The notes below the pieces were generated by a model. The model did no database searches. It saw only the letters and a list, made by a program, of their open reading frames with translations, and had not been told where the DNA came from. A stretch of DNA of 64,000 nucleotides, from positions 1 to 64,000 of the forward strand of contig CADCEC010000001.1 of the NCBI GenBank assembly GCA_902800395.1, in the 5' to 3' direction. Positions 1 through 64,000 of the stretch are shown one piece after another. The first letter of the stretch is position 1, and every line of letters begins with the position of its first letter. The position numbers and the translations under genes are program-made. This stretch comes from an uncultured Bacteroidota bacterium. GTDB taxonomy: Bacteria; Bacteroidota; Bacteroidia; Bacteroidales; P3.

Positions 1-88
<88 letters not shown>

Positions 89-97
89 TTTTTTATA

Positions 98-127
98 AGG
101 AGTTCCGATGAGGGACTCCTTTTTTTC
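98..127 (+). terminator. rrn operon terminator
   Basis: Stem AGGAGTTCC / GGGACTCCT (one G-T pair) with a 5-nt loop, then a run of seven T, about ten bases after the 5S end. Confidence 0.85.
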
Positions 128-160
128 TTTGTCACGTTATCACTAAATAACGATATTTTT

Positions 161-191
161 TTTGTCATTCCGATAATTTTTCGTATCTTTG
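161..191 (+). promoter_or_regulatory. Bacteroidota -33/-7 promoter of the symporter gene
   Basis: TTTG at 161-164 and TATCTTTG at 184-191 are separated by 19 nt, matching the Bacteroidota sigma-70-type consensus. The ATG at 206 lies about 10 nt after the expected transcription start, so the leader is very short. Confidence 0.8.
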
Positions 192-205
192 CACTTCGAA
201 AAACG

Positions 206-1792
206 ATGTGTATGGAGTCTGTCGGACAATGGCTCACAACGGCGATAGAGACCGTGAACAGCTGGGTGTGGAGCCCGGCACTAGTAGGCTTATGTCTGCT
301 GGCTGGTCTCTATTTCTCGTTTCGCACCCGCTTCGTGCAAGTGCGGAGATTTTGCGAGATGGTTAGGCTGTTGTTCGGAGGTCAAAAAGGACCAAAAGGG
401 CAAAAGGAAGGTAAGAAGGTTGGCATCTCGTCATTCCAGGCTTTCGCCATGGCTTTGTCGGGCCGTGTGGGCACGGGAAATATCGTAGGTGTGGCCACGG
501 CCATTGGCTACGGTGGTCCAGGAGCCATCGTCTGGATGTGGGCGATAGCTTTCTTCGGAGCCGGCAGTGCCTTCGTGGAGGCTACGCTGGCACAGATATA
601 CAAGGAGGACCACAACGGACAGTTCCGTGGCGGTCCGGCCTACTATATCGAGAAAGGTCTCCGCAGCCCCTTCCTGGGTGCTCTGTTCGCCGTGCTGGCG
701 GCAGTAGCTTGCGGCATCTTCCTTCCGCCGGTGCAGTGCAATGGCATCGCCATCAGTAGTTCGCGCACCTTTGGCATAGAGACATGGGTGGTGGGCCTCA
801 TCGTGGCAGTGCTCTTCGGAATGGTAATCATTGGCGGCGTGAAGCGCATCGCCAATGTGGCAAAGATTGTGGCGCCCGTGATGGCGATCGTCTATGTCGT
901 CCTCTCGTTGGTGGTGTTGATTGTCCACTACGACATGGTACCCGACGTCTTCATGCGGATGCTGCGCGGCGCTGTGGGTGTCAATGAGGTGACGGGAGCC
1001 CTGCTGGGCACCACCATCGCCTGGGGCGTGAAACGCGGCATCTATAGCAATGAAGCAGGGCAGGGTACAGGTGCTATCGTGGCGGCGGCCGCCAAGGTGA
1101 GCCACCCTGTGAAGCAAGGCCTCGTACAGGCTTTCTCGGTCTATGTCGACACCCTCTTGGTATGCTCGGCCACTGCCATGATGATTCTGGCCTGCAAGAC
1201 CTACAATATCATCGATAGCGTGACTCATACCGCTGACGGCACCGTCGTTACCTACCTCCAGCAGAACCCTGGCGCCCACGAAGGAGAGCCCGTGGTGTTC
1301 TACACCACCGACGCCATCAGCACCGTGGTGGGACCTCAGGCAGGCGACATGATTATCTCTATAGCCCTCTTCTTTTTCGCCTTCACCACCATTCTAGCCT
1401 ATTATTACTATGCTGAGACCAACCTCATCTATATCTTCAACCGCTGGCGCCGCCGCATCTACAAGAAACATCCCGAACGGCTCGACGAACTGGAATGTCA
1501 AGATGCACATTTCGGCGACGACCGTGGCGAGAAGATTGCGATTTGGATCCTGCGCATCGACGTCATCTGTGCGGTCTTCATTGGCTCATTGGCGGGTACC
1601 GGTATTGTCTGGACTTTTGGCGATATCGCCGTTGGTGTGATGGCGTGGCTCAATATCGTCGCCATCCTCATCCTTTCGCCGAAGGCGCTGCGTACGCTCC
1701 GTGACTATGAGCGGCAGAAGAAAGAGGGCAAGGAGCCTGTCTTCAATCCTGAGAAGTTGAAAATAGAAGGGGTGGAGTATTGGAAGAGTTAA
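206..1792 (+). CDS. Sodium:alanine/glycine symporter (AGCS family)
   Basis: A 528-residue polytopic inner-membrane protein, normal length for the AGCS family, which imports alanine or glycine with sodium. Family hallmarks seen: ISSFQAFAMALSGRVGTGNI near residue 75, the GGPGAIVWMW segment, GGPAYYIEKGL, and GVKRGIYSNEAGQGTGAIVAAAA near residue 275. About ten hydrophobic helices are visible. Residues ~59-70 (GGQKGPKGQKEGKK) are encoded by an imperfect ~9-bp repeat (385-418) of a kind found elsewhere in this window between genes, and replace the usual short loop. ATG at 206 fits the promoter; ATG at 212 is an equally plausible start. Substrate preference cannot be told from sequence. Confidence 0.9.
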   Translation: MCMESVGQWLTTAIETVNSWVWSPALVGLCLLAGLYFSFRTRFVQVRRFCEMVRLLFGGQKGPKGQKEGKKVGISSFQAFAMALSGRVGTGNIVGVATAIGYGGPGAIVWMWAIAFFGAGSAFVEATLAQIYKEDHNGQFRGGPAYYIEKGLRSPFLGALFAVLAAVACGIFLPPVQCNGIAISSSRTFGIETWVVGLIVAVLFGMVIIGGVKRIANVAKIVAPVMAIVYVVLSLVVLIVHYDMVPDVFMRMLRGAVGVNEVTGALLGTTIAWGVKRGIYSNEAGQGTGAIVAAAAKVSHPVKQGLVQAFSVYVDTLLVCSATAMMILACKTYNIIDSVTHTADGTVVTYLQQNPGAHEGEPVVFYTTDAISTVVGPQAGDMIISIALFFFAFTTILAYYYYAETNLIYIFNRWRRRIYKKHPERLDELECQDAHFGDDRGEKIAIWILRIDVICAVFIGSLAGTGIVWTFGDIAVGVMAWLNIVAILILSPKALRTLRDYERQKKEGKEPVFNPEKLKIEGVEYWKS

Positions 1793-1818
1793 AAGTTAAT
1801 AGATTATAGTTAAGAGTT

Positions 1819-2121
1819 ATGCGTGACGTGAAGATAACAGCCATTCGCAAGGCCGACTACAAGGACCTGCAGGCACTCTATGAGAACCCTATAGAGCATA
1901 CCTGCGACGTGCAGGAAGGCCAAACGTGGGTCTCCCGTAGCGGACAGCGGCCCGAAGGGATGTGCGAGAGCGCGTGGGAGAGCATGCGGCCTTTCGTGGA
2001 GGCGCTGGCTCGTGGCGAGGGAAACTTCTATGACGGCTGGATGCGCAACCCCTACAGCGCGATGATCAGCTGCAACGATGGCTTCCGGCCCGTGAGTTTT
2101 CTGATAGAAAGGATGGAGTGA
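1819..2121 (+). CDS. TIGR04076-like small protein
   Basis: A 100-residue protein resembling the TIGR04076 family of unknown function. The matching features are the start VKITAIRKADYKDL, a Cys-containing segment with EGQTWVS, PEGMCESAWESMRPFV, and the ending WMRNPYSAMISCNDGFRPVSFLIER. Cys residues near positions 33, 58 and 87 could bind metal or act in redox chemistry, but this is inference. It sits 26 nt after the symporter in a repeat-rich gap (AGTTAAAAGTTAA type) and is probably cotranscribed with it. Confidence 0.7.
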   Translation: MRDVKITAIRKADYKDLQALYENPIEHTCDVQEGQTWVSRSGQRPEGMCESAWESMRPFVEALARGEGNFYDGWMRNPYSAMISCNDGFRPVSFLIERME

Positions 2122-2156
2122 AATGGAGTGAGAGGGAGTGAAATGGAGTGAAAGGA
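2116..2156 (+). repeat. Imperfect 10-bp tandem repeat
   Basis: Four imperfect copies of GGAGTGAAAT lie between the TIGR04076-like gene and the next one. The first copy overlaps the last codons of the gene, so its C-terminus (ERME) is repeat-encoded. Confidence 0.75.
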
Positions 2157-2190
2157 CAAATGTGACGATAAACAAACAAATAACAATATT

Positions 2191-4272
2191 ATGGCAAAGA
2201 TTAACAAAATGATTGGCAAAGACGGCTACGGCTGGAAGTTCAGCACCGTCGGAGGCGTGACACGCGTCAACATCGAGTCGGGCGAGGATATTGCCCACCT
2301 CAACGAGCTGGATCAGAAGCTCTGGACCGTCCTCAGCTGTCCTGTGAAGGGGCTAGAGTTCGACGAGAAGACGCTGGCGCTGATGGATGCCGACAAGGAC
2401 GGCCGCATCCGCGTCAATGAGGTGGTGGCCGCCTCGCAGTGGCTCACCAAGGTCCTGAAGGAGATGAACTACCTCCTCGAGGAAAAAGACTGCATCGACT
2501 TCTCCCAGGTGCAGGCCGACACCGACGAGGGCAAGGAAGTCCTCGAATCGGCACAGCTCATCCTCAAGCAGCTGGAGCAGACGAAGGAGAGCATCTCGCT
2601 GGCTGATGTGGACGAATACCTGGCGGGCTACGAGGAGAAATGCAAGGCCGAGTATACCGCTGAGAATGCCGAGCCCTTCACGCCGCCTTACGGCGAGAAG
2701 AGCGACGCCGCCGAGGCCGCTGTCAACGCTATCTGTGCCAAGGTGGCCGACTTCTTCATGCGCTGCAAGCTCGTCCAGTTCGACGAGGAGGCCAGCGCCG
2801 CCCTCGACGTGCAGGTGGAGAAGATCGCCGCCATCAGCGGCAGCAACCTCGCCGACAACGCCGCCGAGATATCCAGCTACCCGCTGGCACGTCCCGTCAA
2901 GGCTGCCACGCTGCCCCTCAACGGTGGCATCAATCCCGCCTGGCAGGCCGCTTTCGCCACGCTGAAAGAGCTCGTCCTCGACGTCGATTTCGCCGGCAAG
3001 GAGAGCATCACCGAAGCCGAATGGAACACTGTCCTCGCCAAGGTCGACGCCTACACCGAGTGGAAGGCCGCCGGCGAGACCGCCATGAATGAGGCTGTGG
3101 CCGAGAAACTCAAGGTGCATTCCGCCGCCATCGAGCCGGTAGAGAAGCTCCTGCGCCTCTGCCGCGATTTCTATAAGCTGCTCCGCAATTTCGTTGTCTT
3201 CAAGGACTTCTATAACCGTGCCGCCGGCAATACCGCCATCTTCCAGGCTGGCCAGCTCTATATCGACCAGCGCTGTTGTGACCTCTGCGTGCGCGTCGAC
3301 GATATGGGCAAGCACCTCAACTCCGCTGGCAAGAGCGGCATCTACCTACTCTACTGCCACTGCGTCAGCAAGGTGAAAGGCACCGAGATGGACATCGTGG
3401 CCGCCCTCACCGACGGCGACATCAAGGACCTCCACGAGGGCAAGAATGCCATCTTCTACGACCGCACGGGTCAGGACTGGGACGCCACCGTCACCAAGAT
3501 TATCGACAACCCCATCTCCATCCGTCAGGCCTTCTGGAGCCCCTACCGCAAGTTGGGTAACTGGATTACTGATAAAATCACCAAGAAGGCCGAGGAGAAG
3601 GAGAGCAAGTCGTTCGAAGACATGACCGCTAAGACCGACGCGGCAACGGAGAAGATTACCGTCAAGGAGGTCACTCCTGAGGAAAAGAAAACCGAGGAGA
3701 AGAAAGCCCAGATGTTCGACATCGCCAAGTTCGCTGGTATCTTCGCTGCCATCGGCTTGGCTCTGGGGGCCATCGGTGGTGCACTGGCCACCCTTGGCGG
3801 CTTCGTGACCGAGAAGTGGTACAACATCCTCCTGCTAGTGGGTGCCGTCGTGGTCTTCATCTCCGGTCCCTCGATGCTGCTCGCCTGGCTCAAGCTGCGC
3901 AAGCGCAACCTCGGACCCCTGCTGAACGCCAACGGTTGGGCTATCAACTCGATGGTGAAGATCAATACCACCTTCGGCCAGACGTTGACCTCTATGGCCC
4001 AGTATCCCAAGGTGGTGAGCAAAGACCCCTTCGCCGACAAGAAAATGGCCTGGTGGAAGAAATGCCTCATCTGGCTCGTTATCCTCGCCGCACTGTTCGT
4101 CGTGGGCTTCAAGCTGACGCAGCACTACTGGCCGTGGGAATGCAAGCCTGTCGAAGAACCTGCCACCACCGAGGTTGTCGACAGCATCGCCGCTCCGGCA
4201 GAGGAAGCTGCCCCTGCTGAAGAGGTCGCTACTCCTGCCGAAGAAGTCGCTGAGACCCCGGCAGAAGAATAA
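2191..4272 (+). CDS. EF-hand membrane protein of unknown function
   Basis: A 693-residue protein I cannot assign to a named family. Residues ~66-77 form a canonical 12-residue EF-hand loop (DADKDGRIRVNE, with D1, D3, D5, G6, I8, E12). A second, weaker loop lies near residue 266 (DVDFAGKESITEAE). The middle is acidic and helical. The C-terminal third has two membrane segments around residues 510-560 (Gly/Ala-rich, then LLLVGAVVVFISG) and a third near 625-645, followed by a Pro/Ala/Glu-rich tail (repeated APAEE/TPAEE). No signal peptide is visible, so the EF-hand part is probably cytoplasmic. It stands alone after a short repeat leader; no partner gene is obvious. Confidence 0.75.
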   Translation: MAKINKMIGKDGYGWKFSTVGGVTRVNIESGEDIAHLNELDQKLWTVLSCPVKGLEFDEKTLALMDADKDGRIRVNEVVAASQWLTKVLKEMNYLLEEKDCIDFSQVQADTDEGKEVLESAQLILKQLEQTKESISLADVDEYLAGYEEKCKAEYTAENAEPFTPPYGEKSDAAEAAVNAICAKVADFFMRCKLVQFDEEASAALDVQVEKIAAISGSNLADNAAEISSYPLARPVKAATLPLNGGINPAWQAAFATLKELVLDVDFAGKESITEAEWNTVLAKVDAYTEWKAAGETAMNEAVAEKLKVHSAAIEPVEKLLRLCRDFYKLLRNFVVFKDFYNRAAGNTAIFQAGQLYIDQRCCDLCVRVDDMGKHLNSAGKSGIYLLYCHCVSKVKGTEMDIVAALTDGDIKDLHEGKNAIFYDRTGQDWDATVTKIIDNPISIRQAFWSPYRKLGNWITDKITKKAEEKESKSFEDMTAKTDAATEKITVKEVTPEEKKTEEKKAQMFDIAKFAGIFAAIGLALGAIGGALATLGGFVTEKWYNILLLVGAVVVFISGPSMLLAWLKLRKRNLGPLLNANGWAINSMVKINTTFGQTLTSMAQYPKVVSKDPFADKKMAWWKKCLIWLVILAALFVVGFKLTQHYWPWECKPVEEPATTEVVDSIAAPAEEAAPAEEVATPAEEVAETPAEE

Positions 4273-4285
4273 CGGATTTTATGCT

Positions 4286-4346
4286 GTCGGCGAATTAAGC
4301 GAATTTGGCGAATTTCTTTTTCGCATAATTCGCATAATTCGCCGAC
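4286..4346. repeat. TTCGC-family inverted repeat
   Basis: Arms GTCGGCGAATT and AATTCGCCGAC enclose ~9-bp-period units (GCGAATTnn, then ATTCGCATA). The same core occurs near 15470, 38335-38459, 39940-40110, 40268-40325, 42135-42170 and 56528-56560. Here it fills the gap between two genes. Confidence 0.8.
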
Positions 4347-4358
4347 GAATAAGAAAAT

Positions 4359-5348
4359 ATGCGCAGAATAATATTAGCCGTCGTGTTAATGATGTCTTCG
4401 TCCGTGGTCGCACAGGAGCCGTTTTCCGCCGCCTGGTGGAACGTGGAGAACCTCTTCGACCTGCGCGATGACCCGCAGACCAACGACGAGGAGTTCACCC
4501 CCACGGGCGACCGTCATTGGACCCGCCGCCGCCTCAACGCCAAGCTGGAGGGCATCTATAAGACCCTCGTGATGATGGATCTGCCCGACGTGGTGGGTCT
4601 CGGCGAGGTAGAGAACGCCTATGTGCTGCGCGAGCTCTGCCAGGGGACGCCGTTGGCGCAGGTGCCTTACCGCTATGTGCACTACGACTCGCCCGACCGC
4701 CGCGGCATCGACGTGGCCCTCATCTACCGCACCGACCGCTTCACCGTCACCGCCAGCCGCACCATCAGCGTCAGCGACAGCGCCGCAGGCTATTTCACTC
4801 GCGACATCCTCCTCGTCGAAGGCGTCCGGGTGCCCCCGGAGGGCGAAAAAGCCGCAGGCGACAGCGTCTGCATCCTCGTCAACCACTGGCCCTCCAAAAG
4901 GGGAGGGGAGGAGGCCGACGCCCAGCGGCTGCGCATCGCCGACACCCTGCGTCGCCAGATGGTGGAGCTGCACGCCAAGCACCCCTCTGCCGCCATCATC
5001 GCCATGGGCGACATGAACAGCACCGCTGACGAGGAGGCCATCGCCAAGGGCATGGGCTTCGGCAGTGACAGTATCAGCCCCGACGGCATCCGTCTGCTCA
5101 CGCTGCGCCTGCCACGCGACATCGGTACCCATAAGTATCAGGGGCAATGGCGCTACATCGATCAGGTCTTCCTTCTGGCCGATGAGCCGTGGGAGGTCAA
5201 GAAGCTGAAGTTGCTACGCTTCGACCACCTGCTCACCGACGACGGCATCCGCCCCGGCCAGCGCCCCAAGCGCACCTACCAGGGACCCCGTTACGAGGGT
5301 GGCCTCTCCGACCACCTGCCGCTGCTCCTCCGACTGCAGAAAAAATGA
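4359..5348 (+). CDS. Secreted endonuclease/exonuclease/phosphatase-family protein
   Basis: A 329-residue protein with a signal peptide (MRRIILAVVLMMSSSVVAQ) and the endonuclease/exonuclease/phosphatase (DNase I-like) fold. Motifs in order: AAWWNVENLFD (metal-binding Asn/Glu region), DVVGLGEVEN (catalytic Glu), RGIDVALIYR, VCILVNHWPSKRGG (the catalytic His), IIAMGDMNSTADEEA (Asp-x-Asn), and GGLSDHLPLLL (Ser-Asp-His). All core catalytic residues of the fold are present, so it should be an active metal-dependent phosphodiesterase or phosphatase outside the cytoplasm. Substrate is unknown. It starts inside the tail of a TTCGC-type repeat region and has a strong terminator after it. Confidence 0.85.
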   Translation: MRRIILAVVLMMSSSVVAQEPFSAAWWNVENLFDLRDDPQTNDEEFTPTGDRHWTRRRLNAKLEGIYKTLVMMDLPDVVGLGEVENAYVLRELCQGTPLAQVPYRYVHYDSPDRRGIDVALIYRTDRFTVTASRTISVSDSAAGYFTRDILLVEGVRVPPEGEKAAGDSVCILVNHWPSKRGGEEADAQRLRIADTLRRQMVELHAKHPSAAIIAMGDMNSTADEEAIAKGMGFGSDSISPDGIRLLTLRLPRDIGTHKYQGQWRYIDQVFLLADEPWEVKKLKLLRFDHLLTDDGIRPGQRPKRTYQGPRYEGGLSDHLPLLLRLQKK

Positions 5349-5355
5349 CCCCAAA

Positions 5356-5398
5356 ACAAAAGCCTCGCTTTTATATGCAACAAAAGCGAGGCTTTTGT
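5356..5398 (+). terminator. Rho-independent terminator
   Basis: A perfect 17-bp stem (5356-5372 with 5382-5398; core AAAGCCTCGCTTTT) with a 9-nt loop lies 7 nt after the EEP-family gene. The A/T-rich ends make it work in either direction. Confidence 0.8.
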
Positions 5399-5441
5399 AT
5401 GCACCCAAAACGAGGCATGGGTTTGGAGCCTCGAAAAATAT

Positions 5442-5472
5442 TTTGTTGCATCGCAGTTTTTTCGTACTTTTG
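5442..5472 (+). promoter_or_regulatory. -33/-7 promoter of the aspS operon
   Basis: TTTG at 5442-5445 and TACTTTTG at 5465-5472 with 19-nt spacing, 36 nt before the aspS ATG. Confidence 0.8.
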
Positions 5473-5507
5473 CATTCGGTTATTTCGGAAAATAAAATAT
5501 CTCAAAT

Positions 5508-7265
5508 ATGTATAGGACAAATACTTGCGGCGAGCTCCGCCTCGCCAATGTGGGACAGACAGTGACCCTCGCCGGATGGGTGCAGCGCTCGCGCGACCTC
5601 GGCGGCATGACCTTTATCGACCTGCGCGACCGCTACGGCATCACGCAGCTGGCGTTCAACATGGAGACCAACGCGCCGCTTTGCGAGCAGGCCCGCAAGC
5701 TGGGACGCGAATATGTCATCCAGGTGACCGGCATGGTTATCGAGCGCAGTTCGAAGAACACGAAGATTCCCACCGGAGAGATTGAGATTGAGGTGACTGA
5801 GCTCATCATCCTCAACGAGGCCAAGACGCCTCCCTTCACCATAGAGGACCAGAGCGACGGCGGCGACGACCTGCGCATGAAGTACCGCTACCTTGACATC
5901 CGCCGCAATCCCGTGCGCAACAACCTCATCATGCGCCACAAGATGGCTATGCTGGTGAGAAATTATCTCAGCGACCGCGACTTCTTGGAGATAGAGACCC
6001 CCATGCTCATCAAGAGTACCCCCGAGGGTGCCCGCGACTTCGTGGTTCCCAGTCGTATGAACCCTGGCGAGTTCTACGCTCTGCCGCAGAGCCCGCAGCA
6101 GTACAAACAACTGCTGATGGTAGCAGGCATGGACCGCTACTTCCAGATTGTGCGTTGCTTCCGCGACGAGGACCTTCGTGCCGACCGTCAGCCGGAGTTC
6201 ACGCAGATAGACTGCGAGATGAGCTTTGTGCACCAGGAGGACGTGCTCAATATGTTTGAGGGCTTGGCCAAGCATCTCTTCAAGGAGATGAAGGGTATCG
6301 AGTTCGACAAGTTCCCCCGCATGACCTGGCACGACGCCATGCGTCTCTATGGTAGCGACAAGCCCGACCTGCGCTTCGGCATGACCTTCAAGGAGGTCAC
6401 CGAGGTGGTCAAGGGCCATGGCTTCGGCCTCTTCGATGGCAGCGAGCTGGTGGTGGGCATCGTGGCCCCCGGCTGCGCGGAATACACCCGCAAGCAGCTC
6501 GACGCGCTGACCGATTTCGTCAAGCGTCCGCAGGTGGGTGCTGGCGGCATGGTCTATATCAAATACAATGCTGACGGCAGCTTTAAGAGCAGCGTGGACA
6601 AGTTCTATGATGCCGAGGCTCTCAAGGCCATCGCTGACAAGATGGAAGCCAAGCCCGGTGACCTGATGCTGTTGCTCTGCGGCCCCGCCATGAAGACCCG
6701 CGTCCAGCTCTGCGCCCTGCGCCTCGAGATGGGCAACCAGCTCGGCCTGCGCGACCCGCAGAAGTTCGCCCCCCTCTGGGTCATCGACTTCCCCCTGCTG
6801 GAATGGGACGACGAGACACAGCGCTACTATGCTATGCACCACCCCTTCACGGCTCCCAAGCCCGAGGATGAGGCTCTGCTCGACGACCCCAGTCGTTGGG
6901 GTGATATCCGAGCCAATGCCTACGATATCGTGATGAACGGCACCGAGGTGGGTGGCGGCAGCATCCGTATCCACGACCGCGTGCTGCAGAACAAGATGTT
7001 CCATACCCTGGGCTTCACCGACGAGAGCGCCGCCGCGCAGTTCGGCTTCCTGATGGATGCCTTCACCTACGGTGCTCCGCCACACGCTGGCCTCGCTTTT
7101 GGCTTTGACCGCCTCTGTTCCATCTTCGCTGGTGCCGACAGCATCCGCGACTTCATCGCCTTCCCGAAGAACAACGCTGGCCGCGATGTCATGAGCCAGT
7201 CGCCGGCGCCTATCAGCCCAGAACAGCTCGACGAGCTCTGTATCGAAGTAAGAGTTAAGAACTAA
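5508..7265 (+). CDS. aspS: Aspartate--tRNA ligase
   Basis: Charges tRNA-Asp (or also tRNA-Asn) in the cytoplasm. At 585 residues it is the long bacterial type with an OB-fold anticodon domain (1-110), the class II catalytic core and the inserted GAD domain (~290-420). Seen motifs: class II motif 2 [31 protein letters not shown], and motif 3 [15 protein letters not shown]. The C-terminus (VRVKN then stop) runs into an AGTTAAGAACTAAGAG-type repeat that also supplies the stop region. It is first in a likely operon with menA (17-nt gap) and menG. Confidence 0.97.
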
Positions 7266-7282
7266 GAGCTAAGAGGTGCTGT

Positions 7283-8191
7283 ATGTCCTTCGTAGTTCAT
7301 AGTTCTTCCTTCTTACCTCTCATAAAGTCTATACGCCTCCGCACATTGCCTCTGTCGTTGGCAGGAGTGGTGTGCGGAGGTCTGCTTGCTATGGGTGGAC
7401 TTGGGAACGATGGCAGCTGGTGGACCTTCGCGCTGGTGATGTTGACGGCCTGCCTGCTGCAGATTCTTTCCAACCTCAGCAACGAGATGGGCGACCACCT
7501 CAGCGGTGTGGACGGCGAGGGTAGGGAAGGTCCCAACTACAGCATGACCGACGGTGGCCTTACCGTGAAGCAGATGTGGAAATCCATCAACACGATGGTC
7601 GTCCTCTGTGCTGTGAGTGGCCTCGCTATGCTCCTCGTGAGTTTCCCCCTTCTTAGTTCTTACTTCTTAATTCTTACTTTCCTTGGCGCCGCTGCAATCT
7701 GGGCGGCGACACATTATACGCTCGGAAAGGATCCCTATGGATATAAAGGACTGGGCGATTTGTTTGTCTTTATCTTTTTTGGGTTGGTGAGTGTGCTGGG
7801 TAGCTATTTCGTCATCGCCCACACCCTCGTCCCCGAGGCGTGGCTGCTCTGCCCGGCTGCCGGCATAGGACTCCTGAGTGTCGCTGTGCTCAACGTGAAC
7901 AATATCCGCGACATGGCTAGTGATGAAGGGCTAAGGAAGACCATTCCTCTGCGCATCGGCGCACGTGCTGCCCAGTGGTACCAGACGGTGTTGATTGTCG
8001 GCGGAACCGTCTTGTTATGCACCCCTGATTTCCGTTGGTGGCTCTGCTTCCCCGTCGGCGGCATTGCTGTTCATCTTTGGATGGTGTGGACCCGCAAAGG
8101 GAAACAACTCGACCCCGCATTGCCTATCCTCGTCATCAGCACCTTCCTCCTCGCCTTGCTGTATTCCCTCACATTTGTCTTATCTCCTTAA
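7283..8191 (+). CDS. menA: 1,4-dihydroxy-2-naphthoate polyprenyltransferase
   Basis: A 302-residue UbiA-superfamily membrane enzyme that attaches the prenyl chain to 1,4-dihydroxy-2-naphthoate in menaquinone synthesis. Family marks: IRLRTLPLSLAGVVCG at the start of the enzyme proper, the Asp-containing motif SNLSNEMGDHLSGVDGEGR (family N-x3-D-x3-D), and NVNNIRDMASDEGLRKTIPLR. Eight or so hydrophobic segments are present. The first ~15 residues (FVVHSSSFLPLI) and residues ~115-130 (FPLLSSYFLILTF) are encoded by TAGTTCTTACTTCTTA-like repeats also used as spacers in this genome, so both look like repeat-derived insertions tolerated in an N-terminal tail and a membrane helix. Confidence 0.93.
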   Translation: MSFVVHSSSFLPLIKSIRLRTLPLSLAGVVCGGLLAMGGLGNDGSWWTFALVMLTACLLQILSNLSNEMGDHLSGVDGEGREGPNYSMTDGGLTVKQMWKSINTMVVLCAVSGLAMLLVSFPLLSSYFLILTFLGAAAIWAATHYTLGKDPYGYKGLGDLFVFIFFGLVSVLGSYFVIAHTLVPEAWLLCPAAGIGLLSVAVLNVNNIRDMASDEGLRKTIPLRIGARAAQWYQTVLIVGGTVLLCTPDFRWWLCFPVGGIAVHLWMVWTRKGKQLDPALPILVISTFLLALLYSLTFVLSP

Positions 8192-8217
8192 CTCCTGTCT
8201 CCTTATCTCCTAAAAGT

Positions 8218-8946
8218 ATGCCTTATGACTTCGATAAAATAGCCCGCACCTATGACCGCCTGAACCGCGTGATGACCCTCGGCCTAGACCGCCGCTGGCG
8301 GAAGCGTGCGGTGAAGGAAGTGGAAAGTGGAAAGTGGCACCCCGAAGGGGAACTGAACACCATGGAAAAGAAAAACAATGCAGTGAAGAAAGTGGAAAGT
8401 GTGTTGGATGTCGCCTGCGGTACGGGCGATATGGCCGTCAGCCTCGCCGAACGAGGCTGCACAGTGACCGGCATCGACCTCAGCGAGGAAATGCTCGCCA
8501 TAGCCAAGCGGAAAGTGGAAAGCGGAAAGTGGAAAGTGGCTGACGCGGAGAACCTGCCGTTTCCCGATGACAGCTTCGACGCGGTGACTTGCGCTTTCGG
8601 CGTCCGCAACTTCGTCCACTTGGAGCAGGGCCTCTCCGAGATGCTGCGTGTCCTCAAGCCCGGCGGCCGCATGGTCATTCTCGAACTGGCCACCCCCGAC
8701 AGCCCTCTCATACGGCCTTTCTACAACCTCTACACCGAGCACATCATCCCTTGGCTGGGCAGCCGCATCGCCGGCAACCGCGAAGCCTACACCTACCTAC
8801 CCGAGAGCATCGCCCGCTTTCCAAAGGGCGAATCCTTTCTCGAAATAATTCAAAATTCAAAATTCAGAATTCATAATTCATGTCAGCGAAAGCTGACATT
8901 TGGTGTCTGCCGGATGTATGTGATAAACAAAGAGGCCGCTCGTTGA
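8218..8946 (+). CDS. menG: Demethylmenaquinone methyltransferase, with repeat insertions
   Basis: The 242-residue SAM-dependent UbiE/MenG methyltransferase does the last step of menaquinone synthesis. Seen: FDKIARTYDRLNRVMTLGLDRRWRKRAV, SAM motif I VLDVACGTGDMAVSLA, GIDLSEEML, NLPFPDDSFDAVTCAFGVRNF, and LRVLKPGGRMVILELATP. ATG at 8218 gives the correct family N-terminus; the frame is open further upstream inside menA and must not be used. Four in-frame stretches are repeat-encoded: VESGKWHPEGEL (~8313-8340), KKVESV (~8387), KRKVESGKWKVA (~8506-8540) and IIQNSKFRIHNS (~8845-8880). They lie in loops, and motif spacing elsewhere is intact, so the enzyme may still work. Confidence 0.93.
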   Translation: MPYDFDKIARTYDRLNRVMTLGLDRRWRKRAVKEVESGKWHPEGELNTMEKKNNAVKKVESVLDVACGTGDMAVSLAERGCTVTGIDLSEEMLAIAKRKVESGKWKVADAENLPFPDDSFDAVTCAFGVRNFVHLEQGLSEMLRVLKPGGRMVILELATPDSPLIRPFYNLYTEHIIPWLGSRIAGNREAYTYLPESIARFPKGESFLEIIQNSKFRIHNSCQRKLTFGVCRMYVINKEAAR

Positions 8947-9158
8947 ACGTCCTCTATTGTCATTAATCCTAAAACACAAAAAATGGACTTCTTATTGGCT
9001 CTTTTGTCTCATTTTTCTGGATGCAAAAATACGACCATTCTTGAAACCCCACAATAACCAAAAATGGTGATTATTGTAAGTCTTTGAAAGCCATAAAGAA
9101 TAGAGGCGCCCAACGGGCGCCTCTGTCATTCCAAGTGTATCGCAAGGAGTGAAAAGAC
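8947..9158. other. Intergenic gap with terminator and an orphan -7 element
   Basis: Between the convergent ends of menG and rplS. A hairpin lies at 9102-9124. A minus-strand TATTTTTG element lies at 9024-9031, pointing left. No gene longer than ~26 codons is open here. Confidence 0.6.
9102..9124 (-). terminator. Terminator of the thrS-rplS cluster
   Basis: Perfect 10-bp GC-rich stem AGAGGCGCCC / GGGCGCCTCT with a 3-nt loop, 35 nt beyond the rplS stop on the minus strand. The T-run on the downstream side is weak. Confidence 0.6.
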
Positions 9159-9524
9159 TTACTTTTCGATGCGCATCTTTTTCTCCTTGATACGGGCTTT
9201 CTTACCGGTGAGATCGCGCAGATAGAAGATGCGGGCGCGACGGACGGAACCGTGCTTGTTGACATCAATCTGCTCGATGAACGGGCTGGCAAAGGGGAAG
9301 ATGCGCTCCACTCCGACGCCGTTCGTGATCTTGCGGACAGTAAAGGTCTCAGTAGCTCCGCTTCCACTGCGCTGCAACACAACGCCCTGGAAGTTCTGGA
9401 TACGTTCTTTGTTTCCTTCCTTAATCTTGTAATGGACAGTGATGGTATCGCCAGCCTTGAATTCGGGGAACTCCTTGCGCTCGACCAAATTCTCTACAAA
9501 TTGCATGATTTCAGTTTTTCCCAT
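9159..9524 (-). CDS. rplS: 50S ribosomal protein L19
   Basis: A 121-residue protein at the 30S-50S interface. Matches L19 throughout: [48 protein letters not shown] and [21 protein letters not shown]. It ends the thrS-infC-rpmI-rplT-rplS run; it lies 30 nt after rplT. Placement of rplS next to rplT is not the usual trmD-linked position of many bacteria. Confidence 0.97.
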
Positions 9525-9554
9525 GACAAATAGAATTTTACAGGTTAATAACGC

Positions 9555-9899
9555 TTATTTTACCATCTTCACCACGGCGGCGAAAGCCTCGGGATTGTTC
9601 ATAGCGAGGTCGGCCAGCACCTTGCGGTTGAGCTCGATGCCCGACTTGTGAAGATTGCCCATAAAGACGGAGTACGAAATACCGTTGATGCGGCAACCGG
9701 CATTGATACGGTTGATCCACAGGGCACGGAATTCGCGCTTCTTGTTCTTTCTGTCGCGGTAGGCGTAGGTCTGACCTTTCTCCCACTTGTTCTTGGCGAC
9801 GGTCCATACGTTTTTACCTCTGCCCCAATAACCTTTGGTGCGATTGAGGATTTTCTTTCTGCGGGCTCTGGAAGCCACAGCATTGACTGATCTTGGCAT
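9555..9899 (-). CDS. rplT: 50S ribosomal protein L20
   Basis: A 114-residue early-assembly 23S-binding protein. Typical features: [55 protein letters not shown], and [17 protein letters not shown]. In many bacteria L20 represses its own infC-rpmI-rplT mRNA; whether that occurs here cannot be judged from sequence, although the infC-rpmI gap contains hairpins. Confidence 0.97.
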
Positions 9900-9997
9900 A
9901 GATTTTTAATTGTTTTTTCATTTAGGCGGCAGCGAGGCAGCTTTCGCTTTGGGCCTGCTGCACTTGTCAGCACTAAATAATGGTTAATAACTCCTGT

Positions 9998-10192
9998 TTA
10001 CGATAAAAGCATGCGTTTGACGCGCTTCTCGTCGTCGCGGCTCACGAGGGCCGTGTGGTCGAGGTTACGCTTCTGGGTCGTCTCCTTCTTGGTGAGGATG
10101 TGACTGTGGTAAGCATGCTTGCGTTTGATCTTACCGGTGCCGGTGAAGGTGAAACGCTTCTTGGCAGCGGCTTTGGTTTTCATTGTAGGCAT
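9998..10192 (-). CDS. rpmI: 50S ribosomal protein L35
   Basis: A 64-residue basic protein: [36 protein letters not shown] in the family pattern, ending KRVKRMLLS. Normal length. It lies between infC and rplT, the conserved bacterial order. Confidence 0.96.
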
Positions 10193-10229
10193 TACTTTAC
10201 TGTTTTTTTCGTTAGACTATATTTGATAC

Positions 10230-10325
10230 ACTTGGTTTTTCTGTCATCCCCAGACTTCCATCTGGGGTTACTGAGCGCTCGGTCTCTCCGAGACCTTAAG
10301 GTACTCTTTTTTCTTTAACCGTTAA
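10230..10325 (-). promoter_or_regulatory. Hairpin-rich infC-rpmI spacer
   Basis: Two stem-loops lie in the 150-nt gap: CCCCAGA/TCTGGGG (10248-10267, 6-nt loop) and GGTCTC/GAGACC (~10281-10295). They may be a dispersed repeat or part of the L20-type autoregulatory region. Function is inferred from position only. Confidence 0.4.
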
Positions 10326-10342
10326 CCTTTAACCGTTAACCG

Positions 10343-10912
10343 TTACTTTTTAGGGGCGATAATCATGAGCATGCGCTTGCCTTCGAGGCGCGGCATCTGC
10401 TCGGGTTTGCCGTATTCGAGGAGGGCCTCGGCGAATTTCAGCAGCTGCTGCTCACCCTGCTCTTTGTAGACGATGCTGCGTCCACGGAAGAAGACGTCGA
10501 CCTTCACCTTGTTGCCCTCCTTGAGGAAACGGATGGCGTGGTTGAGCTTGAACTCGAAGTCGTGGTCGTCGGTCTGCGGACTCAGGCGGATCTCCTTGAT
10601 GACAATCTTCTGCGAATTGGCTTTGCGCTCTTTCTCGCGTTTCTTCTGCTCGTAGAGGAACTTCTGGTACTCGATGATTTTGCACACCGGCGGGTTGGCC
10701 TGGGGCGAGATCATGACGAGGTCCAAGCCTTCGTCATAGGCGCGGCGGAGCGCCTCTTTGGTGTTGAGGATGACGGGCTCCATACCTTCTCCGACAACAC
10801 GCACCATCGGCACGTCGATGCGCTCGTTGATGAGGTGGTCGGGTTCTTTGCGGACGGGTCCGCGGCCGCGGACAGGTCCGCGATTAGCATTGGGGTTGAA
10901 CGGTGCTGCTAT
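10343..10912 (-). CDS. infC: Translation initiation factor IF-3, non-canonical AUA start
   Basis: IF-3 binds the 30S subunit and checks start codons. The conserved body includes LDLVMISPQANPPVCKIIEYQKFLYEQKK and VKEIRLSPQTDDHDFEFKLNHAIRFLKEGNKVKVDVFFRGR. The first standard start in frame (GTG at 10813) would cut off the conserved N-terminus LINERIDVP, which lies just upstream and in frame. Between the upstream in-frame TAG (10927-10925) and that GTG there is no ATG, GTG or TTG. An ATA codon at 10912-10910 is preceded by AGGAG 9 nt upstream, giving a 189-residue protein beginning (M)AAPFNPNANRG. Rare AUU/AUC/AUA starts on infC are a known device for autoregulation by IF-3. I therefore place the start at 10912. 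Confidence 0.9.
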   Translation of the reverse strand: MAAPFNPNANRGPVRGRGPVRKEPDHLINERIDVPMVRVVGEGMEPVILNTKEALRRAYDEGLDLVMISPQANPPVCKIIEYQKFLYEQKKREKERKANSQKIVIKEIRLSPQTDDHDFEFKLNHAIRFLKEGNKVKVDVFFRGRSIVYKEQGEQQLLKFAEALLEYGKPEQMPRLEGKRMLMIIAPKK

Positions 10913-10921
10913 AACTTTGTT

Positions 10922-10926
10922 CTCCT
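10922..10926 (-). promoter_or_regulatory. Shine-Dalgarno site deciding the infC start
   Basis: AGGAG on the minus strand, nine bases before the ATA codon. Strong Shine-Dalgarno sites are otherwise rare in this window, where A-rich leaders dominate, which supports a special start here. Confidence 0.75.
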
Positions 10927-10992
10927 ATTTTAAATTAGCAACTAATTAATTTTCTTGTTTTTATGCTATTTTCTGTAACTCAATTCGAACTG

Positions 10993-11000
10993 CAAAGATA
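10993..11000 (-). promoter_or_regulatory. -7 element upstream of infC
   Basis: TATCTTTG on the minus strand in the thrS-infC gap, about 80 nt before the infC start, so infC and the ribosomal genes can be transcribed without thrS. Confidence 0.7.
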
Positions 11001-11030
11001 CAACTTTTTTTTATATTGTTTATCTTTTTT

Positions 11031-12974
11031 TCACTCCTTCGGGCTGAGGGCCTTGGAGTCGATGTCCTCCTTAATCTCGGCGAGGAAGTCGGCCAATTTG
11101 GTAGCACCCTTGTCGCCGGCTTTGCGGTTCCATACAGAAACCACCTGCTCGTCTTGCTCCTTCTGTCCCACGATGAGGGCATAGGGGATACGCTGCAGGC
11201 GCAGGTCGCGCAGCTTGTAGCCAATCTTTTCGGCACGCTCGTCGACGCTGGAACGGATACCGGCTTTCACCAGCTCTTTGTTGACGGCGTTGGCGTAGTC
11301 CATGAATTTCTCCGAGATGGGGAGCACGCGCACCTGCTCGGGGCAGAGCCAGGTGGGGAAGGCACCTTCGTACTTCTCAATCATCCAAGCCAGCGTGCGC
11401 TCATAGCAGCCGAGGGAGGTGCGGTGGATGACGTTGGGGCGCACCTTGTTGCCGTTCTGGTCGATGTAGAACATGTCGTAACGCGGTGCCAGCAGGGCAT
11501 CCCACTGCACGGTAATCATGGTGTCTTCCTTGCCGTAGACGTTCTTGGCGTTGATGTCGACCTTGGGACCATAGAAGGCAGCCTCGTCATCGTCCTCGAC
11601 GAAGGGAATGTTCAGTTCGTTGAGGATATCGCGTATGTGTTGCTGCGTCTCCTCCCACTCCTCGGCGGTGCCGATGTATTTCTTCGTGTTGCTGGGGTCC
11701 CACTTCGAGAGGTGATAGGTCACATCGTCCTGCAAGCCGAGGGTCGTCAGGCAGTACTTGGCCAGTGCCAGGCACTTCTTGAACTCCTCCACCATCTGGT
11801 CGGGACGCACGATAAGGTGACCTTCGCTGATGGTGAACTGACGCACACGCGTGAGGCCATGCATCTCGCCGGAGTCCTCGTTGCGGAAGAGCACAGAAGT
11901 CTCGCTGTAGCGCTTGGGCAGGTCTCGGTACGACTTGGGCGAAGCCTTGTAGACGTAGTACTGGAAGGGGCAGGTCATGGGGCGCAGCGCCAACACCTCG
12001 GGGTCTTCGGGGTCGCCGATGACAAACATGCCGTCACGGTAGTGCTGCCAGTGGCCGGAAATCTCGTAGAGGTCTTTCTTGGCCATGAATGGCGTTTTGG
12101 TGCGGATATAGCCCCACTCGTTGTCTTCCAGGTCCTCAATCCAGCGCTGCAGCAGCTGCACGATCTTGGCGCCCTTGGGCAGCAGCAGCGGCAGGCCTTG
12201 GCCGATGACGTCGACCACGGTGAAGAGCTCCAGCTCGCGGCCCAGCTTGTTGTGGTCGCGGTTTTTGATGTTCTCAAGGTATTCCATGTGGGCCTCGAGG
12301 TCTTCCTTGCTGAAGAAGGCTACACCGAAGATGCGCGTCAGCGACTTGCCGTTGCGGTCGCCGCGCCAGTAGGTATTGGAGTTGGCTATCAGCTTGAAGC
12401 CCTTGATGAGGCGGGTGTTCAGCAGGTGCGGACCCGAGCAGAGGTCCACGAAGTCGTCCTGGCTGTAGATGGTGATGCGGGCATCGGGGGCGATGGCATC
12501 GAGGAGCTCCAGTTTATAGGGCTCGTTCTTCTCCTCGAATATCTTGCGGGCCTCGTCGCGCGACACGATTTTGCGCTCCAGGCGGGTGGCTTTCTTGATG
12601 ATGGACTTCATCTCCTTCTCGATGGCGTCGAGGTCCTCGCGGTTGAAGGGGCGGAAGTCGAAGTCGTAGAAGAAACCTTTGTCGGTAGCGGGACCGATGG
12701 TAATCTTAGCCTCGGGGAAGAGGTGCTTCACGGCCTCAGCCATGATATGGGCGGTGGTGTGACGCAGGATGGCCAGCGACTCGGGAGCCTCCTTGTCGAG
12801 GAGCTCGATGTCGCAGTCGTTCTCGACGATGTCACGCAGATCCACCACGTTGCCGTCGATTTTGGCACCGCAGTAGTTGTTCAGGTCCTCGGGCTTCACC
12901 TTCAGGATAAGGTCGATTATCGAGCAGGGGGCATCCGCCTGAACATTGCCTAATTGCTTAATGTTCACGTTCAT
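11031..12974 (-). CDS. thrS: Threonine--tRNA ligase
   Basis: A 647-residue cytoplasmic class II synthetase, usual length. Domains: TGS (1-65), the editing domain with HTTAHIMAEAVKHLFP (~73-88, zinc/editing His motif) and the SGPHLLNT motif, catalytic core with RPMTCPFQYYVYKASPKSYRDLPKRYSE, FRNEDSGEMHGLTRVRQFTISEGHLI, QWDALLAPRYDM, and IHRTSLGCYERTLAWMIEKYEGAFPTW, then the anticodon-binding domain. It heads the translation gene cluster on the minus strand. No T-box leader is seen in the ~40 nt between promoter and start. Confidence 0.97.
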   Translation of the reverse strand: MNVNIKQLGNVQADAPCSIIDLILKVKPEDLNNYCGAKIDGNVVDLRDIVENDCDIELLDKEAPESLAILRHTTAHIMAEAVKHLFPEAKITIGPATDKGFFYDFDFRPFNREDLDAIEKEMKSIIKKATRLERKIVSRDEARKIFEEKNEPYKLELLDAIAPDARITIYSQDDFVDLCSGPHLLNTRLIKGFKLIANSNTYWRGDRNGKSLTRIFGVAFFSKEDLEAHMEYLENIKNRDHNKLGRELELFTVVDVIGQGLPLLLPKGAKIVQLLQRWIEDLEDNEWGYIRTKTPFMAKKDLYEISGHWQHYRDGMFVIGDPEDPEVLALRPMTCPFQYYVYKASPKSYRDLPKRYSETSVLFRNEDSGEMHGLTRVRQFTISEGHLIVRPDQMVEEFKKCLALAKYCLTTLGLQDDVTYHLSKWDPSNTKKYIGTAEEWEETQQHIRDILNELNIPFVEDDDEAAFYGPKVDINAKNVYGKEDTMITVQWDALLAPRYDMFYIDQNGNKVRPNVIHRTSLGCYERTLAWMIEKYEGAFPTWLCPEQVRVLPISEKFMDYANAVNKELVKAGIRSSVDERAEKIGYKLRDLRLQRIPYALIVGQKEQDEQVVSVWNRKAGDKGATKLADFLAEIKEDIDSKALSPKE

Positions 12975-13014
12975 AGTATAATATATTTTATTATTTTCGA
13001 ATTATTTCAAACTG

Positions 13015-13022
13015 CAAAGATA
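13015..13022 (-). promoter_or_regulatory. -7 element of thrS
   Basis: TATCTTTG on the minus strand, about 40 nt before the thrS ATG, in the divergent gap shared with the mutase gene. Confidence 0.75.
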
Positions 13023-13093
13023 CGAATAAATTGAAAAATGATAATTGAAAATTGAATTTTTTTAAAAATTTTTTTTATAATAAAAAAAAACAT

Positions 13094-13101
13094 TATCTTT
13101 G
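13094..13101 (+). promoter_or_regulatory. -7 element of the mutase gene
   Basis: TATCTTTG on the plus strand, 41 nt before the ATG at 13143, back to back with the thrS promoter in an AT-rich gap. Confidence 0.75.
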
Positions 13102-13142
13102 CATCTTAAAGTTAATGATTGATAAACGATAAAAAACTGATA

Positions 13143-15296
<2,154 letters not shown>

Positions 15297-15316
15297 TTAA
15301 AAATTAGCAAAGAATA

Positions 15317-15374
15317 AATGATTCCACTGCCTGGAGGGCCATAGGTCCCCAGGCAGGGAATTCATTCCCTGAAA
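15317..15374 (+). repeat. ~85-bp structured repeat, copy 1 (degenerate)
   Basis: AATGATTCCACTGCC core followed by GGTCCCCAGGCAGGG and the hairpin CAGGGAAT-TC-ATTCCCTG. Compared with the other copies it is 1 nt shorter in the GC-rich middle, which puts a TAG in the internal micro-ORF after eight codons. It lies 20 nt after mutB and may also act as a terminator-like structure. Confidence 0.9.
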
Positions 15375-15401
15375 AACGAAAACAATTAAAAAAGAACAAT
15401 A

Positions 15402-15460
15402 AATGATTCCACTGCCCCGGAGGGGCTTAGGTCCCCAGGCAGGGAATTCATTCCCTGAAA
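15402..15460 (+). repeat. ~85-bp structured repeat, copy 2
   Basis: 85 nt after copy 1, in direct orientation, with an intact GCCCC-GGA-GGGGC hairpin. The A-rich spacer between copies (AACGAAAACAATTAAAAA...) is itself conserved. Confidence 0.9.
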
Positions 15461-15509
15461 TGAAGAGAGTAATTCGCCCAATTCGCCGACAGAAAATGCC
15501 GTTCGCCGT

Positions 15510-16262
15510 TCAGTAGTTCGCCGTGCTGTCATCGTGCTGCACCGCGTGCTGTACGCCGTGCTGCACCTTCTTCATAAGCTGCAGATTCTCCATCGACGAC
15601 CCCCGGTCGCCCGTCTGGTAGAAGACCATCGACACCAGCAGGTAGAGGGAGAACGCCATCAGCACGCCGCCGGTGACGCGGTTGAAATTGTTCATGATGC
15701 GCGCCGTGAACCAGTGTTGCAGCATCGCCGCCAGGCGGCATTTCAGCACGTCGGTGCCGAAGACCGCCGCCAGCATGCCGATGAAGAAGAGGTAGCGCTG
15801 CGTCACCGAGAGGCTCATCTCTGCAGAGATGAAGGTGATGATGGAGAGCCAGTAAATCCAGATAAGGGGATTCAGTATGTTGAGCAGGAATCCCGAGAGC
15901 AGCAGCTGCCAGCGGTGCGTCACATGCTCCGCGCTGAACTTCAGGTGGCTGCCGGGGACCGAGGCCTTCTTCACCTTGCTGCGCCAGGTGAGGATGGCGA
16001 AGACGGCGGTGGCCACGCTGCCGATGATGGAGACATAGACGTTGTGCAGGATGGCCGTGAAGTCGTCGAAACTCAGATTTGAGAGCACCGTGAGCATCAG
16101 CATCACGATGAGTATATCGCTCAGGCTGACGCCTGCGGCGAAGGAGATGGCCTTCTTGAATCCGTGGTGTATACTGTTCTGTATCAACGAGAAGAATGCT
16201 GGCCCCAGACTGAACAGCAGGGACAGCAGCACACCGCAGATGATACCAATCAGAATCTCCAT
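15510..16262 (-). CDS. LysE-family amino-acid exporter-like membrane protein
   Basis: A 250-residue protein with six hydrophobic segments and the LysE/RhtB pattern: the N-terminal GVLLSLLFSLGPAFFSLIQNSIHHGFKKAISFAAGVSLSD (family G-P-x-x-x-x-x-x-x-x-x-G-x-x-x-G) and GFLLNILNPLIWIYWLS in the middle. It probably exports small molecules such as amino acids; the substrate is unknown. The last ~20 residues (QHGVQHAVQHDDSTANY) are encoded by an imperfect repeat (CCGTGCTGCAC type, 15529-15575) and look like an added tail. Confidence 0.85.
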   Translation of the reverse strand: MEILIGIICGVLLSLLFSLGPAFFSLIQNSIHHGFKKAISFAAGVSLSDILIVMLMLTVLSNLSFDDFTAILHNVYVSIIGSVATAVFAILTWRSKVKKASVPGSHLKFSAEHVTHRWQLLLSGFLLNILNPLIWIYWLSIITFISAEMSLSVTQRYLFFIGMLAAVFGTDVLKCRLAAMLQHWFTARIMNNFNRVTGGVLMAFSLYLLVSMVFYQTGDRGSSMENLQLMKKVQHGVQHAVQHDDSTANY

Positions 16263-16282
16263 TCCACAACGAATTGAAACTG

Positions 16283-16290
16283 CAAAAATA
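16283..16290 (-). promoter_or_regulatory. -7 element of the LysE-type gene
   Basis: TATTTTTG on the minus strand, 20 nt before the ATG at 16262. Confidence 0.7.
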
Positions 16291-16331
16291 CGAAAATTCT
16301 TTGAAACGGCTGAATTATTTTTATTGTGGAC

Positions 16332-16365
16332 AAAAAAAGAGGTCCCTCACGGAACCTCTTTTTTT
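16332..16365 (-). terminator. Terminator of the DUF177-rpmF operon
   Basis: Stem AAAAAGAGGTCCC / GGAACCTCTTTTT with a short loop and A/T runs on both sides, 20 nt after the rpmF stop on the minus strand. Confidence 0.85.
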
Positions 16366-16385
16366 CTTTCAAGTCTCACCTAAGG

Positions 16386-16571
16386 TTATTCCTCGGCGCC
16401 TTTTTCGATGGCGAGTTTACCTCTGTAGTAGCCGCACTCGGGGCATACATGGTGATACATGACTTGTGCGCCGCAATTGCTGCAAGTCGTCAGCTGGGCG
16501 CTCTCCAACGCATCGTGCGTTCTTCTCTTGGCCGTTCTGGTCTGCGAGAATCTGTGTTTTGGATGTGGCAT
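16386..16571 (-). CDS. rpmF: 50S ribosomal protein L32
   Basis: A 61-residue zinc-ribbon ribosomal protein: MPHPKHRFSQTRTAKRRTHDAL, then CSNCGAQ and CPECGYYRGK supplying the four zinc cysteines. It follows the YceD gene, the conserved pair found across bacteria. Confidence 0.97.
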   Translation of the reverse strand: MPHPKHRFSQTRTAKRRTHDALESAQLTTCSNCGAQVMYHHVCPECGYYRGKLAIEKGAEE

Positions 16572-16680
16572 ATTATTACTTTTTTAATTATTTAATTCTT
16601 TGTTATTTTTTTGGAAGTTAAAGAAGTTAAAGAATTTATTGTCTGTCAACTATTATCTGTTATCTATTAACTATTATCTT

Positions 16681-17211
16681 TTAACTTTTAACTCTTAACT
16701 GCCTCAGCGCTTCCCATCTCGGGTCCGTCTCCTCTTCACTTTCCACTTTTCCCTCTTCACTTTCCACTTTAATATACTTCATCATCTCCGGGTCGCATTC
16801 TCCGTCGGGGTGTACGTGCTGCATGGGGATGCGTACGGCTACGTATTCATACAGCCACTGGGACAGGTCGATCTCGAAGGCGTTCTCCGGCAGCACCACC
16901 ACCTCTTCATCCTCGCAGGTCTCCGTGTCGCTGAAGCGCACGCAGAGGTGCTCCTCACCGCTTATCGGAATGGTCACCCTCCCCAGGCAGCGGTCGCAGG
17001 GGGTCTCCACCTCGCCGTTGAGCAAAAAAGTGAACATCAGCATGTGCTGCAGACGCTCCATTTTTGCCTCAATTTCCACTTTTCCACCCTCGATTTCGTC
17101 GTTTTTGTACCCTTCAAAGAACTCTTCGCCCAGCGTAAAGTGGTAGTTGTAACTACCTGACTTTAAGCCGCTAAAGCGAACTGTCATACTGTCATTCTGG
17201 CCCATTTTCAC
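16681..17211 (-). CDS. YceD/DUF177 family protein, repeat-modified tail
   Basis: A 176-residue member of the YceD (DUF177) family, involved in 23S rRNA accumulation in E. coli and plants and almost always upstream of rpmF, as here (109-nt gap). Family marks: VEIEAKMERLQHMLMFTFLLNGEVETPCDRCLGRVTIPI, with the Cys-x2-Cys pair, and the C-terminal DPRWEALRQL. Residues ~148-160 (KVESEEGKVESEEE) come from a GGAAAGTG-type repeat (16735-16775) inserted in frame just before the conserved ending, and the final RVKS plus stop come from an AGTTAAGAGTTAAAA repeat. Confidence 0.88.
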   Translation of the reverse strand: MKMGQNDSMTVRFSGLKSGSYNYHFTLGEEFFEGYKNDEIEGGKVEIEAKMERLQHMLMFTFLLNGEVETPCDRCLGRVTIPISGEEHLCVRFSDTETCEDEEVVVLPENAFEIDLSQWLYEYVAVRIPMQHVHPDGECDPEMMKYIKVESEEGKVESEEETDPRWEALRQLRVKS

Positions 17212-17227
17212 ACTCCTATTGAGTTTG

Positions 17228-17235
17228 CAAAATTA
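17228..17235 (-). promoter_or_regulatory. -7 element of DUF177-rpmF
   Basis: TAATTTTG on the minus strand, 17 nt before the ATG at 17211. Confidence 0.65.
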
Positions 17236-17332
17236 CGAACATTTTTTATACTGGCAAAATTTTTTTCAAAATTTTTTTCGGCGGAAGTATTCGTGCGGAG
17301 TGGCACGAATTTTTTTTTGCTATATAAATTTT

Positions 17333-17363
17333 TTTGCTATATAAAAAAGAATTCGTATATTTG
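17333..17363 (+). promoter_or_regulatory. -33/-7 promoter with a ~280-nt leader
   Basis: TTTG at 17333-17336 and TATATTTG at 17356-17363 with exact 19-nt spacing. The first known gene downstream on this strand is mntA at 17644, so the leader is unusually long and includes a possible 31-codon ORF, alternative hairpins and repeat copy 3. Confidence 0.75.
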
Positions 17364-17389
17364 CAGAACGGTATACCGTGCGAAAAAGT

Positions 17390-17485
17390 ATGGTTATATT
17401 GTATAATATACTAAATGAAAACCATTTAGGCGTAACGTTGTGGAGCACCCTATCCTCGGCGGAACGCCCAATATGGGGTGCATAG
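17390..17485 (+). CDS. Possible 31-codon leader ORF
   Basis: ATG at 17390 opens a frame of 31 codons ending TAG at 17483, starting MVILYNILNENH. It begins ~22 nt after the expected transcription start and has an A-rich upstream (CGAAAAAGT). No family recognised. Its last third overlaps the hairpin-forming stretch, so it could be a leader peptide or chance. Confidence 0.3.
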   Translation: MVILYNILNENHLGVTLWSTLSSAERPIWGA

Positions 17486-17492
17486 GGTACCG
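17443..17492 (+). promoter_or_regulatory. Leader region with competing hairpins
   Basis: GCACCC (about 17445) can pair with GGGTGC (about 17476), while the overlapping CCCTAT can pair with ATAGGG (about 17482). The two helices share bases and cannot form together. Seen by eye only; no folding energy computed. Confidence 0.35.
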
Positions 17493-17557
17493 AATGAACC
17501 GAAAAAAGAGTGTTAAATATAAAATAAAAAAAAGTTAAAAACAATTAACAAAGAAGA

Positions 17558-17616
17558 AATGATTCCACTGCCCCGGAGGGGCACAGGTCCCCAGGCAGGG
17601 AATTCATTCCCTGAAA
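17558..17616 (+). repeat. ~85-bp structured repeat, copy 3
   Basis: Same core as copies 2 and 4-6, ending 27 nt before mntA. Its internal micro-ORF (ATG 17559) runs to a TGA at 17649-17651, overlapping the mntA start at 17644. Confidence 0.9.
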
Positions 17617-17643
17617 AACGAAAACAATTAACAGGTAATAGGT

Positions 17644-17934
17644 ATGAGTGAACAGATGCTACAGACGATTCGCGATTATTTCGCCACCCAACCCGTGCAG
17701 CGGGCTTGGCTCTTCGGCTCTTATGCCCGTGGCGAGGAACGCGAGGACAGCGATGTGGACATCCTCGTCGACTTCGACGACCATGTCGGTCTGTTGCGGC
17801 ATGTCCATATCATGAATGAGCTGCAGGAACTGCTCAGCAAAGAGGTCGACCTGGTGACCAACGGTACCCTACTGCCTTTCGCTGAGGAAACCGCCAACCG
17901 TGATAAAAAGATAATTTATGAGAGAGCCAATTAG
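17644..17934 (+). CDS. mntA: MntA-type nucleotidyltransferase antitoxin
   Basis: A 96-residue minimal nucleotidyltransferase with the catalytic signature AWLFGSYARGEEREDSDVDILVDF (G-S-x10-D-x-D). In HepT/MntA modules this enzyme silences its partner toxin by adding AMP to a tyrosine in the toxin's R-x4-H-x-Y motif. Both catalytic Asp residues and the third acidic position (VDLV near residue 70) are present, so it should be active. It overlaps hepT by 17 nt, which supports one translationally coupled unit. Confidence 0.9.
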   Translation: MSEQMLQTIRDYFATQPVQRAWLFGSYARGEEREDSDVDILVDFDDHVGLLRHVHIMNELQELLSKEVDLVTNGTLLPFAEETANRDKKIIYERAN

Positions 17935-18259
17935 AGATAAAGGACGTCTGGAACACATGTTGGAGGCCATGGACAATGTGAACGAGTTCACGAAGGGTGT
18001 GACTTACGAGGAACTCGTTGGAAACAAAATCTTGTGCCATGCTGTCGTACATAACATCCAGATTGTTGGTGAGGCGGCATATAAGTTGACCAAAGAGTTC
18101 TGCGCTGCGCACCCCGAAGTACTTTGGAAAGATATCATTGGCTTGCGACATGTGTTAGTACATGACTACTACAGGATTGACCTTCCTGAACTTTGGATAA
18201 TAATCCATGAAGAACTTCCTCCGTTGCGGAAGCAGATTGCGGAAATGATAAACAAATAA
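17918..18259 (+). CDS. hepT: HepT-type HEPN toxin (DUF86)
   Basis: A 113-residue HEPN protein with the RNase motif in GLRHVLVHDYYRID (R-x4-H-x-Y) around residues 75-85, plus the typical IVGEAAYKLTKEF helix. HEPN toxins cleave RNA; the tyrosine of R-x4-H-x-Y is the known AMPylation target of MntA. All key residues are intact. The pair may be a stabilisation or phage-defence module. It sits between direct copies of an 85-bp repeat, suggesting arrival or duplication as a cassette. Confidence 0.9.
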   Translation: MREPIRDKGRLEHMLEAMDNVNEFTKGVTYEELVGNKILCHAVVHNIQIVGEAAYKLTKEFCAAHPEVLWKDIIGLRHVLVHDYYRIDLPELWIIIHEELPPLRKQIAEMINK

Positions 18260-18321
18260 CAGTTAATAGATAAGAGATAATAGATAATAGTTAAAAGTTA
18301 AAAATTAAAAAAAGAACAATA
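18260..18321. repeat. AGTTAATAGATAA-type spacer repeat
   Basis: Imperfect 7-bp-period array (units like AGTTAAT, AAGTTAA). Similar arrays lie at 1793-1818, 16640-16700, 36050-36069, 37037-37066, 45172-45204, 46292-46322 and 58081-58110, usually directly after a stop codon. Confidence 0.8.
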
Positions 18322-18380
18322 AATGATTCCACTGCCCCGGAGGGGCTTAGGTCCCCAGGCAGGGAATTCATTCCCTGAAA
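18322..18380 (+). repeat. ~85-bp structured repeat, copy 4
   Basis: First of three tandem copies before the giant gene. Its micro-ORF of 29 codons (ATG 18323) ends in a TGA that overlaps the ATG of copy 5. Confidence 0.9.
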
Positions 18381-18407
18381 AACGAAAACAATTAAAAAAG
18401 AACAATA

Positions 18408-18466
18408 AATGATTCCACTGCCCCGGAGGGGCACAGGTCCCCAGGCAGGGAATTCATTCCCTGAAA
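18408..18466 (+). repeat. ~85-bp structured repeat, copy 5
   Basis: 86 nt after copy 4. Micro-ORF of 28 codons (ATG 18409) ends in a TGA overlapping the ATG of copy 6; the spacer differs from that of copy 4 by exactly 3 nt. Confidence 0.9.
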
Positions 18467-18490
18467 AACGAAAACAATTAACAAAGAAGA

Positions 18491-18549
18491 AATGATTCCA
18501 CTGCCCCGGAGGGGCTCAGGTCCCCAGGCAGGGAATTCATTCCCTGAAA
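18491..18549 (+). repeat. ~85-bp structured repeat, copy 6
   Basis: 83 nt after copy 5. Its micro-ORF reads through an A-rich leader and overlaps the start of the giant gene before stopping (TGA about 18630). Confidence 0.9.
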
Positions 18550-18607
18550 AAAAAATAAAAACAAAATTATTAATTAATTCATTTATTAACCAAAAAAATC
18601 AAACATT

Positions 18608-21600
18608 ATGCAAAAGTTTCTACGAACTTTGACCCTGATGGCACTGTTGTTTGTGCCGTGGGTCATGCAGGGACAGAACGCTGCAAAGGTGAGCGAGTAT
18701 GACGGCGAGGTGACCCGAGCCGCCTATACCTCGTTGACCGGTGCTAATGTGCAGACTTTGACTGGTGGTACAGGTACCATCGCCATGCAGTTTGCGCTGC
18801 CTTATGGCGAAGGCGCCGAAATCACCGGCAACGTCACTGTCAACCCCAACGGTAGCGTTACGCTGTCCGGCGACAAGACCGTTGCACCGCTGATGCTTTA
18901 CGGCAACACCTCCAATGCCTACAGCAACGGCTCTGTTCGTTACCTCAGCACCACCGAATCGCTGATTATCGAGTGGCGCAAGGTTGTCAACGGGACCAGC
19001 AGCTTCAGCTTCCAGCTGGCACTGTACCCCAGCGGAAACATCCAGTTCCGCTATGGTCCCATGACCCTCAACGGCACCACCAAGGTGCTTATCGGCATGT
19101 TGTATGCCGAAAACGACTACTATCGTGTGAGTACTAGCAGCAACCGCTACGACACCATCGTGCGTGTCACCACCGGGACCACCGCCCTTACCTCACGTGA
19201 CCTCAAGTCCGACTACTACTACATGTCCTCCCACATGGCCTACAACCAGGCCACCGGCGAGGGCGTCGTCTACACCTTCACTCAGCCCGCTTGCGTGAAG
19301 CCCGCTACGGCTTCCGTGAGCAACACCACCTATTGGGACACCCTCAACATCACTTGGGCCGCCTTCGCTGGCGCCACCCAGTATGAGGTCTTCTATACCG
19401 ACAATGCCAACATGGTCCCCACCGAGACCACTACCGGCACCATTGTTACCGCTTCCACCCCCAAGGTCCAGCTGACCAACGGTGACATCACCGGCTACCG
19501 TCTGGGTGGTCTGAACTACAACACCACGTATTATGTCTATGTGCGCAAGTACTGCGGCACCACCCCCTCGGGTTGGGCAGTTGCAGGCAACGCCAAAACG
19601 GCGAATATCACTACGAGCAATTTCACCCTCAGTAATGCCGGTGTGGCCAGTTGGACATTGACCAACTATCCCACTGTCGATGCTGTGCAGCTCTACTACA
19701 CCAAAACACAGGCTGCCAACGTGGCCGCATTGGCTAACGCCGCACCGCAGGTTACCGTTCTCAAGAGCGACAGCCTGAAGTATGATATAGCTCTGCGTCA
19801 GACGTTGGAGTCCGCTACCAAGTATTATGTCTACTACCGTCTGCGTTACACCCAGGGCGGCACTACCAAGTATGCTTGGGTGGACCTCACCGGTAGCAGC
19901 AGCAGGAATTTCACCACGCCTTGTGGCGCTCTCGCTGCCAGCGACCTTCCCCTTATTCAGGACTTCGAAGGCGACTGGCCGGGCTGCTGGAATGTCTTAG
20001 AGAGTTATAGTAGTTATCCTTATGTGTATAACTCTGCTTCGTACAACCACACTGCCAACGGCTCGAAGTCGCTGTATATGTATGCTTATGGATATTATGG
20101 TACATCTAGTGCATACAATACCATCGCTTCTCAGGCCATCCCGCTGGCGGGTGACAATATCTATGTCTCGTTCTGGTACAAGTCTTCCACCAGCAGTTAC
20201 GATTATCTGAAAGCCGGTGTGATGACCGACTTGGAGGATATGACCACCTTCCAGCCTTTGGTAACCATTAACGACCACAGCGGCAACTATGCCAAGTACG
20301 AGTTCTCTACCGAAGCACTTGATGCCACCAAGACCTATTATGTAGTCTTCCGTTACTATTCTTACTATGGCTATTCCGCTTACCTCGACGACATCACCGT
20401 CAAGGCTATCCCCACCTGCCCGAATCCTACCGGCATCGCCGCTACGGGTCAGGGTGTGATTACCTGGACGGCTGGTACCAACAACACCAGCTATGACCTC
20501 CTCTGGGGTGAATCCGGTTTCAACCCTGAGACCGCTGGCACCCTTATCGAGGACGTCAACGAGGCTACCTATACCTTCACCGCCGGAACACTGACCGAGT
20601 TTGACGACTATGACGTCTATGTCCGCGCCCATTGCTCGGCCACCAGTGAGACGTCAGAGGAATGGGTTGGTCCGGCTAGCTTTTTGTATTTCTCAGGTTC
20701 TACCTACATCATGGGCACCGACGCCGATGTTAGCACCTGTAACGCCATCATCTTTGATGAGGGTGGCGCCAGTGGACAGTATGAGAGTTCCAGAAGCCAG
20801 ACGATGATTATCCGTCCGGGCGCTGCCAATAACTGGGTACGCCTGCAGGGTTCGTATAATACCGAAAGCAATTGGGACTGGATTTATGTCTACGACGGTG
20901 TCGGTACCTCTGGCACCCAACTTTGCAAAGTCAGTGGAGAAAGTGAACTTGATTTTACCTCATCGGATCCCACGGGCGCTCTGACTCTCAGGTTCACCTC
21001 TGATGGTTCTGGTACAAGAGATGGATTCCAGTTCTTTGCTACCTGTATCCCGATGCCCACCTGCTTTGTTCCCACGAACCTCAACGCCGTGCCCGGCACG
21101 GGCAACAACGCCAACAGCGCATCGCTGAGCTGGCAAGAGAACAGCGCTACTCCCGCCACCAGCTGGGAGGTGATGTATTCCAACGGCACCGATACCATGA
21201 GCGTCATCGCCGACAACAACACCGCCTTCACCCTCGGTTACCTCGAGGTGGGCACCGCCTACACCTGGAAGGTCCGCAGCCTCTGCTCCACCGACGACCA
21301 GTCCGACTGGAGCAGCGACGGTAGCTTCAACACCAACTGCATCAACAATACCACCATCCTCAGTCAAGATTTTGAGAGCGGCTTGGGTGGTTGGACGGAA
21401 CAGATTGTTGGCACCCGCGACTCCGAAGTGGGTATCAATTCTAGTGCAAAACACGGCGGCAATAATGGCTACCGTTTCTCCACATGGAACACTTCGGGAG
21501 ATCAGACGTATTACCTCATAAGCCCGGAGATTACAACAACTACCAGCGTTGATTTAGACTTCTGGTATCAACTTTCTTCAACATCCGGTAATGATGAACT

Positions 21601-24600
21601 TTATGTGGGTTATTCTACGACTAATAGCGACGTCTCTAGTTTCACTTGGACAAATCTTACAAGATCCACTTCTTGGGAGCATTATGAGAGTGCAGGCTTT
21701 GCTACCTCCGATATTAAATATCTGGCATTTAAGTATACCGGTAACTATGGCTATCGTTATTATGTCGACGATATTACTCTCAGCGCTTGTGACCTTGGCG
21801 ACTGCCTGCCTCCGACGTTGGCTACCGAAATCTCCCAGTCGGGCGATTTCGCCACCGCTACGCTGACCTTCACCCCCTCGGGTGAGGCTACCGACCTCTA
21901 TTATAAATATGATGTGTCGGGCTTCGACGTCGCCTCTGCCACCGAGCATGCCGTCAGCGCCAACAGCGCTGAGCTGGAGAACCTCCCCGGCAGCACCACC
22001 TACGATGTCTATGTCTACGCCAAATGCTCCGGCACCGCCGGCCGCATGACGCGCTACCAGTTCACGACCCCCTTCATCCCCACCTGCAAGCTGCAGACCA
22101 ACTTCGACACCAACGCCGTCTCCTATAATGGCGCCACCGTCGTCTGGGAACAGGTCGACCCCAACCAGGTGCCTGAGAAGTGGATCGTCCGCTGGAATAC
22201 CACCGACTTCGACCCCGCCACGGCTGCTGCCGCTGACTACACCGAGGTGGAAGTGACCACCGCCAGCTTGGCCCTCACCGGCTTGCACAACGGCGACCAT
22301 GTGTATCTCTACACCAAGGCCGACTGCGGCGCTGACGGCGAGAGCCCCAACTGGAGCAAATACACCTTCCAGATGCCCATCGTCCTGGCTCCCATGGGTG
22401 TGACCTCCTTCTACACCTCCAATATCAGCGACTCGCTGCGTTGGAACGATCAGAACGGCACTGTGGATGGCACCTTCCCCGTCTCCTCGTGGACCGTGCG
22501 CTACGCCACTGCTGACTTCGACCCCACGGACGACAACGCCAACTTCGAGACCCTCGAGGCCAACAACGACACCGTGAAGCTCGCTAACCTCGAGTCCAGC
22601 ACCAAGTACTACGTCTATGTCCGCGCCAACGGCAGCGCCACCGAGCACAGCCCCTGGACCCCCGTCCATACCTTCACCACCCTCTGCCCCTACGGTGGCG
22701 AGAAACTGATTAATAGTGGTGATGGCATGATGACTGACTCCTATTTCCCCATTGCCACCTATTATAAATACTCCCTCTCTGAGCAGATTTTCACTCCTGA
22801 AGAACTTGGTGGTGAGACCAGCATCGAGGGCATGGCCTTCTATGTCTATACTACTCAGACTGGTAATCATGAGCGTGCGGTAACCTTCTATCTCGGCGAG
22901 ACCGACAAGGAGTCTTTCGCTGGCTCCGACTGGATTACTGCCGATCATCTGACTCAGGTGTTCGATGGTACCATCGACGTGAGCACCGAAGGATGGAAGG
23001 TGATTCCTTTTGCTACGCCGTATGCCTATTCCGGCAGCCAGAACCTCGTTCTGATGGCTTACGATGCCACTGGTAGTTACACTTCCAGTAGCGCCTATTT
23101 CATTAAGACGCAGTTTAATGAGAACAGATCCATCTATTATGCCGATGATGGTGGCGTTGGAACACCCGAGGCTCCCACTGCTAGCGGTACCCCGGTGAAC
23201 ACTCGTTCCTACATGGTCTTCATTACTCCCTGCGAGACCAACGTCACCTGCTTTGCTCCTACGGCTGTTAAGGCCGAGAATGACACAAAGGACAGCACTG
23301 ACTTGGTGACCCTCTCCTGGACGCGCGCCACCCTCGAGCCCACCACCACCAATTACCAGGTGGCCTTTGGCCCCGAAGGTTTCGCTGACGGCCTCGATGC
23401 TGACCAGATTGCCGCCGCCGCCCAGGGCACCCGCAACATCAGCGGCAAGGACAGCGCCTTCTTCAACAGCGCCGACTTGCAGCCCGCGACCCCCTATGAC
23501 TTCTACGTCCGCGGCAACTGCGGCGAGGGCAACTACAGCCCCAACTGGAAGAAGGTCTCCCTGACGACCTATCCCGCTGTCTTCGCCCCGAAGAATGTCG
23601 TGGCTTCCGCTCCCACCACCAGCAGCATGAAGCTCAGCTGGACGGAGCTCAACAAGCCCGCCGCCACCACTTGGGAGATTGCCTACGGTCCCAAGGGCTT
23701 TGTGCTCGGCGAGGATGCCGACACCTCGGCTACCACCAACACTAACTTTGAAGTCACTGGCCTGAAGCACTCCACCACCTATGAATTCTATGTCCGCGCT
23801 GTGAAGGGCAACGTCGTGTCGCCCTGGAGCGCCGTGGCTACCGCCAGCACCGAGTGCGCCCCCTATGCTCTGGCCGACCTGCCCATCGAAGAGAACTTCG
23901 ACAGCTACAGCACCGGCGTGGTGCCCAATTGCTGGGACCGCAACGGCACCAATAACTACACTACTAGCAGTAATGCCAAGAGTGGCAACCGCGCCTACTA
24001 CTTCGCCTCCACCAGCAACCAGTATGCTATACTGCCTGAGTTGGGCGACGATGTCGAGGTGAGCAACCTCACCCTCAACCTCTCGGCCTATGTGCAGAAC
24101 AGCAGCTGCAGCCTGAAGGTGGGTGTGATGACCGACCCGGCTGATGCCACCACATTCACCGAGGTGGCCACTATTGCCCCCTCCAGCACCTACTCTTATG
24201 AGGACTTCAGTGTCAACTTTGAGAGCTATACCGGCACTGGCCACTATGTAGCCATCCAAGGTAAAGGCTATAGCGAGTACTATTATGGATATAGTTACTA
24301 TTATCCCTACATTGACGACGTGGTCCTCAAGGTCACCGAGCCTACTGATACGCTGCCCAATACTAATGATTCGCGCGAGGTGTGCGAGAAGTATATCGTT
24401 CCTACCCTCGATGACAACGGTGGCTACACCGCCAACGGCACCTACACCTACACCCTCACTCCTGAGGCCGGCAAGGTGCTGCATATCACCGGCAGCTACG
24501 ACCTCGAGTATGGCTACGACTACCTGAGCCTCTATCGCGGCAGCGTGGCCCCCGCCAACCTCATCGACACCTATACCGGTACTGGCGACGTCGACTTCAA

Positions 24601-27600
24601 GACCAAGAGCAACCTTTGGGCCGACAGCGGCTCTGTGGTGCTGGTCTTCTCCACCGACGACGACAACAGCTTGCCCTACCAGGGCTTCAAGTTCCTCGTC
24701 CAGTGCGAATGCCCCGACATGCCTGACACCGTCCAGCAGGTGGTTATCGACACCAACACCCTCTTCGCTTGGACCAGCCCCGAAGGCAATGGCAAGACCT
24801 ACGAGAAGCATTCCACCAACCGCAGCTTGACCGCTCCGCTGGTGGTCGACCTCGTCGACAAGGCTGCCTACATCCAGAAGAACATCGGCGGTTGCGACAG
24901 CATCGCCAAGGAGCTGCACCTCACCGTGCACCCCGACTTCCTGATTAAGGATACCATCGACATCTGCGACCGCGACACCCTCGACTACTATGGTGAGCGC
25001 TACACCGTCCAGGGCGACTATGTGGACACCCTGAAGAGCATCCACGGCGCCGACTCCATCGGCTGGCTGCACCTCACCGTCCACGAAGCCCCCGTTGCTT
25101 ATATATATAATGATAATAAGCAGCTCGGCGCCACCGTCGCCGGCTGGTGCGACAACCAGGAGATGACCCTCGAAGGCCGTTCCAACATGACCGCCACCTT
25201 CAAGTGGATGGACACCATCGACGGCGCCCTCTACACCGTCACCCCGCACCTCACCGGCACCTACACTGTGGTTGCCACCGACAACACCTATGGCTGCACC
25301 TCGCTGCCCGTGAGCGTGACCGTGACCACCACTCCCGTGGCTGAGTTCACCATCGCCGCTACCGACAGCACCATCTGCCTGGGTGAGAGCACCACGATGA
25401 CGATTGTCTCCAACAACAACACCGCCGCCACCTACCGCTGGATGCGCGGTGCCACCCTCGTGGGTACCGGCGACACCCTCACCGTGACTCCCGACAGCAC
25501 CACCACCTACACCGTCACCGCTACCACCGCCAGCGAGAGCAAGTGCCAGACCACTGCCACCTTCACCGTCGTGGTGAACCCGCTGCCTGAGGTGGCCCTG
25601 ACCAGCGCCGCCAACAGCTGCCGCGACAGCGCCGTGCTGCTGGCCGCCACTCCCGTGCCCGGCTACGCCTACCTCTGGGACAACGCCGACACCACAGCCA
25701 CCACCGTGGTCTATCCCACTGCCACCGGCACCTACAACGTGACCGTGACCGTGAAGGCTACCGGCTGCGCCAAGGAGTTCACCACCAACGCCATCACCGT
25801 CTTCCCCAGCTACACCGTGGCCGACACGATGACCGTCTGCTTCACGCAGAACCCCTACACCTGGGGCACCCAGACCCTGACCGAGGATGGCGACTACACC
25901 CAGAACTTCAAGATTGCCAACAACTGCGACAGCTTGGTGAACGTCAACTTCTCCTTCAAGGATATGTCCACCATCAACGTGCGTCGTGAGCTCTGCGAGG
26001 GCGCTGCCTACACTTGGGGCGGCACCGCTTACACCGCCACCGCCGACACCACTGTCCACTATGTGAGCACTCCTCTCGACTGCCCGGTCGACAGCGTGCT
26101 GATGCTCACCGTCAACCACCCCGCTGCCAGCAGCTTCGACAAGACTGTCTGCGACGGCTACACCTGGGTGATTGCCGGCGACACCATCGGAACCTATGGC
26201 ATCTCCGGTGCCTACATCGCCGACCTGAAGACCAACAAGGGCTGCGACAGCACCGTCACCATGAACCTCACCGTCAACTACCAGAACGCCGCCACCGACG
26301 TGCAGAACGTCTGCGACGAGCTCGAATGGATTGATGGTAACCTCTACACCAGCGACACCAACGGCGCCCTCTTCACCCTGAAGAACGTCTATGGTTGCGA
26401 CTCTCTGGTGGTTCTCGACCTGACGCTGCGTCACAGCACCGAAGGCGACACCCTCGTGCAGGTCTGCGACAGCCGCAGCTTCACCTGGACCGCCAACGAC
26501 AGCGTCATCGGCACCTACAACCTGACTGATGTCAGCGGCAACATCCGCGCCACCTTCGCCGGCGAGGCCGCCAACGGCTGCGACACCACCGCCGTCCTGC
26601 GCCTCACCATGAACTATGTGGCCGACACCCTGCCTTGGGTCAACGTCAGCGTGCGCGACGTCTTCTACCTCACCACCGTTGAATGCGACGGCCTCACCAC
26701 CACCGAGGTGGAGAAGGAATACCGCGCCAGCGGCGATATCGAGGAGCGTATCCACAACGACGAGCTGAACCGCGACCAGTGGTACCGTGCTCACCTCACC
26801 GTGAACACCTCCGTCAACCACACCGACCGCCGTACCGAGTGCGTGCCTTACGTCTTCGGTCTGATCCACTACATGGATACCGTGAGCGGCGAGCACTTCG
26901 TGGTCAACAAAGACGACTATGTGGCTGGTGCCAACGACAGCCTCATCCTCCTCACTCTCGAGGATAAGAGCAACGGCTTCCACTATGTGGGCACCTACGA
27001 CACTGATGCCTATGTCTCCTTCAACCTCGACGAGCTTGGCTACGGCGAGGACGCTGACACCAGCGTCATCTGGAGACTGCGCCTCACCGCCAAACAGCCC
27101 GCTGTGAAGGTGATGCTCGACACCGTCTGCTACAACAAGACTTGGACTTCGCCCGAGAACGAGGACTTCGACGCCAAGACTGCCAATTGGAAGGTCGGCG
27201 AAAACCTCCTCGTCTGGAAGACCGTCGACGGCGCCGCCGCCAATGACTGCGACTCCATCTACAAGGTCAACCTCCTGGTGAACCCCGTCTACGACGTATT
27301 TGTCGACACGACCCTCTGCGAGAGCGAGTTCAAACTCAACACCACTACCAGCCAGTATGAGTATGTGGTTGAGAAACTCAACGTCAACGATCCCGACGCC
27401 GTGGTCGTGCTGACCATCCCCGGTGCGCTGACCGATACCTACGTGAACGATGTCACCGCCTCCTGGAAGACCCTCGCTGGCTGCGACAGCATCGTCACCG
27501 TGAACTACACCGTGCATCCCACCGTGCGTGAGACCGTGTACGACACTGCCTGCCACGAGTATGTCTGGAAAGGCCACGACAGCTTCAAGCCTCTCACCAA

Positions 27601-30600
27601 GAGCGACACCTATGTCGACACCATCGAGAGCAAGGTCTACGGCTGCGACAGCATCGTGACCCTCGAGCTCACGATCTACGACACTGTGAAGTACTACGAC
27701 ACCAACACTGTCTGCTACGAGTACGTTGGACCTGACGGCGAGACCTATCGCGTCACCAAGACCTTCGAGGAACTCGTCGGCACCAGCAAGTTCGGTTGCG
27801 ACACCCTCCGCTACACCACCTTCGTGGTCCAGGGTATCTACTCCGTCACCATGAACGTTATCACCAACGACTCCGCTTACAAGTGGGCTCAGGGTAACGG
27901 CCAGACCTACACCGAGAACGTCAGCAACGTGTTGTACGATGCCGACAAGACCATCTACGGCTGCGACAGCGTGATGTACCTCAACCTCACCTTCGCCGAC
28001 ACGATCAATCCTTGCCGCAACCAGCTGCCCTTCGCCACCGGTATCGGTAACTTCACGGTTGCCAAGAACGCTCCCGCTAAGGGTGTTTATAAGGATTCCG
28101 TGCGTGTCAACGACAACGTCTTCGACACCATCCTTATCTACGCTGTCAGAGACACCGCCGCCTTTGAGGACGACAGCACCTTCTGCGACAGCTGGACTTG
28201 GAACGGTCAGACCTACACCACCTCTGGTGACTACACCTACACCACCACCGCCGCCAATGGCTGCGACAGTGTGACCACCATCCACCTCACCATCAACAAG
28301 AGCACCGACAGCGTGATGATCGCCACCAAGTGCGACAGCATGTTCTGGAACAACAAGTGGTACTATGCTACTATTAAAGATACCATCGATACCACTACCA
28401 CCGGAGATCCGCTGACGAACGCCGTCGGCTGCGACAGTATCGCCGTGCTTGATCTCACCATCAACAAGAACACCAAGCAGGTGAAGACGCAGGATGTCTG
28501 CATCAACGCCGACTACGCTTGGAAGGTGAGCAACAATGCCGCCAACGATACGTTGATGACCTTCGCCGCCAACAGCCTCGTCGCCGGCGAGTATGCCTAT
28601 GGCGTGCTGGTGACCGACGCCAACGGTTGCGATGTGATAGACAGTCTCTACCTCACTGTCAACAGCATCCTCCATGGCGATCGCGACAGCGTCGTCAACG
28701 CTCCCGCCGCCTACTACAAGGAGAACCTCTACATGGCACCCTTCAACAGCGACACCCTGAGCGACCTCGCTGAGAAGATGCGCTTCGTCGACACCCTCAC
28801 CGCTATCGGTGGCTGCGACAGCGTCGTTACCACTCACTTCCTCGTCGAGGTGGGCACCATCGTTAACGATGAGGTCTTCAGCTGCGGTCTCTACACCTGG
28901 CGCAACGGCCACACCTACGAGTGGATTCCCGCCAGCGAGCGCGTCAACCCGCTCTTCGCCTACAAGGATATCACTACTGACAGCTACATCTACGAGAACC
29001 CGATGTACAGCACCTTCGTCAACGACACCATCGACAAGACCTATGTGCTGTGGCTGAACATGGGTGAGGCTACCATCGCCCACATGACCTACGCTCAGTT
29101 CCCGCTGAGCCAGGATAGCCTGACCATCGGCGACTCCACCTTCAACTTCAGCAGCTACAAGAGCTTCAAGAAAGATACTGTCGCCCAGCGCGAGGTCCGC
29201 TTCGGTTCCACCTACTACTGCGACAGCATCGAGTACTGGACCATCAACCTGAAGTACAACTACGACACCGTCGATACCACCTATCTCTGCTACACCGACC
29301 CGAAGGCCGCCGGTAAGGATGTCGACAAAGTCTTCCTGCTGAACGACACCACCGCCAAGGGCACGGCCGACGAGATGGTTATCACCACCAAGTACATCCG
29401 CATGCCTCAGATTATTGATGGCATCGTCAAGGATACGGCTTGCGACAAGTACGCTTGGTTCGACTCGACCTATGTTGCCAGCACTGACAGCGCCACCCAC
29501 ACCCTCCAGGTGACTCACAACGGCGTGACCTGCGACAGCATCGTGGTCCTCAACTTGGTCATCAACAAGAGCACCACCGGTGACACCACCGCTGTGGCTT
29601 GCGAGAAGTTCACTTGGTACGACTCGACCTACACGGTCACTCCCGCTACTGCTCCGACGCACGTCTACACCAACGCCGTCGGCTGCGACAGCACCGTGAC
29701 CCTGAACCTGACCATCAACTACGCTGTTAACGGTACTCAGGTCGCCATTGCTTGCGACAGCCTGAAATGGTACGACTCTGTCTACACTGTTAACACCGAT
29801 AGTGCTACCCACACCCTGCCTGGCGCCGCCGTCAACGGCTGCGACAGCATCGTGACCCTCAACCTCACTCTCAACCACCCGACCAGCGGCGACACCACCG
29901 CTGTGGCTTGCGACAGCTTCGACTGGTATGAATATACCGGCCTGACCAAGTCGGTCGACACGCTGAAGCATAACTTCGTGGGTGGCGATGTGAATGGTTG
30001 CGACAGCATCGTGACGCTCCACCTGACCGTCAACAAGAGCAGCAAGCCCACCGACGATACCATCCAGTATCGTGGCGGCAGCTACCGTCTGAACGGTAAG
30101 CTCTACATTGCTCCTGTCAACGACACCATCGTCGACAGCGTGTTTACCAATGTTGCCGGTTGCGACAGCTTGGTCCACATCCATCTCTGGGTGAACCCCT
30201 ATGAGATTGAGTACGACAACGTCGTGGCTTGCGGTCTCTACACCTGGTCTGTCACCGGTCACACCTACCAGTGGATTTCCGACGAAGAGCGCGCCGCCCA
30301 CGGCAACGCCCTCTACAAGGATATCACCGACGACAGCTATGTGATGACCTATCCGTTCGACACTGTTGACATCGCCCTGCGTTACCTCAACCTGACCCTC
30401 AACGAGTCCGCCTTCGGTGACACCACCGTGGCTCGCTTCCCGCTGAGTCAGGACAGCCTGAGACTGGGCGACTCCACCTTCTACTTCAGCGCCTTCAAGG
30501 CCGACAAGAAGGATACCACCGTCAACGTCTGGTTCAGCGCCGGTCACAACTACTATTGCGACAGCCTGGTTTATGCCACCATCAACCTGGTCTACGACTA

Positions 30601-33600
30601 CGACACCGTGAACGAGAATGTCTGCTACGCCGTCGACACCCTGCAGTGGCACGGCAAGGAGTTCCCGATGCCCACGGCTCCTCAGACCTACACCTTCACC
30701 GACACTGTTGACGCCGGCATGCCCAGCGAGCAGGTCAGCACCAAGATTGTCTACCGCCGCGCCCTCGTGGCCTCGGCCTTCGACACCACGGTGTGCGACA
30801 GCGTCCGCTGGACCTTCGTCAACGATCTCAACAAGTGGGATACCCTCATCACCGATGGTGGCATCTATGTCCACAACTTCACCGATGTGAACGGTTGCGA
30901 CAGCACCGTGACGATGACGGTCAACATGTTCCACGACCTCAGCACCGCCTACTACGACACCGTGTGCGACAAGACGACCTGGAACGAAAAAACCTACACC
31001 GCCAGCGGCACCTACTACTATAATTATAAGAGCGACGATGCCGGCAAGTGCGCCAGCGTCGACACCCTCTACCTGATTGTCAACCACAACAACGGTCAGA
31101 ACGACTCTATGGTGGCTTGCGACAACTACAAGTGGCATGGTACCGAGTATACCACCAGTGGCACCTACAAGTTTGACTCTATCGACGAGAACGGCTGCAA
31201 ACACATGGATACTCTGTGGCTGACCATCAACAACTCTCATGTCCATGACAGCGTCATCTGGGCCGGCGAAGGCTCCTACCGTTACAAGGGCGTGATGTAC
31301 ACTGCCGACACCAACTTCTTCGACACGCTGGATATCCAGACCACGAAGGGTTGCGACAGCATCTGGCACGTCACCATCCATATCGGTTTGAACTACTACG
31401 CCACCGACGACACCGTGGTCTGCAGCGAGTACACCTGGCGCAACGGTCACACCTACCAGTGGATTTCCACCGAGGAGCGCACCGCTCACAACGCCCTGTA
31501 TAAGGATGCTACCACCGGTGAATATGTCACCTACAGACCCACCTACATCAAGCACAACGATGGCGACTACGACAGCATCTTCACGCTGAACCTGATGCTC
31601 ACGCAGCGTTACAACGGCGTCGACGATACCGTCTTCTTCGTCAGCAACGACAGCTTGATTTATGGCGACAGCACCTTCTACTTCACTGAGCAGAACAACC
31701 GCGCTTACAATGTGCTCGGCTTCGAGGATAGCACCTTCATCCTCAACGTCACCTACACGCAGCCTGTGGTGAAACACTACTGCGACAGCGTGATTGCGCT
31801 CACCGTGACCCTGAAGAACAACTACGTCTCCACTGGTGACCTCCACATCTGCGATGTGCCCACCTTCACCTGGAAAGGCAAGACCTACGACTCCGAGGCC
31901 AAGAAGCACGGCAACTATGATGTCGCCTACGACTGGTACCTCTACGACACCATCGCCGCTACCGGCATGATTGAGTATGTCCACGTCTACCAGCACCCGG
32001 TGGCCTACACCACCGACCGCCGCACTGTGTGCGACAGCATCCGCTGGATTGACGGCAACCTCTACACCGAGAGCCGTTCCGACATCACCGCTTGGCTCCA
32101 CACCGACAGCACTCGCGGCTACTGCGACAGCGTAGTCTCCCTGGTGCTCACCGTGAAGAAGGGCGACGGTAAGTTGACTCAAATCGAACAATGTGGTGAC
32201 TACACCTGGAAGACTGGCGACAGCCTGACCCACGTCTACAACGCCACTCAGGAGATGCTGACCTACGAGTACACCAACTCGAAGAACCAGTGCCCCGCCG
32301 TGGATACCCTGAACTTCATCTATCATCCTATCTATGCCAACGTGCCGGTCACTGAGGTGGCTTGCGACGAGTACCACTGGACCTATGCTTTCGAAAGCTT
32401 CGATAGCATTATCAACAAGACTGGTACTTACACTCACGAGTTCCACACTCCGTATGGTTGCGACAGCATTGTGACCTTGACGATCACTGTGAACCACAAC
32501 AGCAACATGGCCTACTACGACACGACCTACTTCGGTGACACCTACCCCTGGAACGGTCGCAACTACACCGAAGGCACTGCTGCCGGCGTGGCTACCGACA
32601 CCTTCAGCTACTACACCCTCAGCGGCTGCAAGAGCGTCGATACCCTCTACCTCCACATGGAGAAGGGTACTGTGACCGACCGCAGCGGTTCGAACTTCGC
32701 CTGCGACAGCTACACCTGGGTGATTGCTGGTGATACCGTTGGCACCTACACCACCGACACCACCGTCTTCGCCTTCAACAAGACTAAGGGCGGCAGGAAG
32801 CTCAGCCAGGATACCCTCCTGCTGACCATCCACGAGTCGACTCACGACACCACTTCCTACGCAGCTTGCGTGAAATACGTGTGGAACGATGATACTATCA
32901 CCAACCACCACGACGAGGTGCTTGACACTATGGTGATTCACGAGCGCACGGGTGTGGTGAACGAGGCTGGTTGCCCGATCTACGATCATCTCAACCTGCG
33001 TCTCGGCACTGGCCGTACCTTCGTCTTCGACACCGTGACCAACTGCGGTCCGTATGTCTGGACGGTCAACGGTAACGTCATCGACACCCTCACCGAGAGC
33101 ATCGAGACCACCGCCGACGTGCCCACCGCTACGGGTTGCGACAGCGTTGTCAACCTGGTGCTTACTGTGAAGTACGCTCCTGTGGTCGACACCTTCGCCA
33201 CCGTGTGCGACAGCTACACCTGGCGCGGTATGACGCTCACCGAGACTGGTGACACCAGCGTGACCTTCGCTCAGCCCAACGGCTGCGACAGCACCATCAC
33301 GCTGCACCTGACGGTCAACAACTCCACCACTACCAAAATCGCCGACAACGTCTGCCTCGGCAACGGCTACAAGGCCCACGGCTTTGATATCGCCGCTGAA
33401 GAGCTCTCTGAGTCCAAGGTTTACACCTTCGTCGAGAAGCTGCAGACCATCCACGGTTGTGACAGTGTTGTCACCCTGACCCTCACCGTCGACACCATCC
33501 TCACCGGTGACACCACCGCTGTGGCATGCGACAACTTCTTCTGGAACGGCGAGGTCTACGACAGCACCGGTAAGTATACCTATAAGACTGTCACCCTCGG

Positions 33601-35995
33601 CGGCTGCGACAGCATCGTCAACCTCAACCTGACGATCAACTACAACAGCAGCAAGGCTGAGAGCGCCGTCGCTTGCGACAGCTACATGTGGCACGACAGC
33701 GTCTACACCGAGGCTGGTGACCACCTCTTCGCCTACACTGATGACAACGAGTGCGCCAGCGTGGATACCCTCCACCTGACCCTCAACAGCGCCGTCACTG
33801 GCGACACCACCGCCGTGGCTTGCAGCTACTTCGTATGGAACGGACAGACCTTCTCGCAGAGCGGTGACTACACCAACACCCTCGAGAGCGTCGCCGGCTG
33901 CGACAGCGTAGTGACCCTCCACCTGACCATCAATACTCCGGTGACCACCACCATCGACACCGCCGTCTGCGGCAGCTTCGAATGGAACGGCGCCGAGTAC
34001 CTCCAGAGCGGAGTCTACAACTCTGTCTTCCCCGCCGCCAACGGCTGCGACAGCACTGTCACGGTCAACCTGACGGTGAAACAGAACGTTGTCGAAACGA
34101 TTATCCATACCGCTTGCGACAGCTACACTTGGAACGGCAATGTCTACACCGAGAGCGGTGTCTATGACACCACCACCACCGGTGCCAACGGCTGCGACAG
34201 CACGACCACCCTCATGCTCACGGTGAACTACAACACCAACAGCGCTGTGGTTGTGGAAGCCTGCGACAGCTACGACTGGAACGACAGCACCTACACCGAG
34301 AGCGGCGACTACTACTATGAATACACCGCCACCAGCGGCTGCGCCAGCGTCGACACGCTGCACCTGACCATCAACGCCAGCACGCACAACACTGCTGAGG
34401 TTGAGGCTTGCGTAAGCTACGTGTGGCATGGTGAGACCTACACCACCAGCGGTGACAAGCTCTACCACTACACCAACGGTGCCGGCTGCGCCAGTGCGGA
34501 TACCCTCCACCTGACCATCAACCAGCCCACCTACGGCGAGGAGACCTACGCCTCCTGCAGCACCTACGTGTGGCACGGCCAGACTTGCAACGCTACCGGT
34601 ACCTATCGCGACACCCTCGTCAACGCCGCCGGCTGCGACAGCATCGTGACCCTGAACTTCACGCTCATGGATGCTAACACCGCTACCTACCAGACCACTG
34701 GTATCAACGGCTGCGACAGCATCGTGACCCTCCACCTGACCATCAATGCCAGCTCGCACAACAGTGCTGTGGCCGAGGCTTGCGAGAGCTACGTGTGGCA
34801 CGGTGAGACCTATACCACCAGCGGTGACAAGCTCTACCACTACACCAACGCTGCCGGTTGCGCCAGCGTGGATACTCTCCACCTGACCATCAACCAGCCC
34901 ACCTACGGCGAGGAGACCTACGCCTCCTGCAGCACCTACGTGTGGCATGGCCAGACTTGCAACGCTACCGGTACCTATCGCGACACCCTCGTCAACGCCG
35001 CCGGCTGCGACAGCATCGTGACCCTGAACTTCACGCTCATGGATGCTACCACTGCCGCCAACGGCTGCGATAGCATCGTGACCCTCCACCTGACCATCAA
35101 CGTCAGCTCGCACAACAGTGCCGAGGTCGAGGCTTGCGTAAGCTACGAGTGGCATGGTGAGACTTACACCACCAGCGGTGACAAGCTCTACCATTACACC
35201 AACGCTGCCGGCTGCGCCAGCGTGGATACTCTCCACCTGACCATCAACCAGCCCGTCGAGGTGACTCTCATCGAGAACGCCTGCTCGAGCTATGAATGGA
35301 ACGGTGAGACCTACACCACCAGTGGTACTTATATCGACACCACCACCGCCCTGAATGGCTGCGACAGCGTCACCACGCTCGTCCTGACCATCAACCAGCC
35401 GGTCTACACCAACCTCACTGTCACCGCCGACGGCGGCTACAACTGGAATGGTGAGACCCTCACTGAGAGCGGTGTCTACACCTATACGACTACCGCCGCC
35501 AACGGTTGCGACAGCGTCGTGACCCTGACGCTCACTGTCAATCCTCTCTACACCGTCACGCTTGTCTCCGACAACACGACGATGGGTACTGTCAGCGAGA
35601 GCGGCGTCATCGTTGAGAACGGCTACTTCACCGCAGTGGCCACCCCGAACGACGGCTACAGGTTCGTGGCTTGGAAGAACGGTTCCGAGATCGTCTCCAC
35701 CACCGCTACCTACGTCTTCCAGGTGACTGAGGATATCACCCTCACCGCTGTCTTCGAAGAGAATGTCGGTATCGACGATGTCGACATGGACAATGTGACC
35801 ATCTACAGCGCCAACAGCACCATCTTCGTGAAGGGTGTCGAAGGCCAGGATGTCCACGTGTACGATGTCAACGGTCGTATGATGTATCGTGAACTGAACG
35901 CTGCCGAGAACCTCGAATTCCGCATGACGGCTACCGGTGTCTACCTGGTGAAGGTGGGCAACGCTCCCGCCAAGCGCGTCGTGGTGGTCCGGTAA
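18608..35995 (+). CDS. Giant secreted Cys-repeat protein with T9SS sorting domain
   Basis: A single intact 5795-residue ORF. Order seen: signal peptide (MQKFLRTLTLMALLFVPWVMQGQ); an N-terminal domain to ~220; fibronectin III-like modules alternating with three cleaved-adhesin/MAM-like domains (~440-600, ~910-1060, ~1750-1910) and two CUB-like domains (~705-815, ~1920-2035); Ig/PKD-like repeats (~2165-2400); roughly 55-60 copies of a 40-100-residue unit (~2400-5640) with the pattern CDSYxWNGxxYTxSGxY...GCDSIVTLxLTIN, two Cys per unit; a Listeria-Bacteroides (InlB-like) repeat at ~5650-5718; and a T9SS type A sorting domain ending in VVVVR. Likely a surface adhesin or fibrous appendage; the paired Cys may form disulfides. 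No enzyme active site seen. No clear -7 element lies directly upstream, so it may share the 17333 promoter. Confidence 0.93.
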   Translation: MQKFLRTLTLMALLFVPWVMQGQNAAKVSEYDGEVTRAAYTSLTGANVQTLTGGTGTIAMQFALPYGEGAEITGNVTVNPNGSVTLSGDKTVAPLMLYGNTSNAYSNGSVRYLSTTESLIIEWRKVVNGTSSFSFQLALYPSGNIQFRYGPMTLNGTTKVLIGMLYAENDYYRVSTSSNRYDTIVRVTTGTTALTSRDLKSDYYYMSSHMAYNQATGEGVVYTFTQPACVKPATASVSNTTYWDTLNITWAAFAGATQYEVFYTDNANMVPTETTTGTIVTASTPKVQLTNGDITGYRLGGLNYNTTYYVYVRKYCGTTPSGWAVAGNAKTANITTSNFTLSNAGVASWTLTNYPTVDAVQLYYTKTQAANVAALANAAPQVTVLKSDSLKYDIALRQTLESATKYYVYYRLRYTQGGTTKYAWVDLTGSSSRNFTTPCGALAASDLPLIQDFEGDWPGCWNVLESYSSYPYVYNSASYNHTANGSKSLYMYAYGYYGTSSAYNTIASQAIPLAGDNIYVSFWYKSSTSSYDYLKAGVMTDLEDMTTFQPLVTINDHSGNYAKYEFSTEALDATKTYYVVFRYYSYYGYSAYLDDITVKAIPTCPNPTGIAATGQGVITWTAGTNNTSYDLLWGESGFNPETAGTLIEDVNEATYTFTAGTLTEFDDYDVYVRAHCSATSETSEEWVGPASFLYFSGSTYIMGTDADVSTCNAIIFDEGGASGQYESSRSQTMIIRPGAANNWVRLQGSYNTESNWDWIYVYDGVGTSGTQLCKVSGESELDFTSSDPTGALTLRFTSDGSGTRDGFQFFATCIPMPTCFVPTNLNAVPGTGNNANSASLSWQENSATPATSWEVMYSNGTDTMSVIADNNTAFTLGYLEVGTAYTWKVRSLCSTDDQSDWSSDGSFNTNCINNTTILSQDFESGLGGWTEQIVGTRDSEVGINSSAKHGGNNGYRFSTWNTSGDQTYYLISPEITTTTSVDLDFWYQLSSTSGNDELYVGYSTTNSDVSSFTWTNLTRSTSWEHYESAGFATSDIKYLAFKYTGNYGYRYYVDDITLSACDLGDCLPPTLATEISQSGDFATATLTFTPSGEATDLYYKYDVSGFDVASATEHAVSANSAELENLPGSTTYDVYVYAKCSGTAGRMTRYQFTTPFIPTCKLQTNFDTNAVSYNGATVVWEQVDPNQVPEKWIVRWNTTDFDPATAAAADYTEVEVTTASLALTGLHNGDHVYLYTKADCGADGESPNWSKYTFQMPIVLAPMGVTSFYTSNISDSLRWNDQNGTVDGTFPVSSWTVRYATADFDPTDDNANFETLEANNDTVKLANLESSTKYYVYVRANGSATEHSPWTPVHTFTTLCPYGGEKLINSGDGMMTDSYFPIATYYKYSLSEQIFTPEELGGETSIEGMAFYVYTTQTGNHERAVTFYLGETDKESFAGSDWITADHLTQVFDGTIDVSTEGWKVIPFATPYAYSGSQNLVLMAYDATGSYTSSSAYFIKTQFNENRSIYYADDGGVGTPEAPTASGTPVNTRSYMVFITPCETNVTCFAPTAVKAENDTKDSTDLVTLSWTRATLEPTTTNYQVAFGPEGFADGLDADQIAAAAQGTRNISGKDSAFFNSADLQPATPYDFYVRGNCGEGNYSPNWKKVSLTTYPAVFAPKNVVASAPTTSSMKLSWTELNKPAATTWEIAYGPKGFVLGEDADTSATTNTNFEVTGLKHSTTYEFYVRAVKGNVVSPWSAVATASTECAPYALADLPIEENFDSYSTGVVPNCWDRNGTNNYTTSSNAKSGNRAYYFASTSNQYAILPELGDDVEVSNLTLNLSAYVQNSSCSLKVGVMTDPADATTFTEVATIAPSSTYSYEDFSVNFESYTGTGHYVAIQGKGYSEYYYGYSYYYPYIDDVVLKVTEPTDTLPNTNDSREVCEKYIVPTLDDNGGYTANGTYTYTLTPEAGKVLHITGSYDLEYGYDYLSLYRGSVAPANLIDTYTGTGDVDFKTKSNLWADSGSVVLVFSTDDDNSLPYQGFKFLVQCECPDMPDTVQQVVIDTNTLFAWTSPEGNGKTYEKHSTNRSLTAPLVVDLVDKAAYIQKNIGGCDSIAKELHLTVHPDFLIKDTIDICDRDTLDYYGERYTVQGDYVDTLKSIHGADSIGWLHLTVHEAPVAYIYNDNKQLGATVAGWCDNQEMTLEGRSNMTATFKWMDTIDGALYTVTPHLTGTYTVVATDNTYGCTSLPVSVTVTTTPVAEFTIAATDSTICLGESTTMTIVSNNNTAATYRWMRGATLVGTGDTLTVTPDSTTTYTVTATTASESKCQTTATFTVVVNPLPEVALTSAANSCRDSAVLLAATPVPGYAYLWDNADTTATTVVYPTATGTYNVTVTVKATGCAKEFTTNAITVFPSYTVADTMTVCFTQNPYTWGTQTLTEDGDYTQNFKIANNCDSLVNVNFSFKDMSTINVRRELCEGAAYTWGGTAYTATADTTVHYVSTPLDCPVDSVLMLTVNHPAASSFDKTVCDGYTWVIAGDTIGTYGISGAYIADLKTNKGCDSTVTMNLTVNYQNAATDVQNVCDELEWIDGNLYTSDTNGALFTLKNVYGCDSLVVLDLTLRHSTEGDTLVQVCDSRSFTWTANDSVIGTYNLTDVSGNIRATFAGEAANGCDTTAVLRLTMNYVADTLPWVNVSVRDVFYLTTVECDGLTTTEVEKEYRASGDIEERIHNDELNRDQWYRAHLTVNTSVNHTDRRTECVPYVFGLIHYMDTVSGEHFVVNKDDYVAGANDSLILLTLEDKSNGFHYVGTYDTDAYVSFNLDELGYGEDADTSVIWRLRLTAKQPAVKVMLDTVCYNKTWTSPENEDFDAKTANWKVGENLLVWKTVDGAAANDCDSIYKVNLLVNPVYDVFVDTTLCESEFKLNTTTSQYEYVVEKLNVNDPDAVVVLTIPGALTDTYVNDVTASWKTLAGCDSIVTVNYTVHPTVRETVYDTACHEYVWKGHDSFKPLTKSDTYVDTIESKVYGCDSIVTLELTIYDTVKYYDTNTVCYEYVGPDGETYRVTKTFEELVGTSKFGCDTLRYTTFVVQGIYSVTMNVITNDSAYKWAQGNGQTYTENVSNVLYDADKTIYGCDSVMYLNLTFADTINPCRNQLPFATGIGNFTVAKNAPAKGVYKDSVRVNDNVFDTILIYAVRDTAAFEDDSTFCDSWTWNGQTYTTSGDYTYTTTAANGCDSVTTIHLTINKSTDSVMIATKCDSMFWNNKWYYATIKDTIDTTTTGDPLTNAVGCDSIAVLDLTINKNTKQVKTQDVCINADYAWKVSNNAANDTLMTFAANSLVAGEYAYGVLVTDANGCDVIDSLYLTVNSILHGDRDSVVNAPAAYYKENLYMAPFNSDTLSDLAEKMRFVDTLTAIGGCDSVVTTHFLVEVGTIVNDEVFSCGLYTWRNGHTYEWIPASERVNPLFAYKDITTDSYIYENPMYSTFVNDTIDKTYVLWLNMGEATIAHMTYAQFPLSQDSLTIGDSTFNFSSYKSFKKDTVAQREVRFGSTYYCDSIEYWTINLKYNYDTVDTTYLCYTDPKAAGKDVDKVFLLNDTTAKGTADEMVITTKYIRMPQIIDGIVKDTACDKYAWFDSTYVASTDSATHTLQVTHNGVTCDSIVVLNLVINKSTTGDTTAVACEKFTWYDSTYTVTPATAPTHVYTNAVGCDSTVTLNLTINYAVNGTQVAIACDSLKWYDSVYTVNTDSATHTLPGAAVNGCDSIVTLNLTLNHPTSGDTTAVACDSFDWYEYTGLTKSVDTLKHNFVGGDVNGCDSIVTLHLTVNKSSKPTDDTIQYRGGSYRLNGKLYIAPVNDTIVDSVFTNVAGCDSLVHIHLWVNPYEIEYDNVVACGLYTWSVTGHTYQWISDEERAAHGNALYKDITDDSYVMTYPFDTVDIALRYLNLTLNESAFGDTTVARFPLSQDSLRLGDSTFYFSAFKADKKDTTVNVWFSAGHNYYCDSLVYATINLVYDYDTVNENVCYAVDTLQWHGKEFPMPTAPQTYTFTDTVDAGMPSEQVSTKIVYRRALVASAFDTTVCDSVRWTFVNDLNKWDTLITDGGIYVHNFTDVNGCDSTVTMTVNMFHDLSTAYYDTVCDKTTWNEKTYTASGTYYYNYKSDDAGKCASVDTLYLIVNHNNGQNDSMVACDNYKWHGTEYTTSGTYKFDSIDENGCKHMDTLWLTINNSHVHDSVIWAGEGSYRYKGVMYTADTNFFDTLDIQTTKGCDSIWHVTIHIGLNYYATDDTVVCSEYTWRNGHTYQWISTEERTAHNALYKDATTGEYVTYRPTYIKHNDGDYDSIFTLNLMLTQRYNGVDDTVFFVSNDSLIYGDSTFYFTEQNNRAYNVLGFEDSTFILNVTYTQPVVKHYCDSVIALTVTLKNNYVSTGDLHICDVPTFTWKGKTYDSEAKKHGNYDVAYDWYLYDTIAATGMIEYVHVYQHPVAYTTDRRTVCDSIRWIDGNLYTESRSDITAWLHTDSTRGYCDSVVSLVLTVKKGDGKLTQIEQCGDYTWKTGDSLTHVYNATQEMLTYEYTNSKNQCPAVDTLNFIYHPIYANVPVTEVACDEYHWTYAFESFDSIINKTGTYTHEFHTPYGCDSIVTLTITVNHNSNMAYYDTTYFGDTYPWNGRNYTEGTAAGVATDTFSYYTLSGCKSVDTLYLHMEKGTVTDRSGSNFACDSYTWVIAGDTVGTYTTDTTVFAFNKTKGGRKLSQDTLLLTIHESTHDTTSYAACVKYVWNDDTITNHHDEVLDTMVIHERTGVVNEAGCPIYDHLNLRLGTGRTFVFDTVTNCGPYVWTVNGNVIDTLTESIETTADVPTATGCDSVVNLVLTVKYAPVVDTFATVCDSYTWRGMTLTETGDTSVTFAQPNGCDSTITLHLTVNNSTTTKIADNVCLGNGYKAHGFDIAAEELSESKVYTFVEKLQTIHGCDSVVTLTLTVDTILTGDTTAVACDNFFWNGEVYDSTGKYTYKTVTLGGCDSIVNLNLTINYNSSKAESAVACDSYMWHDSVYTEAGDHLFAYTDDNECASVDTLHLTLNSAVTGDTTAVACSYFVWNGQTFSQSGDYTNTLESVAGCDSVVTLHLTINTPVTTTIDTAVCGSFEWNGAEYLQSGVYNSVFPAANGCDSTVTVNLTVKQNVVETIIHTACDSYTWNGNVYTESGVYDTTTTGANGCDSTTTLMLTVNYNTNSAVVVEACDSYDWNDSTYTESGDYYYEYTATSGCASVDTLHLTINASTHNTAEVEACVSYVWHGETYTTSGDKLYHYTNGAGCASADTLHLTINQPTYGEETYASCSTYVWHGQTCNATGTYRDTLVNAAGCDSIVTLNFTLMDANTATYQTTGINGCDSIVTLHLTINASSHNSAVAEACESYVWHGETYTTSGDKLYHYTNAAGCASVDTLHLTINQPTYGEETYASCSTYVWHGQTCNATGTYRDTLVNAAGCDSIVTLNFTLMDATTAANGCDSIVTLHLTINVSSHNSAEVEACVSYEWHGETYTTSGDKLYHYTNAAGCASVDTLHLTINQPVEVTLIENACSSYEWNGETYTTSGTYIDTTTALNGCDSVTTLVLTINQPVYTNLTVTADGGYNWNGETLTESGVYTYTTTAANGCDSVVTLTLTVNPLYTVTLVSDNTTMGTVSESGVIVENGYFTAVATPNDGYRFVAWKNGSEIVSTTATYVFQVTEDITLTAVFEENVGIDDVDMDNVTIYSANSTIFVKGVEGQDVHVYDVNGRMMYRELNAAENLEFRMTATGVYLVKVGNAPAKRVVVVR
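34403..35260 (+). repeat. Recent long tandem duplication inside the giant gene
   Basis: A block beginning GAGGCTTGC recurs at 34403, 34775 and 35129 (372 and 354 nt apart, both multiples of three). The blocks encode EACxSYxWHGETYTTSGDK units and are nearly identical at DNA level, unlike the older units. Confidence 0.85.
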
Positions 35996-36014
35996 GCGGT
36001 AACACTACTTCAAC

Positions 36015-36047
36015 AAAAAGGGTGCCCCCTGCGGGGCGCCCTTTTTT
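36015..36047 (+). terminator. Terminator of the giant gene
   Basis: Stem AAAAGGGTGCCCC / GGGGCGCCCTTTT with a 4-nt loop and T-run, 20 nt after the stop. Confidence 0.92.
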
Positions 36048-36069
36048 AGTTAATAGTTAAGAGATAAAA

Positions 36070-36388
36070 GTTTGCTCCAGCCCTCCGCACAAACCCTGCT
36101 TGCGTCGCAGGCCGTGCCCCAAGGGGCAGGCAGAATAGTTAACAGATGATAGATAATAGTTATGGGGGAAATAAGGCTTTTCTACAGTTGTTGTTCAGTA
36201 TTTGTTCAGTATTTGTTCAGTGATTCACTGAACAAATACTGAACAAATAACGTTTAACGACTGAAGATTAACAGTTTAACATTTAACCTTTCTGCCTGGC
36301 TCCCGCAGGAGACACGGCCTGCGTGGTATGCCTGCGAGCACCTTTGAAAATAGAATTAATTGCAGCGAGTCACCGGAGTGGAGCAAAC
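36070..36388. mobile_element. MITE-like nested inverted-repeat element
   Basis: A 319-bp noncoding stretch bounded by perfect 10-bp inverted ends (GTTTGCTCCA at 36070, TGGAGCAAAC at 36379). Inside, CGCAGGCCGTG (36107) pairs with CACGGCCTGCG (36313), AGGCAGAA (36128) pairs with TTCTGCCT (36290), and a perfect 25-bp palindrome sits at the centre (36199-36249). No transposase. Could be a nonautonomous mobile element or a large structured RNA. Confidence 0.6.
36199..36249. repeat. Perfect 25-bp inverted repeat built of 11-bp units
   Basis: Arms of 25 bp with a single central base (36224). Each arm consists of TATTTGTTCAG units at 11-bp period, and one extra unit lies on the left. Confidence 0.9.
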
Positions 36389-36438
36389 CTTTAACCTTTA
36401 TTTTGAAATTATTTTTTTCATAATTCAAAATTTTTTCG

Positions 36439-36446
36439 TATTTTTG
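36439..36446 (+). promoter_or_regulatory. -7 element before the phosphatase gene
   Basis: TATTTTTG. The expected transcription start is close to 36451, which is itself the ATG of a 22-codon ORF. Confidence 0.65.
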
Positions 36447-36450
36447 CAAA

Positions 36451-36519
36451 ATGATTAGGACCGATAACCCGGATAAGGTTTATGTTCAGGTTCCACTTAG
36501 ACTTATTCAAGAGAAATAA
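36451..36519 (+). CDS. Possible leaderless 22-codon leader peptide
   Basis: ATG at 36451, five bases after the -7 element, opens 22 codons (MIRTDNPDKVYVQVPLRLIQEK) ending TAA at 36517. The phosphatase ATG follows 19 nt later. If real, it would be translated from a leaderless mRNA; it could also be chance. Confidence 0.3.
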   Translation: MIRTDNPDKVYVQVPLRLIQEK

Positions 36520-36538
36520 AACATAGAAATACTGCACC

Positions 36539-37039
36539 ATGAGAAAGATTCTTTTTGTATGCCACGGAAATATCTGCCGGAGCCCTATGGCAGAGTTCAT
36601 TCTGAAGAAGATGGTGCGCACCGCGGGACTCGAAGAGGAGTTCGAGATTGCTTCCGCCGGCACCAGCGACGAGGAGCTCGGTAACCCCGTCTACCCTATG
36701 GCACGCCAGGAACTGGCGAAACACGGCATCGGCTGCCCCGGTAAGACGGCCCGCCGCATCACGCCGGAGGACTACAACCACTACGACCTGATCATCGGCA
36801 TGGATGCCGCCGACCTCAAGAATATGCGGCAGGTCTACTGCGGCGACCCCGACGGCAAACTGTCGCTGCTGCTCGACCATACGCCGGAGAGCGACACCAA
36901 GCACCACGGCCGCGATGTCGTGGACCCCTGGTATACGAGGAAGTTCAACGTGGCATGGGAGGATATCCATGCCGGCTGCGAGGCCATTTTTGAGAAAGTG
37001 ACGGCTGACATCACTTCGACGGAAGAGAATATTAGTTAA
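36539..37039 (+). CDS. Low-molecular-weight protein tyrosine phosphatase
   Basis: A 166-residue cytoplasmic phosphatase. The P-loop VCHGNICRSPMAEF (C-x5-R-S) is at residues 8-21 and the general-acid loop DVVDPWYT (D-P-W/Y) at ~124-131; both are intact. In Gram-negative bacteria this family often dephosphorylates BY-kinases for polysaccharide export, but no kinase or capsule genes are nearby except rfbB 26 kb away, so the substrate is open. Confidence 0.93.
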   Translation: MRKILFVCHGNICRSPMAEFILKKMVRTAGLEEEFEIASAGTSDEELGNPVYPMARQELAKHGIGCPGKTARRITPEDYNHYDLIIGMDAADLKNMRQVYCGDPDGKLSLLLDHTPESDTKHHGRDVVDPWYTRKFNVAWEDIHAGCEAIFEKVTADITSTEENIS

Positions 37040-37095
37040 TAGATAATAGATAAAAGATAATAGTTATGGGGAGTGAGGGGGGCAAAGCAAGAACA

Positions 37096-38307
37096 ATGCT
37101 GAAACGTCTGCAGAGAAAGACCCTTATTCCTGCGCAGATTGTCGGCTACGCCGCCACCCTCCTTGTCGGCGTCACCATCGTCATGCTCTCCGTGCAGCTC
37201 TATGCCGACATCCGGCCCGTGCTCACCCAGCAGTCCGACGTCTTCCGCAACCACGCCGTGACCCTCAACAAGACCGTCTCCACCCTCAACAGTCTCGACA
37301 AGCAAGGCATCTACTTCTCCGACGATGAGCTCGCCGATATCGCCGCACAGCCCTTCGTGAAGAATGTGGCGCCCTTCCGCAGCTCCTCCTTCTCCGCCTA
37401 TGCCGCCATCTCCCTCGGCCCCCAAACCCTCCGTACCGACCTCTTCTTCGAGAGCATCCCCGACGAATATATCGACGTCCGCAGCGACCAGTGGCACTGG
37501 GACACCACTAGCGCATTATCGCAATCAAGCAATCAAGCAATCCCCATCATCATCCCCGAAGACTACCTGAATCTCTACAATTTCGGCTTCGCCGAGAGCC
37601 AGGCGCTGCCTGTCATCTCGCAGGGTGCCATCGAGAGCGTTGTCTTCTCCCTGCGCCTCTCGGGGCGCGGCCGTACACAGACCTTCGTGGGCCATATCGT
37701 GGGCTTCTCGGGCAAAATCAACACTATCCTCGTCCCCGACAGCTTCCTTCGCTGGGCCAACGAGACCTTCGGTGACAAACCCTCCGGCAGTCCCTCGCGC
37801 CTCCTGGTGGAGTTCAGCGACGCCTCCGATGCCCGCATCCCCGCCTACATCGAGTCCCACGGCTACACCGTCAAGCAGGACGAGCTGGAGAACAGCAAGA
37901 TGATCTTCTTCTTCCACCTCGCCATCCTCTTTGTCATCGTCGTGGCACTCATCATCATCGTCCTCTCCGTGGCTTTCATCATCATGAGCCTCAATGTCAT
38001 CGTCCAGCGCAACCGCGACCTCTTCTGCAACCTCTATAATATAGGCTATGCGCCACGCCAGATTGCGCGCTACTACCAGCGCATTGTGGCTCTCATCACC
38101 GTTGCCGACATCGCTGTGGCCACGGCATTGGCGCTCTTCCTGAGAAAAATATACATCGCGAAACTCGCCACCCTCTTCACCATCGACGGCAGCGCCCTGC
38201 CGCTCCTCGTCACCGCGGCCCTCACGGCCCTCCTCCTCGCCGGCCTCTATGCCCTCCTCATCCTCCGCACCATCCGCCGCACCGTGGAACCCACGGCGAA
38301 AGCCTGA
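37096..38307 (+). CDS. FtsX-like ABC transporter permease
   Basis: A 403-residue membrane protein with one N-terminal helix (~12-35), a periplasmic domain of ~230 residues, and three C-terminal helices (~275-310, ~335-355, ~370-395): the FtsX/LolC/MacB permease plan. ATG at 37096 is preferred because the upstream ATG (37066) lies in a GATAATAGTTATGG spacer repeat. Residues ~137-148 (LSQSSNQAIPII) come from a CAATCAAG 8-bp repeat (~37508-37545) inserted in the periplasmic domain. A candidate ATPase lies 0.9 kb away but on the opposite strand. Confidence 0.8.
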   Translation: MLKRLQRKTLIPAQIVGYAATLLVGVTIVMLSVQLYADIRPVLTQQSDVFRNHAVTLNKTVSTLNSLDKQGIYFSDDELADIAAQPFVKNVAPFRSSSFSAYAAISLGPQTLRTDLFFESIPDEYIDVRSDQWHWDTTSALSQSSNQAIPIIIPEDYLNLYNFGFAESQALPVISQGAIESVVFSLRLSGRGRTQTFVGHIVGFSGKINTILVPDSFLRWANETFGDKPSGSPSRLLVEFSDASDARIPAYIESHGYTVKQDELENSKMIFFFHLAILFVIVVALIIIVLSVAFIIMSLNVIVQRNRDLFCNLYNIGYAPRQIARYYQRIVALITVADIAVATALALFLRKIYIAKLATLFTIDGSALPLLVTAALTALLLAGLYALLILRTIRRTVEPTAKA

Positions 38308-38313
38308 CCCTCG

Positions 38314-38459
38314 GCGAAACTGCTGTTTTATTTATCGTCGGCGAATTTTGCGAATTCTGCGAAACTGCTGTTTTATTTATCGTCGGCGAATTTTGCGAAT
38401 TCTGCGAATATTATATGCTGCGGCAGCACAATTCGCTTAATTCGCTCAATTCGCCGACA
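38314..38459. repeat. TTCGC-family repeat with 45-bp tandem duplication
   Basis: GCGAAACTGCTG... recurs 45 nt apart (38314, 38359). Left-pointing GTCGGCGAATT cores face a right-hand AATTCGCCGAC at 38448. The last codons and stop of the PurL-like gene (LSAN, stop) lie inside the right end. Confidence 0.85.
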
Positions 38460-39240
38460 GATACTCCGCCGTGGGGCCGAAGTCATAGCCGTCGACGACG
38501 ACGCGGTTCTTCGTCGTGCGGCCGAGGAAGCAGCAGTTCAGCCGTGCGTCGTCCATCTTCAGCAGGAAGGCGTCGTCCTGCCGTTCCTCCAGGGCCACCA
38601 GGTAGCGTCCCCGCTCCTCGCCGAAGAGGAAGGCATCCAGCCGCACCTCCCGCGGCACCAGGATATCGAAACCTAGCGGTGCAGTAAACGCCAGCAGCGA
38701 GCAGAACAGTCCTCCCTGTTCCACCGGCGCACTCCCCAGCACCAGCTCCCCCTCCCGCAGCGCCCCTAAAATCATCTCTATATACTGGCAGTCCTCCTCA
38801 TGGCCTCCCGTGGCCATGGGCGCCTCCACCAGGTGCAGACAGCGCCGCGCATACTCCGACCCCGCGAACTCGCCACTGACATTGCCCACCATATAGAGGA
38901 GGAGACCCGTGCTAAAACCTGTTGCTCTAGACAATCTAGTTGCACTAGAAAATCTAGAATCTCTAGAAAGCTCCTTCGCCAGCTCCACGCACTCCTTCAC
39001 CCGCGGTTCGCGGATGCTCTTGTGGTCGGCCTGGCCGGAGTAGAGGTAGTCGTTGCGCTCCACCACGTGGTGCTGGCCACGGAGCCAGCCGTAGAGGCTC
39101 TGCTGCTTGCCGTTGCTCTCCCACATAGCCAGAAGGGTCGACAGTTCGTCGATGGTGGGCTGCCGACCTATGATGTCGAGCACCTCGTCGAACGCCTGCC
39201 GCGAGATGCCCATCGCTTCCGCTGTTTCGAAATCAACCAT
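38446..39240 (-). CDS. Shrunken PurL (FGAM synthase)-like protein
   Basis: A 264-residue protein resembling pieces of phosphoribosylformylglycinamidine synthase II. Residues 1-45 (MGISRQAFDEVLDIIGRQPTIDEL...MW) match the PurL N-terminal region, and ~115-264 match its second ATP-grasp-like AIRS-C half: GNVSGEFAGSEYARRCLH, ELVLGSAPVEQGGLFCSLLAF, then DAFLFGEERGRYLVAL. The catalytic middle is missing, and the usual SAHDVSDGG is SAPVEQGG, so normal FGAM synthase activity is unlikely. Between the halves, RDSRFSSATRLSRATGF is encoded by a TCTAGA-type repeat (38928-38975). It starts 3 nt after the ABC ATPase gene and is probably cotranscribed. Could be a regulatory paralogue or decaying gene. Confidence 0.6.
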   Translation of the reverse strand: MVDFETAEAMGISRQAFDEVLDIIGRQPTIDELSTLLAMWESNGKQQSLYGWLRGQHHVVERNDYLYSGQADHKSIREPRVKECVELAKELSRDSRFSSATRLSRATGFSTGLLLYMVGNVSGEFAGSEYARRCLHLVEAPMATGGHEEDCQYIEMILGALREGELVLGSAPVEQGGLFCSLLAFTAPLGFDILVPREVRLDAFLFGEERGRYLVALEERQDDAFLLKMDDARLNCCFLGRTTKNRVVVDGYDFGPTAEYLSAN

Positions 39241-39243
39241 ACT

Positions 39244-39888
39244 TTATAGCCGAAGGGTGGCGTCGAAGGGGAGGAGGGGGGTGGGGTCGAGGGTGGTGAG
39301 GAGGAGGGCGGCATGCTGGGCTTCGACCTCGTGGAGTATCATGTCGGCCACGAGGGCCGCGGTGTCGCGGTCGAGGTGGGAGAAGGGCTCGTCGAGGAGG
39401 AGAAACTCGAAAGGTTGGCAGAGGGCGCGTACGGCGGCGACACGCTGGCGCTGGCCCAGGGAGAGGGTACGCAGGGGCTGGTGCTTCTTGCCGGCGGGCA
39501 GCAGGGCGTCGAGCATGGCCTCGATGTCGGCGTCGGACTTATGGCCGGTGAGGCTGTTCTTGATCTGCACGTTCTCGAGGGCTGTGAGCTCGGGGAAGAG
39601 GCAGAGGTCCTGGAAGAGGTAGCTGAGGTGGCGGAGGCGGAGATTGAAAGTGGAAAGTGGAAAGTGGAAAGTGGAGAGTGGAGAGTGGAAAAATATTTGG
39701 CCGTCGTAGTGGAGGTTGGAGCCGTAGATGAAGTTGAGGAGGGAGGTCTTGCCGTGGCCGGAGCGGGCGCAGATCATGTACTTCTTGCCCTGCTCGAAGG
39801 TGACGGAGGGCTGGAGATAGATGTCGGAGCCGGCGACTTCCGACTCCGACATATAGGACGGCTTAAGATTTCTGAGTTCGATGGTCAT
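39244..39888 (-). CDS. ABC transporter ATP-binding protein with repeat insertion
   Basis: A 214-residue ATPase. Walker A ARSGHGKTSLLNFIYG (~38-53), Q-loop near YLFQDLCLFPELTALENV, signature LSLGQRQRVAAVRAL and Walker B FEFLLLDEPFSHLD are present. The H-loop His is not obvious (TTLDPT in its place). Residues ~69-81 (SPLSTFHFPLSTF) are encoded by the GGAAAGTGGAAAGT repeat read on the other strand (39645-39690), inserted between Walker A and the Q-loop. Likely partner: the FtsX-like permease at 37096, although it is convergent. Confidence 0.85.
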   Translation of the reverse strand: MTIELRNLKPSYMSESEVAGSDIYLQPSVTFEQGKKYMICARSGHGKTSLLNFIYGSNLHYDGQIFFHSPLSTFHFPLSTFNLRLRHLSYLFQDLCLFPELTALENVQIKNSLTGHKSDADIEAMLDALLPAGKKHQPLRTLSLGQRQRVAAVRALCQPFEFLLLDEPFSHLDRDTAALVADMILHEVEAQHAALLLTTLDPTPLLPFDATLRL

Positions 39889-40139
39889 ACGGCGAACGGC
39901 TTATTCAACGGCTTTTTCTTTTCAACGGCGAATCCTTTTTTCTGTCGGCGAATTGGGCGAATTCAGCGAATTTTCTTTTCTGTCGGTGTTTTTTTTGTCG
40001 GCGATTCTTTTTTGTCGGCGAATTGGGCGAATTCAGCGAATTTTCTTTTCTGTCGGTGTTTTTTTGTCGGCGATTCTTTTTTGTCGGCGAATTAGGCGAA
40101 TTTTTTTTTGCGGCGGCAGTTTTCTTTTTCGGTTTTTGT
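39889..40139. repeat. TTCGC-family array with ~70-bp tandem copies
   Basis: GTCGGCGAATTGGGCG recurs at 39944 and 40014, and a shortened copy begins at 40083 (periods 70 and 69). Within each copy ~9-bp GCGAATTnn units are visible. No gene is open here beyond low-complexity frames. Confidence 0.85.
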
Positions 40140-40257
40140 CCACCCCTCAGTCACTTCGTGACAGCTCCCCTGTCTCAGGGGAGCAACCCTCCGGAGAGCC
40201 TTTCTTCAGCCGATGCCCCCCTGAGACAGGGGGGCTCCCCGAAGGGGTGGGGGGTGG
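40140..40257. repeat. 118-bp inverted repeat with hairpin arms
   Basis: Ends CCACCCC / GGGGTGG. The left arm holds CTCCCCTG-TCT-CAGGGGAG and the right arm CCCCCCTG-AGA-CAGGGGGG, each a hairpin; TCACTTCGTGA lies in the left arm. MITE- or REP-like; no coding content. Confidence 0.75.
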
Positions 40258-40344
40258 ACTGGTGCTTTTTTCGCATAATTCGCATAATTCGCCGACGATA
40301 AAAAAGCAACGGTTTTGCCGACGATAAATAAAGCAGATTGGCTG

Positions 40345-41940
40345 TTATTCGTCGAGGGCGAGGGCTTCGTCGTCGTCGAGGGAGGTGTTGAGGAAGGCCA
40401 TGGCGACGGCGTCGGCGGTGCCGAGGATAGCGGCGAGGGCGTTGCGCTGGTCGTTGAGCTTGAGGGTGATCTTCATCTCATCGGGAGCTGTGGTGACGAC
40501 CTCGAGGTAGTCGAGGAGTGAGAGGACCTGGTCGAGGAGGGCATCGTTGCCGGCTTTGTAGTCAAGAAGGTCAAGCACTGCCTGGGGGTAGTCCTGAATC
40601 TTGAGGTCCATGTAGAAGTAGTTGCCTTTGCGGATCTTGTCGGCTACGACGGCGAGGCTGTTCTGGTAGCCGCCCTGGGCGTAGGCCTTGGGAGCGTTGG
40701 CGTCGGTGCTGAAGGCGATGGTCTTGCCGTCGAAGAAGAGGCTCATGCCGCTGCCGAGGTCATAGACGTTGTTCTTGGCCTTGAGGCCAGCGGACTGAAG
40801 GAAGTTGTTGACGAGGTCGGCCTTGGCGATGTCGGCGGCCACGGCGCAGAGGGGCATGTTGCCCTTGCCCATGCCGTAGAAGGAACCCACGAAATTGCCG
40901 GCGAAAATCTCGACGATGTCCTTGACGGTGCATCCGAGTTCCTCGATGGACTCGTTGAAGGCCTCGGCGGAGGCTTTGTCATTAGCTATGTATTCGAGGC
41001 AGGCGGGCATGTCGACGCTGAAGGAGAAGGCGGTGAGGGTGGGGGAGGGCATGAAGGCCATGAGGCTGTTGTCGATGCCCTTGCCGAGGAACTTGGCGTT
41101 GTCGGTGGGGTTGCCGAGGGTCTTCAGGGTGGTGACGATGGCGCCGTTCTCGAAGGAGGTGGTGAAATAGCAGGAGATCTTCGCCAGCATGGCCACTTGG
41201 TCGTCGGAGAACTGGCTGCCGCTCTGCTGCATGAGGGCTTTGATGGTGGGGTCGTTCAGGAAGCCTTTCTCGCCGAACCAGTTGCAGAGGGGGAGGAAGA
41301 GGCCTTCGTCCTGACGGTTGTCGAGGTAGGTCTTGTAGTGCTCGTTGGAGGTCAAGGCCTCGCTGCCGTCGAGCTCGAAGAGGTGCTTGGCGTAGTCCTT
41401 GAGGCTGTCGGCCTGCATGCCGGCGACGATGACGACGCTCTTGTTGTTATAGGCCATGACGACGTTCTTCTCGATGGGGAGGTAGGAGAGGTCGCCCTCC
41501 TCGATGGTGAGTTTCTCGCCGGCGACGTCAGCGACGTTGTTGAGGAAGTTGGTGAAGGACTCCTTGTCCTTGAGGGAAGCCTCGAAGGCGCCGGTGACGG
41601 ACATGATGCTGGTGCCCTTGGTGGCGGCGAAGAAGACGACATCCTTGCCGGTGTCGATGCCGGTGGTGGAGGGGTCTTTCAGGAGGTTGGTGATGAGCTG
41701 CTCGAGTTTAGGCATGGCCTCGCCGAGGCCCTCGCGGAGGAGGGTGTAGGTCTGGAGGTTGTCGGGGTTGTTGAGCTCGGCTTTCTGCCAGATGCTGTTG
41801 ACGTTCATGTGGGCCACGAGGATGGCGTTGGAGGGCACCTGGGCCTCTTTGTCCTTAAGGCCGGAGCAGGAGGTCAGGAGGAAAGCCACGGCCGCGAAGA
41901 GGGGCAGGGCGAATTTTACGTACTGTTTGATGGTTTTCAT
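40345..41940 (-). CDS. DUF4836 family lipoprotein
   Basis: A 531-residue predicted lipoprotein: hydrophobic signal followed by the lipobox LLTSC (Cys ~25), so exported and lipid-anchored. The body matches the Bacteroidota DUF4836 pattern, with VPSNAILVAHMNVNSIWQKAEL right after the Cys, and two internal domains of similar type. Function unknown. It lies alone between repeat arrays; no -7 element is clear in front of it. Confidence 0.75.
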   Translation of the reverse strand: MKTIKQYVKFALPLFAAVAFLLTSCSGLKDKEAQVPSNAILVAHMNVNSIWQKAELNNPDNLQTYTLLREGLGEAMPKLEQLITNLLKDPSTTGIDTGKDVVFFAATKGTSIMSVTGAFEASLKDKESFTNFLNNVADVAGEKLTIEEGDLSYLPIEKNVVMAYNNKSVVIVAGMQADSLKDYAKHLFELDGSEALTSNEHYKTYLDNRQDEGLFLPLCNWFGEKGFLNDPTIKALMQQSGSQFSDDQVAMLAKISCYFTTSFENGAIVTTLKTLGNPTDNAKFLGKGIDNSLMAFMPSPTLTAFSFSVDMPACLEYIANDKASAEAFNESIEELGCTVKDIVEIFAGNFVGSFYGMGKGNMPLCAVAADIAKADLVNNFLQSAGLKAKNNVYDLGSGMSLFFDGKTIAFSTDANAPKAYAQGGYQNSLAVVADKIRKGNYFYMDLKIQDYPQAVLDLLDYKAGNDALLDQVLSLLDYLEVVTTAPDEMKITLKLNDQRNALAAILGTADAVAMAFLNTSLDDDEALALDE

Positions 41941-42228
41941 GGGTTTGTGTATTTTTGATTGTTAAATTTTCTGGCTCGAATAACGCGCGCGGGAGGTGTT
42001 TATTGTACGGGAACAATAGATTTAAGATTATTTATAAATTGGGGGTAAAGGTTAATGGTTAACGTTTAACGTTTAACGGGGGCTGCCGCATCATTGAGCG
42101 CCGGCTTCCAGCTGGCATAAGGGCTGCCGCGTAAATAATTCGCATAATTCGCAAAATTCGCCGACGATAAAAAAAGCAGACCTTCCGCCGTAAAAAATAA
42201 AAAGTCCGCCGATTTGAAAAAAAAGTCG
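41941..42228. other. Divergent gap between DUF4836 gene and mutS
   Basis: Contains a GTTAACGTTTAACG spacer repeat (~42052-42080), a TTCGC-family piece (~42135-42170) and the mutS -7 element. No gene seen. Confidence 0.6.
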
Positions 42229-42236
42229 TATCTTTG
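42229..42236 (+). promoter_or_regulatory. -7 element of mutS
   Basis: TATCTTTG, 23 nt before the ATG at 42260. Confidence 0.75.
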
Positions 42237-42259
42237 CCGATTCAAAAACGAGATTGCCG

Positions 42260-44893
42260 ATGGCCAAGAAGACTGAGAATGAATCGCCGCTGATGCGGCA
42301 GCATGCGGAGTTGAAGAAGAAATTCCCCGACGCCATGCTGCTGTTCCGTGTGGGCGACTTCTACGAGACCTTCGGCGACGATGCCCGCAAGGCGTCGCAG
42401 ATCCTGGGCATCACGCTGACGCGCAAGATGGCAGGCGGCGGCGAGTACACCGACCTGGCGGGCATCCCCTACCATGCCGTGGAGCAGTACCTGCCGCGAC
42501 TGGTGCGTGCCGGCATGCGTGTGGCCATCTGCGAGCAGCTGGAGGACCCCAAGACCGCCAAGGGTCTCGTCAAGCGTGGCATCACGGAACTCGTCACGCC
42601 CGGCGTGGCCTACAACGACATGGTGCTGGAGGTCAAGGAGAACAACTTCCTCTGCGGCCTGCACCTGGCTGACAAGGTCCACGGCGTGAGCTTCCTGGAT
42701 GTCTCCACTGGCGAGTTCTTCGTGGCGCAGGGCGACATGGCCTATATTGACAAGCTCATGGACTCGTTCCACCCTTCGGAGGTGGTGCTGCAGCGCAAGA
42801 AGCTGCGGTGGTTCCAGGAGCATTCGGCCGAGAGATATTATACCAACACCTTCGACGACTGGGTCTTTGCTCCCGACTTCGCCCGCGAGCTGCTGCTGAA
42901 GCAGTTCGGCACTGCGAGTCTCAAGGGCTTCGGTGTCGAGGATCTCGACATGGGCATCATCGCCGCCGGCGCGGTGCTCTACTACCTGCAGGACACGCAG
43001 CACGACCGCACGCAGAACATCTGCCGGCTGAGTCGTGTGGAGCGCGACCGCTATGTGTGGCTCGACCGCTTCACGGTGCGCAACCTCGAGCTTGTGGCAT
43101 CCTCCAACGACGGAGCCCGCACCCTGCTCGACGTCCTCGACCACACCCTCACGCCCATGGGCTCGCGTCTCTTGCGGCGTTGGATGCTGCTGCCGCTGAA
43201 GGAGATAGCGGCCATTGAAGAACGTCTGGGTGTCGTGGACACCCTTTTGCGCGACGGCGATCTGCGGCAGAAACTGCAGCGCTGTGTCAAAGAGATTGGC
43301 GACCTGGAGCGTCTGATTACCAAGGCCGCCGTGGGCCGCATCAATCCCCGCGAGATGCTGCAATTGCGCCGAGCGCTGCTGGCGGTCGGCGAGGTGAAGA
43401 GCCTCTGCGGCGCCTGCCAGGGACCCCTGGCGACGTTGGCGGAGCAGTTGAATCCCTGTTCCTCGCTGGCGGAACGTATCGGCAAAGAGATCAAGGAAGA
43501 GCCATCGGCGAAGGTAGAGAAAGGCGGCATCATCGCCGCAGGCGTGAGTGACGAGCTCGACGAGCTGCGCTCCCTGGCGGGCTCCGGCAAGGAGTACCTC
43601 GTGGAGCTCCAGCGCAAGGAGAGCGAAGCCACGGGTATCACCTCCCTCAAGGTAGGCTACAACAACGTCTACGGCTACTATTTCGAAGTCTACAACACCC
43701 ATAGGGACAAGGTCCCCGAAGGCTGGACGCGGCGGCAGACCCTCACCAATGCCGAACGCTATATCACGCCGGAACTCAAGGAATACGAAGACAAGATACT
43801 GGGTGCCGAGGAGCGTATCCTGGCCCTTGAGATGCAGCTCTTCGGCCAGCTGATGGCCGCCGTCACGGAGTATGTGCAGCCCGTGCAGTACGACGCGCAG
43901 TTGGTGGCCCAGATGGACTGCCTGCAGGGCTTCGCCGAGGTGTCGCTGGCCAACGGCTACTGCCGTCCGGAACTTACGGACGACAACAAGTTGCAGATAT
44001 TGGAGGGACGCCATCCCGTCATCGAGACCCAGATGCCGCCTGGGGAGCAGTATGTCAGCAACGACGTGATGCTCGACAGCGACAGTCACCAGATAATGAT
44101 TATCACGGGCCCCAATATGAGTGGTAAGTCGGCGCTGCTGCGCCAGACAGCCCTCATCGTGCTGATGGCGCAGATGGGCTGCTACTGTCCCGCGAAGCGG
44201 GCCACCGTGGGCATCGTGGACAAAATCTTCACAAGGGTCGGCGCCAGCGACAACATCTCGAGTGGCGAGAGCACCTTCATGGTGGAGATGAACGAGACGG
44301 CGAGTATCCTGAACAATGTCAGTGACAGGAGTCTGGTGTTGCTGGACGAAATCGGGCGCGGCACCTCGACCTATGACGGCATCTCCATTGCCTGGGCCAT
44401 CACGGAGTACCTGCACGACAACAAGAAAGCGCGGCCGAAGGTGATGTTCGCCACGCACTACCACGAGCTGATAGAGATGGAGGAGCAGTACGAGCGCATC
44501 CGTAACTACCATGTCAGCGTGAAGGAGATAGACGGCAGGGTCATCTTCCTGCGCAAGCTGGTGCCTGGCGGCAGCGAACATAGCTTCGGCATCCATGTGG
44601 CGCGACTGGCGGGCATGCCGCCTCAGGTGTTGAACCGTGCCAGCGCCATGTTGCAGATGCTCGAAGAGAAAAATTCCGGTGCCACGGGTGGTGAAACGAA
44701 AAAGGCCAAAAATGCGAAAAACGGCTCCGAAAAAGCAGATTTTGCGGGCTGTCAGCTCAGCTTTATCCAACTCGACGACCCGACGCTGCTCGAAATCAAG
44801 GATAAGATTTTAGATATTGATATAGATACACTTACGCCGATAGAAGCGTTGCTGAAACTGAACGAAATCAAAAAAATTGTGACAAAAAAATAA
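42260..44893 (+). CDS. mutS: DNA mismatch repair protein MutS
   Basis: An 877-residue mismatch-recognition ATPase. The mismatch-contact motif [10 protein letters not shown] is near residue 32; Walker [14 protein letters not shown], the ABC-like signature region [18 protein letters not shown], Walker [17 protein letters not shown] and ATHYHEL are all present. The ATG at 42260 ([10 protein letters not shown]) is preferred over a TTG six bases upstream. A low-complexity stretch near residue 815 ([13 protein letters not shown]) looks repeat-derived and lies in the variable C-terminal linker. Confidence 0.97.
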
Positions 44894-44900
44894 AAAAAAT

Positions 44901-44931
44901 TTTGTCAGTTTCAAAAAAGGTTGTACTTTTG
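44901..44931 (+). promoter_or_regulatory. -33/-7 promoter of the tRNA cluster
   Basis: TTTG at 44901-44904 and TACTTTTG at 44924-44931, spacing 19 nt, directly after the mutS stop. Confidence 0.8.
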
Positions 44932-44982
44932 CACCCGCTTTTTGAGCGAAAGAACGTTGAAAATTTATTGGTTAATATTGTT

Positions 44983-45055
<73 letters not shown>

Positions 45056-45080
45056 CAGGTCTCCTAAATCAGAGAGAGAT

Positions 45081-45166
45081 GCTCTGGTGGTGGAATGGTA
45101 GACACGAGGGACTTAAAATCCCTTGCCCGCAAGGGCGTGTGGGTTCAAGTCCCACCCGGAGTACCA
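45081..45166 (+). tRNA. tRNA-Leu (TAA)
   Basis: 86 nt with a long variable arm (GCCCGCAAGGGC region); anticodon loop CTTAAAA gives TAA; acceptor GCTCTGG pairs with CCGGAGT with two wobbles. CCA is encoded, unlike its neighbours. Confidence 0.93.
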
Positions 45167-45204
45167 GATTAGTTAACAGTTAATAGTTAATAGTTAACAG
45201 TTAT

Positions 45205-45277
<73 letters not shown>

Positions 45278-45289
45278 CAAGGATAAGAT

Positions 45290-45440
45290 GAAAAAGTCCA
45301 AAAAGCCCTGTAAGGGCGACAGAGAATAGGCAGGGGTGAAACCCCTGTGAAGAGAAATTTGACATGCTGCAGCAGCGGCAAAGCCCATGTCCAAAAGATG
45401 CCTCCGAGGAGGCCGATGCACGTTGCTGAAACACAAGCGA
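45290..45440. repeat. Dispersed-type repeat between tRNA genes
   Basis: Contains GCCCTGTAAGGGC and CAGGGGTGAAACCCCTG hairpins and CCTCCGAGGAGG, a layout typical of noncoding dispersed repeats of Bacteroidota genomes. Only one copy is in this window. It separates tRNA-Gly from tRNA-Lys. Confidence 0.5.
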
Positions 45441-45447
45441 GAATAAT

Positions 45448-45520
45448 GTCTTGGTAGCTCAGCTGGTAGAGCAATTGACTCTTAATCAATGGGTCCAGGG
45501 TTCGAATCCCTGCCAGGACA
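45448..45520 (+). tRNA. tRNA-Lys (CTT)
   Basis: 73 nt; acceptor GTCTTGG/CCAGGAC; anticodon loop CTCTTAA gives CTT; T-arm GGGTTCGAATCCC. Confidence 0.93.
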
Positions 45521-45527
45521 CTTATCG

Positions 45528-45601
45528 CGGGGTGTAGCGCAGTTGGCTAGCGCGCCACGTTCGGGACGTGGAGGCCGGAAGTTCGAGTCTTCTCACCCCG
45601 A
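45528..45601 (+). tRNA. tRNA-Pro (CGG)
   Basis: 74 nt; acceptor CGGGGTG/CACCCCG; anticodon loop TTCGGGA gives CGG. Confidence 0.93.
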
Positions 45602-45641
45602 CACAAAGCCTCGCCTTTGCGAACGAAAACCCGCAACCGCC

Positions 45642-45714
<73 letters not shown>

Positions 45715-45720
45715 CAAAGA

Positions 45721-45751
45721 AAAAAGACAGGACATGGTGCCTGTCTTTTTT
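45721..45751 (+). terminator. Terminator of the tRNA cluster
   Basis: Stem AAAAAGACAGG / CCTGTCTTTTT, 8-nt loop and T-run, six bases after tRNA-Thr. Confidence 0.9.
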
Positions 45752-45770
45752 TTTGAGATATTTGAAATGG

Positions 45771-45813
45771 TAGTTAAAGAAGTTAAAGGAAGTTAAAGAA
45801 GTTAAAGACAAAT
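45771..45813. repeat. 9-bp-period AAGTTAAAG repeat
   Basis: Four imperfect AAGTTAAAG units, and related units again at 45868-45890, upstream of rpsF. No -7 element is evident in this gap. Confidence 0.75.
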
Positions 45814-45920
45814 GTTCCGGCAGACGGTAATGTCTTTAACTACTAGCGCGAAGCGCGATAACTTCTTGAATTCTTTAACTTCAAAAAAAGTAATAATAAC
45901 AAAAAAACAAACAAACAGTA

Positions 45921-46283
45921 ATGGTAAAACAGTACGAAACCGTTTTCATTGCCACTCCCGTTTTGTCTGAAGAACAGATGAAGGAAACGGTAAAGAAGTA
46001 CATCGACCTGCTCACCAGCAAAGGTGCCGAGATCGTGTACGAGAACAACTGGGGCATGCGCAAGCTGGCCTATCCTATCCGCAAGAAGACCACCGGCTTC
46101 TATTATCTTATAGAGTTCAAGGCCGAGGGTAGCGTCATCAACGACCTCGAGGTCGCCTACAAGCGCGACGAGCGCCTGCTTCGCTTCCTCACCGTCAGCC
46201 TCGACAAGCACGCCGTGGCCTACAACGAGAAGAAACGCGCCAAGAAGGCTGAGGCTGCCGCCGAAGCTCCTGCAGAGGCATAA
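45921..46283 (+). CDS. rpsF: 30S ribosomal protein S6
   Basis: A 120-residue protein of the 30S platform. [26 protein letters not shown] and [25 protein letters not shown] are characteristic; the tail is Ala/Glu/Lys-rich. First gene of the conserved rpsF-rpsR-rplI operon. Confidence 0.97.
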
Positions 46284-46329
46284 GGCCCAGTTAAGAGTTA
46301 ATAGTTAAAAGTTAAAAGTTAAGATTACA

Positions 46330-46596
46330 ATGGCTAACGAAAGCGAAATCAAATATCTGACTCCCATCGCCGTGGAGACTCAGCGTAAAAAATACTGCCG
46401 CTTCAAAAAGCTCGGTATTAAATATATTGACTACAAGGATGCCGACTTCCTGCTGAAGTTCGTCAACGAGCAGGGCAAGATCCTGCCCCGTCGCATCACC
46501 GGCACCTCGAACAAGTACCAGAAGAAGGTCTCGCAGGCCATCAAGCGCGCCCGTCATATCGCCCTGATGCCCTACGTCGCCGATTGTCTCAAATAA
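46330..46596 (+). CDS. rpsR: 30S ribosomal protein S18
   Basis: An 88-residue S6 partner: [63 protein letters not shown] is the whole S18 core. A spacer repeat of the AGTTAAAAGTTAA type lies in the 46-nt gap after rpsF. Confidence 0.97.
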
Positions 46597-46615
46597 TAAT
46601 AAGGAGGAAAGATAG

Positions 46616-47059
46616 ATGGAAATCATACTGAAACAGGATGTGGCCAACCTGGGCTACAAGGACGAAATCGTCAAAGTGAAGAACGGCTATGCCAACAACT
46701 ATCTTCTTCCCAAAGGAATGGCCATCATCGCCACTCCCGTGAACAAGAAGATCCATGCCGAGAACCTGCGTCAGCGCGCCCATAAGGAGGAAGCCCTCCG
46801 CAAGAACGCCGAGACCCAGCAGGCCGCCCTCAACGGCAAGACCGTGAAGCTCATCGTCAAGGTGGGTGAGAACGGACAGCTCTTCGGTGGTGTCAACAAC
46901 ATCATGGTTGCCGAGGCTCTGAAAGAGCAGCACAACTACGATGTGGACCGCAAGAACATCGTTGTCGACGCCATCAAGACCGTCGGCAACTACACCGCCA
47001 AGGTCAACGTCTACAAAGAGATTAAGGCCGAGCTCAATATCGAGGTTGTCGCCGAATAA
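46616..47059 (+). CDS. rplI: 50S ribosomal protein L9
   Basis: A 147-residue protein of the L1-stalk base: MEIILKQDVANLGYKDEIVKVKNGYANNYLLPKGMAIIAT at the N-terminus and the C-terminal domain ending AELNIEVVAE. An AAGGAGGAA Shine-Dalgarno-like stretch precedes it, unusual in this window. Confidence 0.97.
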   Translation: MEIILKQDVANLGYKDEIVKVKNGYANNYLLPKGMAIIATPVNKKIHAENLRQRAHKEEALRKNAETQQAALNGKTVKLIVKVGENGQLFGGVNNIMVAEALKEQHNYDVDRKNIVVDAIKTVGNYTAKVNVYKEIKAELNIEVVAE

Positions 47060-47085
47060 GGCAAACGCCTGATAGAGATTTTTTT

Positions 47086-47118
47086 GCGGGCCGCGCGTTA
47101 GCGCGGCCCGCTTCTTTT
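47086..47118 (+). terminator. Terminator of rpsF-rpsR-rplI
   Basis: Perfect 11-bp stem GCGGGCCGCGC / GCGCGGCCCGC with loop GTTA and a T-rich tail. Confidence 0.92.
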
Positions 47119-47132
47119 AAGAATTATTTTGT

Positions 47133-47162
47133 TTTGTATGTCAAAAAAAAGATGTATTTTTG
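47133..47162 (+). promoter_or_regulatory. -33/-7 promoter of the C10 protease
   Basis: TTTG at 47133-47136 and TATTTTTG at 47155-47162 with 18-nt spacing. Confidence 0.7.
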
Positions 47163-47204
47163 CACCTCAAAAGTTATACGAAACATTATAATAAAGACAA
47201 TAAA

Positions 47205-48668
47205 ATGAAAAAGGTAATCTCTTCATTGTTAGTGCTGTCGGTGGTCCTGCTCTCCACCGTCGCCAAGGCTGGCAACGTCACCCTTGAGCAGGCGAAAGCC
47301 ATCGGAGCCTACTACATGAGCTATCAGTTGGGCAGTGACAAAATCGCTTCCGAGCATCTCACGCTGGCCTACCAGTTCGAGAATCCCGACATGGATGCCA
47401 CCTCCGCCTATGTCTTCAATGTGAAGGGCAACGGCTGGATTATCATTGCCGGTTCGTCGGTGGTGAATCCCGTTATCGCCTATTCCGAGGAGGGCTCGTT
47501 GGACATGAACAAAATCCCTGACAACTTGCGCTGGTGGCTGACAAGGTACACCGACGTCATTGCCGACATCCAGCGTCTGGATGCCGAGAAAGGTTATCCC
47601 GACAGTGAGGAGTATACCAAGCTGACCAACAACGGTCTCAAAAATGGCAGCAAGGCAAACTCCAAGGTGCAATTGATGACTACCAGCTGGGGTCAGGGCA
47701 GCAGTTACAATGCCAGCCATACCTATAACTACTATTGCCCCGAGTGGAATGGCCGCTATTGCGTGACCGGCTGTGTGGCCACCGCCCTGTCGCAGATTTG
47801 CAAATACTACGAATTCCCCAAAAAACCCCAAAATGGAAGGGTGGCTACCACTTTCCATGGTACTTCGCTTGAGATAAGACTGGATACCGTCTCTTTCGAC
47901 TATTCGATGATGCCCAACAAGTTGAAGGAAAGCACCACGATGGATAAAGTACAAGAGGTGGCCAAATTGAACTATACGATTGGTGTGGCTGTCAAGATGT
48001 CTTACGACCCTGATGGCAGTGCCGCTTATACGACCACCGCTATGGAGCAGATGAGATTCAAATTCAAATATTCGAAAGGTACCCTCTATCGTCGTAGTAC
48101 CAATGACACCACTTTCATCAACACCCTCCGTCGTCATCTGATGAACAACGATGTGGTGTACATGGACGGTGTCTCTTCCGTAGGCAGTGGTGCCGATGCC
48201 GGCGGACATGCCTGGGTGTGTTCTGGCTATCAGACAGAGGATGTGGAGAAATACTATATGAACTGGGGCTGGGAAGGTACTGGCAATGGCTGGTTCAATC
48301 TGGTCGAAAACAACATGTACATCTCGCAGCAGGGCTACAACTTCAATCAGGAACAGGCTTGCATCTTCAATATGCTGCCCCCCGAGGACTCGAATATCCA
48401 CCACAACAATGTGGGCATCCGCGAGGTGGAGTTTGACAACACCCTCCTTGGCACCGCCTATCCCAATCCCGCCACCCTGTCGGTGACGCTGCCCTACAGC
48501 ACGGAGACGGCTTCCGACATGCAGGTCTATGGCATCGACGGCCGACTGGTCTCCACGACCCATGTGCAGCCCGGCACCGGTGAGGTGACGCTGCGTGTCG
48601 ACGCACTGCCCAAAGGCGTCTATATCTACCGTCTGAACAGTCAGAGCGGCAAATTCATAGTGAGGTGA
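47205..48668 (+). CDS. Secreted C10 (streptopain-like) cysteine protease
   Basis: A 487-residue C10-family protease. Signal peptide MKKVISSLLVLSVVLLSTVAKA, an inhibitory propeptide (~23-150), then the catalytic domain with the nucleophile in VTGCVATALSQICKYY (Cys190) and the catalytic His in AGGHAWVCSGY (His335), followed by YYMNWGWEGTGNGWFNL. The last ~75 residues (VGIREVEFDNTLLGTAYPNPA... to the SGKFIVR ending) form a T9SS type A sorting domain, so it is probably surface-bound or released. Start at 47205 is chosen for the signal peptide; an upstream ATG at 47160 lies inside the promoter. Confidence 0.92.
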   Translation: MKKVISSLLVLSVVLLSTVAKAGNVTLEQAKAIGAYYMSYQLGSDKIASEHLTLAYQFENPDMDATSAYVFNVKGNGWIIIAGSSVVNPVIAYSEEGSLDMNKIPDNLRWWLTRYTDVIADIQRLDAEKGYPDSEEYTKLTNNGLKNGSKANSKVQLMTTSWGQGSSYNASHTYNYYCPEWNGRYCVTGCVATALSQICKYYEFPKKPQNGRVATTFHGTSLEIRLDTVSFDYSMMPNKLKESTTMDKVQEVAKLNYTIGVAVKMSYDPDGSAAYTTTAMEQMRFKFKYSKGTLYRRSTNDTTFINTLRRHLMNNDVVYMDGVSSVGSGADAGGHAWVCSGYQTEDVEKYYMNWGWEGTGNGWFNLVENNMYISQQGYNFNQEQACIFNMLPPEDSNIHHNNVGIREVEFDNTLLGTAYPNPATLSVTLPYSTETASDMQVYGIDGRLVSTTHVQPGTGEVTLRVDALPKGVYIYRLNSQSGKFIVR

Positions 48669-48675
48669 GCAGGCC

Positions 48676-49911
48676 TTAATCGGCCGGGAGGGAGACGGTG
48701 AATGTCGACCCCTTCCCCAACTCGCTTTCGAGTGTGATGTGGCCCTGGTGGAGTTTTACCACCTGGGCCACATAGTTTAATCCTATGCCGAAGCCCTTGA
48801 CGTTGTGGATGTCGCCCGTGGAGACGCGGTAGAACTTCTCGAAGACATGCTTCTGGTCGTCCTTGGAGATACCGATACCCTCGTCCTTGACGCTGAGGCG
48901 GAACCAGCCATCCTCCACCGCGGTGGAGACGGTGATATGTGGTGCGGAGGTGGAGTACTTGATGCCGTTGTCGATGAGGTTGAAGATGAGGTTGGTGAGG
49001 TGCATCTCGTCGGCCACGACGACGGGTGGCACTGCCTCCAGGTGCGTCTCCAGGCTGCCGCCGCGGTTGGCGAGGGTGAGCTTGAAACTCTGTGCCACCT
49101 TTTCGACGAGGGCATGCATGTCGACCTCCTTGGGGTTGATGCGGAACGACTTCTTCGACATCTTGGCGCTCTGCAGGATGGTGTCCACCAGCACCCGCAG
49201 GCGCTGGTTCTCATCGTTGATGATGCCCAGGAAATTGCGGCGAGACTCCTCGTCGCTCGAGATACTGTCGTCGCGCAGCATTTCGCAGGCCAGGCTCACG
49301 GTGGACAGCGGCGTCTTGATTTCGTGGGTCATATTGTTGATGAATTCCGTCTTCATGGTGTCGAGCTTGCGCTGCACCGTGAGGGCGCGGATGGAGATGA
49401 AGAACATGACGATGATGATGAGGATGAGGATGAGGCTGGCGTAGGCCAGCAGGTTGGAGTTGCGCTGGAGGAAGAGCTGCGCCGAGGGGAAACTGAGGAG
49501 GATATAGTACTGCGAGGTGCCCTCGTTGCTCTGGGAGGTGAAAGTGTAGCGGTAGGGCGAGTCCTCGAGGTTGCGCTCGTTGTCGGCGGCAGAGGCGTAG
49601 AGCAGGGTGCTCTGACTCTCGTCGTAGATGCCCACGACGGGCCTGATGTCGATACCGTTGGTGAGCAGGTGCTGGCTGATGAGGTTGTCGAGCCCCTGAT
49701 AGTGATAGGTGGGGCTAAGGGAGCCGTCGGGCAGCAGCACATCTCCGCTAATCTCCTTGATGACAGCCTCCATGGCGTTGGTGACGCCGATATTGAACAT
49801 GTTATCGTTGATGGAGACGGTGCGCCGCGTCTGAGTAAACTGGATGAACACCAGGCTGATGGCGGCAAAAGCGAAGATGGTGATGGTGAAGATGCGTATC
49901 CAGCGTTTCAT
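48676..49911 (-). CDS. Orphan sensor histidine kinase
   Basis: A 411-residue membrane kinase. Two helices (~6-25 and ~150-175) enclose a periplasmic sensor domain. H-box MTHEIKTPLSTVSLACEML, N-box LIFNLIDNGIKYS, G1 VKDEGIGISKDDQKHVFEKFYR and G2 GFGIGLNYVAQVVKLHQG are intact. The ATG at 49911 (MKRWIRIF) places the first helix at the N-terminus; the frame stays open further upstream without signal features. No response regulator lies next to it. It converges with the C10 protease, 7 bp apart. Confidence 0.9.
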   Translation of the reverse strand: MKRWIRIFTITIFAFAAISLVFIQFTQTRRTVSINDNMFNIGVTNAMEAVIKEISGDVLLPDGSLSPTYHYQGLDNLISQHLLTNGIDIRPVVGIYDESQSTLLYASAADNERNLEDSPYRYTFTSQSNEGTSQYYILLSFPSAQLFLQRNSNLLAYASLILILIIIVMFFISIRALTVQRKLDTMKTEFINNMTHEIKTPLSTVSLACEMLRDDSISSDEESRRNFLGIINDENQRLRVLVDTILQSAKMSKKSFRINPKEVDMHALVEKVAQSFKLTLANRGGSLETHLEAVPPVVVADEMHLTNLIFNLIDNGIKYSTSAPHITVSTAVEDGWFRLSVKDEGIGISKDDQKHVFEKFYRVSTGDIHNVKGFGIGLNYVAQVVKLHQGHITLESELGKGSTFTVSLPAD

Positions 49912-49930
49912 GGGTGTGGGGTTGGGATGA

Positions 49931-51726
<1,796 letters not shown>

Positions 51727-52416
51727 ATGAAGATTGGAGTTATCATTGCCATGGACATCGAGTATCGCCAGATGCGCGATGCCATTGGGGGCGACACCGG
51801 TCGCCTGGGAAACAACGACATAGTATTGTGGCAGTGTGGCATCGGCAAGGTGAATGCCGCCGTGGGCACCATGCGCCTCATCCAGGAGCATCATCCCGAC
51901 GCCATCCTCAGCACCGGCCTCGCCGGCGGCATCGACCCGCAGATGCGGGTGGGCGATATCCTGGCTGCCACGCAGTGTGTGTACCACGACGTGGACTGCG
52001 GCGGCATCGTCTCTGGCGGCGTCTGCCCCCTGGGGCAGGTGCAGGGGTTGCCCGCCCGATATGATGCCGACCAGCTGCTGCTCGACCACGCCTTGAAAGT
52101 GGAAAGTGGAAAGAGGAAAGCGGAAAGTGAGCGCCTGGTGACTGGCCTCATCTGCACGGGCGACCAGTTCATCACTGACCGTGAGCGGCAGAACACCATC
52201 AAGCGCAACTTCGTCGACGGCCTGGCCTGCGATATGGAGAGCGCCGCCATCGCCCAGACGTGTTATCTGATGAAGGTGCCCTTCATGAGTCTGCGCGTCA
52301 TCAGTGACACCCCCGGCCGCACCGACGACCATGCGGCGCAATGGAAAGATTTCCTCGGCGCCATGTGCGACCGGTCGTTCCAGTTTGTAAAAGGTTTTTT
52401 GGAATCATGGAAGTAA
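51727..52416 (+). CDS. mtnN: MTA/SAH nucleosidase, with repeat insertion
   Basis: A 229-residue Pfs-type enzyme that splits S-adenosylhomocysteine to S-ribosylhomocysteine and adenine, and also methylthioadenosine. Motifs: KIGVIIAMDIEYRQM, GIGKVNAAVGTM, STGLAGGIDP, GDQFI, the purine/ribose-binding CDMESAAIAQ and the catalytic Asp in VISDTPG. Residues ~122-136 (LKVESGKRKAESE) come from the GGAAAGT repeat (52095-52130). It overlaps luxS by 10 nt, the enzyme for the next step. Confidence 0.95.
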   Translation: MKIGVIIAMDIEYRQMRDAIGGDTGRLGNNDIVLWQCGIGKVNAAVGTMRLIQEHHPDAILSTGLAGGIDPQMRVGDILAATQCVYHDVDCGGIVSGGVCPLGQVQGLPARYDADQLLLDHALKVESGKRKAESERLVTGLICTGDQFITDRERQNTIKRNFVDGLACDMESAAIAQTCYLMKVPFMSLRVISDTPGRTDDHAAQWKDFLGAMCDRSFQFVKGFLESWK

Positions 52417-52901
52417 TACAGAGTTTTACCATCGACCATACCCACCTGAAGCCGGGTATTTATGTGTCGCGTATCGACAAGGGCTTTATAACCTTCGACC
52501 TGCGCATCACTGAGCCCAACCGCGAGCCTGCTGTGGCGCCTGCAGCCATGCACAGCTTGGAGCACCTGATGGCCACCTGGTTCCGCAACTCGGAGGCCAA
52601 GGAGGATGTCGTCTATGTGGGTCCTATGGGCTGCATGACGGGCATGTATGTCATCATGACCGGTAGCTACAGCGTCGAGGAGATGCGGAAGCTGACCATC
52701 GAGTGTCTGGAGTGGATATTGACCCAGACCGAGGTGCCCGCCACCACACCTGAGACCTGCGGCAACTGTCTGCTGCACGACCTCCCCATGTGTCACTGGG
52801 AGAGCCGTCGCTATCTCGACCGTCTGAAGAACGATTTCCACAGCGAGTACACCAAGCTGCAGGTGACATTGGAAGACGGCAAGGTCTTCGCCGACGCGTA
52901 A
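52407..52901 (+). CDS. luxS: S-ribosylhomocysteine lyase (AI-2 synthase)
   Basis: A 164-residue metalloenzyme releasing homocysteine and the AI-2 precursor DPD. Metal ligands are in MHSLEHLMATW (His49-x3-His53) and TCGNC (Cys118); the catalytic Cys is in GPMGCMTGMY (Cys76). The ATG at 52407 gives the family N-terminus; the frame is open upstream inside mtnN. The gene pair forms an activated-methyl-cycle operon. Confidence 0.96.
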   Translation: MEVIQSFTIDHTHLKPGIYVSRIDKGFITFDLRITEPNREPAVAPAAMHSLEHLMATWFRNSEAKEDVVYVGPMGCMTGMYVIMTGSYSVEEMRKLTIECLEWILTQTEVPATTPETCGNCLLHDLPMCHWESRRYLDRLKNDFHSEYTKLQVTLEDGKVFADA

Positions 52902-52932
52902 AGGGAGATAAGCACCGATTTACAATTGAATT

Positions 52933-52969
52933 ACCATTGTTTAACCATTTTAAATGGTTAAACAATGGT
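52933..52969. repeat. Perfect 18-bp inverted repeat built of 11-bp units
   Basis: 18-bp arms around a single central base (52951), with additional TTAAACAATGG units at 11-bp period continuing right to ~52985. Same design as the palindrome at 36199 with unrelated sequence. Confidence 0.85.
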
Positions 52970-53031
52970 TAAACAATGGTTGAACAGAGATTTAAATGAC
53001 TAAGGATTAGGTGATTGTGAGGATGTAGAAA

Positions 53032-53067
53032 AATCAGAGGGCTTTCCGTTCGGAAAGCCCTCTGATT
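53032..53067 (-). terminator. Bidirectional terminator
   Basis: Perfect 17-bp stem (AATCAGAGGGCTTTCCG and its complement) with a 2-nt loop, between luxS and the convergent beta-barrel gene. Confidence 0.85.
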
Positions 53068-53090
53068 GTGTGGTTTATCAACTAATAAGC

Positions 53091-53744
53091 TTAGAGAGCG
53101 TAGTTGAAGCCAATGCCAAAGTTGGCGAGGTGAGCCTGAATGGTCTGCTCACCGGCGTCGGCGCCAAAGCCAAAGCTGTGGGAACCGCCAGCGTCATTGG
53201 TCATGAAGTTGGCGTGGATGCCGAGCAGGTGGACATAGAGGTCGAGAGAAATCTTCTCGTTGATGGCGTAGTTCAGGCCGGGAATGATGTTGATGCCGAA
53301 CTGGGTGAAGCTGTCGCCGAGGTCAAGGGTGTTGCCAGTGACACTGTTGTAGTTGTGGCTCTCCAGACCGAGGGTGAGGCGGAGCTGGCCTTCGCAGAAC
53401 ACGGTGAAGTTGTTCCATTTGGCCACGTTGTAGCGCAGGTAGGGGGCAAAGACGATGGCGCTTCCGGTGTTGGAGGTGTAGTCGTCAACGCTACCGGCGA
53501 GGTTGGTGTAGTTTCTGTTGTAGTTGTAGTTATAGCCCAGTTGAGCACCCACCTGCATGTCATCGTTCAGCCAATAGCCGATTTTGGGCATGATGCTGAA
53601 GTCGGTACCTGAGGTGCTACCAACGGTGTAGTCATTGGCATGGTTGTTGGTGTGGTCGATGCCAATGTTGCCACCGATAACCCACTGAGCGTTAGCGGTG
53701 AAGGCAAATGCTGCAAGAGCAAGGGTCAATAAAACTTTTTTCAT
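53091..53744 (-). CDS. Small outer-membrane beta-barrel protein
   Basis: A 217-residue protein with signal peptide MKKVLLTLALAAFAFTANAQ and alternating hydrophobic strands (for example VGAQLGYNYNYNRNY and FAPYLRYNVAKW), ending in an aromatic-hydrophobic strand NFGIGFNYAL, as in eight-stranded OmpA/OmpW-like porins. Function unknown. Confidence 0.8.
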   Translation of the reverse strand: MKKVLLTLALAAFAFTANAQWVIGGNIGIDHTNNHANDYTVGSTSGTDFSIMPKIGYWLNDDMQVGAQLGYNYNYNRNYTNLAGSVDDYTSNTGSAIVFAPYLRYNVAKWNNFTVFCEGQLRLTLGLESHNYNSVTGNTLDLGDSFTQFGINIIPGLNYAINEKISLDLYVHLLGIHANFMTNDAGGSHSFGFGADAGEQTIQAHLANFGIGFNYAL

Positions 53745-53812
53745 GATTTTTGAATTTTTTGGTTAAACTTTTATTTGTTTTTTGGTTAAAATTTCTTAAT
53801 CATTTGACGGTG

Positions 53813-53844
53813 CAAAGATACAACCTTTTTTGATACTGACCAAA
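53813..53844 (-). promoter_or_regulatory. -33/-7 promoter of the beta-barrel gene
   Basis: On the minus strand, TATCTTTG (53820-53813) preceded by TTTG (53844-53841), 20-nt spacing. It lies just after the hydG stop. Confidence 0.7.
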
Positions 53845-53870
53845 TTTTTTTTTAAATTTAACAAAAAAAC

Positions 53871-55301
53871 TTAAAAATAGAGGTCTCTTTCGCCGTCGCC
53901 AATCTTGCAGAGATTGCCCTCGACGCGGCGCTTAAGTTCCTCTTTCGGGAAGGTCTGGGTGAGTTCCTTCAGCAGGCGCAGGCCTTTCTCCTTGGTGGCG
54001 GGGGAGGCGTAGTCCTCGAGGTATTCGCGGAAGGTGAACATGGCGTTGGGCTTGCAGTATTCCTTGATGAGGCCGGGCTTGGCGAGGTCCATGAAGTCGG
54101 CACCCACGCGACCTTTGCGGTAGCAGCCGGTGCAGAAGCTGGGGATATAGCCGCCGTCGATCATCATGGAAATGACTTCGTCGAGCGAGCGGTGGTCGCC
54201 GAGGGTGAACTGGGCGCCGGTGTCGCCGGTCTTCTCGTAGGGTTTGGCTGCGGTGTTGTCGCTGCCTTCGTCGTAGCCGCCGGGGTTGGTCTCGGAGGCC
54301 GCGGAAATCTGGCTGACGCCGTATTTGACCAGTTTGTCTCGCATCTCGGGACGCTCGCGCGTACTAATAATAATACCCGTATAGGGCATGGCGATGCGGA
54401 TGATGGCGATGATCTTCATGAAGTCCTTGTCGGAGACGGGGTGGGGGATATTCTCTGGCAGGGAGAAGGGGGTGCCTTCGGCGGGCTCGATGCGGGGGAA
54501 GGAGACGGTGTGGGGGCCGCAGCCGTAGTCCTCCTCGAGGTGGCGGGCATGCTCCATCATGGCGAGAATCTCGAAGCGGTAGTCGACGAGGCCGAAGAGG
54601 ACGCCGATGCCCACGTCGTTGATGCCGCCTTCCTGGGCGCGGTCCATGCAGGTGAGGCGCCAGAGGTAGTCGGCCTTGGGGGTGCCGGCAGGGTGGAACT
54701 TGGCGTATTCGATGGGGTCGTAGGTCTCCTGGAAGCAGACGTAGGTGCCTATCTTCTCGGCCTTGAGTTTGGCGTAGTCCTCGACGGACATGGGGGCCAA
54801 CTCGACGTTGATGCGGCGGATGGTGGAGCCTTTCTCGTCCTTGGCGGCGTAAGTGCGGCGGATGGCTTCGACCATGTAGTTGGCGTCGTTGCGGGGACTC
54901 TCGCCGCAGATGAGCAGGGCGCGCTTGTGGCCCATGCGCAGCAGCTGGAGGGTCTCGGCCTCGATTTCGTCGAGGGTGAGCACCTTGCGCTTCAGTGCCT
55001 TGTTGTCCTTGCGGAAGCCGCAGTAGACGCAGTTGTTGACGCAGGCGTTGCCAGTGTAGATGGGTGCGAAGAGCACTAGGCGGCGGCCGTAGATTTCGTC
55101 TTTGCAGAACTCGGCGGTATCGAGGATTTTCTGGATGCCGGCCTCGTCCTCGACGCTGAGGAGCTTGGCCACATCCTCAAGGTTGAGGCCCTTGAGTTTG
55201 CGGGCCTTGTTGAGGATATCGTTCAACTGGCTCTCGGAGGGAGCATTGTTCTCCAGCATGCCGTAGAGCTTGTCGCGGTCAATGAAATTCTGGTGTTTCA
55301 T
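53871..55301 (-). CDS. hydG: [FeFe]-hydrogenase maturase HydG
   Basis: A 476-residue radical-SAM tyrosine lyase that supplies CO and cyanide for the hydrogenase H-cluster. The SAM cluster motif CVNNCVYCGF (C-x3-C-x2-C) lies near residue 90, and the C-terminal cluster region has CTGCYRKGRVGADFMDLAKPGLIKEYC. HydG-specific features such as VCFQETYDPIEYAKFHPAGTPKADYLWRL distinguish it from ThiH. It follows a TM1266-like regulator; hydE and hydF are not in the window. Confidence 0.95.
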   Translation of the reverse strand: MKHQNFIDRDKLYGMLENNAPSESQLNDILNKARKLKGLNLEDVAKLLSVEDEAGIQKILDTAEFCKDEIYGRRLVLFAPIYTGNACVNNCVYCGFRKDNKALKRKVLTLDEIEAETLQLLRMGHKRALLICGESPRNDANYMVEAIRRTYAAKDEKGSTIRRINVELAPMSVEDYAKLKAEKIGTYVCFQETYDPIEYAKFHPAGTPKADYLWRLTCMDRAQEGGINDVGIGVLFGLVDYRFEILAMMEHARHLEEDYGCGPHTVSFPRIEPAEGTPFSLPENIPHPVSDKDFMKIIAIIRIAMPYTGIIISTRERPEMRDKLVKYGVSQISAASETNPGGYDEGSDNTAAKPYEKTGDTGAQFTLGDHRSLDEVISMMIDGGYIPSFCTGCYRKGRVGADFMDLAKPGLIKEYCKPNAMFTFREYLEDYASPATKEKGLRLLKELTQTFPKEELKRRVEGNLCKIGDGERDLYF

Positions 55302-55320
55302 GGTTTTTATTGTTTTAGGA

Positions 55321-55380
55321 TTATTTTGTTTCTAGTTCTTCTAGTTGTTCTAGATTATCTAGTTTTTCTAGATTTTCTAG
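55321..55380. repeat. 9-bp-period TTCTAGATT repeat
   Basis: About six imperfect TTCTAGWTT units fill the gap between hydG and the TM1266-like gene. The same family is inside the PurL-like gene at 38928-38975. Confidence 0.85.
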
Positions 55381-55619
55381 CTGGCGAGGGCTGTCTTGCT
55401 GGTGATGCCGGGCAGGCGGCCGAGGGGGCCGGTGAGGGCGTTGATTTGGTTCATGCTGCCCTCGACGATAAGTGACATCACGGCCACAGGCCTATCATGA
55501 AAAGGCAAACCTTGCCGACACAAAATGATGTCGGCGTGCTCAGAGAGAATCTGGTTGACGGAAGGCGCCGCTTCGCGGTCGCGTATGAGTATGGTTATCG
55601 TTCCTATTCTCTTCTCCAT
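55377..55619 (-). CDS. TM1266-like iron-only hydrogenase system regulator
   Basis: An 80-residue ACT-like protein matching the TM1266 (TIGR03959) family found with HydE/F/G: EKRIGTITILIRDREAAPSVNQILSEHADIILCRQGLPFHDRPVAVMSLIVEGS and INALTGPLGRLPGITSKTAL. Presumed regulator; the ligand is unknown. First gene of the hydG operon. Confidence 0.88.
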   Translation of the reverse strand: MEKRIGTITILIRDREAAPSVNQILSEHADIILCRQGLPFHDRPVAVMSLIVEGSMNQINALTGPLGRLPGITSKTALAS

Positions 55620-55659
55620 CAGGTGTTAGGCTTTTGGATTAGACATTGGGTTAATGGTG

Positions 55660-55667
55660 CAAAGATA
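55660..55667 (-). promoter_or_regulatory. -7 element of the TM1266-hydG operon
   Basis: TATCTTTG on the minus strand, 40 nt before the start, divergent from the promoter at 55696. Confidence 0.75.
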
Positions 55668-55695
55668 CAAAATAAAATGAATATGCAAACTTTTT

Positions 55696-55726
55696 TTTGC
55701 CAGTTTCTATTTTCTTCGTATTTTTG
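55696..55726 (+). promoter_or_regulatory. -33/-7 promoter
   Basis: TTTG at 55696-55699 and TATTTTTG at 55719-55726, spacing 19 nt, for the beta-barrel gene at 55764. Confidence 0.8.
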
Positions 55727-55763
55727 CAATTTGAAATTGTTGTGTAAAAAACGATATAAATAT

Positions 55764-56516
55764 ATGAAGAAAATAGCATTACTTGTTGTTGCAGTGGCTT
55801 TTGCCGCGGTCTCGCAGGCCCAGTTAGTGGTGGGTGTCCAAGGCGGCTATTATTGGCAGCAGAACTCCACATCGGTGAATACCGATAAAATCACCTCGTC
55901 CTATGTGGTGGGTGCCCTGCAGGTGGGCTACAAGGTGATGCCCAACCTGTATGTGGGTGTGATGGGTGGTTATGTGAACAGTGTGTTCGACACCGTGGTG
56001 GCCACAGACAGATACTTCTATGACGGTATGTACAGGGATGTTACCGACCACAACAAGCATAAGCTTCGCGAAGGCTGGACGGTGGCTCCGCAGGTGAAAT
56101 GGGAGTTCCTCCGTTTCGGCAACATGCACTTCAACCTGCTGCTGCAGGGTCAGCTGCGTATGCTGGGTGCCAACAAGTATACCGAGAGCTATATCACCAC
56201 CGGTGCCCAGGCGATGAATCCCAATGAGTACCTGGAGGTGGAGCCTTACGACGACCATATCACCGACCTGACCTGGGGTGTGAGCCTGCGTCCCACGCTC
56301 ATCTATGAGTTCTCCGAGCACCTGAGTGCCGAGTTGATGCTCGACCTGCTGTCGATAGGCTATGTCAGTGAGACTGAGACCTACGACCCGAAGGTTGACG
56401 GTATCGACCCCATCAAGCAGACCAATGCCGTGTTCTATGCCGGCCTTAACTCGTTCACTGACGTGTTGCGCTGGGAGAACACACTGTTGAAGCTGGGCTT
56501 CAACTGGACCTTCTGA
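55764..56516 (+). CDS. Outer-membrane beta-barrel protein
   Basis: A 250-residue protein with signal peptide MKKIALLVVAVAFAAVSQAQ and alternating strands (LVVGVQGGYYWQQ, LYVGVMGGYVNSVF, ending LLKLGFNWTF with a terminal Phe typical for BAM substrates). Resembles small PorT/OmpA-type barrels. The start at 55764 is set by the signal peptide. Confidence 0.8.
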   Translation: MKKIALLVVAVAFAAVSQAQLVVGVQGGYYWQQNSTSVNTDKITSSYVVGALQVGYKVMPNLYVGVMGGYVNSVFDTVVATDRYFYDGMYRDVTDHNKHKLREGWTVAPQVKWEFLRFGNMHFNLLLQGQLRMLGANKYTESYITTGAQAMNPNEYLEVEPYDDHITDLTWGVSLRPTLIYEFSEHLSAELMLDLLSIGYVSETETYDPKVDGIDPIKQTNAVFYAGLNSFTDVLRWENTLLKLGFNWTF

Positions 56517-56565
56517 CGGCGTTCTTTTTCGTCGGCGAATTGGGCGAATTTAGCGAATTATCATT

Positions 56566-58080
56566 ATGTATAATAAGGAGCATGGATTATATATAGCGCA
56601 CTGTGATGATGGTGCGCTTTCCATTTGTGGACGTATGGCAAATCGCCACGGGCTCATCGCTGGCGCCACGGGTACTGGCAAGACCGTCACCCTACAGACG
56701 ATGGCCGAGACCTTCTGCCAAGCGGGCGTGCCCTGCTTCATGGCCGACATGAAGGGTGACCTCAGTGGTATCTCGCAGCCCGGAAAAGGGGAGGGGTGCC
56801 CGGTGCGGTTCTACGATGTCTTCGGCGAGCAGGGCCATCCCATCCGTGCCACGGTGAGTCAGATGGGACCACAACTGCTCTCGCGCCTGATGGGCTTGAA
56901 TGAGACACAGGACGGCGTGCTGAACATCGTGTTCCGCATCGCCGACGAGCGTGGTCTGATGCTACTCGACGTGAAGGACCTGCGGTCGATGCTCGACTAT
57001 GTGGGCAAGCATGCCAAAGAGTATACCACCAAGTACGGCAATATCTCGTCCGCCACCATCGGTGCCATCCAGCGTGCGCTGCTGCAGCTGGAGAGCCAGG
57101 GGGCCGAGCGCTTCTTCGGCGAGCCGAGTTTCGATATCTTCGACCTACTGCAGACCGAAGGCGGAAAAGGTGTGATGAGTGTGTTGGCTGCCGACAAGCT
57201 GATGTTGCAGCCCAAACTCTATTCGACTTTCCTGCTGTGGCTGATGAGCGAGCTCTACTCCACGCTGCCCGAAGTGGGCGACCAGGAGTTGCCGAAACTG
57301 GTTTTCTTCTTTGACGAGGCCCACATGCTCTTCGACGGCACGTCGAAGGCCATGGTAGACAAGATAGAGCAGGTGATACGCCTGATACGTTCCAAAGGTG
57401 TGGGCATCTACTTCGTTACGCAGAATCCCACGGACATCCCCGAGAGCATCCTGGGGCAGTTGGGCAACCGCGTACAGCATGCCCTGCGCGCCTATACTCC
57501 CAAGGATCAGAAGGCCGTGAAGACGGCTGCCGACACCTTCCGTCCCAACCCCAAGTTCAAGACCGATGAGGTTATCACGGAGCTGGCGACCGGCGAGGCG
57601 CTGGTGAGCCTGCTCGACGAGAAGGGCGCTCCCGGCGTGGTACAGCGGGCCAAAGTACTCTTCCCACAGAGCCAGGTGGGCGCCATTAGCGAGGAGCAGC
57701 GCCGCGCCATCATCCGCGGCAGCCGCATCTCGGGGAAATATGACACCATGGTGGACAGGGAGAGCGCCTTCGAGGTGCTGCTGAGGGAAGGAGAAGAGGC
57801 TGTGACGGTTCAGAATAATCAGAGTGTTCCGAGTAATCAGAAAACTCAGAAAACTCAGAGTGATACGAAGAAAAAAAGTCTCCTCTCGAAGATTATCAAG
57901 GCCATCATCACGGCTGTGACGGCCACGCTGGCGACCCTTGTGGGCACCTTCGTGAGCGACAAGGTGAGTGGCAAGAAGACCAAGAGCCGCACCTCGGCAA
58001 CGCAGCGGGTGGTGAAGAACGCCACGTCGGCTGCCACACGCACGTTGACGCGCGACATACTGGGAAACCTTATAAAATAG
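56566..58080 (+). CDS. HerA-like (DUF853/YjgR) ATPase
   Basis: A 504-residue protein of the HerA/FtsK-like DUF853 family. Walker [20 protein letters not shown] (~31-47), [13 protein letters not shown], Walker [16 protein letters not shown], and [29 protein letters not shown] are typical. The C-terminal 90 residues differ: a polar stretch [19 protein letters not shown] is encoded by an ATCAGAAAA/CTCAGAAAA 9-bp repeat (~57812-57865), followed by a hydrophobic helix and a basic tail. Cellular role is uncertain; DNA translocation or membrane-associated ATPase function is inferred. Confidence 0.9.
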
Positions 58081-58110
58081 TTAAGAGATAATAGTTAAGA
58101 GATAATAGTT

Positions 58111-58527
58111 ATGAAGAAGATACTTTTGATTGCCGCGTTATTTTCAGTTTTCAGTTTTGCCTCGGCGCAGACCTATGTGGGTACGATGAGGGTAGGAAAT
58201 GAGACCCAGAAGGATGTGTGGGTGAAGTATGAGATGAATCAGGATTCGACGGGTACTTGCAATATTATGATTTACCGTGTGCTGAAGGATGTGGTGAAGC
58301 CTTATAAGATTAATCTTTTGATTCCTACCATCGACGTGAATGTCAGTGCACAGCGCACGGCGCTGGTCTGCTACAACATCGTGCCGCAGTGCGAGGGGAA
58401 GGAAGTCCCGGAATACCTGGTGGAGAAGCTGCAGGGCTCGTTGATGTTCAATGTGCTGAGTTTCTCCTGCACCATTGACGGGAAACAGTACGTCTACCGT
58501 GGGGTGATACACCGCAGAGCGGAATAA
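58111..58527 (+). CDS. Secreted calycin-like small protein
   Basis: A 138-residue protein with signal peptide MKKILLIAALFSVFSFASAQ and a beta-rich body (YVGTMRVGNETQKDVWVKYEM, CNIMIYRVL, MFNVLSFSCTIDGKQYVYRGV) similar in layout to the calycin-like beta-barrel domains of Bacteroidales. Assignment is tentative. It lies 30 nt after the HerA-like gene across a GATAATAGTTA repeat. Confidence 0.55.
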   Translation: MKKILLIAALFSVFSFASAQTYVGTMRVGNETQKDVWVKYEMNQDSTGTCNIMIYRVLKDVVKPYKINLLIPTIDVNVSAQRTALVCYNIVPQCEGKEVPEYLVEKLQGSLMFNVLSFSCTIDGKQYVYRGVIHRRAE

Positions 58528-58561
58528 TGGTTAACGTTTAACGAATGGTATGTCAACAATA

Positions 58562-58585
58562 AACGGGGGTTTCAAAACCCCCGTT
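58562..58585. terminator. Bidirectional terminator
   Basis: Stem AACGGGGGTTT / AAACCCCCGTT with 2-nt loop between two convergent genes. Confidence 0.88.
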
Positions 58586-58588
58586 CTT

Positions 58589-60097
58589 TTATTTCTCTGG
58601 TGCGAGCAGCAGGATGCCTGTGTCGCCGTTCCATGTGGTCAGGAGTTCGCGGAATTTGGCGTATTCCTCCACGGGGATGAGGGTTTTCTCGATCTTGATG
58701 CGACGGATGACCTTGATTTTGTCGCCTTTCTGGCGGATGCTGACCTCCACGCGTCCGATGCCGTCATGGCTGGCCTTACGGATGATGTCGCCACCGACGA
58801 GTTTCAGCCCTTTGCTGATGGAGAAGGTCTGCTCAACGTTGATGTCGCAGGCCGTAGTGCTCAGGGGGGTGGTGCGTACATAGGGGAGCCGGTCGACATT
58901 GGGGAGCGACAGGGGGTGGGGGATGGCGGGGATGTGGAGAGAGAAGAAGCCGTCTTCGAGGGCCACGATAGAAGCTTCCTCCTCGCCGGTGTATTCGAAG
59001 GTATCCACCTCGTCGCGGGCTTTGCCGTTGATGTCGATAGGCTCTTTGCGACGCACGTTGAGGCGGTACTCGACGGTGTCGATGAAGACACCCACCTCGT
59101 CCATGTTGTCGCCTATGACGCGGGCGCGGTAGCCCTCTTTGTTGAGGATGGCGGCGAGGAGCACGGCTTTGTCGATGGCGGTGCCGCAGCCTGTCTGCCA
59201 GGTGACGTCGGGGGTGGAGTGGACGTAGCCGAGGTGTGAGGGATGGATGTCGTTGAGGTGGATGTTGTCGACCACGAAGTCACGGACTTTGGCAACATTC
59301 ATACGCTCGTCGGTGCCGGTGATTACCTGCCCCATGGCGTCGGAGGCGGCGGCGAAGGGTTTCTGGTCGAAAGCGGGGGTATGTTCGGGGAGGCTGTTGT
59401 AGAGGTGCAGGGTGGGGACGATGTCGGCGGGCATGTAAGGCTCGCGGGGCGCCTGCGGCATGTTGACGAGGGCGAACTGGAGCGTTTTGACAGCGTTGTC
59501 AGTGTTGATTCTCGAGGTGCGGGTCACGCCGCCTTCAGGCAGGTACTGGTTGCCGAGGAAATCCCATTTCACATCCATGTCGTTGGGATAGTTCACAACC
59601 ACCTCGAGTTTCTCCACGGGGCATTCGCGCTGCAGGGGGAGGGTCTCATAGAGGAGGTTATAGCGGCGGTGGATGGTGTAGTCCACCACGATGACGCAGC
59701 CAAGCTCCATGCCGGTGTGCACCATGGCGAGTTCGCGCATGTGGTTGAAGCGACCGCAATCGGCGCACTCGGAGGGGAGCTGGTAGACGAAGGCGTTCTG
59801 TGGCATCTCCACACGGGTGCCGTCGAGCTGGCGGGTATAGACCTCGTTGATGGTGAGTTCCTCGAGGTCGGGATTGTAGACCACGAAAGTCTCGCCCTTG
59901 TCGGCGTAAGCCGTGAGGGCTCGGTTGCGGAGAATCTGCACCTCGTGGCGGTAGTGGTAGTCGCTGCTGCCGTCGGCATTCAGCGTCCACTCATGGCGCA
60001 GGAGCTTGAAGACGGCATCGGGCTGCTGGGCTTTCAAAGTGGAAAGCGGAAAGTGGAAAGTGGAAAGCAGGGCTGCTATAAAAAGTATCTTTTTCAT
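58589..60097 (-). CDS. Secreted DUF3857/transglutaminase-like protein
   Basis: A 502-residue protein: DUF3857 N-terminal domain (HEWTLNADGSSDYHYRHEVQILRNRAL) and a transglutaminase-like part with QTGCGTAIDKAVLLAAILNKEGYRARV. The Cys is kept (GCGTAIDKA), while the later His/Asp positions are not evident. The signal peptide contains STFHFPLSTLKAQ, encoded by the GGAAAGTGGAAAGT repeat (60036-60068), so the repeat forms part of the exported leader. Probably paired with the next gene. Confidence 0.8.
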   Translation of the reverse strand: MKKILFIAALLSTFHFPLSTLKAQQPDAVFKLLRHEWTLNADGSSDYHYRHEVQILRNRALTAYADKGETFVVYNPDLEELTINEVYTRQLDGTRVEMPQNAFVYQLPSECADCGRFNHMRELAMVHTGMELGCVIVVDYTIHRRYNLLYETLPLQRECPVEKLEVVVNYPNDMDVKWDFLGNQYLPEGGVTRTSRINTDNAVKTLQFALVNMPQAPREPYMPADIVPTLHLYNSLPEHTPAFDQKPFAAASDAMGQVITGTDERMNVAKVRDFVVDNIHLNDIHPSHLGYVHSTPDVTWQTGCGTAIDKAVLLAAILNKEGYRARVIGDNMDEVGVFIDTVEYRLNVRRKEPIDINGKARDEVDTFEYTGEEEASIVALEDGFFSLHIPAIPHPLSLPNVDRLPYVRTTPLSTTACDINVEQTFSISKGLKLVGGDIIRKASHDGIGRVEVSIRQKGDKIKVIRRIKIEKTLIPVEEYAKFRELLTTWNGDTGILLLAPEK

Positions 60098-60099
60098 TT

Positions 60100-60137
60100 C
60101 TACAAATCTTTAACCATTAAACATTAACCGTTAACCG
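60100..60137. repeat. AACCATTAAACATTAACCG spacer repeat
   Basis: 7-bp-period TTAACCG/TTAAACA units between the two DUF3857 genes. Related arrays: 10311-10346, 42052-42080, 58528-58545, 63688-63712. Confidence 0.75.
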
Positions 60138-62129
60138 TTATTTGGTCAGGATGACGGGGGTTTCGGAGACCATGACTTGTGCTCTGGCGCTGGCGCGGAA
60201 GGCGGGCCAGTCGGAGGCTTCGTAGAGGCGTTTGCCGAAGACGGCCTGCTCGCCGAAGCTCAGCTTGTTGCCCTCCATCTGGAACCCGCAGCCGAAGGAG
60301 GCGGCGGGGTTGGCGATGCCGTCAACCATGGGGTAGTGGAGCATCTTGGGCTCGAAGGGCAGTGTGATGGTCTCGCGGATGTCGACGAGGCGTGAGCAGC
60401 GGTCGGCGAAAGGTTGGGTACGGGTCTCGGGCGTGAGGTTGAATTTGAGATGTCCCATGGCGCGACGGAAGAGGTTGCGGGCGCTGAGGGGGATGAAGGA
60501 GATGGTGGTTTTGTCGACAGCCGCGTAGTGGGGGATGCGGTAGCGGTAGGTGATGGAGACGGGGTGGTCGAGGTAGCCGTCGGGGTCGCTATACTGGATG
60601 TCGAGGATTTCGGCGTTGGGGGCTACGCGGAGCAGTTCGAGTTCGAGGTTGCTTCGCCACTCGCTCTGGCGAGCGCTGAAAACGCCACGTACAGCAGCGT
60701 CGCTCTGGCCTTCGGCGGTGATGGTGAGGGTGCCGGTGAGGGTACCCTCCTTATCGATGGTGCTCTCGCCGAGGATGCGGAGGTAATGGTTCTCGGCGGG
60801 CGAGACGGGAGTCTCCATGAGGTCGCAGCCCTCGGCGGTGCCGATGAGGTAGCCCTGCTGCTGCTCGGCGCTGCTCCAGAGTTCACGCACGTTGGGCACC
60901 CAGGTGGGGTCGAGCATGAGGAAGGAGCCGTCGCGCTTCTGCACGGCGCAGACGCTGTGGTTGAATTGGTCGGCGGGGATGCGGTCGATGCGCTCGCCGG
61001 CCATGGTCATGGCGGCATAGGCCTTGAAGCCTGCGGCACGGAGGAAGCCGATGAGGGTGGAGGCCTTGTCCTTGCAGACGCCGCAACGGTCGGTGAAGTT
61101 CATCTGCTGGTTGTGGAGGGTGAAACCCTCGCCGGGGCCCATGGAGATGCCGGCATAGCGGATGTTGTCGGCCACCCAGTGGGTGAGGGCGCTGATGCTA
61201 TCGAGTTCGGTGGTAGCACCGCGAAGAATCTCATTGACCTTCTTCTGCACCTCGGGGGTGGCGGTGAAGCTGCCGTAGTCCTCGTTGACACCAAAGAACC
61301 AGCGGCTCTTGGCCTGCCAGTCGGGACTGGTGGAAAGGAGCAGCTTGCACTGGATGTCGTTGTTGGCCAAGGCGCGGGGCTCGCGCTTCAGAGGCATGAT
61401 GTCCTCTTTGTTGGAGAAGGTGTAGAGGCTGCGGCCAGCTTCGTCGGCAGCTTCGCGCTTCACGTCGAGCTCACCGTTGTAGACCTTGTACTGCAGGCTC
61501 TTGTTGTCAAGAATATTCAGCTGGTAGACCTTGTGCTGTACGGGTTGATCGCTCCAGAAAGGCACGATGTCGTAGTAGTGTCCGCGCATGGGAGGGATGT
61601 AGCGGTCGTCGTTGTCGGGCAGTGCTGCAAAGACCTCATTAAGTCCATTGGATCCATCCTGTAGCAGCGCATAAGTATATCCTTTCTTGTAGGTCCAGAC
61701 TTCGAGGCGGTCGCCGAGGTCGAGGTGGCCTATCTCGACCATCTTCTGGCTGGCGCCCCAGTAAATCATACGGGCGGGTGCCACGTAGTCGTAGACGGGG
61801 ATATTGTTCTCGCGGCCGGGCCAGAGGAGGGTGTCGGTATGGCCGTTGGTGTGGTGGACGAGTACGCGCTCGATGTTGCAGTAGGCCGACAAGGGGTCGT
61901 AGTCAATCTTGTAGGTGTTGTAACTGGCACAGCCAGCAAAAGAGTACATCTCGATGCACTTGTGGTTGAGGATATGGCTGAGACCGGTCTCCTCCATGTA
62001 GACACCTGTGGAGTCGAAGAGGGTGAGTGTGTTGCTGCCGGCGTATTTGCCGGGGAGCGCCTTCTGCTGTGCGGTGGCGAACGAGGCCGTGGCCGCTATC
62101 AGTGTGAGGAATACGAATGCTTTTTTCAT
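60138..62129 (-). CDS. Secreted DUF3857/transglutaminase-like protein
   Basis: A 663-residue protein with signal peptide MKKAFVFLTLIAATASFATAQ, a DUF3857 domain, and a transglutaminase-like domain with a full triad: RCGVCKDKASTLIGFLRAAGF (Cys), FNHSVCAV (His) and LMLDPTWVP (Asp). It may therefore be a catalytically competent peptidase or amidase-like enzyme in the periplasm or on the surface. It probably forms an operon with the paralogue downstream (40-nt gap). Confidence 0.82.
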   Translation of the reverse strand: MKKAFVFLTLIAATASFATAQQKALPGKYAGSNTLTLFDSTGVYMEETGLSHILNHKCIEMYSFAGCASYNTYKIDYDPLSAYCNIERVLVHHTNGHTDTLLWPGRENNIPVYDYVAPARMIYWGASQKMVEIGHLDLGDRLEVWTYKKGYTYALLQDGSNGLNEVFAALPDNDDRYIPPMRGHYYDIVPFWSDQPVQHKVYQLNILDNKSLQYKVYNGELDVKREAADEAGRSLYTFSNKEDIMPLKREPRALANNDIQCKLLLSTSPDWQAKSRWFFGVNEDYGSFTATPEVQKKVNEILRGATTELDSISALTHWVADNIRYAGISMGPGEGFTLHNQQMNFTDRCGVCKDKASTLIGFLRAAGFKAYAAMTMAGERIDRIPADQFNHSVCAVQKRDGSFLMLDPTWVPNVRELWSSAEQQQGYLIGTAEGCDLMETPVSPAENHYLRILGESTIDKEGTLTGTLTITAEGQSDAAVRGVFSARQSEWRSNLELELLRVAPNAEILDIQYSDPDGYLDHPVSITYRYRIPHYAAVDKTTISFIPLSARNLFRRAMGHLKFNLTPETRTQPFADRCSRLVDIRETITLPFEPKMLHYPMVDGIANPAASFGCGFQMEGNKLSFGEQAVFGKRLYEASDWPAFRASARAQVMVSETPVILTK

Positions 62130-62154
62130 AAAAAATGAATTCTATTTTAAAATG

Positions 62155-62162
62155 CAAAGATA
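62155..62162 (-). promoter_or_regulatory. -7 element of the DUF3857 pair
   Basis: TATCTTTG on the minus strand, 25 nt before the start at 62129. Confidence 0.75.
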
Positions 62163-62230
62163 CAAATATTTTTTTAATTTAGGGGACGAAAAAAGAAAAG
62201 TCCCAATTTTTGCATTGGAACTTTTCAGTG

Positions 62231-62301
62231 TTGTCCTACCTGGATTCGAACCAAGACAAGCTGATCCAGAGTCAGATGTGCTACCGTTACACCATAGGAC
62301 A
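62231..62301 (-). tRNA. tRNA-Gln (CTG)
   Basis: 71 nt on the minus strand; acceptor TGTCCTA/TAGGACA; anticodon loop CTCTGGA gives CTG; T-arm GGTTCGAATCC. Confidence 0.92.
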
Positions 62302-62548
62302 ATCGGTATTTTTCTTTCCTTTTAGAGGAAAAGTTCACTCGCTTCGCTCGTGTTCTTTTTCCTCGAAAGCGGGTGCAAAAGTACAACCTTTTTTGAAACT
62401 GGCAAAATATTTTTTAATTGAAAATTGAAAAATGAAAATTAAAAATTGATTGTCAGTAGATTATTTTTTTATTTTTTTGTTTTGTGATGCAATAAATCTT
62501 TCTTCGACACGTTATCAAAAATATCATTTGAAACCAAAAATAGGAATT
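62302..62548. other. Gap before rfbB
   Basis: AT-rich, with an AAAATTGAAAATT-type repeat (~62410-62450) and a GAGGAAAAGTTCACTC stretch that pairs weakly with CGAGTG...TTTTTCCTC (hairpin ~62324-62367). No exact -7 element seen for rfbB. Confidence 0.5.
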
Positions 62549-63679
62549 ATGAATATTATCATCACCGGCGGTGCCGGATTCATCGGGAGCCATGTGGTAC
62601 GTCTGTTTGTCAACAAGTACCCGCAGTACAAAATCATCAACCTCGACAAGCTGACCTATGCTGGTAACCTCGCCAACCTCAAGGACATCGAGGACAAGCC
62701 CAACTACAAGTTCGTGCGCATGGACATCTGCGACTTCGACGGTGTCTACAAGCTGATGCAGGACGAGAAGGTCGACGGCATCATCCATCTGGCCGCCGAG
62801 AGCCATGTGGACCGCAGCATCAAGGACCCCTTCACCTTCGCACAGACCAACGTGATGGGAACCCTCAGCATGCTTCAGGCCGCCAAACTCTATTGGGAGA
62901 GCCTTCCCGAGAAATTCGAAGGCAAGCGTTTCTATCATATCTCGACCGACGAGGTCTATGGCGCCCTGGAGATGACCCACCCCGAGGGCATCAAGCCTCC
63001 GTTCACCACCAAGGCCAGCAGCGGTGAGCACCACCTCGCCTATGGCGAGAAATTTTTCACCGAGGACCTCAAATACCAGCCCCACAGTCCCTATAGTGCC
63101 GCCAAGGCCTCGAGCGACCACTTCGTGCGTGCCTTCCACGACACCTATGGTCTGCCCACAGTCGTCACCAACTGCTCCAACAACTACGGCCCCTATCAGT
63201 TCCCTGAGAAGCTCATCCCGCTCTTTATCAATAATATCCGCCACCGCAAGCCGCTGCCTGTCTACGGAAAAGGTGAGAATGTCCGCGACTGGCTCTATGT
63301 AGAGGACCACGCCCGCGCCATAGACCTCATCTTCCATCAGGGCAAGATTGCCGAGACTTATAACATCGGTGGCTTCAACGAGTGGAAGAACATCGACATC
63401 ATCAAAGTGGTCATCAACACCGTCGACCGCCTGCTGGGTCGTCCCGAAGGGCAGGACATGGACCTCATCACCTATGTCACCGACCGCGCCGGCCACGATA
63501 TGCGCTACGCCATCGACAGCTCGAAGTTGCAGCGTGAGCTCGGCTGGGAGCCCAGCCTTCAGTTCGAGGAGGGCATCGAGAAGACCGTCCGCTGGTACCT
63601 CGACAACCAGGAATGGATGGACAATGTAACTTCGGGCGACTACATGAAATACTACGAGGATATGTACGCCAACCGGTAA
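62549..63679 (+). CDS. rfbB: dTDP-glucose 4,6-dehydratase
   Basis: A 376-residue SDR enzyme of dTDP-sugar (rhamnose) synthesis. NAD-binding IITGGAGFIGSHVV at the start, the catalytic DEVYG triad region, SPYSAAKASSDHFVRAFHDTYGLP (Tyr-x3-Lys) and NCSNNYGPYQFPEKLIPLFINN. It has the ~20-residue insert (KASSGEHHLAYGEKFF) usual in Bacteroidales homologues. ATG at 62549 matches the family start; the frame is open upstream. No other rml genes are adjacent. Confidence 0.96.
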   Translation: MNIIITGGAGFIGSHVVRLFVNKYPQYKIINLDKLTYAGNLANLKDIEDKPNYKFVRMDICDFDGVYKLMQDEKVDGIIHLAAESHVDRSIKDPFTFAQTNVMGTLSMLQAAKLYWESLPEKFEGKRFYHISTDEVYGALEMTHPEGIKPPFTTKASSGEHHLAYGEKFFTEDLKYQPHSPYSAAKASSDHFVRAFHDTYGLPTVVTNCSNNYGPYQFPEKLIPLFINNIRHRKPLPVYGKGENVRDWLYVEDHARAIDLIFHQGKIAETYNIGGFNEWKNIDIIKVVINTVDRLLGRPEGQDMDLITYVTDRAGHDMRYAIDSSKLQRELGWEPSLQFEEGIEKTVRWYLDNQEWMDNVTSGDYMKYYEDMYANR

Positions 63680-63715
63680 TGGTGGTTTGATTAACGGTTA
63701 ATGGTTAACGATAAG

Positions 63716-63740
63716 CGGGGCCTTGTGGCCCCGTTTTTTT
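63716..63740 (+). terminator. Terminator of rfbB
   Basis: Stem CGGGGCC / GGCCCCG with loop TTGT and a run of seven T. Confidence 0.9.
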
Positions 63741-63832
63741 GTCTTTTAAATTTTTTTTCACTTTTATACAATAAATAAAAATAAACCTCGTTTCTTAACT
63801 AGAAAAATAATTACAAAACAATATGTATAATT

Positions 63833-64000
63833 ATGAATAGGGAATTGACAAAAGCAGAGGAACAGGTGATGCAGGCCTTGTGGAAGATCGAGAAAGGATT
63901 TGCAAACGAGATTGTTGCGGCGGTGGAGAGCAATGCGGCGTACAATACGGTGCTTACCGTGGTGCGTGTGCTGGAGCAGAAGGGTTTCGTGGCGCATGAG
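63833..64000 (+). CDS. BlaI/MecI/CopY-family repressor (partial, cut by window edge)
   Basis: The first 56 codons (MNRELTKAEEQVMQALWKIE..., ending LEQKGFVAHE) match the winged-helix DNA-binding domain of the BlaI family. Homologues usually pair with a BlaR1-type membrane metalloprotease downstream, which would lie outside the window. Confidence 0.88.
   Translation, partial: MNRELTKAEEQVMQALWKIEKGFANEIVAAVESNAAYNTVLTVVRVLEQKGFVAHE

Follow-up and report, generated by a model that had tools for sequence, protein, structure and literature searches.

The STRR repeats of cyanobacteria are simple repeats of the heptamer type. Direct repeats of the heptamer TAACTGA are reported from Beggiatoaceae, Cyanobacteria and five Bacteroidetes (PMC4679880), and GGGNATC heptamer repeats from Xanthomonas and Nostoc (PMC4692102). 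The Xanthomonas unit, GGGANTN, joins conserved to free positions; most repeats of two Xanthomonas species have the same genes on either side but vary in length and sequence, and some repeats fall in ORFs (PMC4692102). For such arrays PMC4679880 states that no mechanism is evident, and PMC4692102 that no detailed literature existed. The sequence-only reading of the present DNA had spoken of an unexplained process, which is too strong for the class, since heptamer arrays upstream of and in genes are already published (PMC4679880; PMC4692102), although a mechanism is lacking there too.

The arrays considered here belong to an uncultured Bacteroidales genome (G000), of which a stretch of 64,000 nt is called the window. 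The heptamer repeats described in PMC4679880 and PMC4692102 are strain-specific and occupy many loci, largely intergenic and frequently beside start codons; the present arrays likewise include 7-nt units at many loci, with a placement relative to genes that depends on the family. They depart from those descriptions in that many families, with periods of 7, 8, 9, 10 and 11, share one genome, open-frame arrays are frequent within conserved genes, sister species fill the same slots with other unit families, and a 51-bp cassette lies in phase with the arrays. Rickettsia palindromic elements span about 105-146 bp and have terminal inverted repeats and a long stem-loop (PMC2229807); the cassette is likewise small and dispersed and forms in-frame fusions with conserved protein genes, but it measures 51 nt, has no long stem-loop and often lies within heptamer arrays of a species-dependent unit. 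The BrickBuilt MITEs of Porphyromonas gingivalis, also from Bacteroidetes, similarly carry tandem repeats in dispersed elements, whereas the 23-nt units, leader, tail and terminal inverted repeats described for them are unlike the present arrays (PMC4596501). The kind of repeat is already known, as heptamer repeats and Rickettsia-like in-frame elements, and the form seen here, with several periods in one genome and other unit families in the same slots of sister species, appears to be new. REP/RAYT systems resemble the present one in the short palindrome of the cassette and in the Y1_Tnp genes common in the genus, and differ in that no requirement for Y1_Tnp was found and the arrays here are mostly direct repeats.

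Repeat arrays in the window and across the genome

Eight unit families had been named for the window, and every one was located there at these positions:

8318, 8506, 39646, 52095, 60036: GGAAAGT family
1787, 18256, 37029, 45171, 46289, 58076: AGTTAAT family
8847: AATTCAA family
37521, 51403: CAATCAAG family
38921, 55329: TTCTAGATT family
4289, 38341, 39945, 40015, 56534: GCGAATTnn family
51673: CCTTAAGGA family
57837: CTCAGAAAA family

On the window's contig (C1, of which 284 kb were read), Tandem Repeats Finder gave 154 non-overlapping arrays in C1:1-284000 (score at least 40, period at most 15), against a mean of 5.8 (range 3-11) in ten local dinucleotide shuffles. There were 56 arrays of period 7 (0 in shuffles), 14 of period 8 (0.1), 27 of period 9 (0.1) and 13 of period 11 (0.9), and periods 12, 14 and 15 were likewise above the shuffles. 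Periods 7, 8, 9, 10 and 11 occur together in one genome, and unit length is not restricted to 7. Small arrays of 7-11-nt units number in the hundreds in G000 and its sister species, conserved genes included, with more than ten distinct units in one genome; three consecutive GGAAAGT units match 60 times across the whole genome, so that the repeats are not limited to the window. The repeat observation is confirmed genome-wide: as in heptamer or STRR-type repeats, many loci carry units of about 7 nt in head-to-tail order, above chance. Arrays hold mostly 3-6 units, with a maximum of 11 in a strict and 13 in a loose scan.

The units have a fixed core and certain variable positions. Variation is uneven along the unit in seven of eight families (p 2e-32 to 0.0065; 0.17 in the eighth), although the n positions of GCGAATTnn and TTCTAGnnT were already unconstrained in the search pattern. 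It is also uneven in 17 genic GGAAAGT arrays (p 0.013), where a codon-level cause is excluded because the period is 7 nt. In most families adjacent units are as alike as chance expects (likeness 0.200 against 0.198 shuffled for AGnTAAn, 0.233 against 0.211 for CAATCAnn, 0.698 against 0.670 for GGAAAGn; several families are small), which argues against plain slippage. Slippage, as invoked by the sequence-only reading, fits the TTTCAAT family, whose neighbours are alike beyond chance (p<0.001), as it would give, and may also fit AATTnTC, which overlaps it (p 0.057). Runs of at least 4 units shared between arrays are in excess for GGAAAGT (64 pairs against 29 in shuffles); shared multi-unit runs are in weak excess for GCGAATT (p 0.03) and show none over shuffles for AGTTAAT, TTTAACC, TTTCAAT or CAATCAAG. 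Whole-array copying leaves little trace, so that copied patches would be about 1-2 units long.

Arrays and a 51-bp cassette inside genes

The arrays and the cassette found in genes or ORFs of the window are as follows, G036 being the sister species of G000:

8308..8337, +: GGAAAGT array in UbiE, left of the cassette
8338..8388, +: 51-bp cassette CACCCCGAAGGGG...AGTGAAG in UbiE, in frame, GGAAAGT units on both sides
8389..8401, +: GGAAAGT units on the right side of the cassette, which keep the phase of those on its left by the junction phase test
8506..8539, +: GGAAAGn array in UbiE, a length-neutral replacement of native codons by alignment with nine relatives
8847..8880, +: AATTCAA array in UbiE, length-neutral by alignment with relatives
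16572..16770, +: yceD, AGTTAAn array at the gene end and CACTTTC array inside
37521..37542, +: CAATCAAG array, in frame in ORF 37066-38307 (FtsX-like match below the Pfam cut-off)
38921..38969, +: CTAG-core 9-mer array in ORF 38446-39240 (minus strand; no match in a Pfam search)
39646..39691, +: GAAAGTG array, in frame in an ABC transporter ATPase gene (39244-39888, minus strand)
51403..51437, +: CAATCAnn array in CTP synthase, within its GATase match; +27 nt relative to each of the seven full-length relatives
52095..52129, +: GAAAGTG array in the gene for MTA/SAH nucleosidase, +12 nt relative to most of 23 relatives; G036 lacks the array
57837..57859, +: CTCAGAAAA/TCAGAAAAC 9-mer array in the HerA gene; CTAG-core 9-mer array at the same place in G036
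60036..60067, +: AAAGTGG array in a DUF3857 gene (58589-60097, minus strand), within its N-terminal part; L051 and L058 carry other units

As had been claimed, conserved genes contain in-frame arrays of several families; the Pfam-matched genes with open-frame arrays encode UbiE, CTP synthase (GATase match), MTA/SAH nucleosidase, an ABC transporter ATPase, the HerA helicase, YceD and a DUF3857 protein. The further claim that every genic array is in frame is true of families without stops in the frame used. By a simple hexamer gene caller written for this analysis, 16 of 18 GGAAAGT arrays on C1 lie inside called genes, the rate of the coding fraction (0.88), while GCGAATTnn, TTGTTCAGTAT, ATGGTTAAACA, GAAGTTAAA and GTTGTTCGTTT are never genic there (0/18). 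AGTTAAn arrays are called inside genes in 2/10 cases, though each frame of the perfect unit contains stops, and TTAACnn arrays in 1/10. AGTTAAn arrays terminate at an ATG at 1819, 37066 and 58111; GGAAAGT and CAATCAnn arrays are mostly genic.

Alignment with relatives separates two modes of genic array, net insertion (CTP synthase, +27 nt) and length-neutral codon replacement (two UbiE sites). Selection on total insert length, which had been called necessary, fits the former; the arrays at 8506 and 8847 replace native codons without net length change against most relatives. At 8506, seven of nine aligned relatives have the same length or are 1 aa longer between anchors, and G025 (L133) and G004 (L136) have 7 additional aa, with a TTTCAAC-type array. 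Some native sequence near the arrays of this region already resembles the unit.

The cassette (17 codons) occurs in G000 in nine copies of 51 nt each, all in frame in nine genes. Its length is 51 nt in 19 of 21 copies when other species are included, where at least 3 of 12 aligned copies have no ORF spanning them. It lies in phase within heptamer arrays, and the flanking unit differs between species. When 51 nt are removed, 78/91 lag-7 matches are obtained across 13 junctions, against 17-41/91 for removals 1-3 nt shorter or longer; since the arrays are in phase after removal, a target duplication could only be of 0 or 7n nt, and no other was found across the 13 junctions. No terminal inverted repeats were seen by eye, and the cassette thus shows neither of these two hallmarks of a MITE. 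An 86-nt stretch of cassette and flanks forms short stems, with a folding energy of -10.3 kcal/mol. The cassette, which holds the palindrome CCCCGAAGGGG, is dispersed and often has array units at its flanks. The proposed analogy with Rickettsia palindromic elements is apt for one component, the cassette that lies in frame in nine genes; in this Bacteroidales genome it acts much as those elements do.

Slots and their units in related species

Slots were compared between species of the genus. Further arrays of the window are:

2113..2155, +: GGAGTGAAAn 10-mer array between genes; G036 has 7-mer arrays with different units there
4289..4342, +: inverted arrays of GCGAATTnn with GTCG/CGAC at the bounds; not present in G036
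45171..45204, +: AGTTAAY array separating tRNA-Leu from tRNA-Gly; the G036 slot has AGTTKAG units
46289..46322, +: AGTTAAn 7-mer array; in G036 a 9-mer AGTTAAAGA-type array with equal total gap length (54)
51673..51717, +: CCTTAAGGA/CTTAAGGAC 9-mer array between the CTP synthase and nucleosidase genes
52930..52986, +: ATGGTTAAACA 11-mer inverted arrays after luxS
55329..55380, +: CTAG-core 9-mer array, compared with G036

Genic sites carry an array in a related species too in 18/75 pairs, against 21/1091 control places (Fisher p 1e-12), and in 16/73 when two native-looking coding repeats are set aside; only 3/75 pairs have the same unit. Four G036 slots hold another family than in G000, and one a 7-mer against a 9-mer array with equal gap length. 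In the slot between the two tRNA genes the whole array differs; AGTTKAG matches 18 times at nine places in G036 and 3 times in G000 (backward-read control, 10 and 2). In the yceD slot of G036, a CACTCC-type array stands where G000 has the AGTTAAn array, and the two genomes are identical over about 60 nt to its left. The CCTTAAGGA array begins at the CTP synthase stop codon, outside the gene, in a gap that is short in 6/8 relatives with both genes and holds a 7-mer inverted array in L054. Over four units of the 55329 array aligned with G036 by eye, 16/16 core and 11/20 spacer positions are identical. Not every slot turns over, since array 10315 is identical in G000 and G036 and 7/26 anchored slots keep the family; slot 13028 of G036 is a 489-nt gap with repeated palindromes.

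Leading units vary by species with some overlap: AAAGTGG in G000, AAAATTG and ACTCATC in G002, and AACTACTGAAG in G023, with AAAATTG and AAAGGTG common to G000 and G002. Three consecutive GGAAAGT units are present in 11 of 61 genomes (G000 included), all 11 of the genus, and in one of these, G036, the backward-read control matches 62 times. G016 has 35 period-11 and 0 period-7 arrays in 381 kb; G014 has 9 period-7 and 9 period-8 arrays in 40 kb.

Origin of the arrays

The reading we prefer, at somewhat less than even confidence, is that an ongoing process in this uncultured, apparently rumen Bacteroidales genus writes short degenerate arrays of few 7-11-nt units. Arrays would be made and re-made by copying short patches of other arrays in trans, through template switching or ectopic annealing primed by a few core bases, and a permissive slot (gap, signal peptide, linker or surface loop) would thereby be overwritten by the dominant unit of the species. 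Selection would afterwards remove outcomes with stops or a wrong net length, and slippage may trim or extend arrays whose main source would lie elsewhere. Points for trans-copying are the excess over shuffles, genome-wide spread, per-species unit sets, uneven unit variation, neighbour independence, another family at the same site, length-neutral UbiE replacement and the in-phase cassette with differing flanking units; points against it are the alike neighbours in TTTCAAT, the scant trace of whole-array copying, conserved slots, the genic AGTTAAn arrays (2/10) and the lack of any machinery among the RVT_1 and Y1_Tnp matches. Array sites common to species may be independent hits at tolerant places.

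Binding-site selection, whereby a DNA- or RNA-binding protein needs a core every 7-9 nt so that cores are kept and spacers drift, matches the fixed core with free spacer, the 55329 comparison and MacGregor's proposal that S1, Csp or Csr binds TAACTGA arrays (PMC4679880). It seems unlikely, given that GGAAAGT arrays are genic at the coding-fraction rate, array 45171 differs in its core throughout between sister species and one genome holds more than ten units. Plain replication slippage, expanding chance 7-11-nt doublets locally while composition bias makes units recur, is somewhat less likely still: a unit that recurs at dozens of loci of one genome is rare or missing in most sister genomes, neighbouring units are not alike in most families, arrays have few units, and relatives carry another family in the same slot. 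It would account for the tandem structure, the TTTCAAT neighbours and the unit-like native sequence at UbiE 8506, and a heptamer excess is known in bacteria, for which PMC4692102 cites a hypothesis that links slippage to the footprint of the polymerase.

Movement by a transposase, for example RAYT-type Y1 transposases acting on REP-like units with arrays as ends or scars, is improbable. The dispersed cassette with its CCCCGAAGGGG palindrome, often flanked by array units, and the palindromes in slot 13028 of G036 agree with it, and Y1_Tnp, matched in 29/41 genus genomes, correlates weakly by rank with the density of period-7 arrays (rho 0.32, uncorrected p 0.043). The two-group test is not significant (p 0.20), G014 has no Y1_Tnp match despite its arrays, arrays stay in phase on cassette removal, and constant array ends were not noticed. 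A trans-acting writer with a species-specific template, which keeps overwriting permissive slots, genes included, with the current 7-11-nt unit, is a more doubtful proposition; if true, a template change would convert arrays genome-wide, as a telomerase template change converts telomeres. Its embodiment as, for example, a telomerase-like reverse transcriptase copying a short RNA in cycles would suit species-specific units in trans, short degenerate arrays and array-wide unit differences, and we regard it as very improbable. RVT_1, the only reverse transcriptase profile used, matches 16/41 genus genomes, none of them the array-rich, 98%-complete G002 and G023, and does not correlate with period-7 density (rho 0.015); the 25/41 without a match also speak against the retro-priming suggested earlier. 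No dedicated array-making enzyme was found by RVT_1 and Y1_Tnp profile searches in the 41 genomes. An assembly or binning artefact is hardly credible: the array-bearing named relatives are nearly all metagenome-assembled, but long reading frames remain open across arrays, separate assemblies agree on synteny and orthologous slots, and a usual sequencing read is longer than these 20-55 bp arrays.

Each species seems to refill shared positions with its own unit, for which ordinary copying slips offer no ready explanation. With sister species, syntenic slots, differing units and open-frame arrays in housekeeping enzymes, the genus is a dense natural experiment in which array origin becomes testable through strain comparison, and it suggests that conserved proteins are able to absorb repeat-derived loops.

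Abundance and placement of the arrays

The sequence-only reading listed eight families of short imperfect repeats in the window, and all of them are present among its 121 rows from Tandem Repeats Finder. Nor are the repeats confined to the window, a restriction that would have counted against that reading: a query of three GGAAAGT units (GGAAAGTGGAAAGTGGAAAGT) has 60 exact matches, some of which are overlapping registers of one array, across the 2.41-Mb, 21-contig genome, where the window opens contig C1. Positions 1-284000 of C1 hold 154 arrays, whereas ten local dinucleotide shuffles average 5.8; the excess is greatest at periods 7, 8, 9 and 11. GGAAAGTGGAAAGTGGAAAGT occurs in 11 of the 61 genomes searched (own counted), all in one genus. 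The titles of the 80 LuxS relatives kept name nearly always uncultured Bacteroidales, Bacteroidetes, Bacteroidaceae or Prevotella, often with rumen sample names, the best of these 80 being UBA2939 (96% identity); among the named relatives, those rich in arrays are metagenome assemblies. Short tandem repeats are reported to lack average enrichment in bacteria, yet to be dense in Bacteroidota genomes and genes (PMC12699852). The arrays are not a saturating gap filler, being found in 48 of 129 gaps of at least 40 bp and in 6% of non-coding bases.

Families differ in how often they lie inside genes.

Arrays inside genes on C1, by family (approximate, from 226 genes called by a simple hexamer method, with a coding fraction of 0.88; the 5795-aa gene at 18608-35995 excluded)
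GGAAAGT: 16 of 18
CAATCAnn: 5 of 5
GGTGAAA: 3 of 5
TAAGGACC: 1 of 2
AGGAGATA: 2 of 6
AGTTAAn: 2 of 10
AATTnnA: 2 of 11
TTAACnn: 1 of 10
GCGAATTnn, TTGTTCAGTAT, ATGGTTAAACA, GAAGTTAAA and GTTGTTCGTTT together: 0 of 18
Others (65 of 151 arrays, matching no family pattern): 38 inside, 17 in gaps, 10 at edges

Read directly from the sequence, a perfect GGAAAGT run has a stop codon in none of the six frames and a perfect AGTTAAT run has one in each, which largely accounts for the split between genic and non-genic families. Pfam matches support several of the host genes, among them UbiE, the MTA/SAH nucleosidase, HerA, YceD, an ABC ATPase, a DUF3857 protein and CTP synthase, whose array falls inside the GATase match. 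At its array CTP synthase is longer by a net 27 nt than in seven full-length relatives, and the nucleosidase is 12 nt longer than in most of 23. At the UbiE array at 8506, seven of nine aligned relatives are equally long or longer by a single residue, and the other two (G025 and G004) have seven extra residues and a TTTCAAC-type array; the UbiE array at 8847 is length-neutral too. Arrays thus arise both with and without added length.

Some array ends and neighbouring repeats were also recorded. AGTTAAn arrays frequently end in AGTTATG, as at 1819, 37066 and 58111, with the following ORF starting at that ATG. Arrays of periods 10, 8 and 9 at 2113-2162, 8169-8218 and 45767-45815, and in sample loci, have ACAAATG or its complement as end motif, a hint of a shared boundary. 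The 5795-aa ORF (18608-35995) consists of internal repeats, among them one of 354-bp period; upstream of it a palindrome-bearing 86-bp unit, about three in tandem and at two nearby places (15292-15460, 17516-17633 and 18303-18551), adjoins AGTTAAn-like sequence.

The same slots in relatives

Arrays recur at the same sites of orthologous genes, mostly with other units. In 18 of 75 genic-array pairs (four duplicate relatives, in which two loci cover one place, dropped) the ortholog has an array at the same site; of 1091 control places within these genes, 21 have one. The unit is shared in three of the 75 pairs. Counted by array, 35 of 107 genic arrays have an alignable relative within the DNA sampled; for 14 of these a relative has an array at the site (score cut-off 34 for relatives, 38 for the genome's own), with an identical unit in two, and two of the 14 (L048:6370 and L042:18804) resemble native coding repeats.

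Units at one site in this genome and in a relative, G002
SAM-dependent methyltransferase: CAATCAnn here, heptamer-type stretches in G002
Alanine-racemase-like protein: GGAAAGT here, AATTTTC type in G002
NqrA: CTAG 9-mers here, heptamers in G002

Nucleotide-level synteny comes from one relative, the sister species G036, the closest found (DNA identity of 78-93% across the principal syntenic blocks). Slots were assigned by eye, and 26 of 30 intervals are anchored: seven hold the same family, four another family (2113, 13028, 16572 and 57837) and eight no clear array in G036, the remaining seven being unscored as native coding repeats, gaps counted already or unclear. The array at 10315 is identical in G036. 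At 46289 a 7-mer array in the window stands against a 9-mer array in G036 with equal gap length, and the gap between two tRNA genes has AGTTAAC/T units in the window versus AGTTTAG/AGTTGAG in G036, in which AGTTKAG has 18 matches at nine places versus three in this genome (backward-read control 10 and 2). Across four units of the slot at 55329, all 16 of 16 CTAG core positions are conserved and 11 of 20 spacer positions agree (Fisher p 0.002).

Near slot 13028, contig C7 of G036 (L299) has a 489-nt gap that contains a GCGAATT-type array as well as repeated GCTCCCGAAGGGAGC palindromes. After luxS, two sampled loci (L051 and L062) have facing forward and reverse GATAGAnnn 9-mer arrays where the window has ATGGTTAAACA inverted arrays.

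Leading units differ among G000 (the genome holding the window), G002, G023 and G016, with some units in common (samples of 284-386 kb). Among 41 genomes, 37 of which are represented by just 16-40 kb, arrays of period 7 to 9 number between zero and 52 per 100 kb. In 381 kb of G016 (listed completeness 100%), 35 arrays have period 11 and none has period 7. G003, G005 and G029, each sampled by 20-40 kb, are array-poor as well, in contrast to G000, G002 and G014.

A dispersed 51-bp cassette

Nine dispersed copies of the larger UbiE insert occur in the genome.

8338..8388: 51-bp cassette in UbiE, flanked by GGAAAGT units

All nine copies lie in frame within Pfam-matched ORFs, using two different reading frames. 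The hosts are UbiE, a CCA-adding-type PolyA_pol protein, a GNAT protein, an FAD-dependent protein, a GHMP kinase (which we take to be IspE) and DUF4954, Dus, NUDIX and DsbD-type proteins; in PolyA_pol, Dus, NUDIX and UbiE the cassette is inside the Pfam match itself. For the two hosts compared, it is absent from the UbiE relatives and from two NUDIX relatives. Related sequence is found in eight of 41 genus genomes, with 22 matches altogether, of which 21 were aligned with ends set by motif (L368, whose motif was not located, omitted): 19 are 51 nt long, one 50 and one 52. In thirteen copies judged to be heptamer-flanked, taking out 51 nt keeps the period-7 phase, with 78 of 91 matches as against 17-41 when another length is removed. 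Flanking units are GGAAAGT in G000, AATTGAA in G015, and GGTGAAA, AATTGAA or AATTAAG in G002. If a cassette of 17 codons landed in phase within arrays free of stops, the in-frame copies in G000 would be explained. A diverged subfamily (G008, G009, G011, G034, G015 and G002) has copies without array flanks, and three copies outside G000 lack a spanning ORF. Other palindrome-bearing inserts lie in frame in UbiE of G025 and G023 (L133 and L137), one of them at the site of the window's cassette.

Derivation of the cassette from 23S rRNA finds no support: four cassette loci have no LSU match in Rfam, and the genome's partial 23S gene, which lacks the part suspected as source, gives short, chance-like matches only. 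That gene (L377-L379, contig C8, about 116659-118000) is the genome's only 23S match, partial (model 2049-2912) and of low score; seven other relatives have no 23S match. Its 3' part is 430 nt versus 258 nt in G036, where the match is just under the cut-off, and it contains internal 41-49-bp repeats, the two features suggesting small inserts in rRNA.

Unit structure and origin of the arrays

In a 457-kb sample, partly picked around GGAAAGT matches, substitutions cluster at set positions of the unit. Interior AGTTAAT units vary at position 3 in 28 of 60 and at position 7 in 21 of 60 (0-3 elsewhere), and TTTAACC units at position 1 in 13 of 26 and at position 6 in 12 of 26 (0-1 elsewhere). Unevenness has p<0.01 in seven of eight families (AGGTGAA, 0.17), being partly built in for GCGAATTnn and TTCTAGnnT, whose search pattern left the free positions open. 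It holds for 17 GGAAAGT arrays in genes (p 0.013), where codon selection cannot produce it because a 7-nt period passes through all codon positions. The idea that a protein-bound core is kept accounts for such conservation, but not for one slot holding different families.

Slippage explains the tandem form, but neither the shared units nor the independence of neighbours. At free positions, likeness of neighbouring units is not above chance for AGnTAAn, GCGAATTnn, CAATCAnn, nTTAAnC, GGAAAGn, GGTGAnA and CTAG (its own reverse complement, hence counted on both strands); two further families have one and three arrays only. Neighbours are alike beyond chance in TnTCAAn (0.541 versus 0.266) and perhaps in the overlapping AATTnTC. 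An earlier version of the test was concordant, except that TTTAACC neighbours were less alike than chance. Copying of whole arrays between loci gives no general signal, runs of several units being shared in excess only for GGAAAGT and weakly for GCGAATTnn. As to machinery, a reverse transcriptase as source is disfavoured, since RVT_1 (PF00078; 16 of 41 genus genomes) is uncorrelated with period-7 density, and the Y1/RAYT transposase as sole source (Y1_Tnp; 29 of 41) is disfavoured by a weak correlation and by array-rich G014, which has no match.

The class of repeats is already known (PMC4679880; PMC4692102), and Rickettsia offers a parallel for the in-frame behaviour (PMC2229807). In Bacteroidales and rumen literature, with few subscription papers covered, this behaviour was not found beyond the papers cited, and nothing there combines the known class and in-frame behaviour with different unit families at a fixed slot. 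The data fit species-specific unit patches written into permissive slots: short patches would be placed there by a copying step that we infer, and selection would then purge stops and frame shifts.
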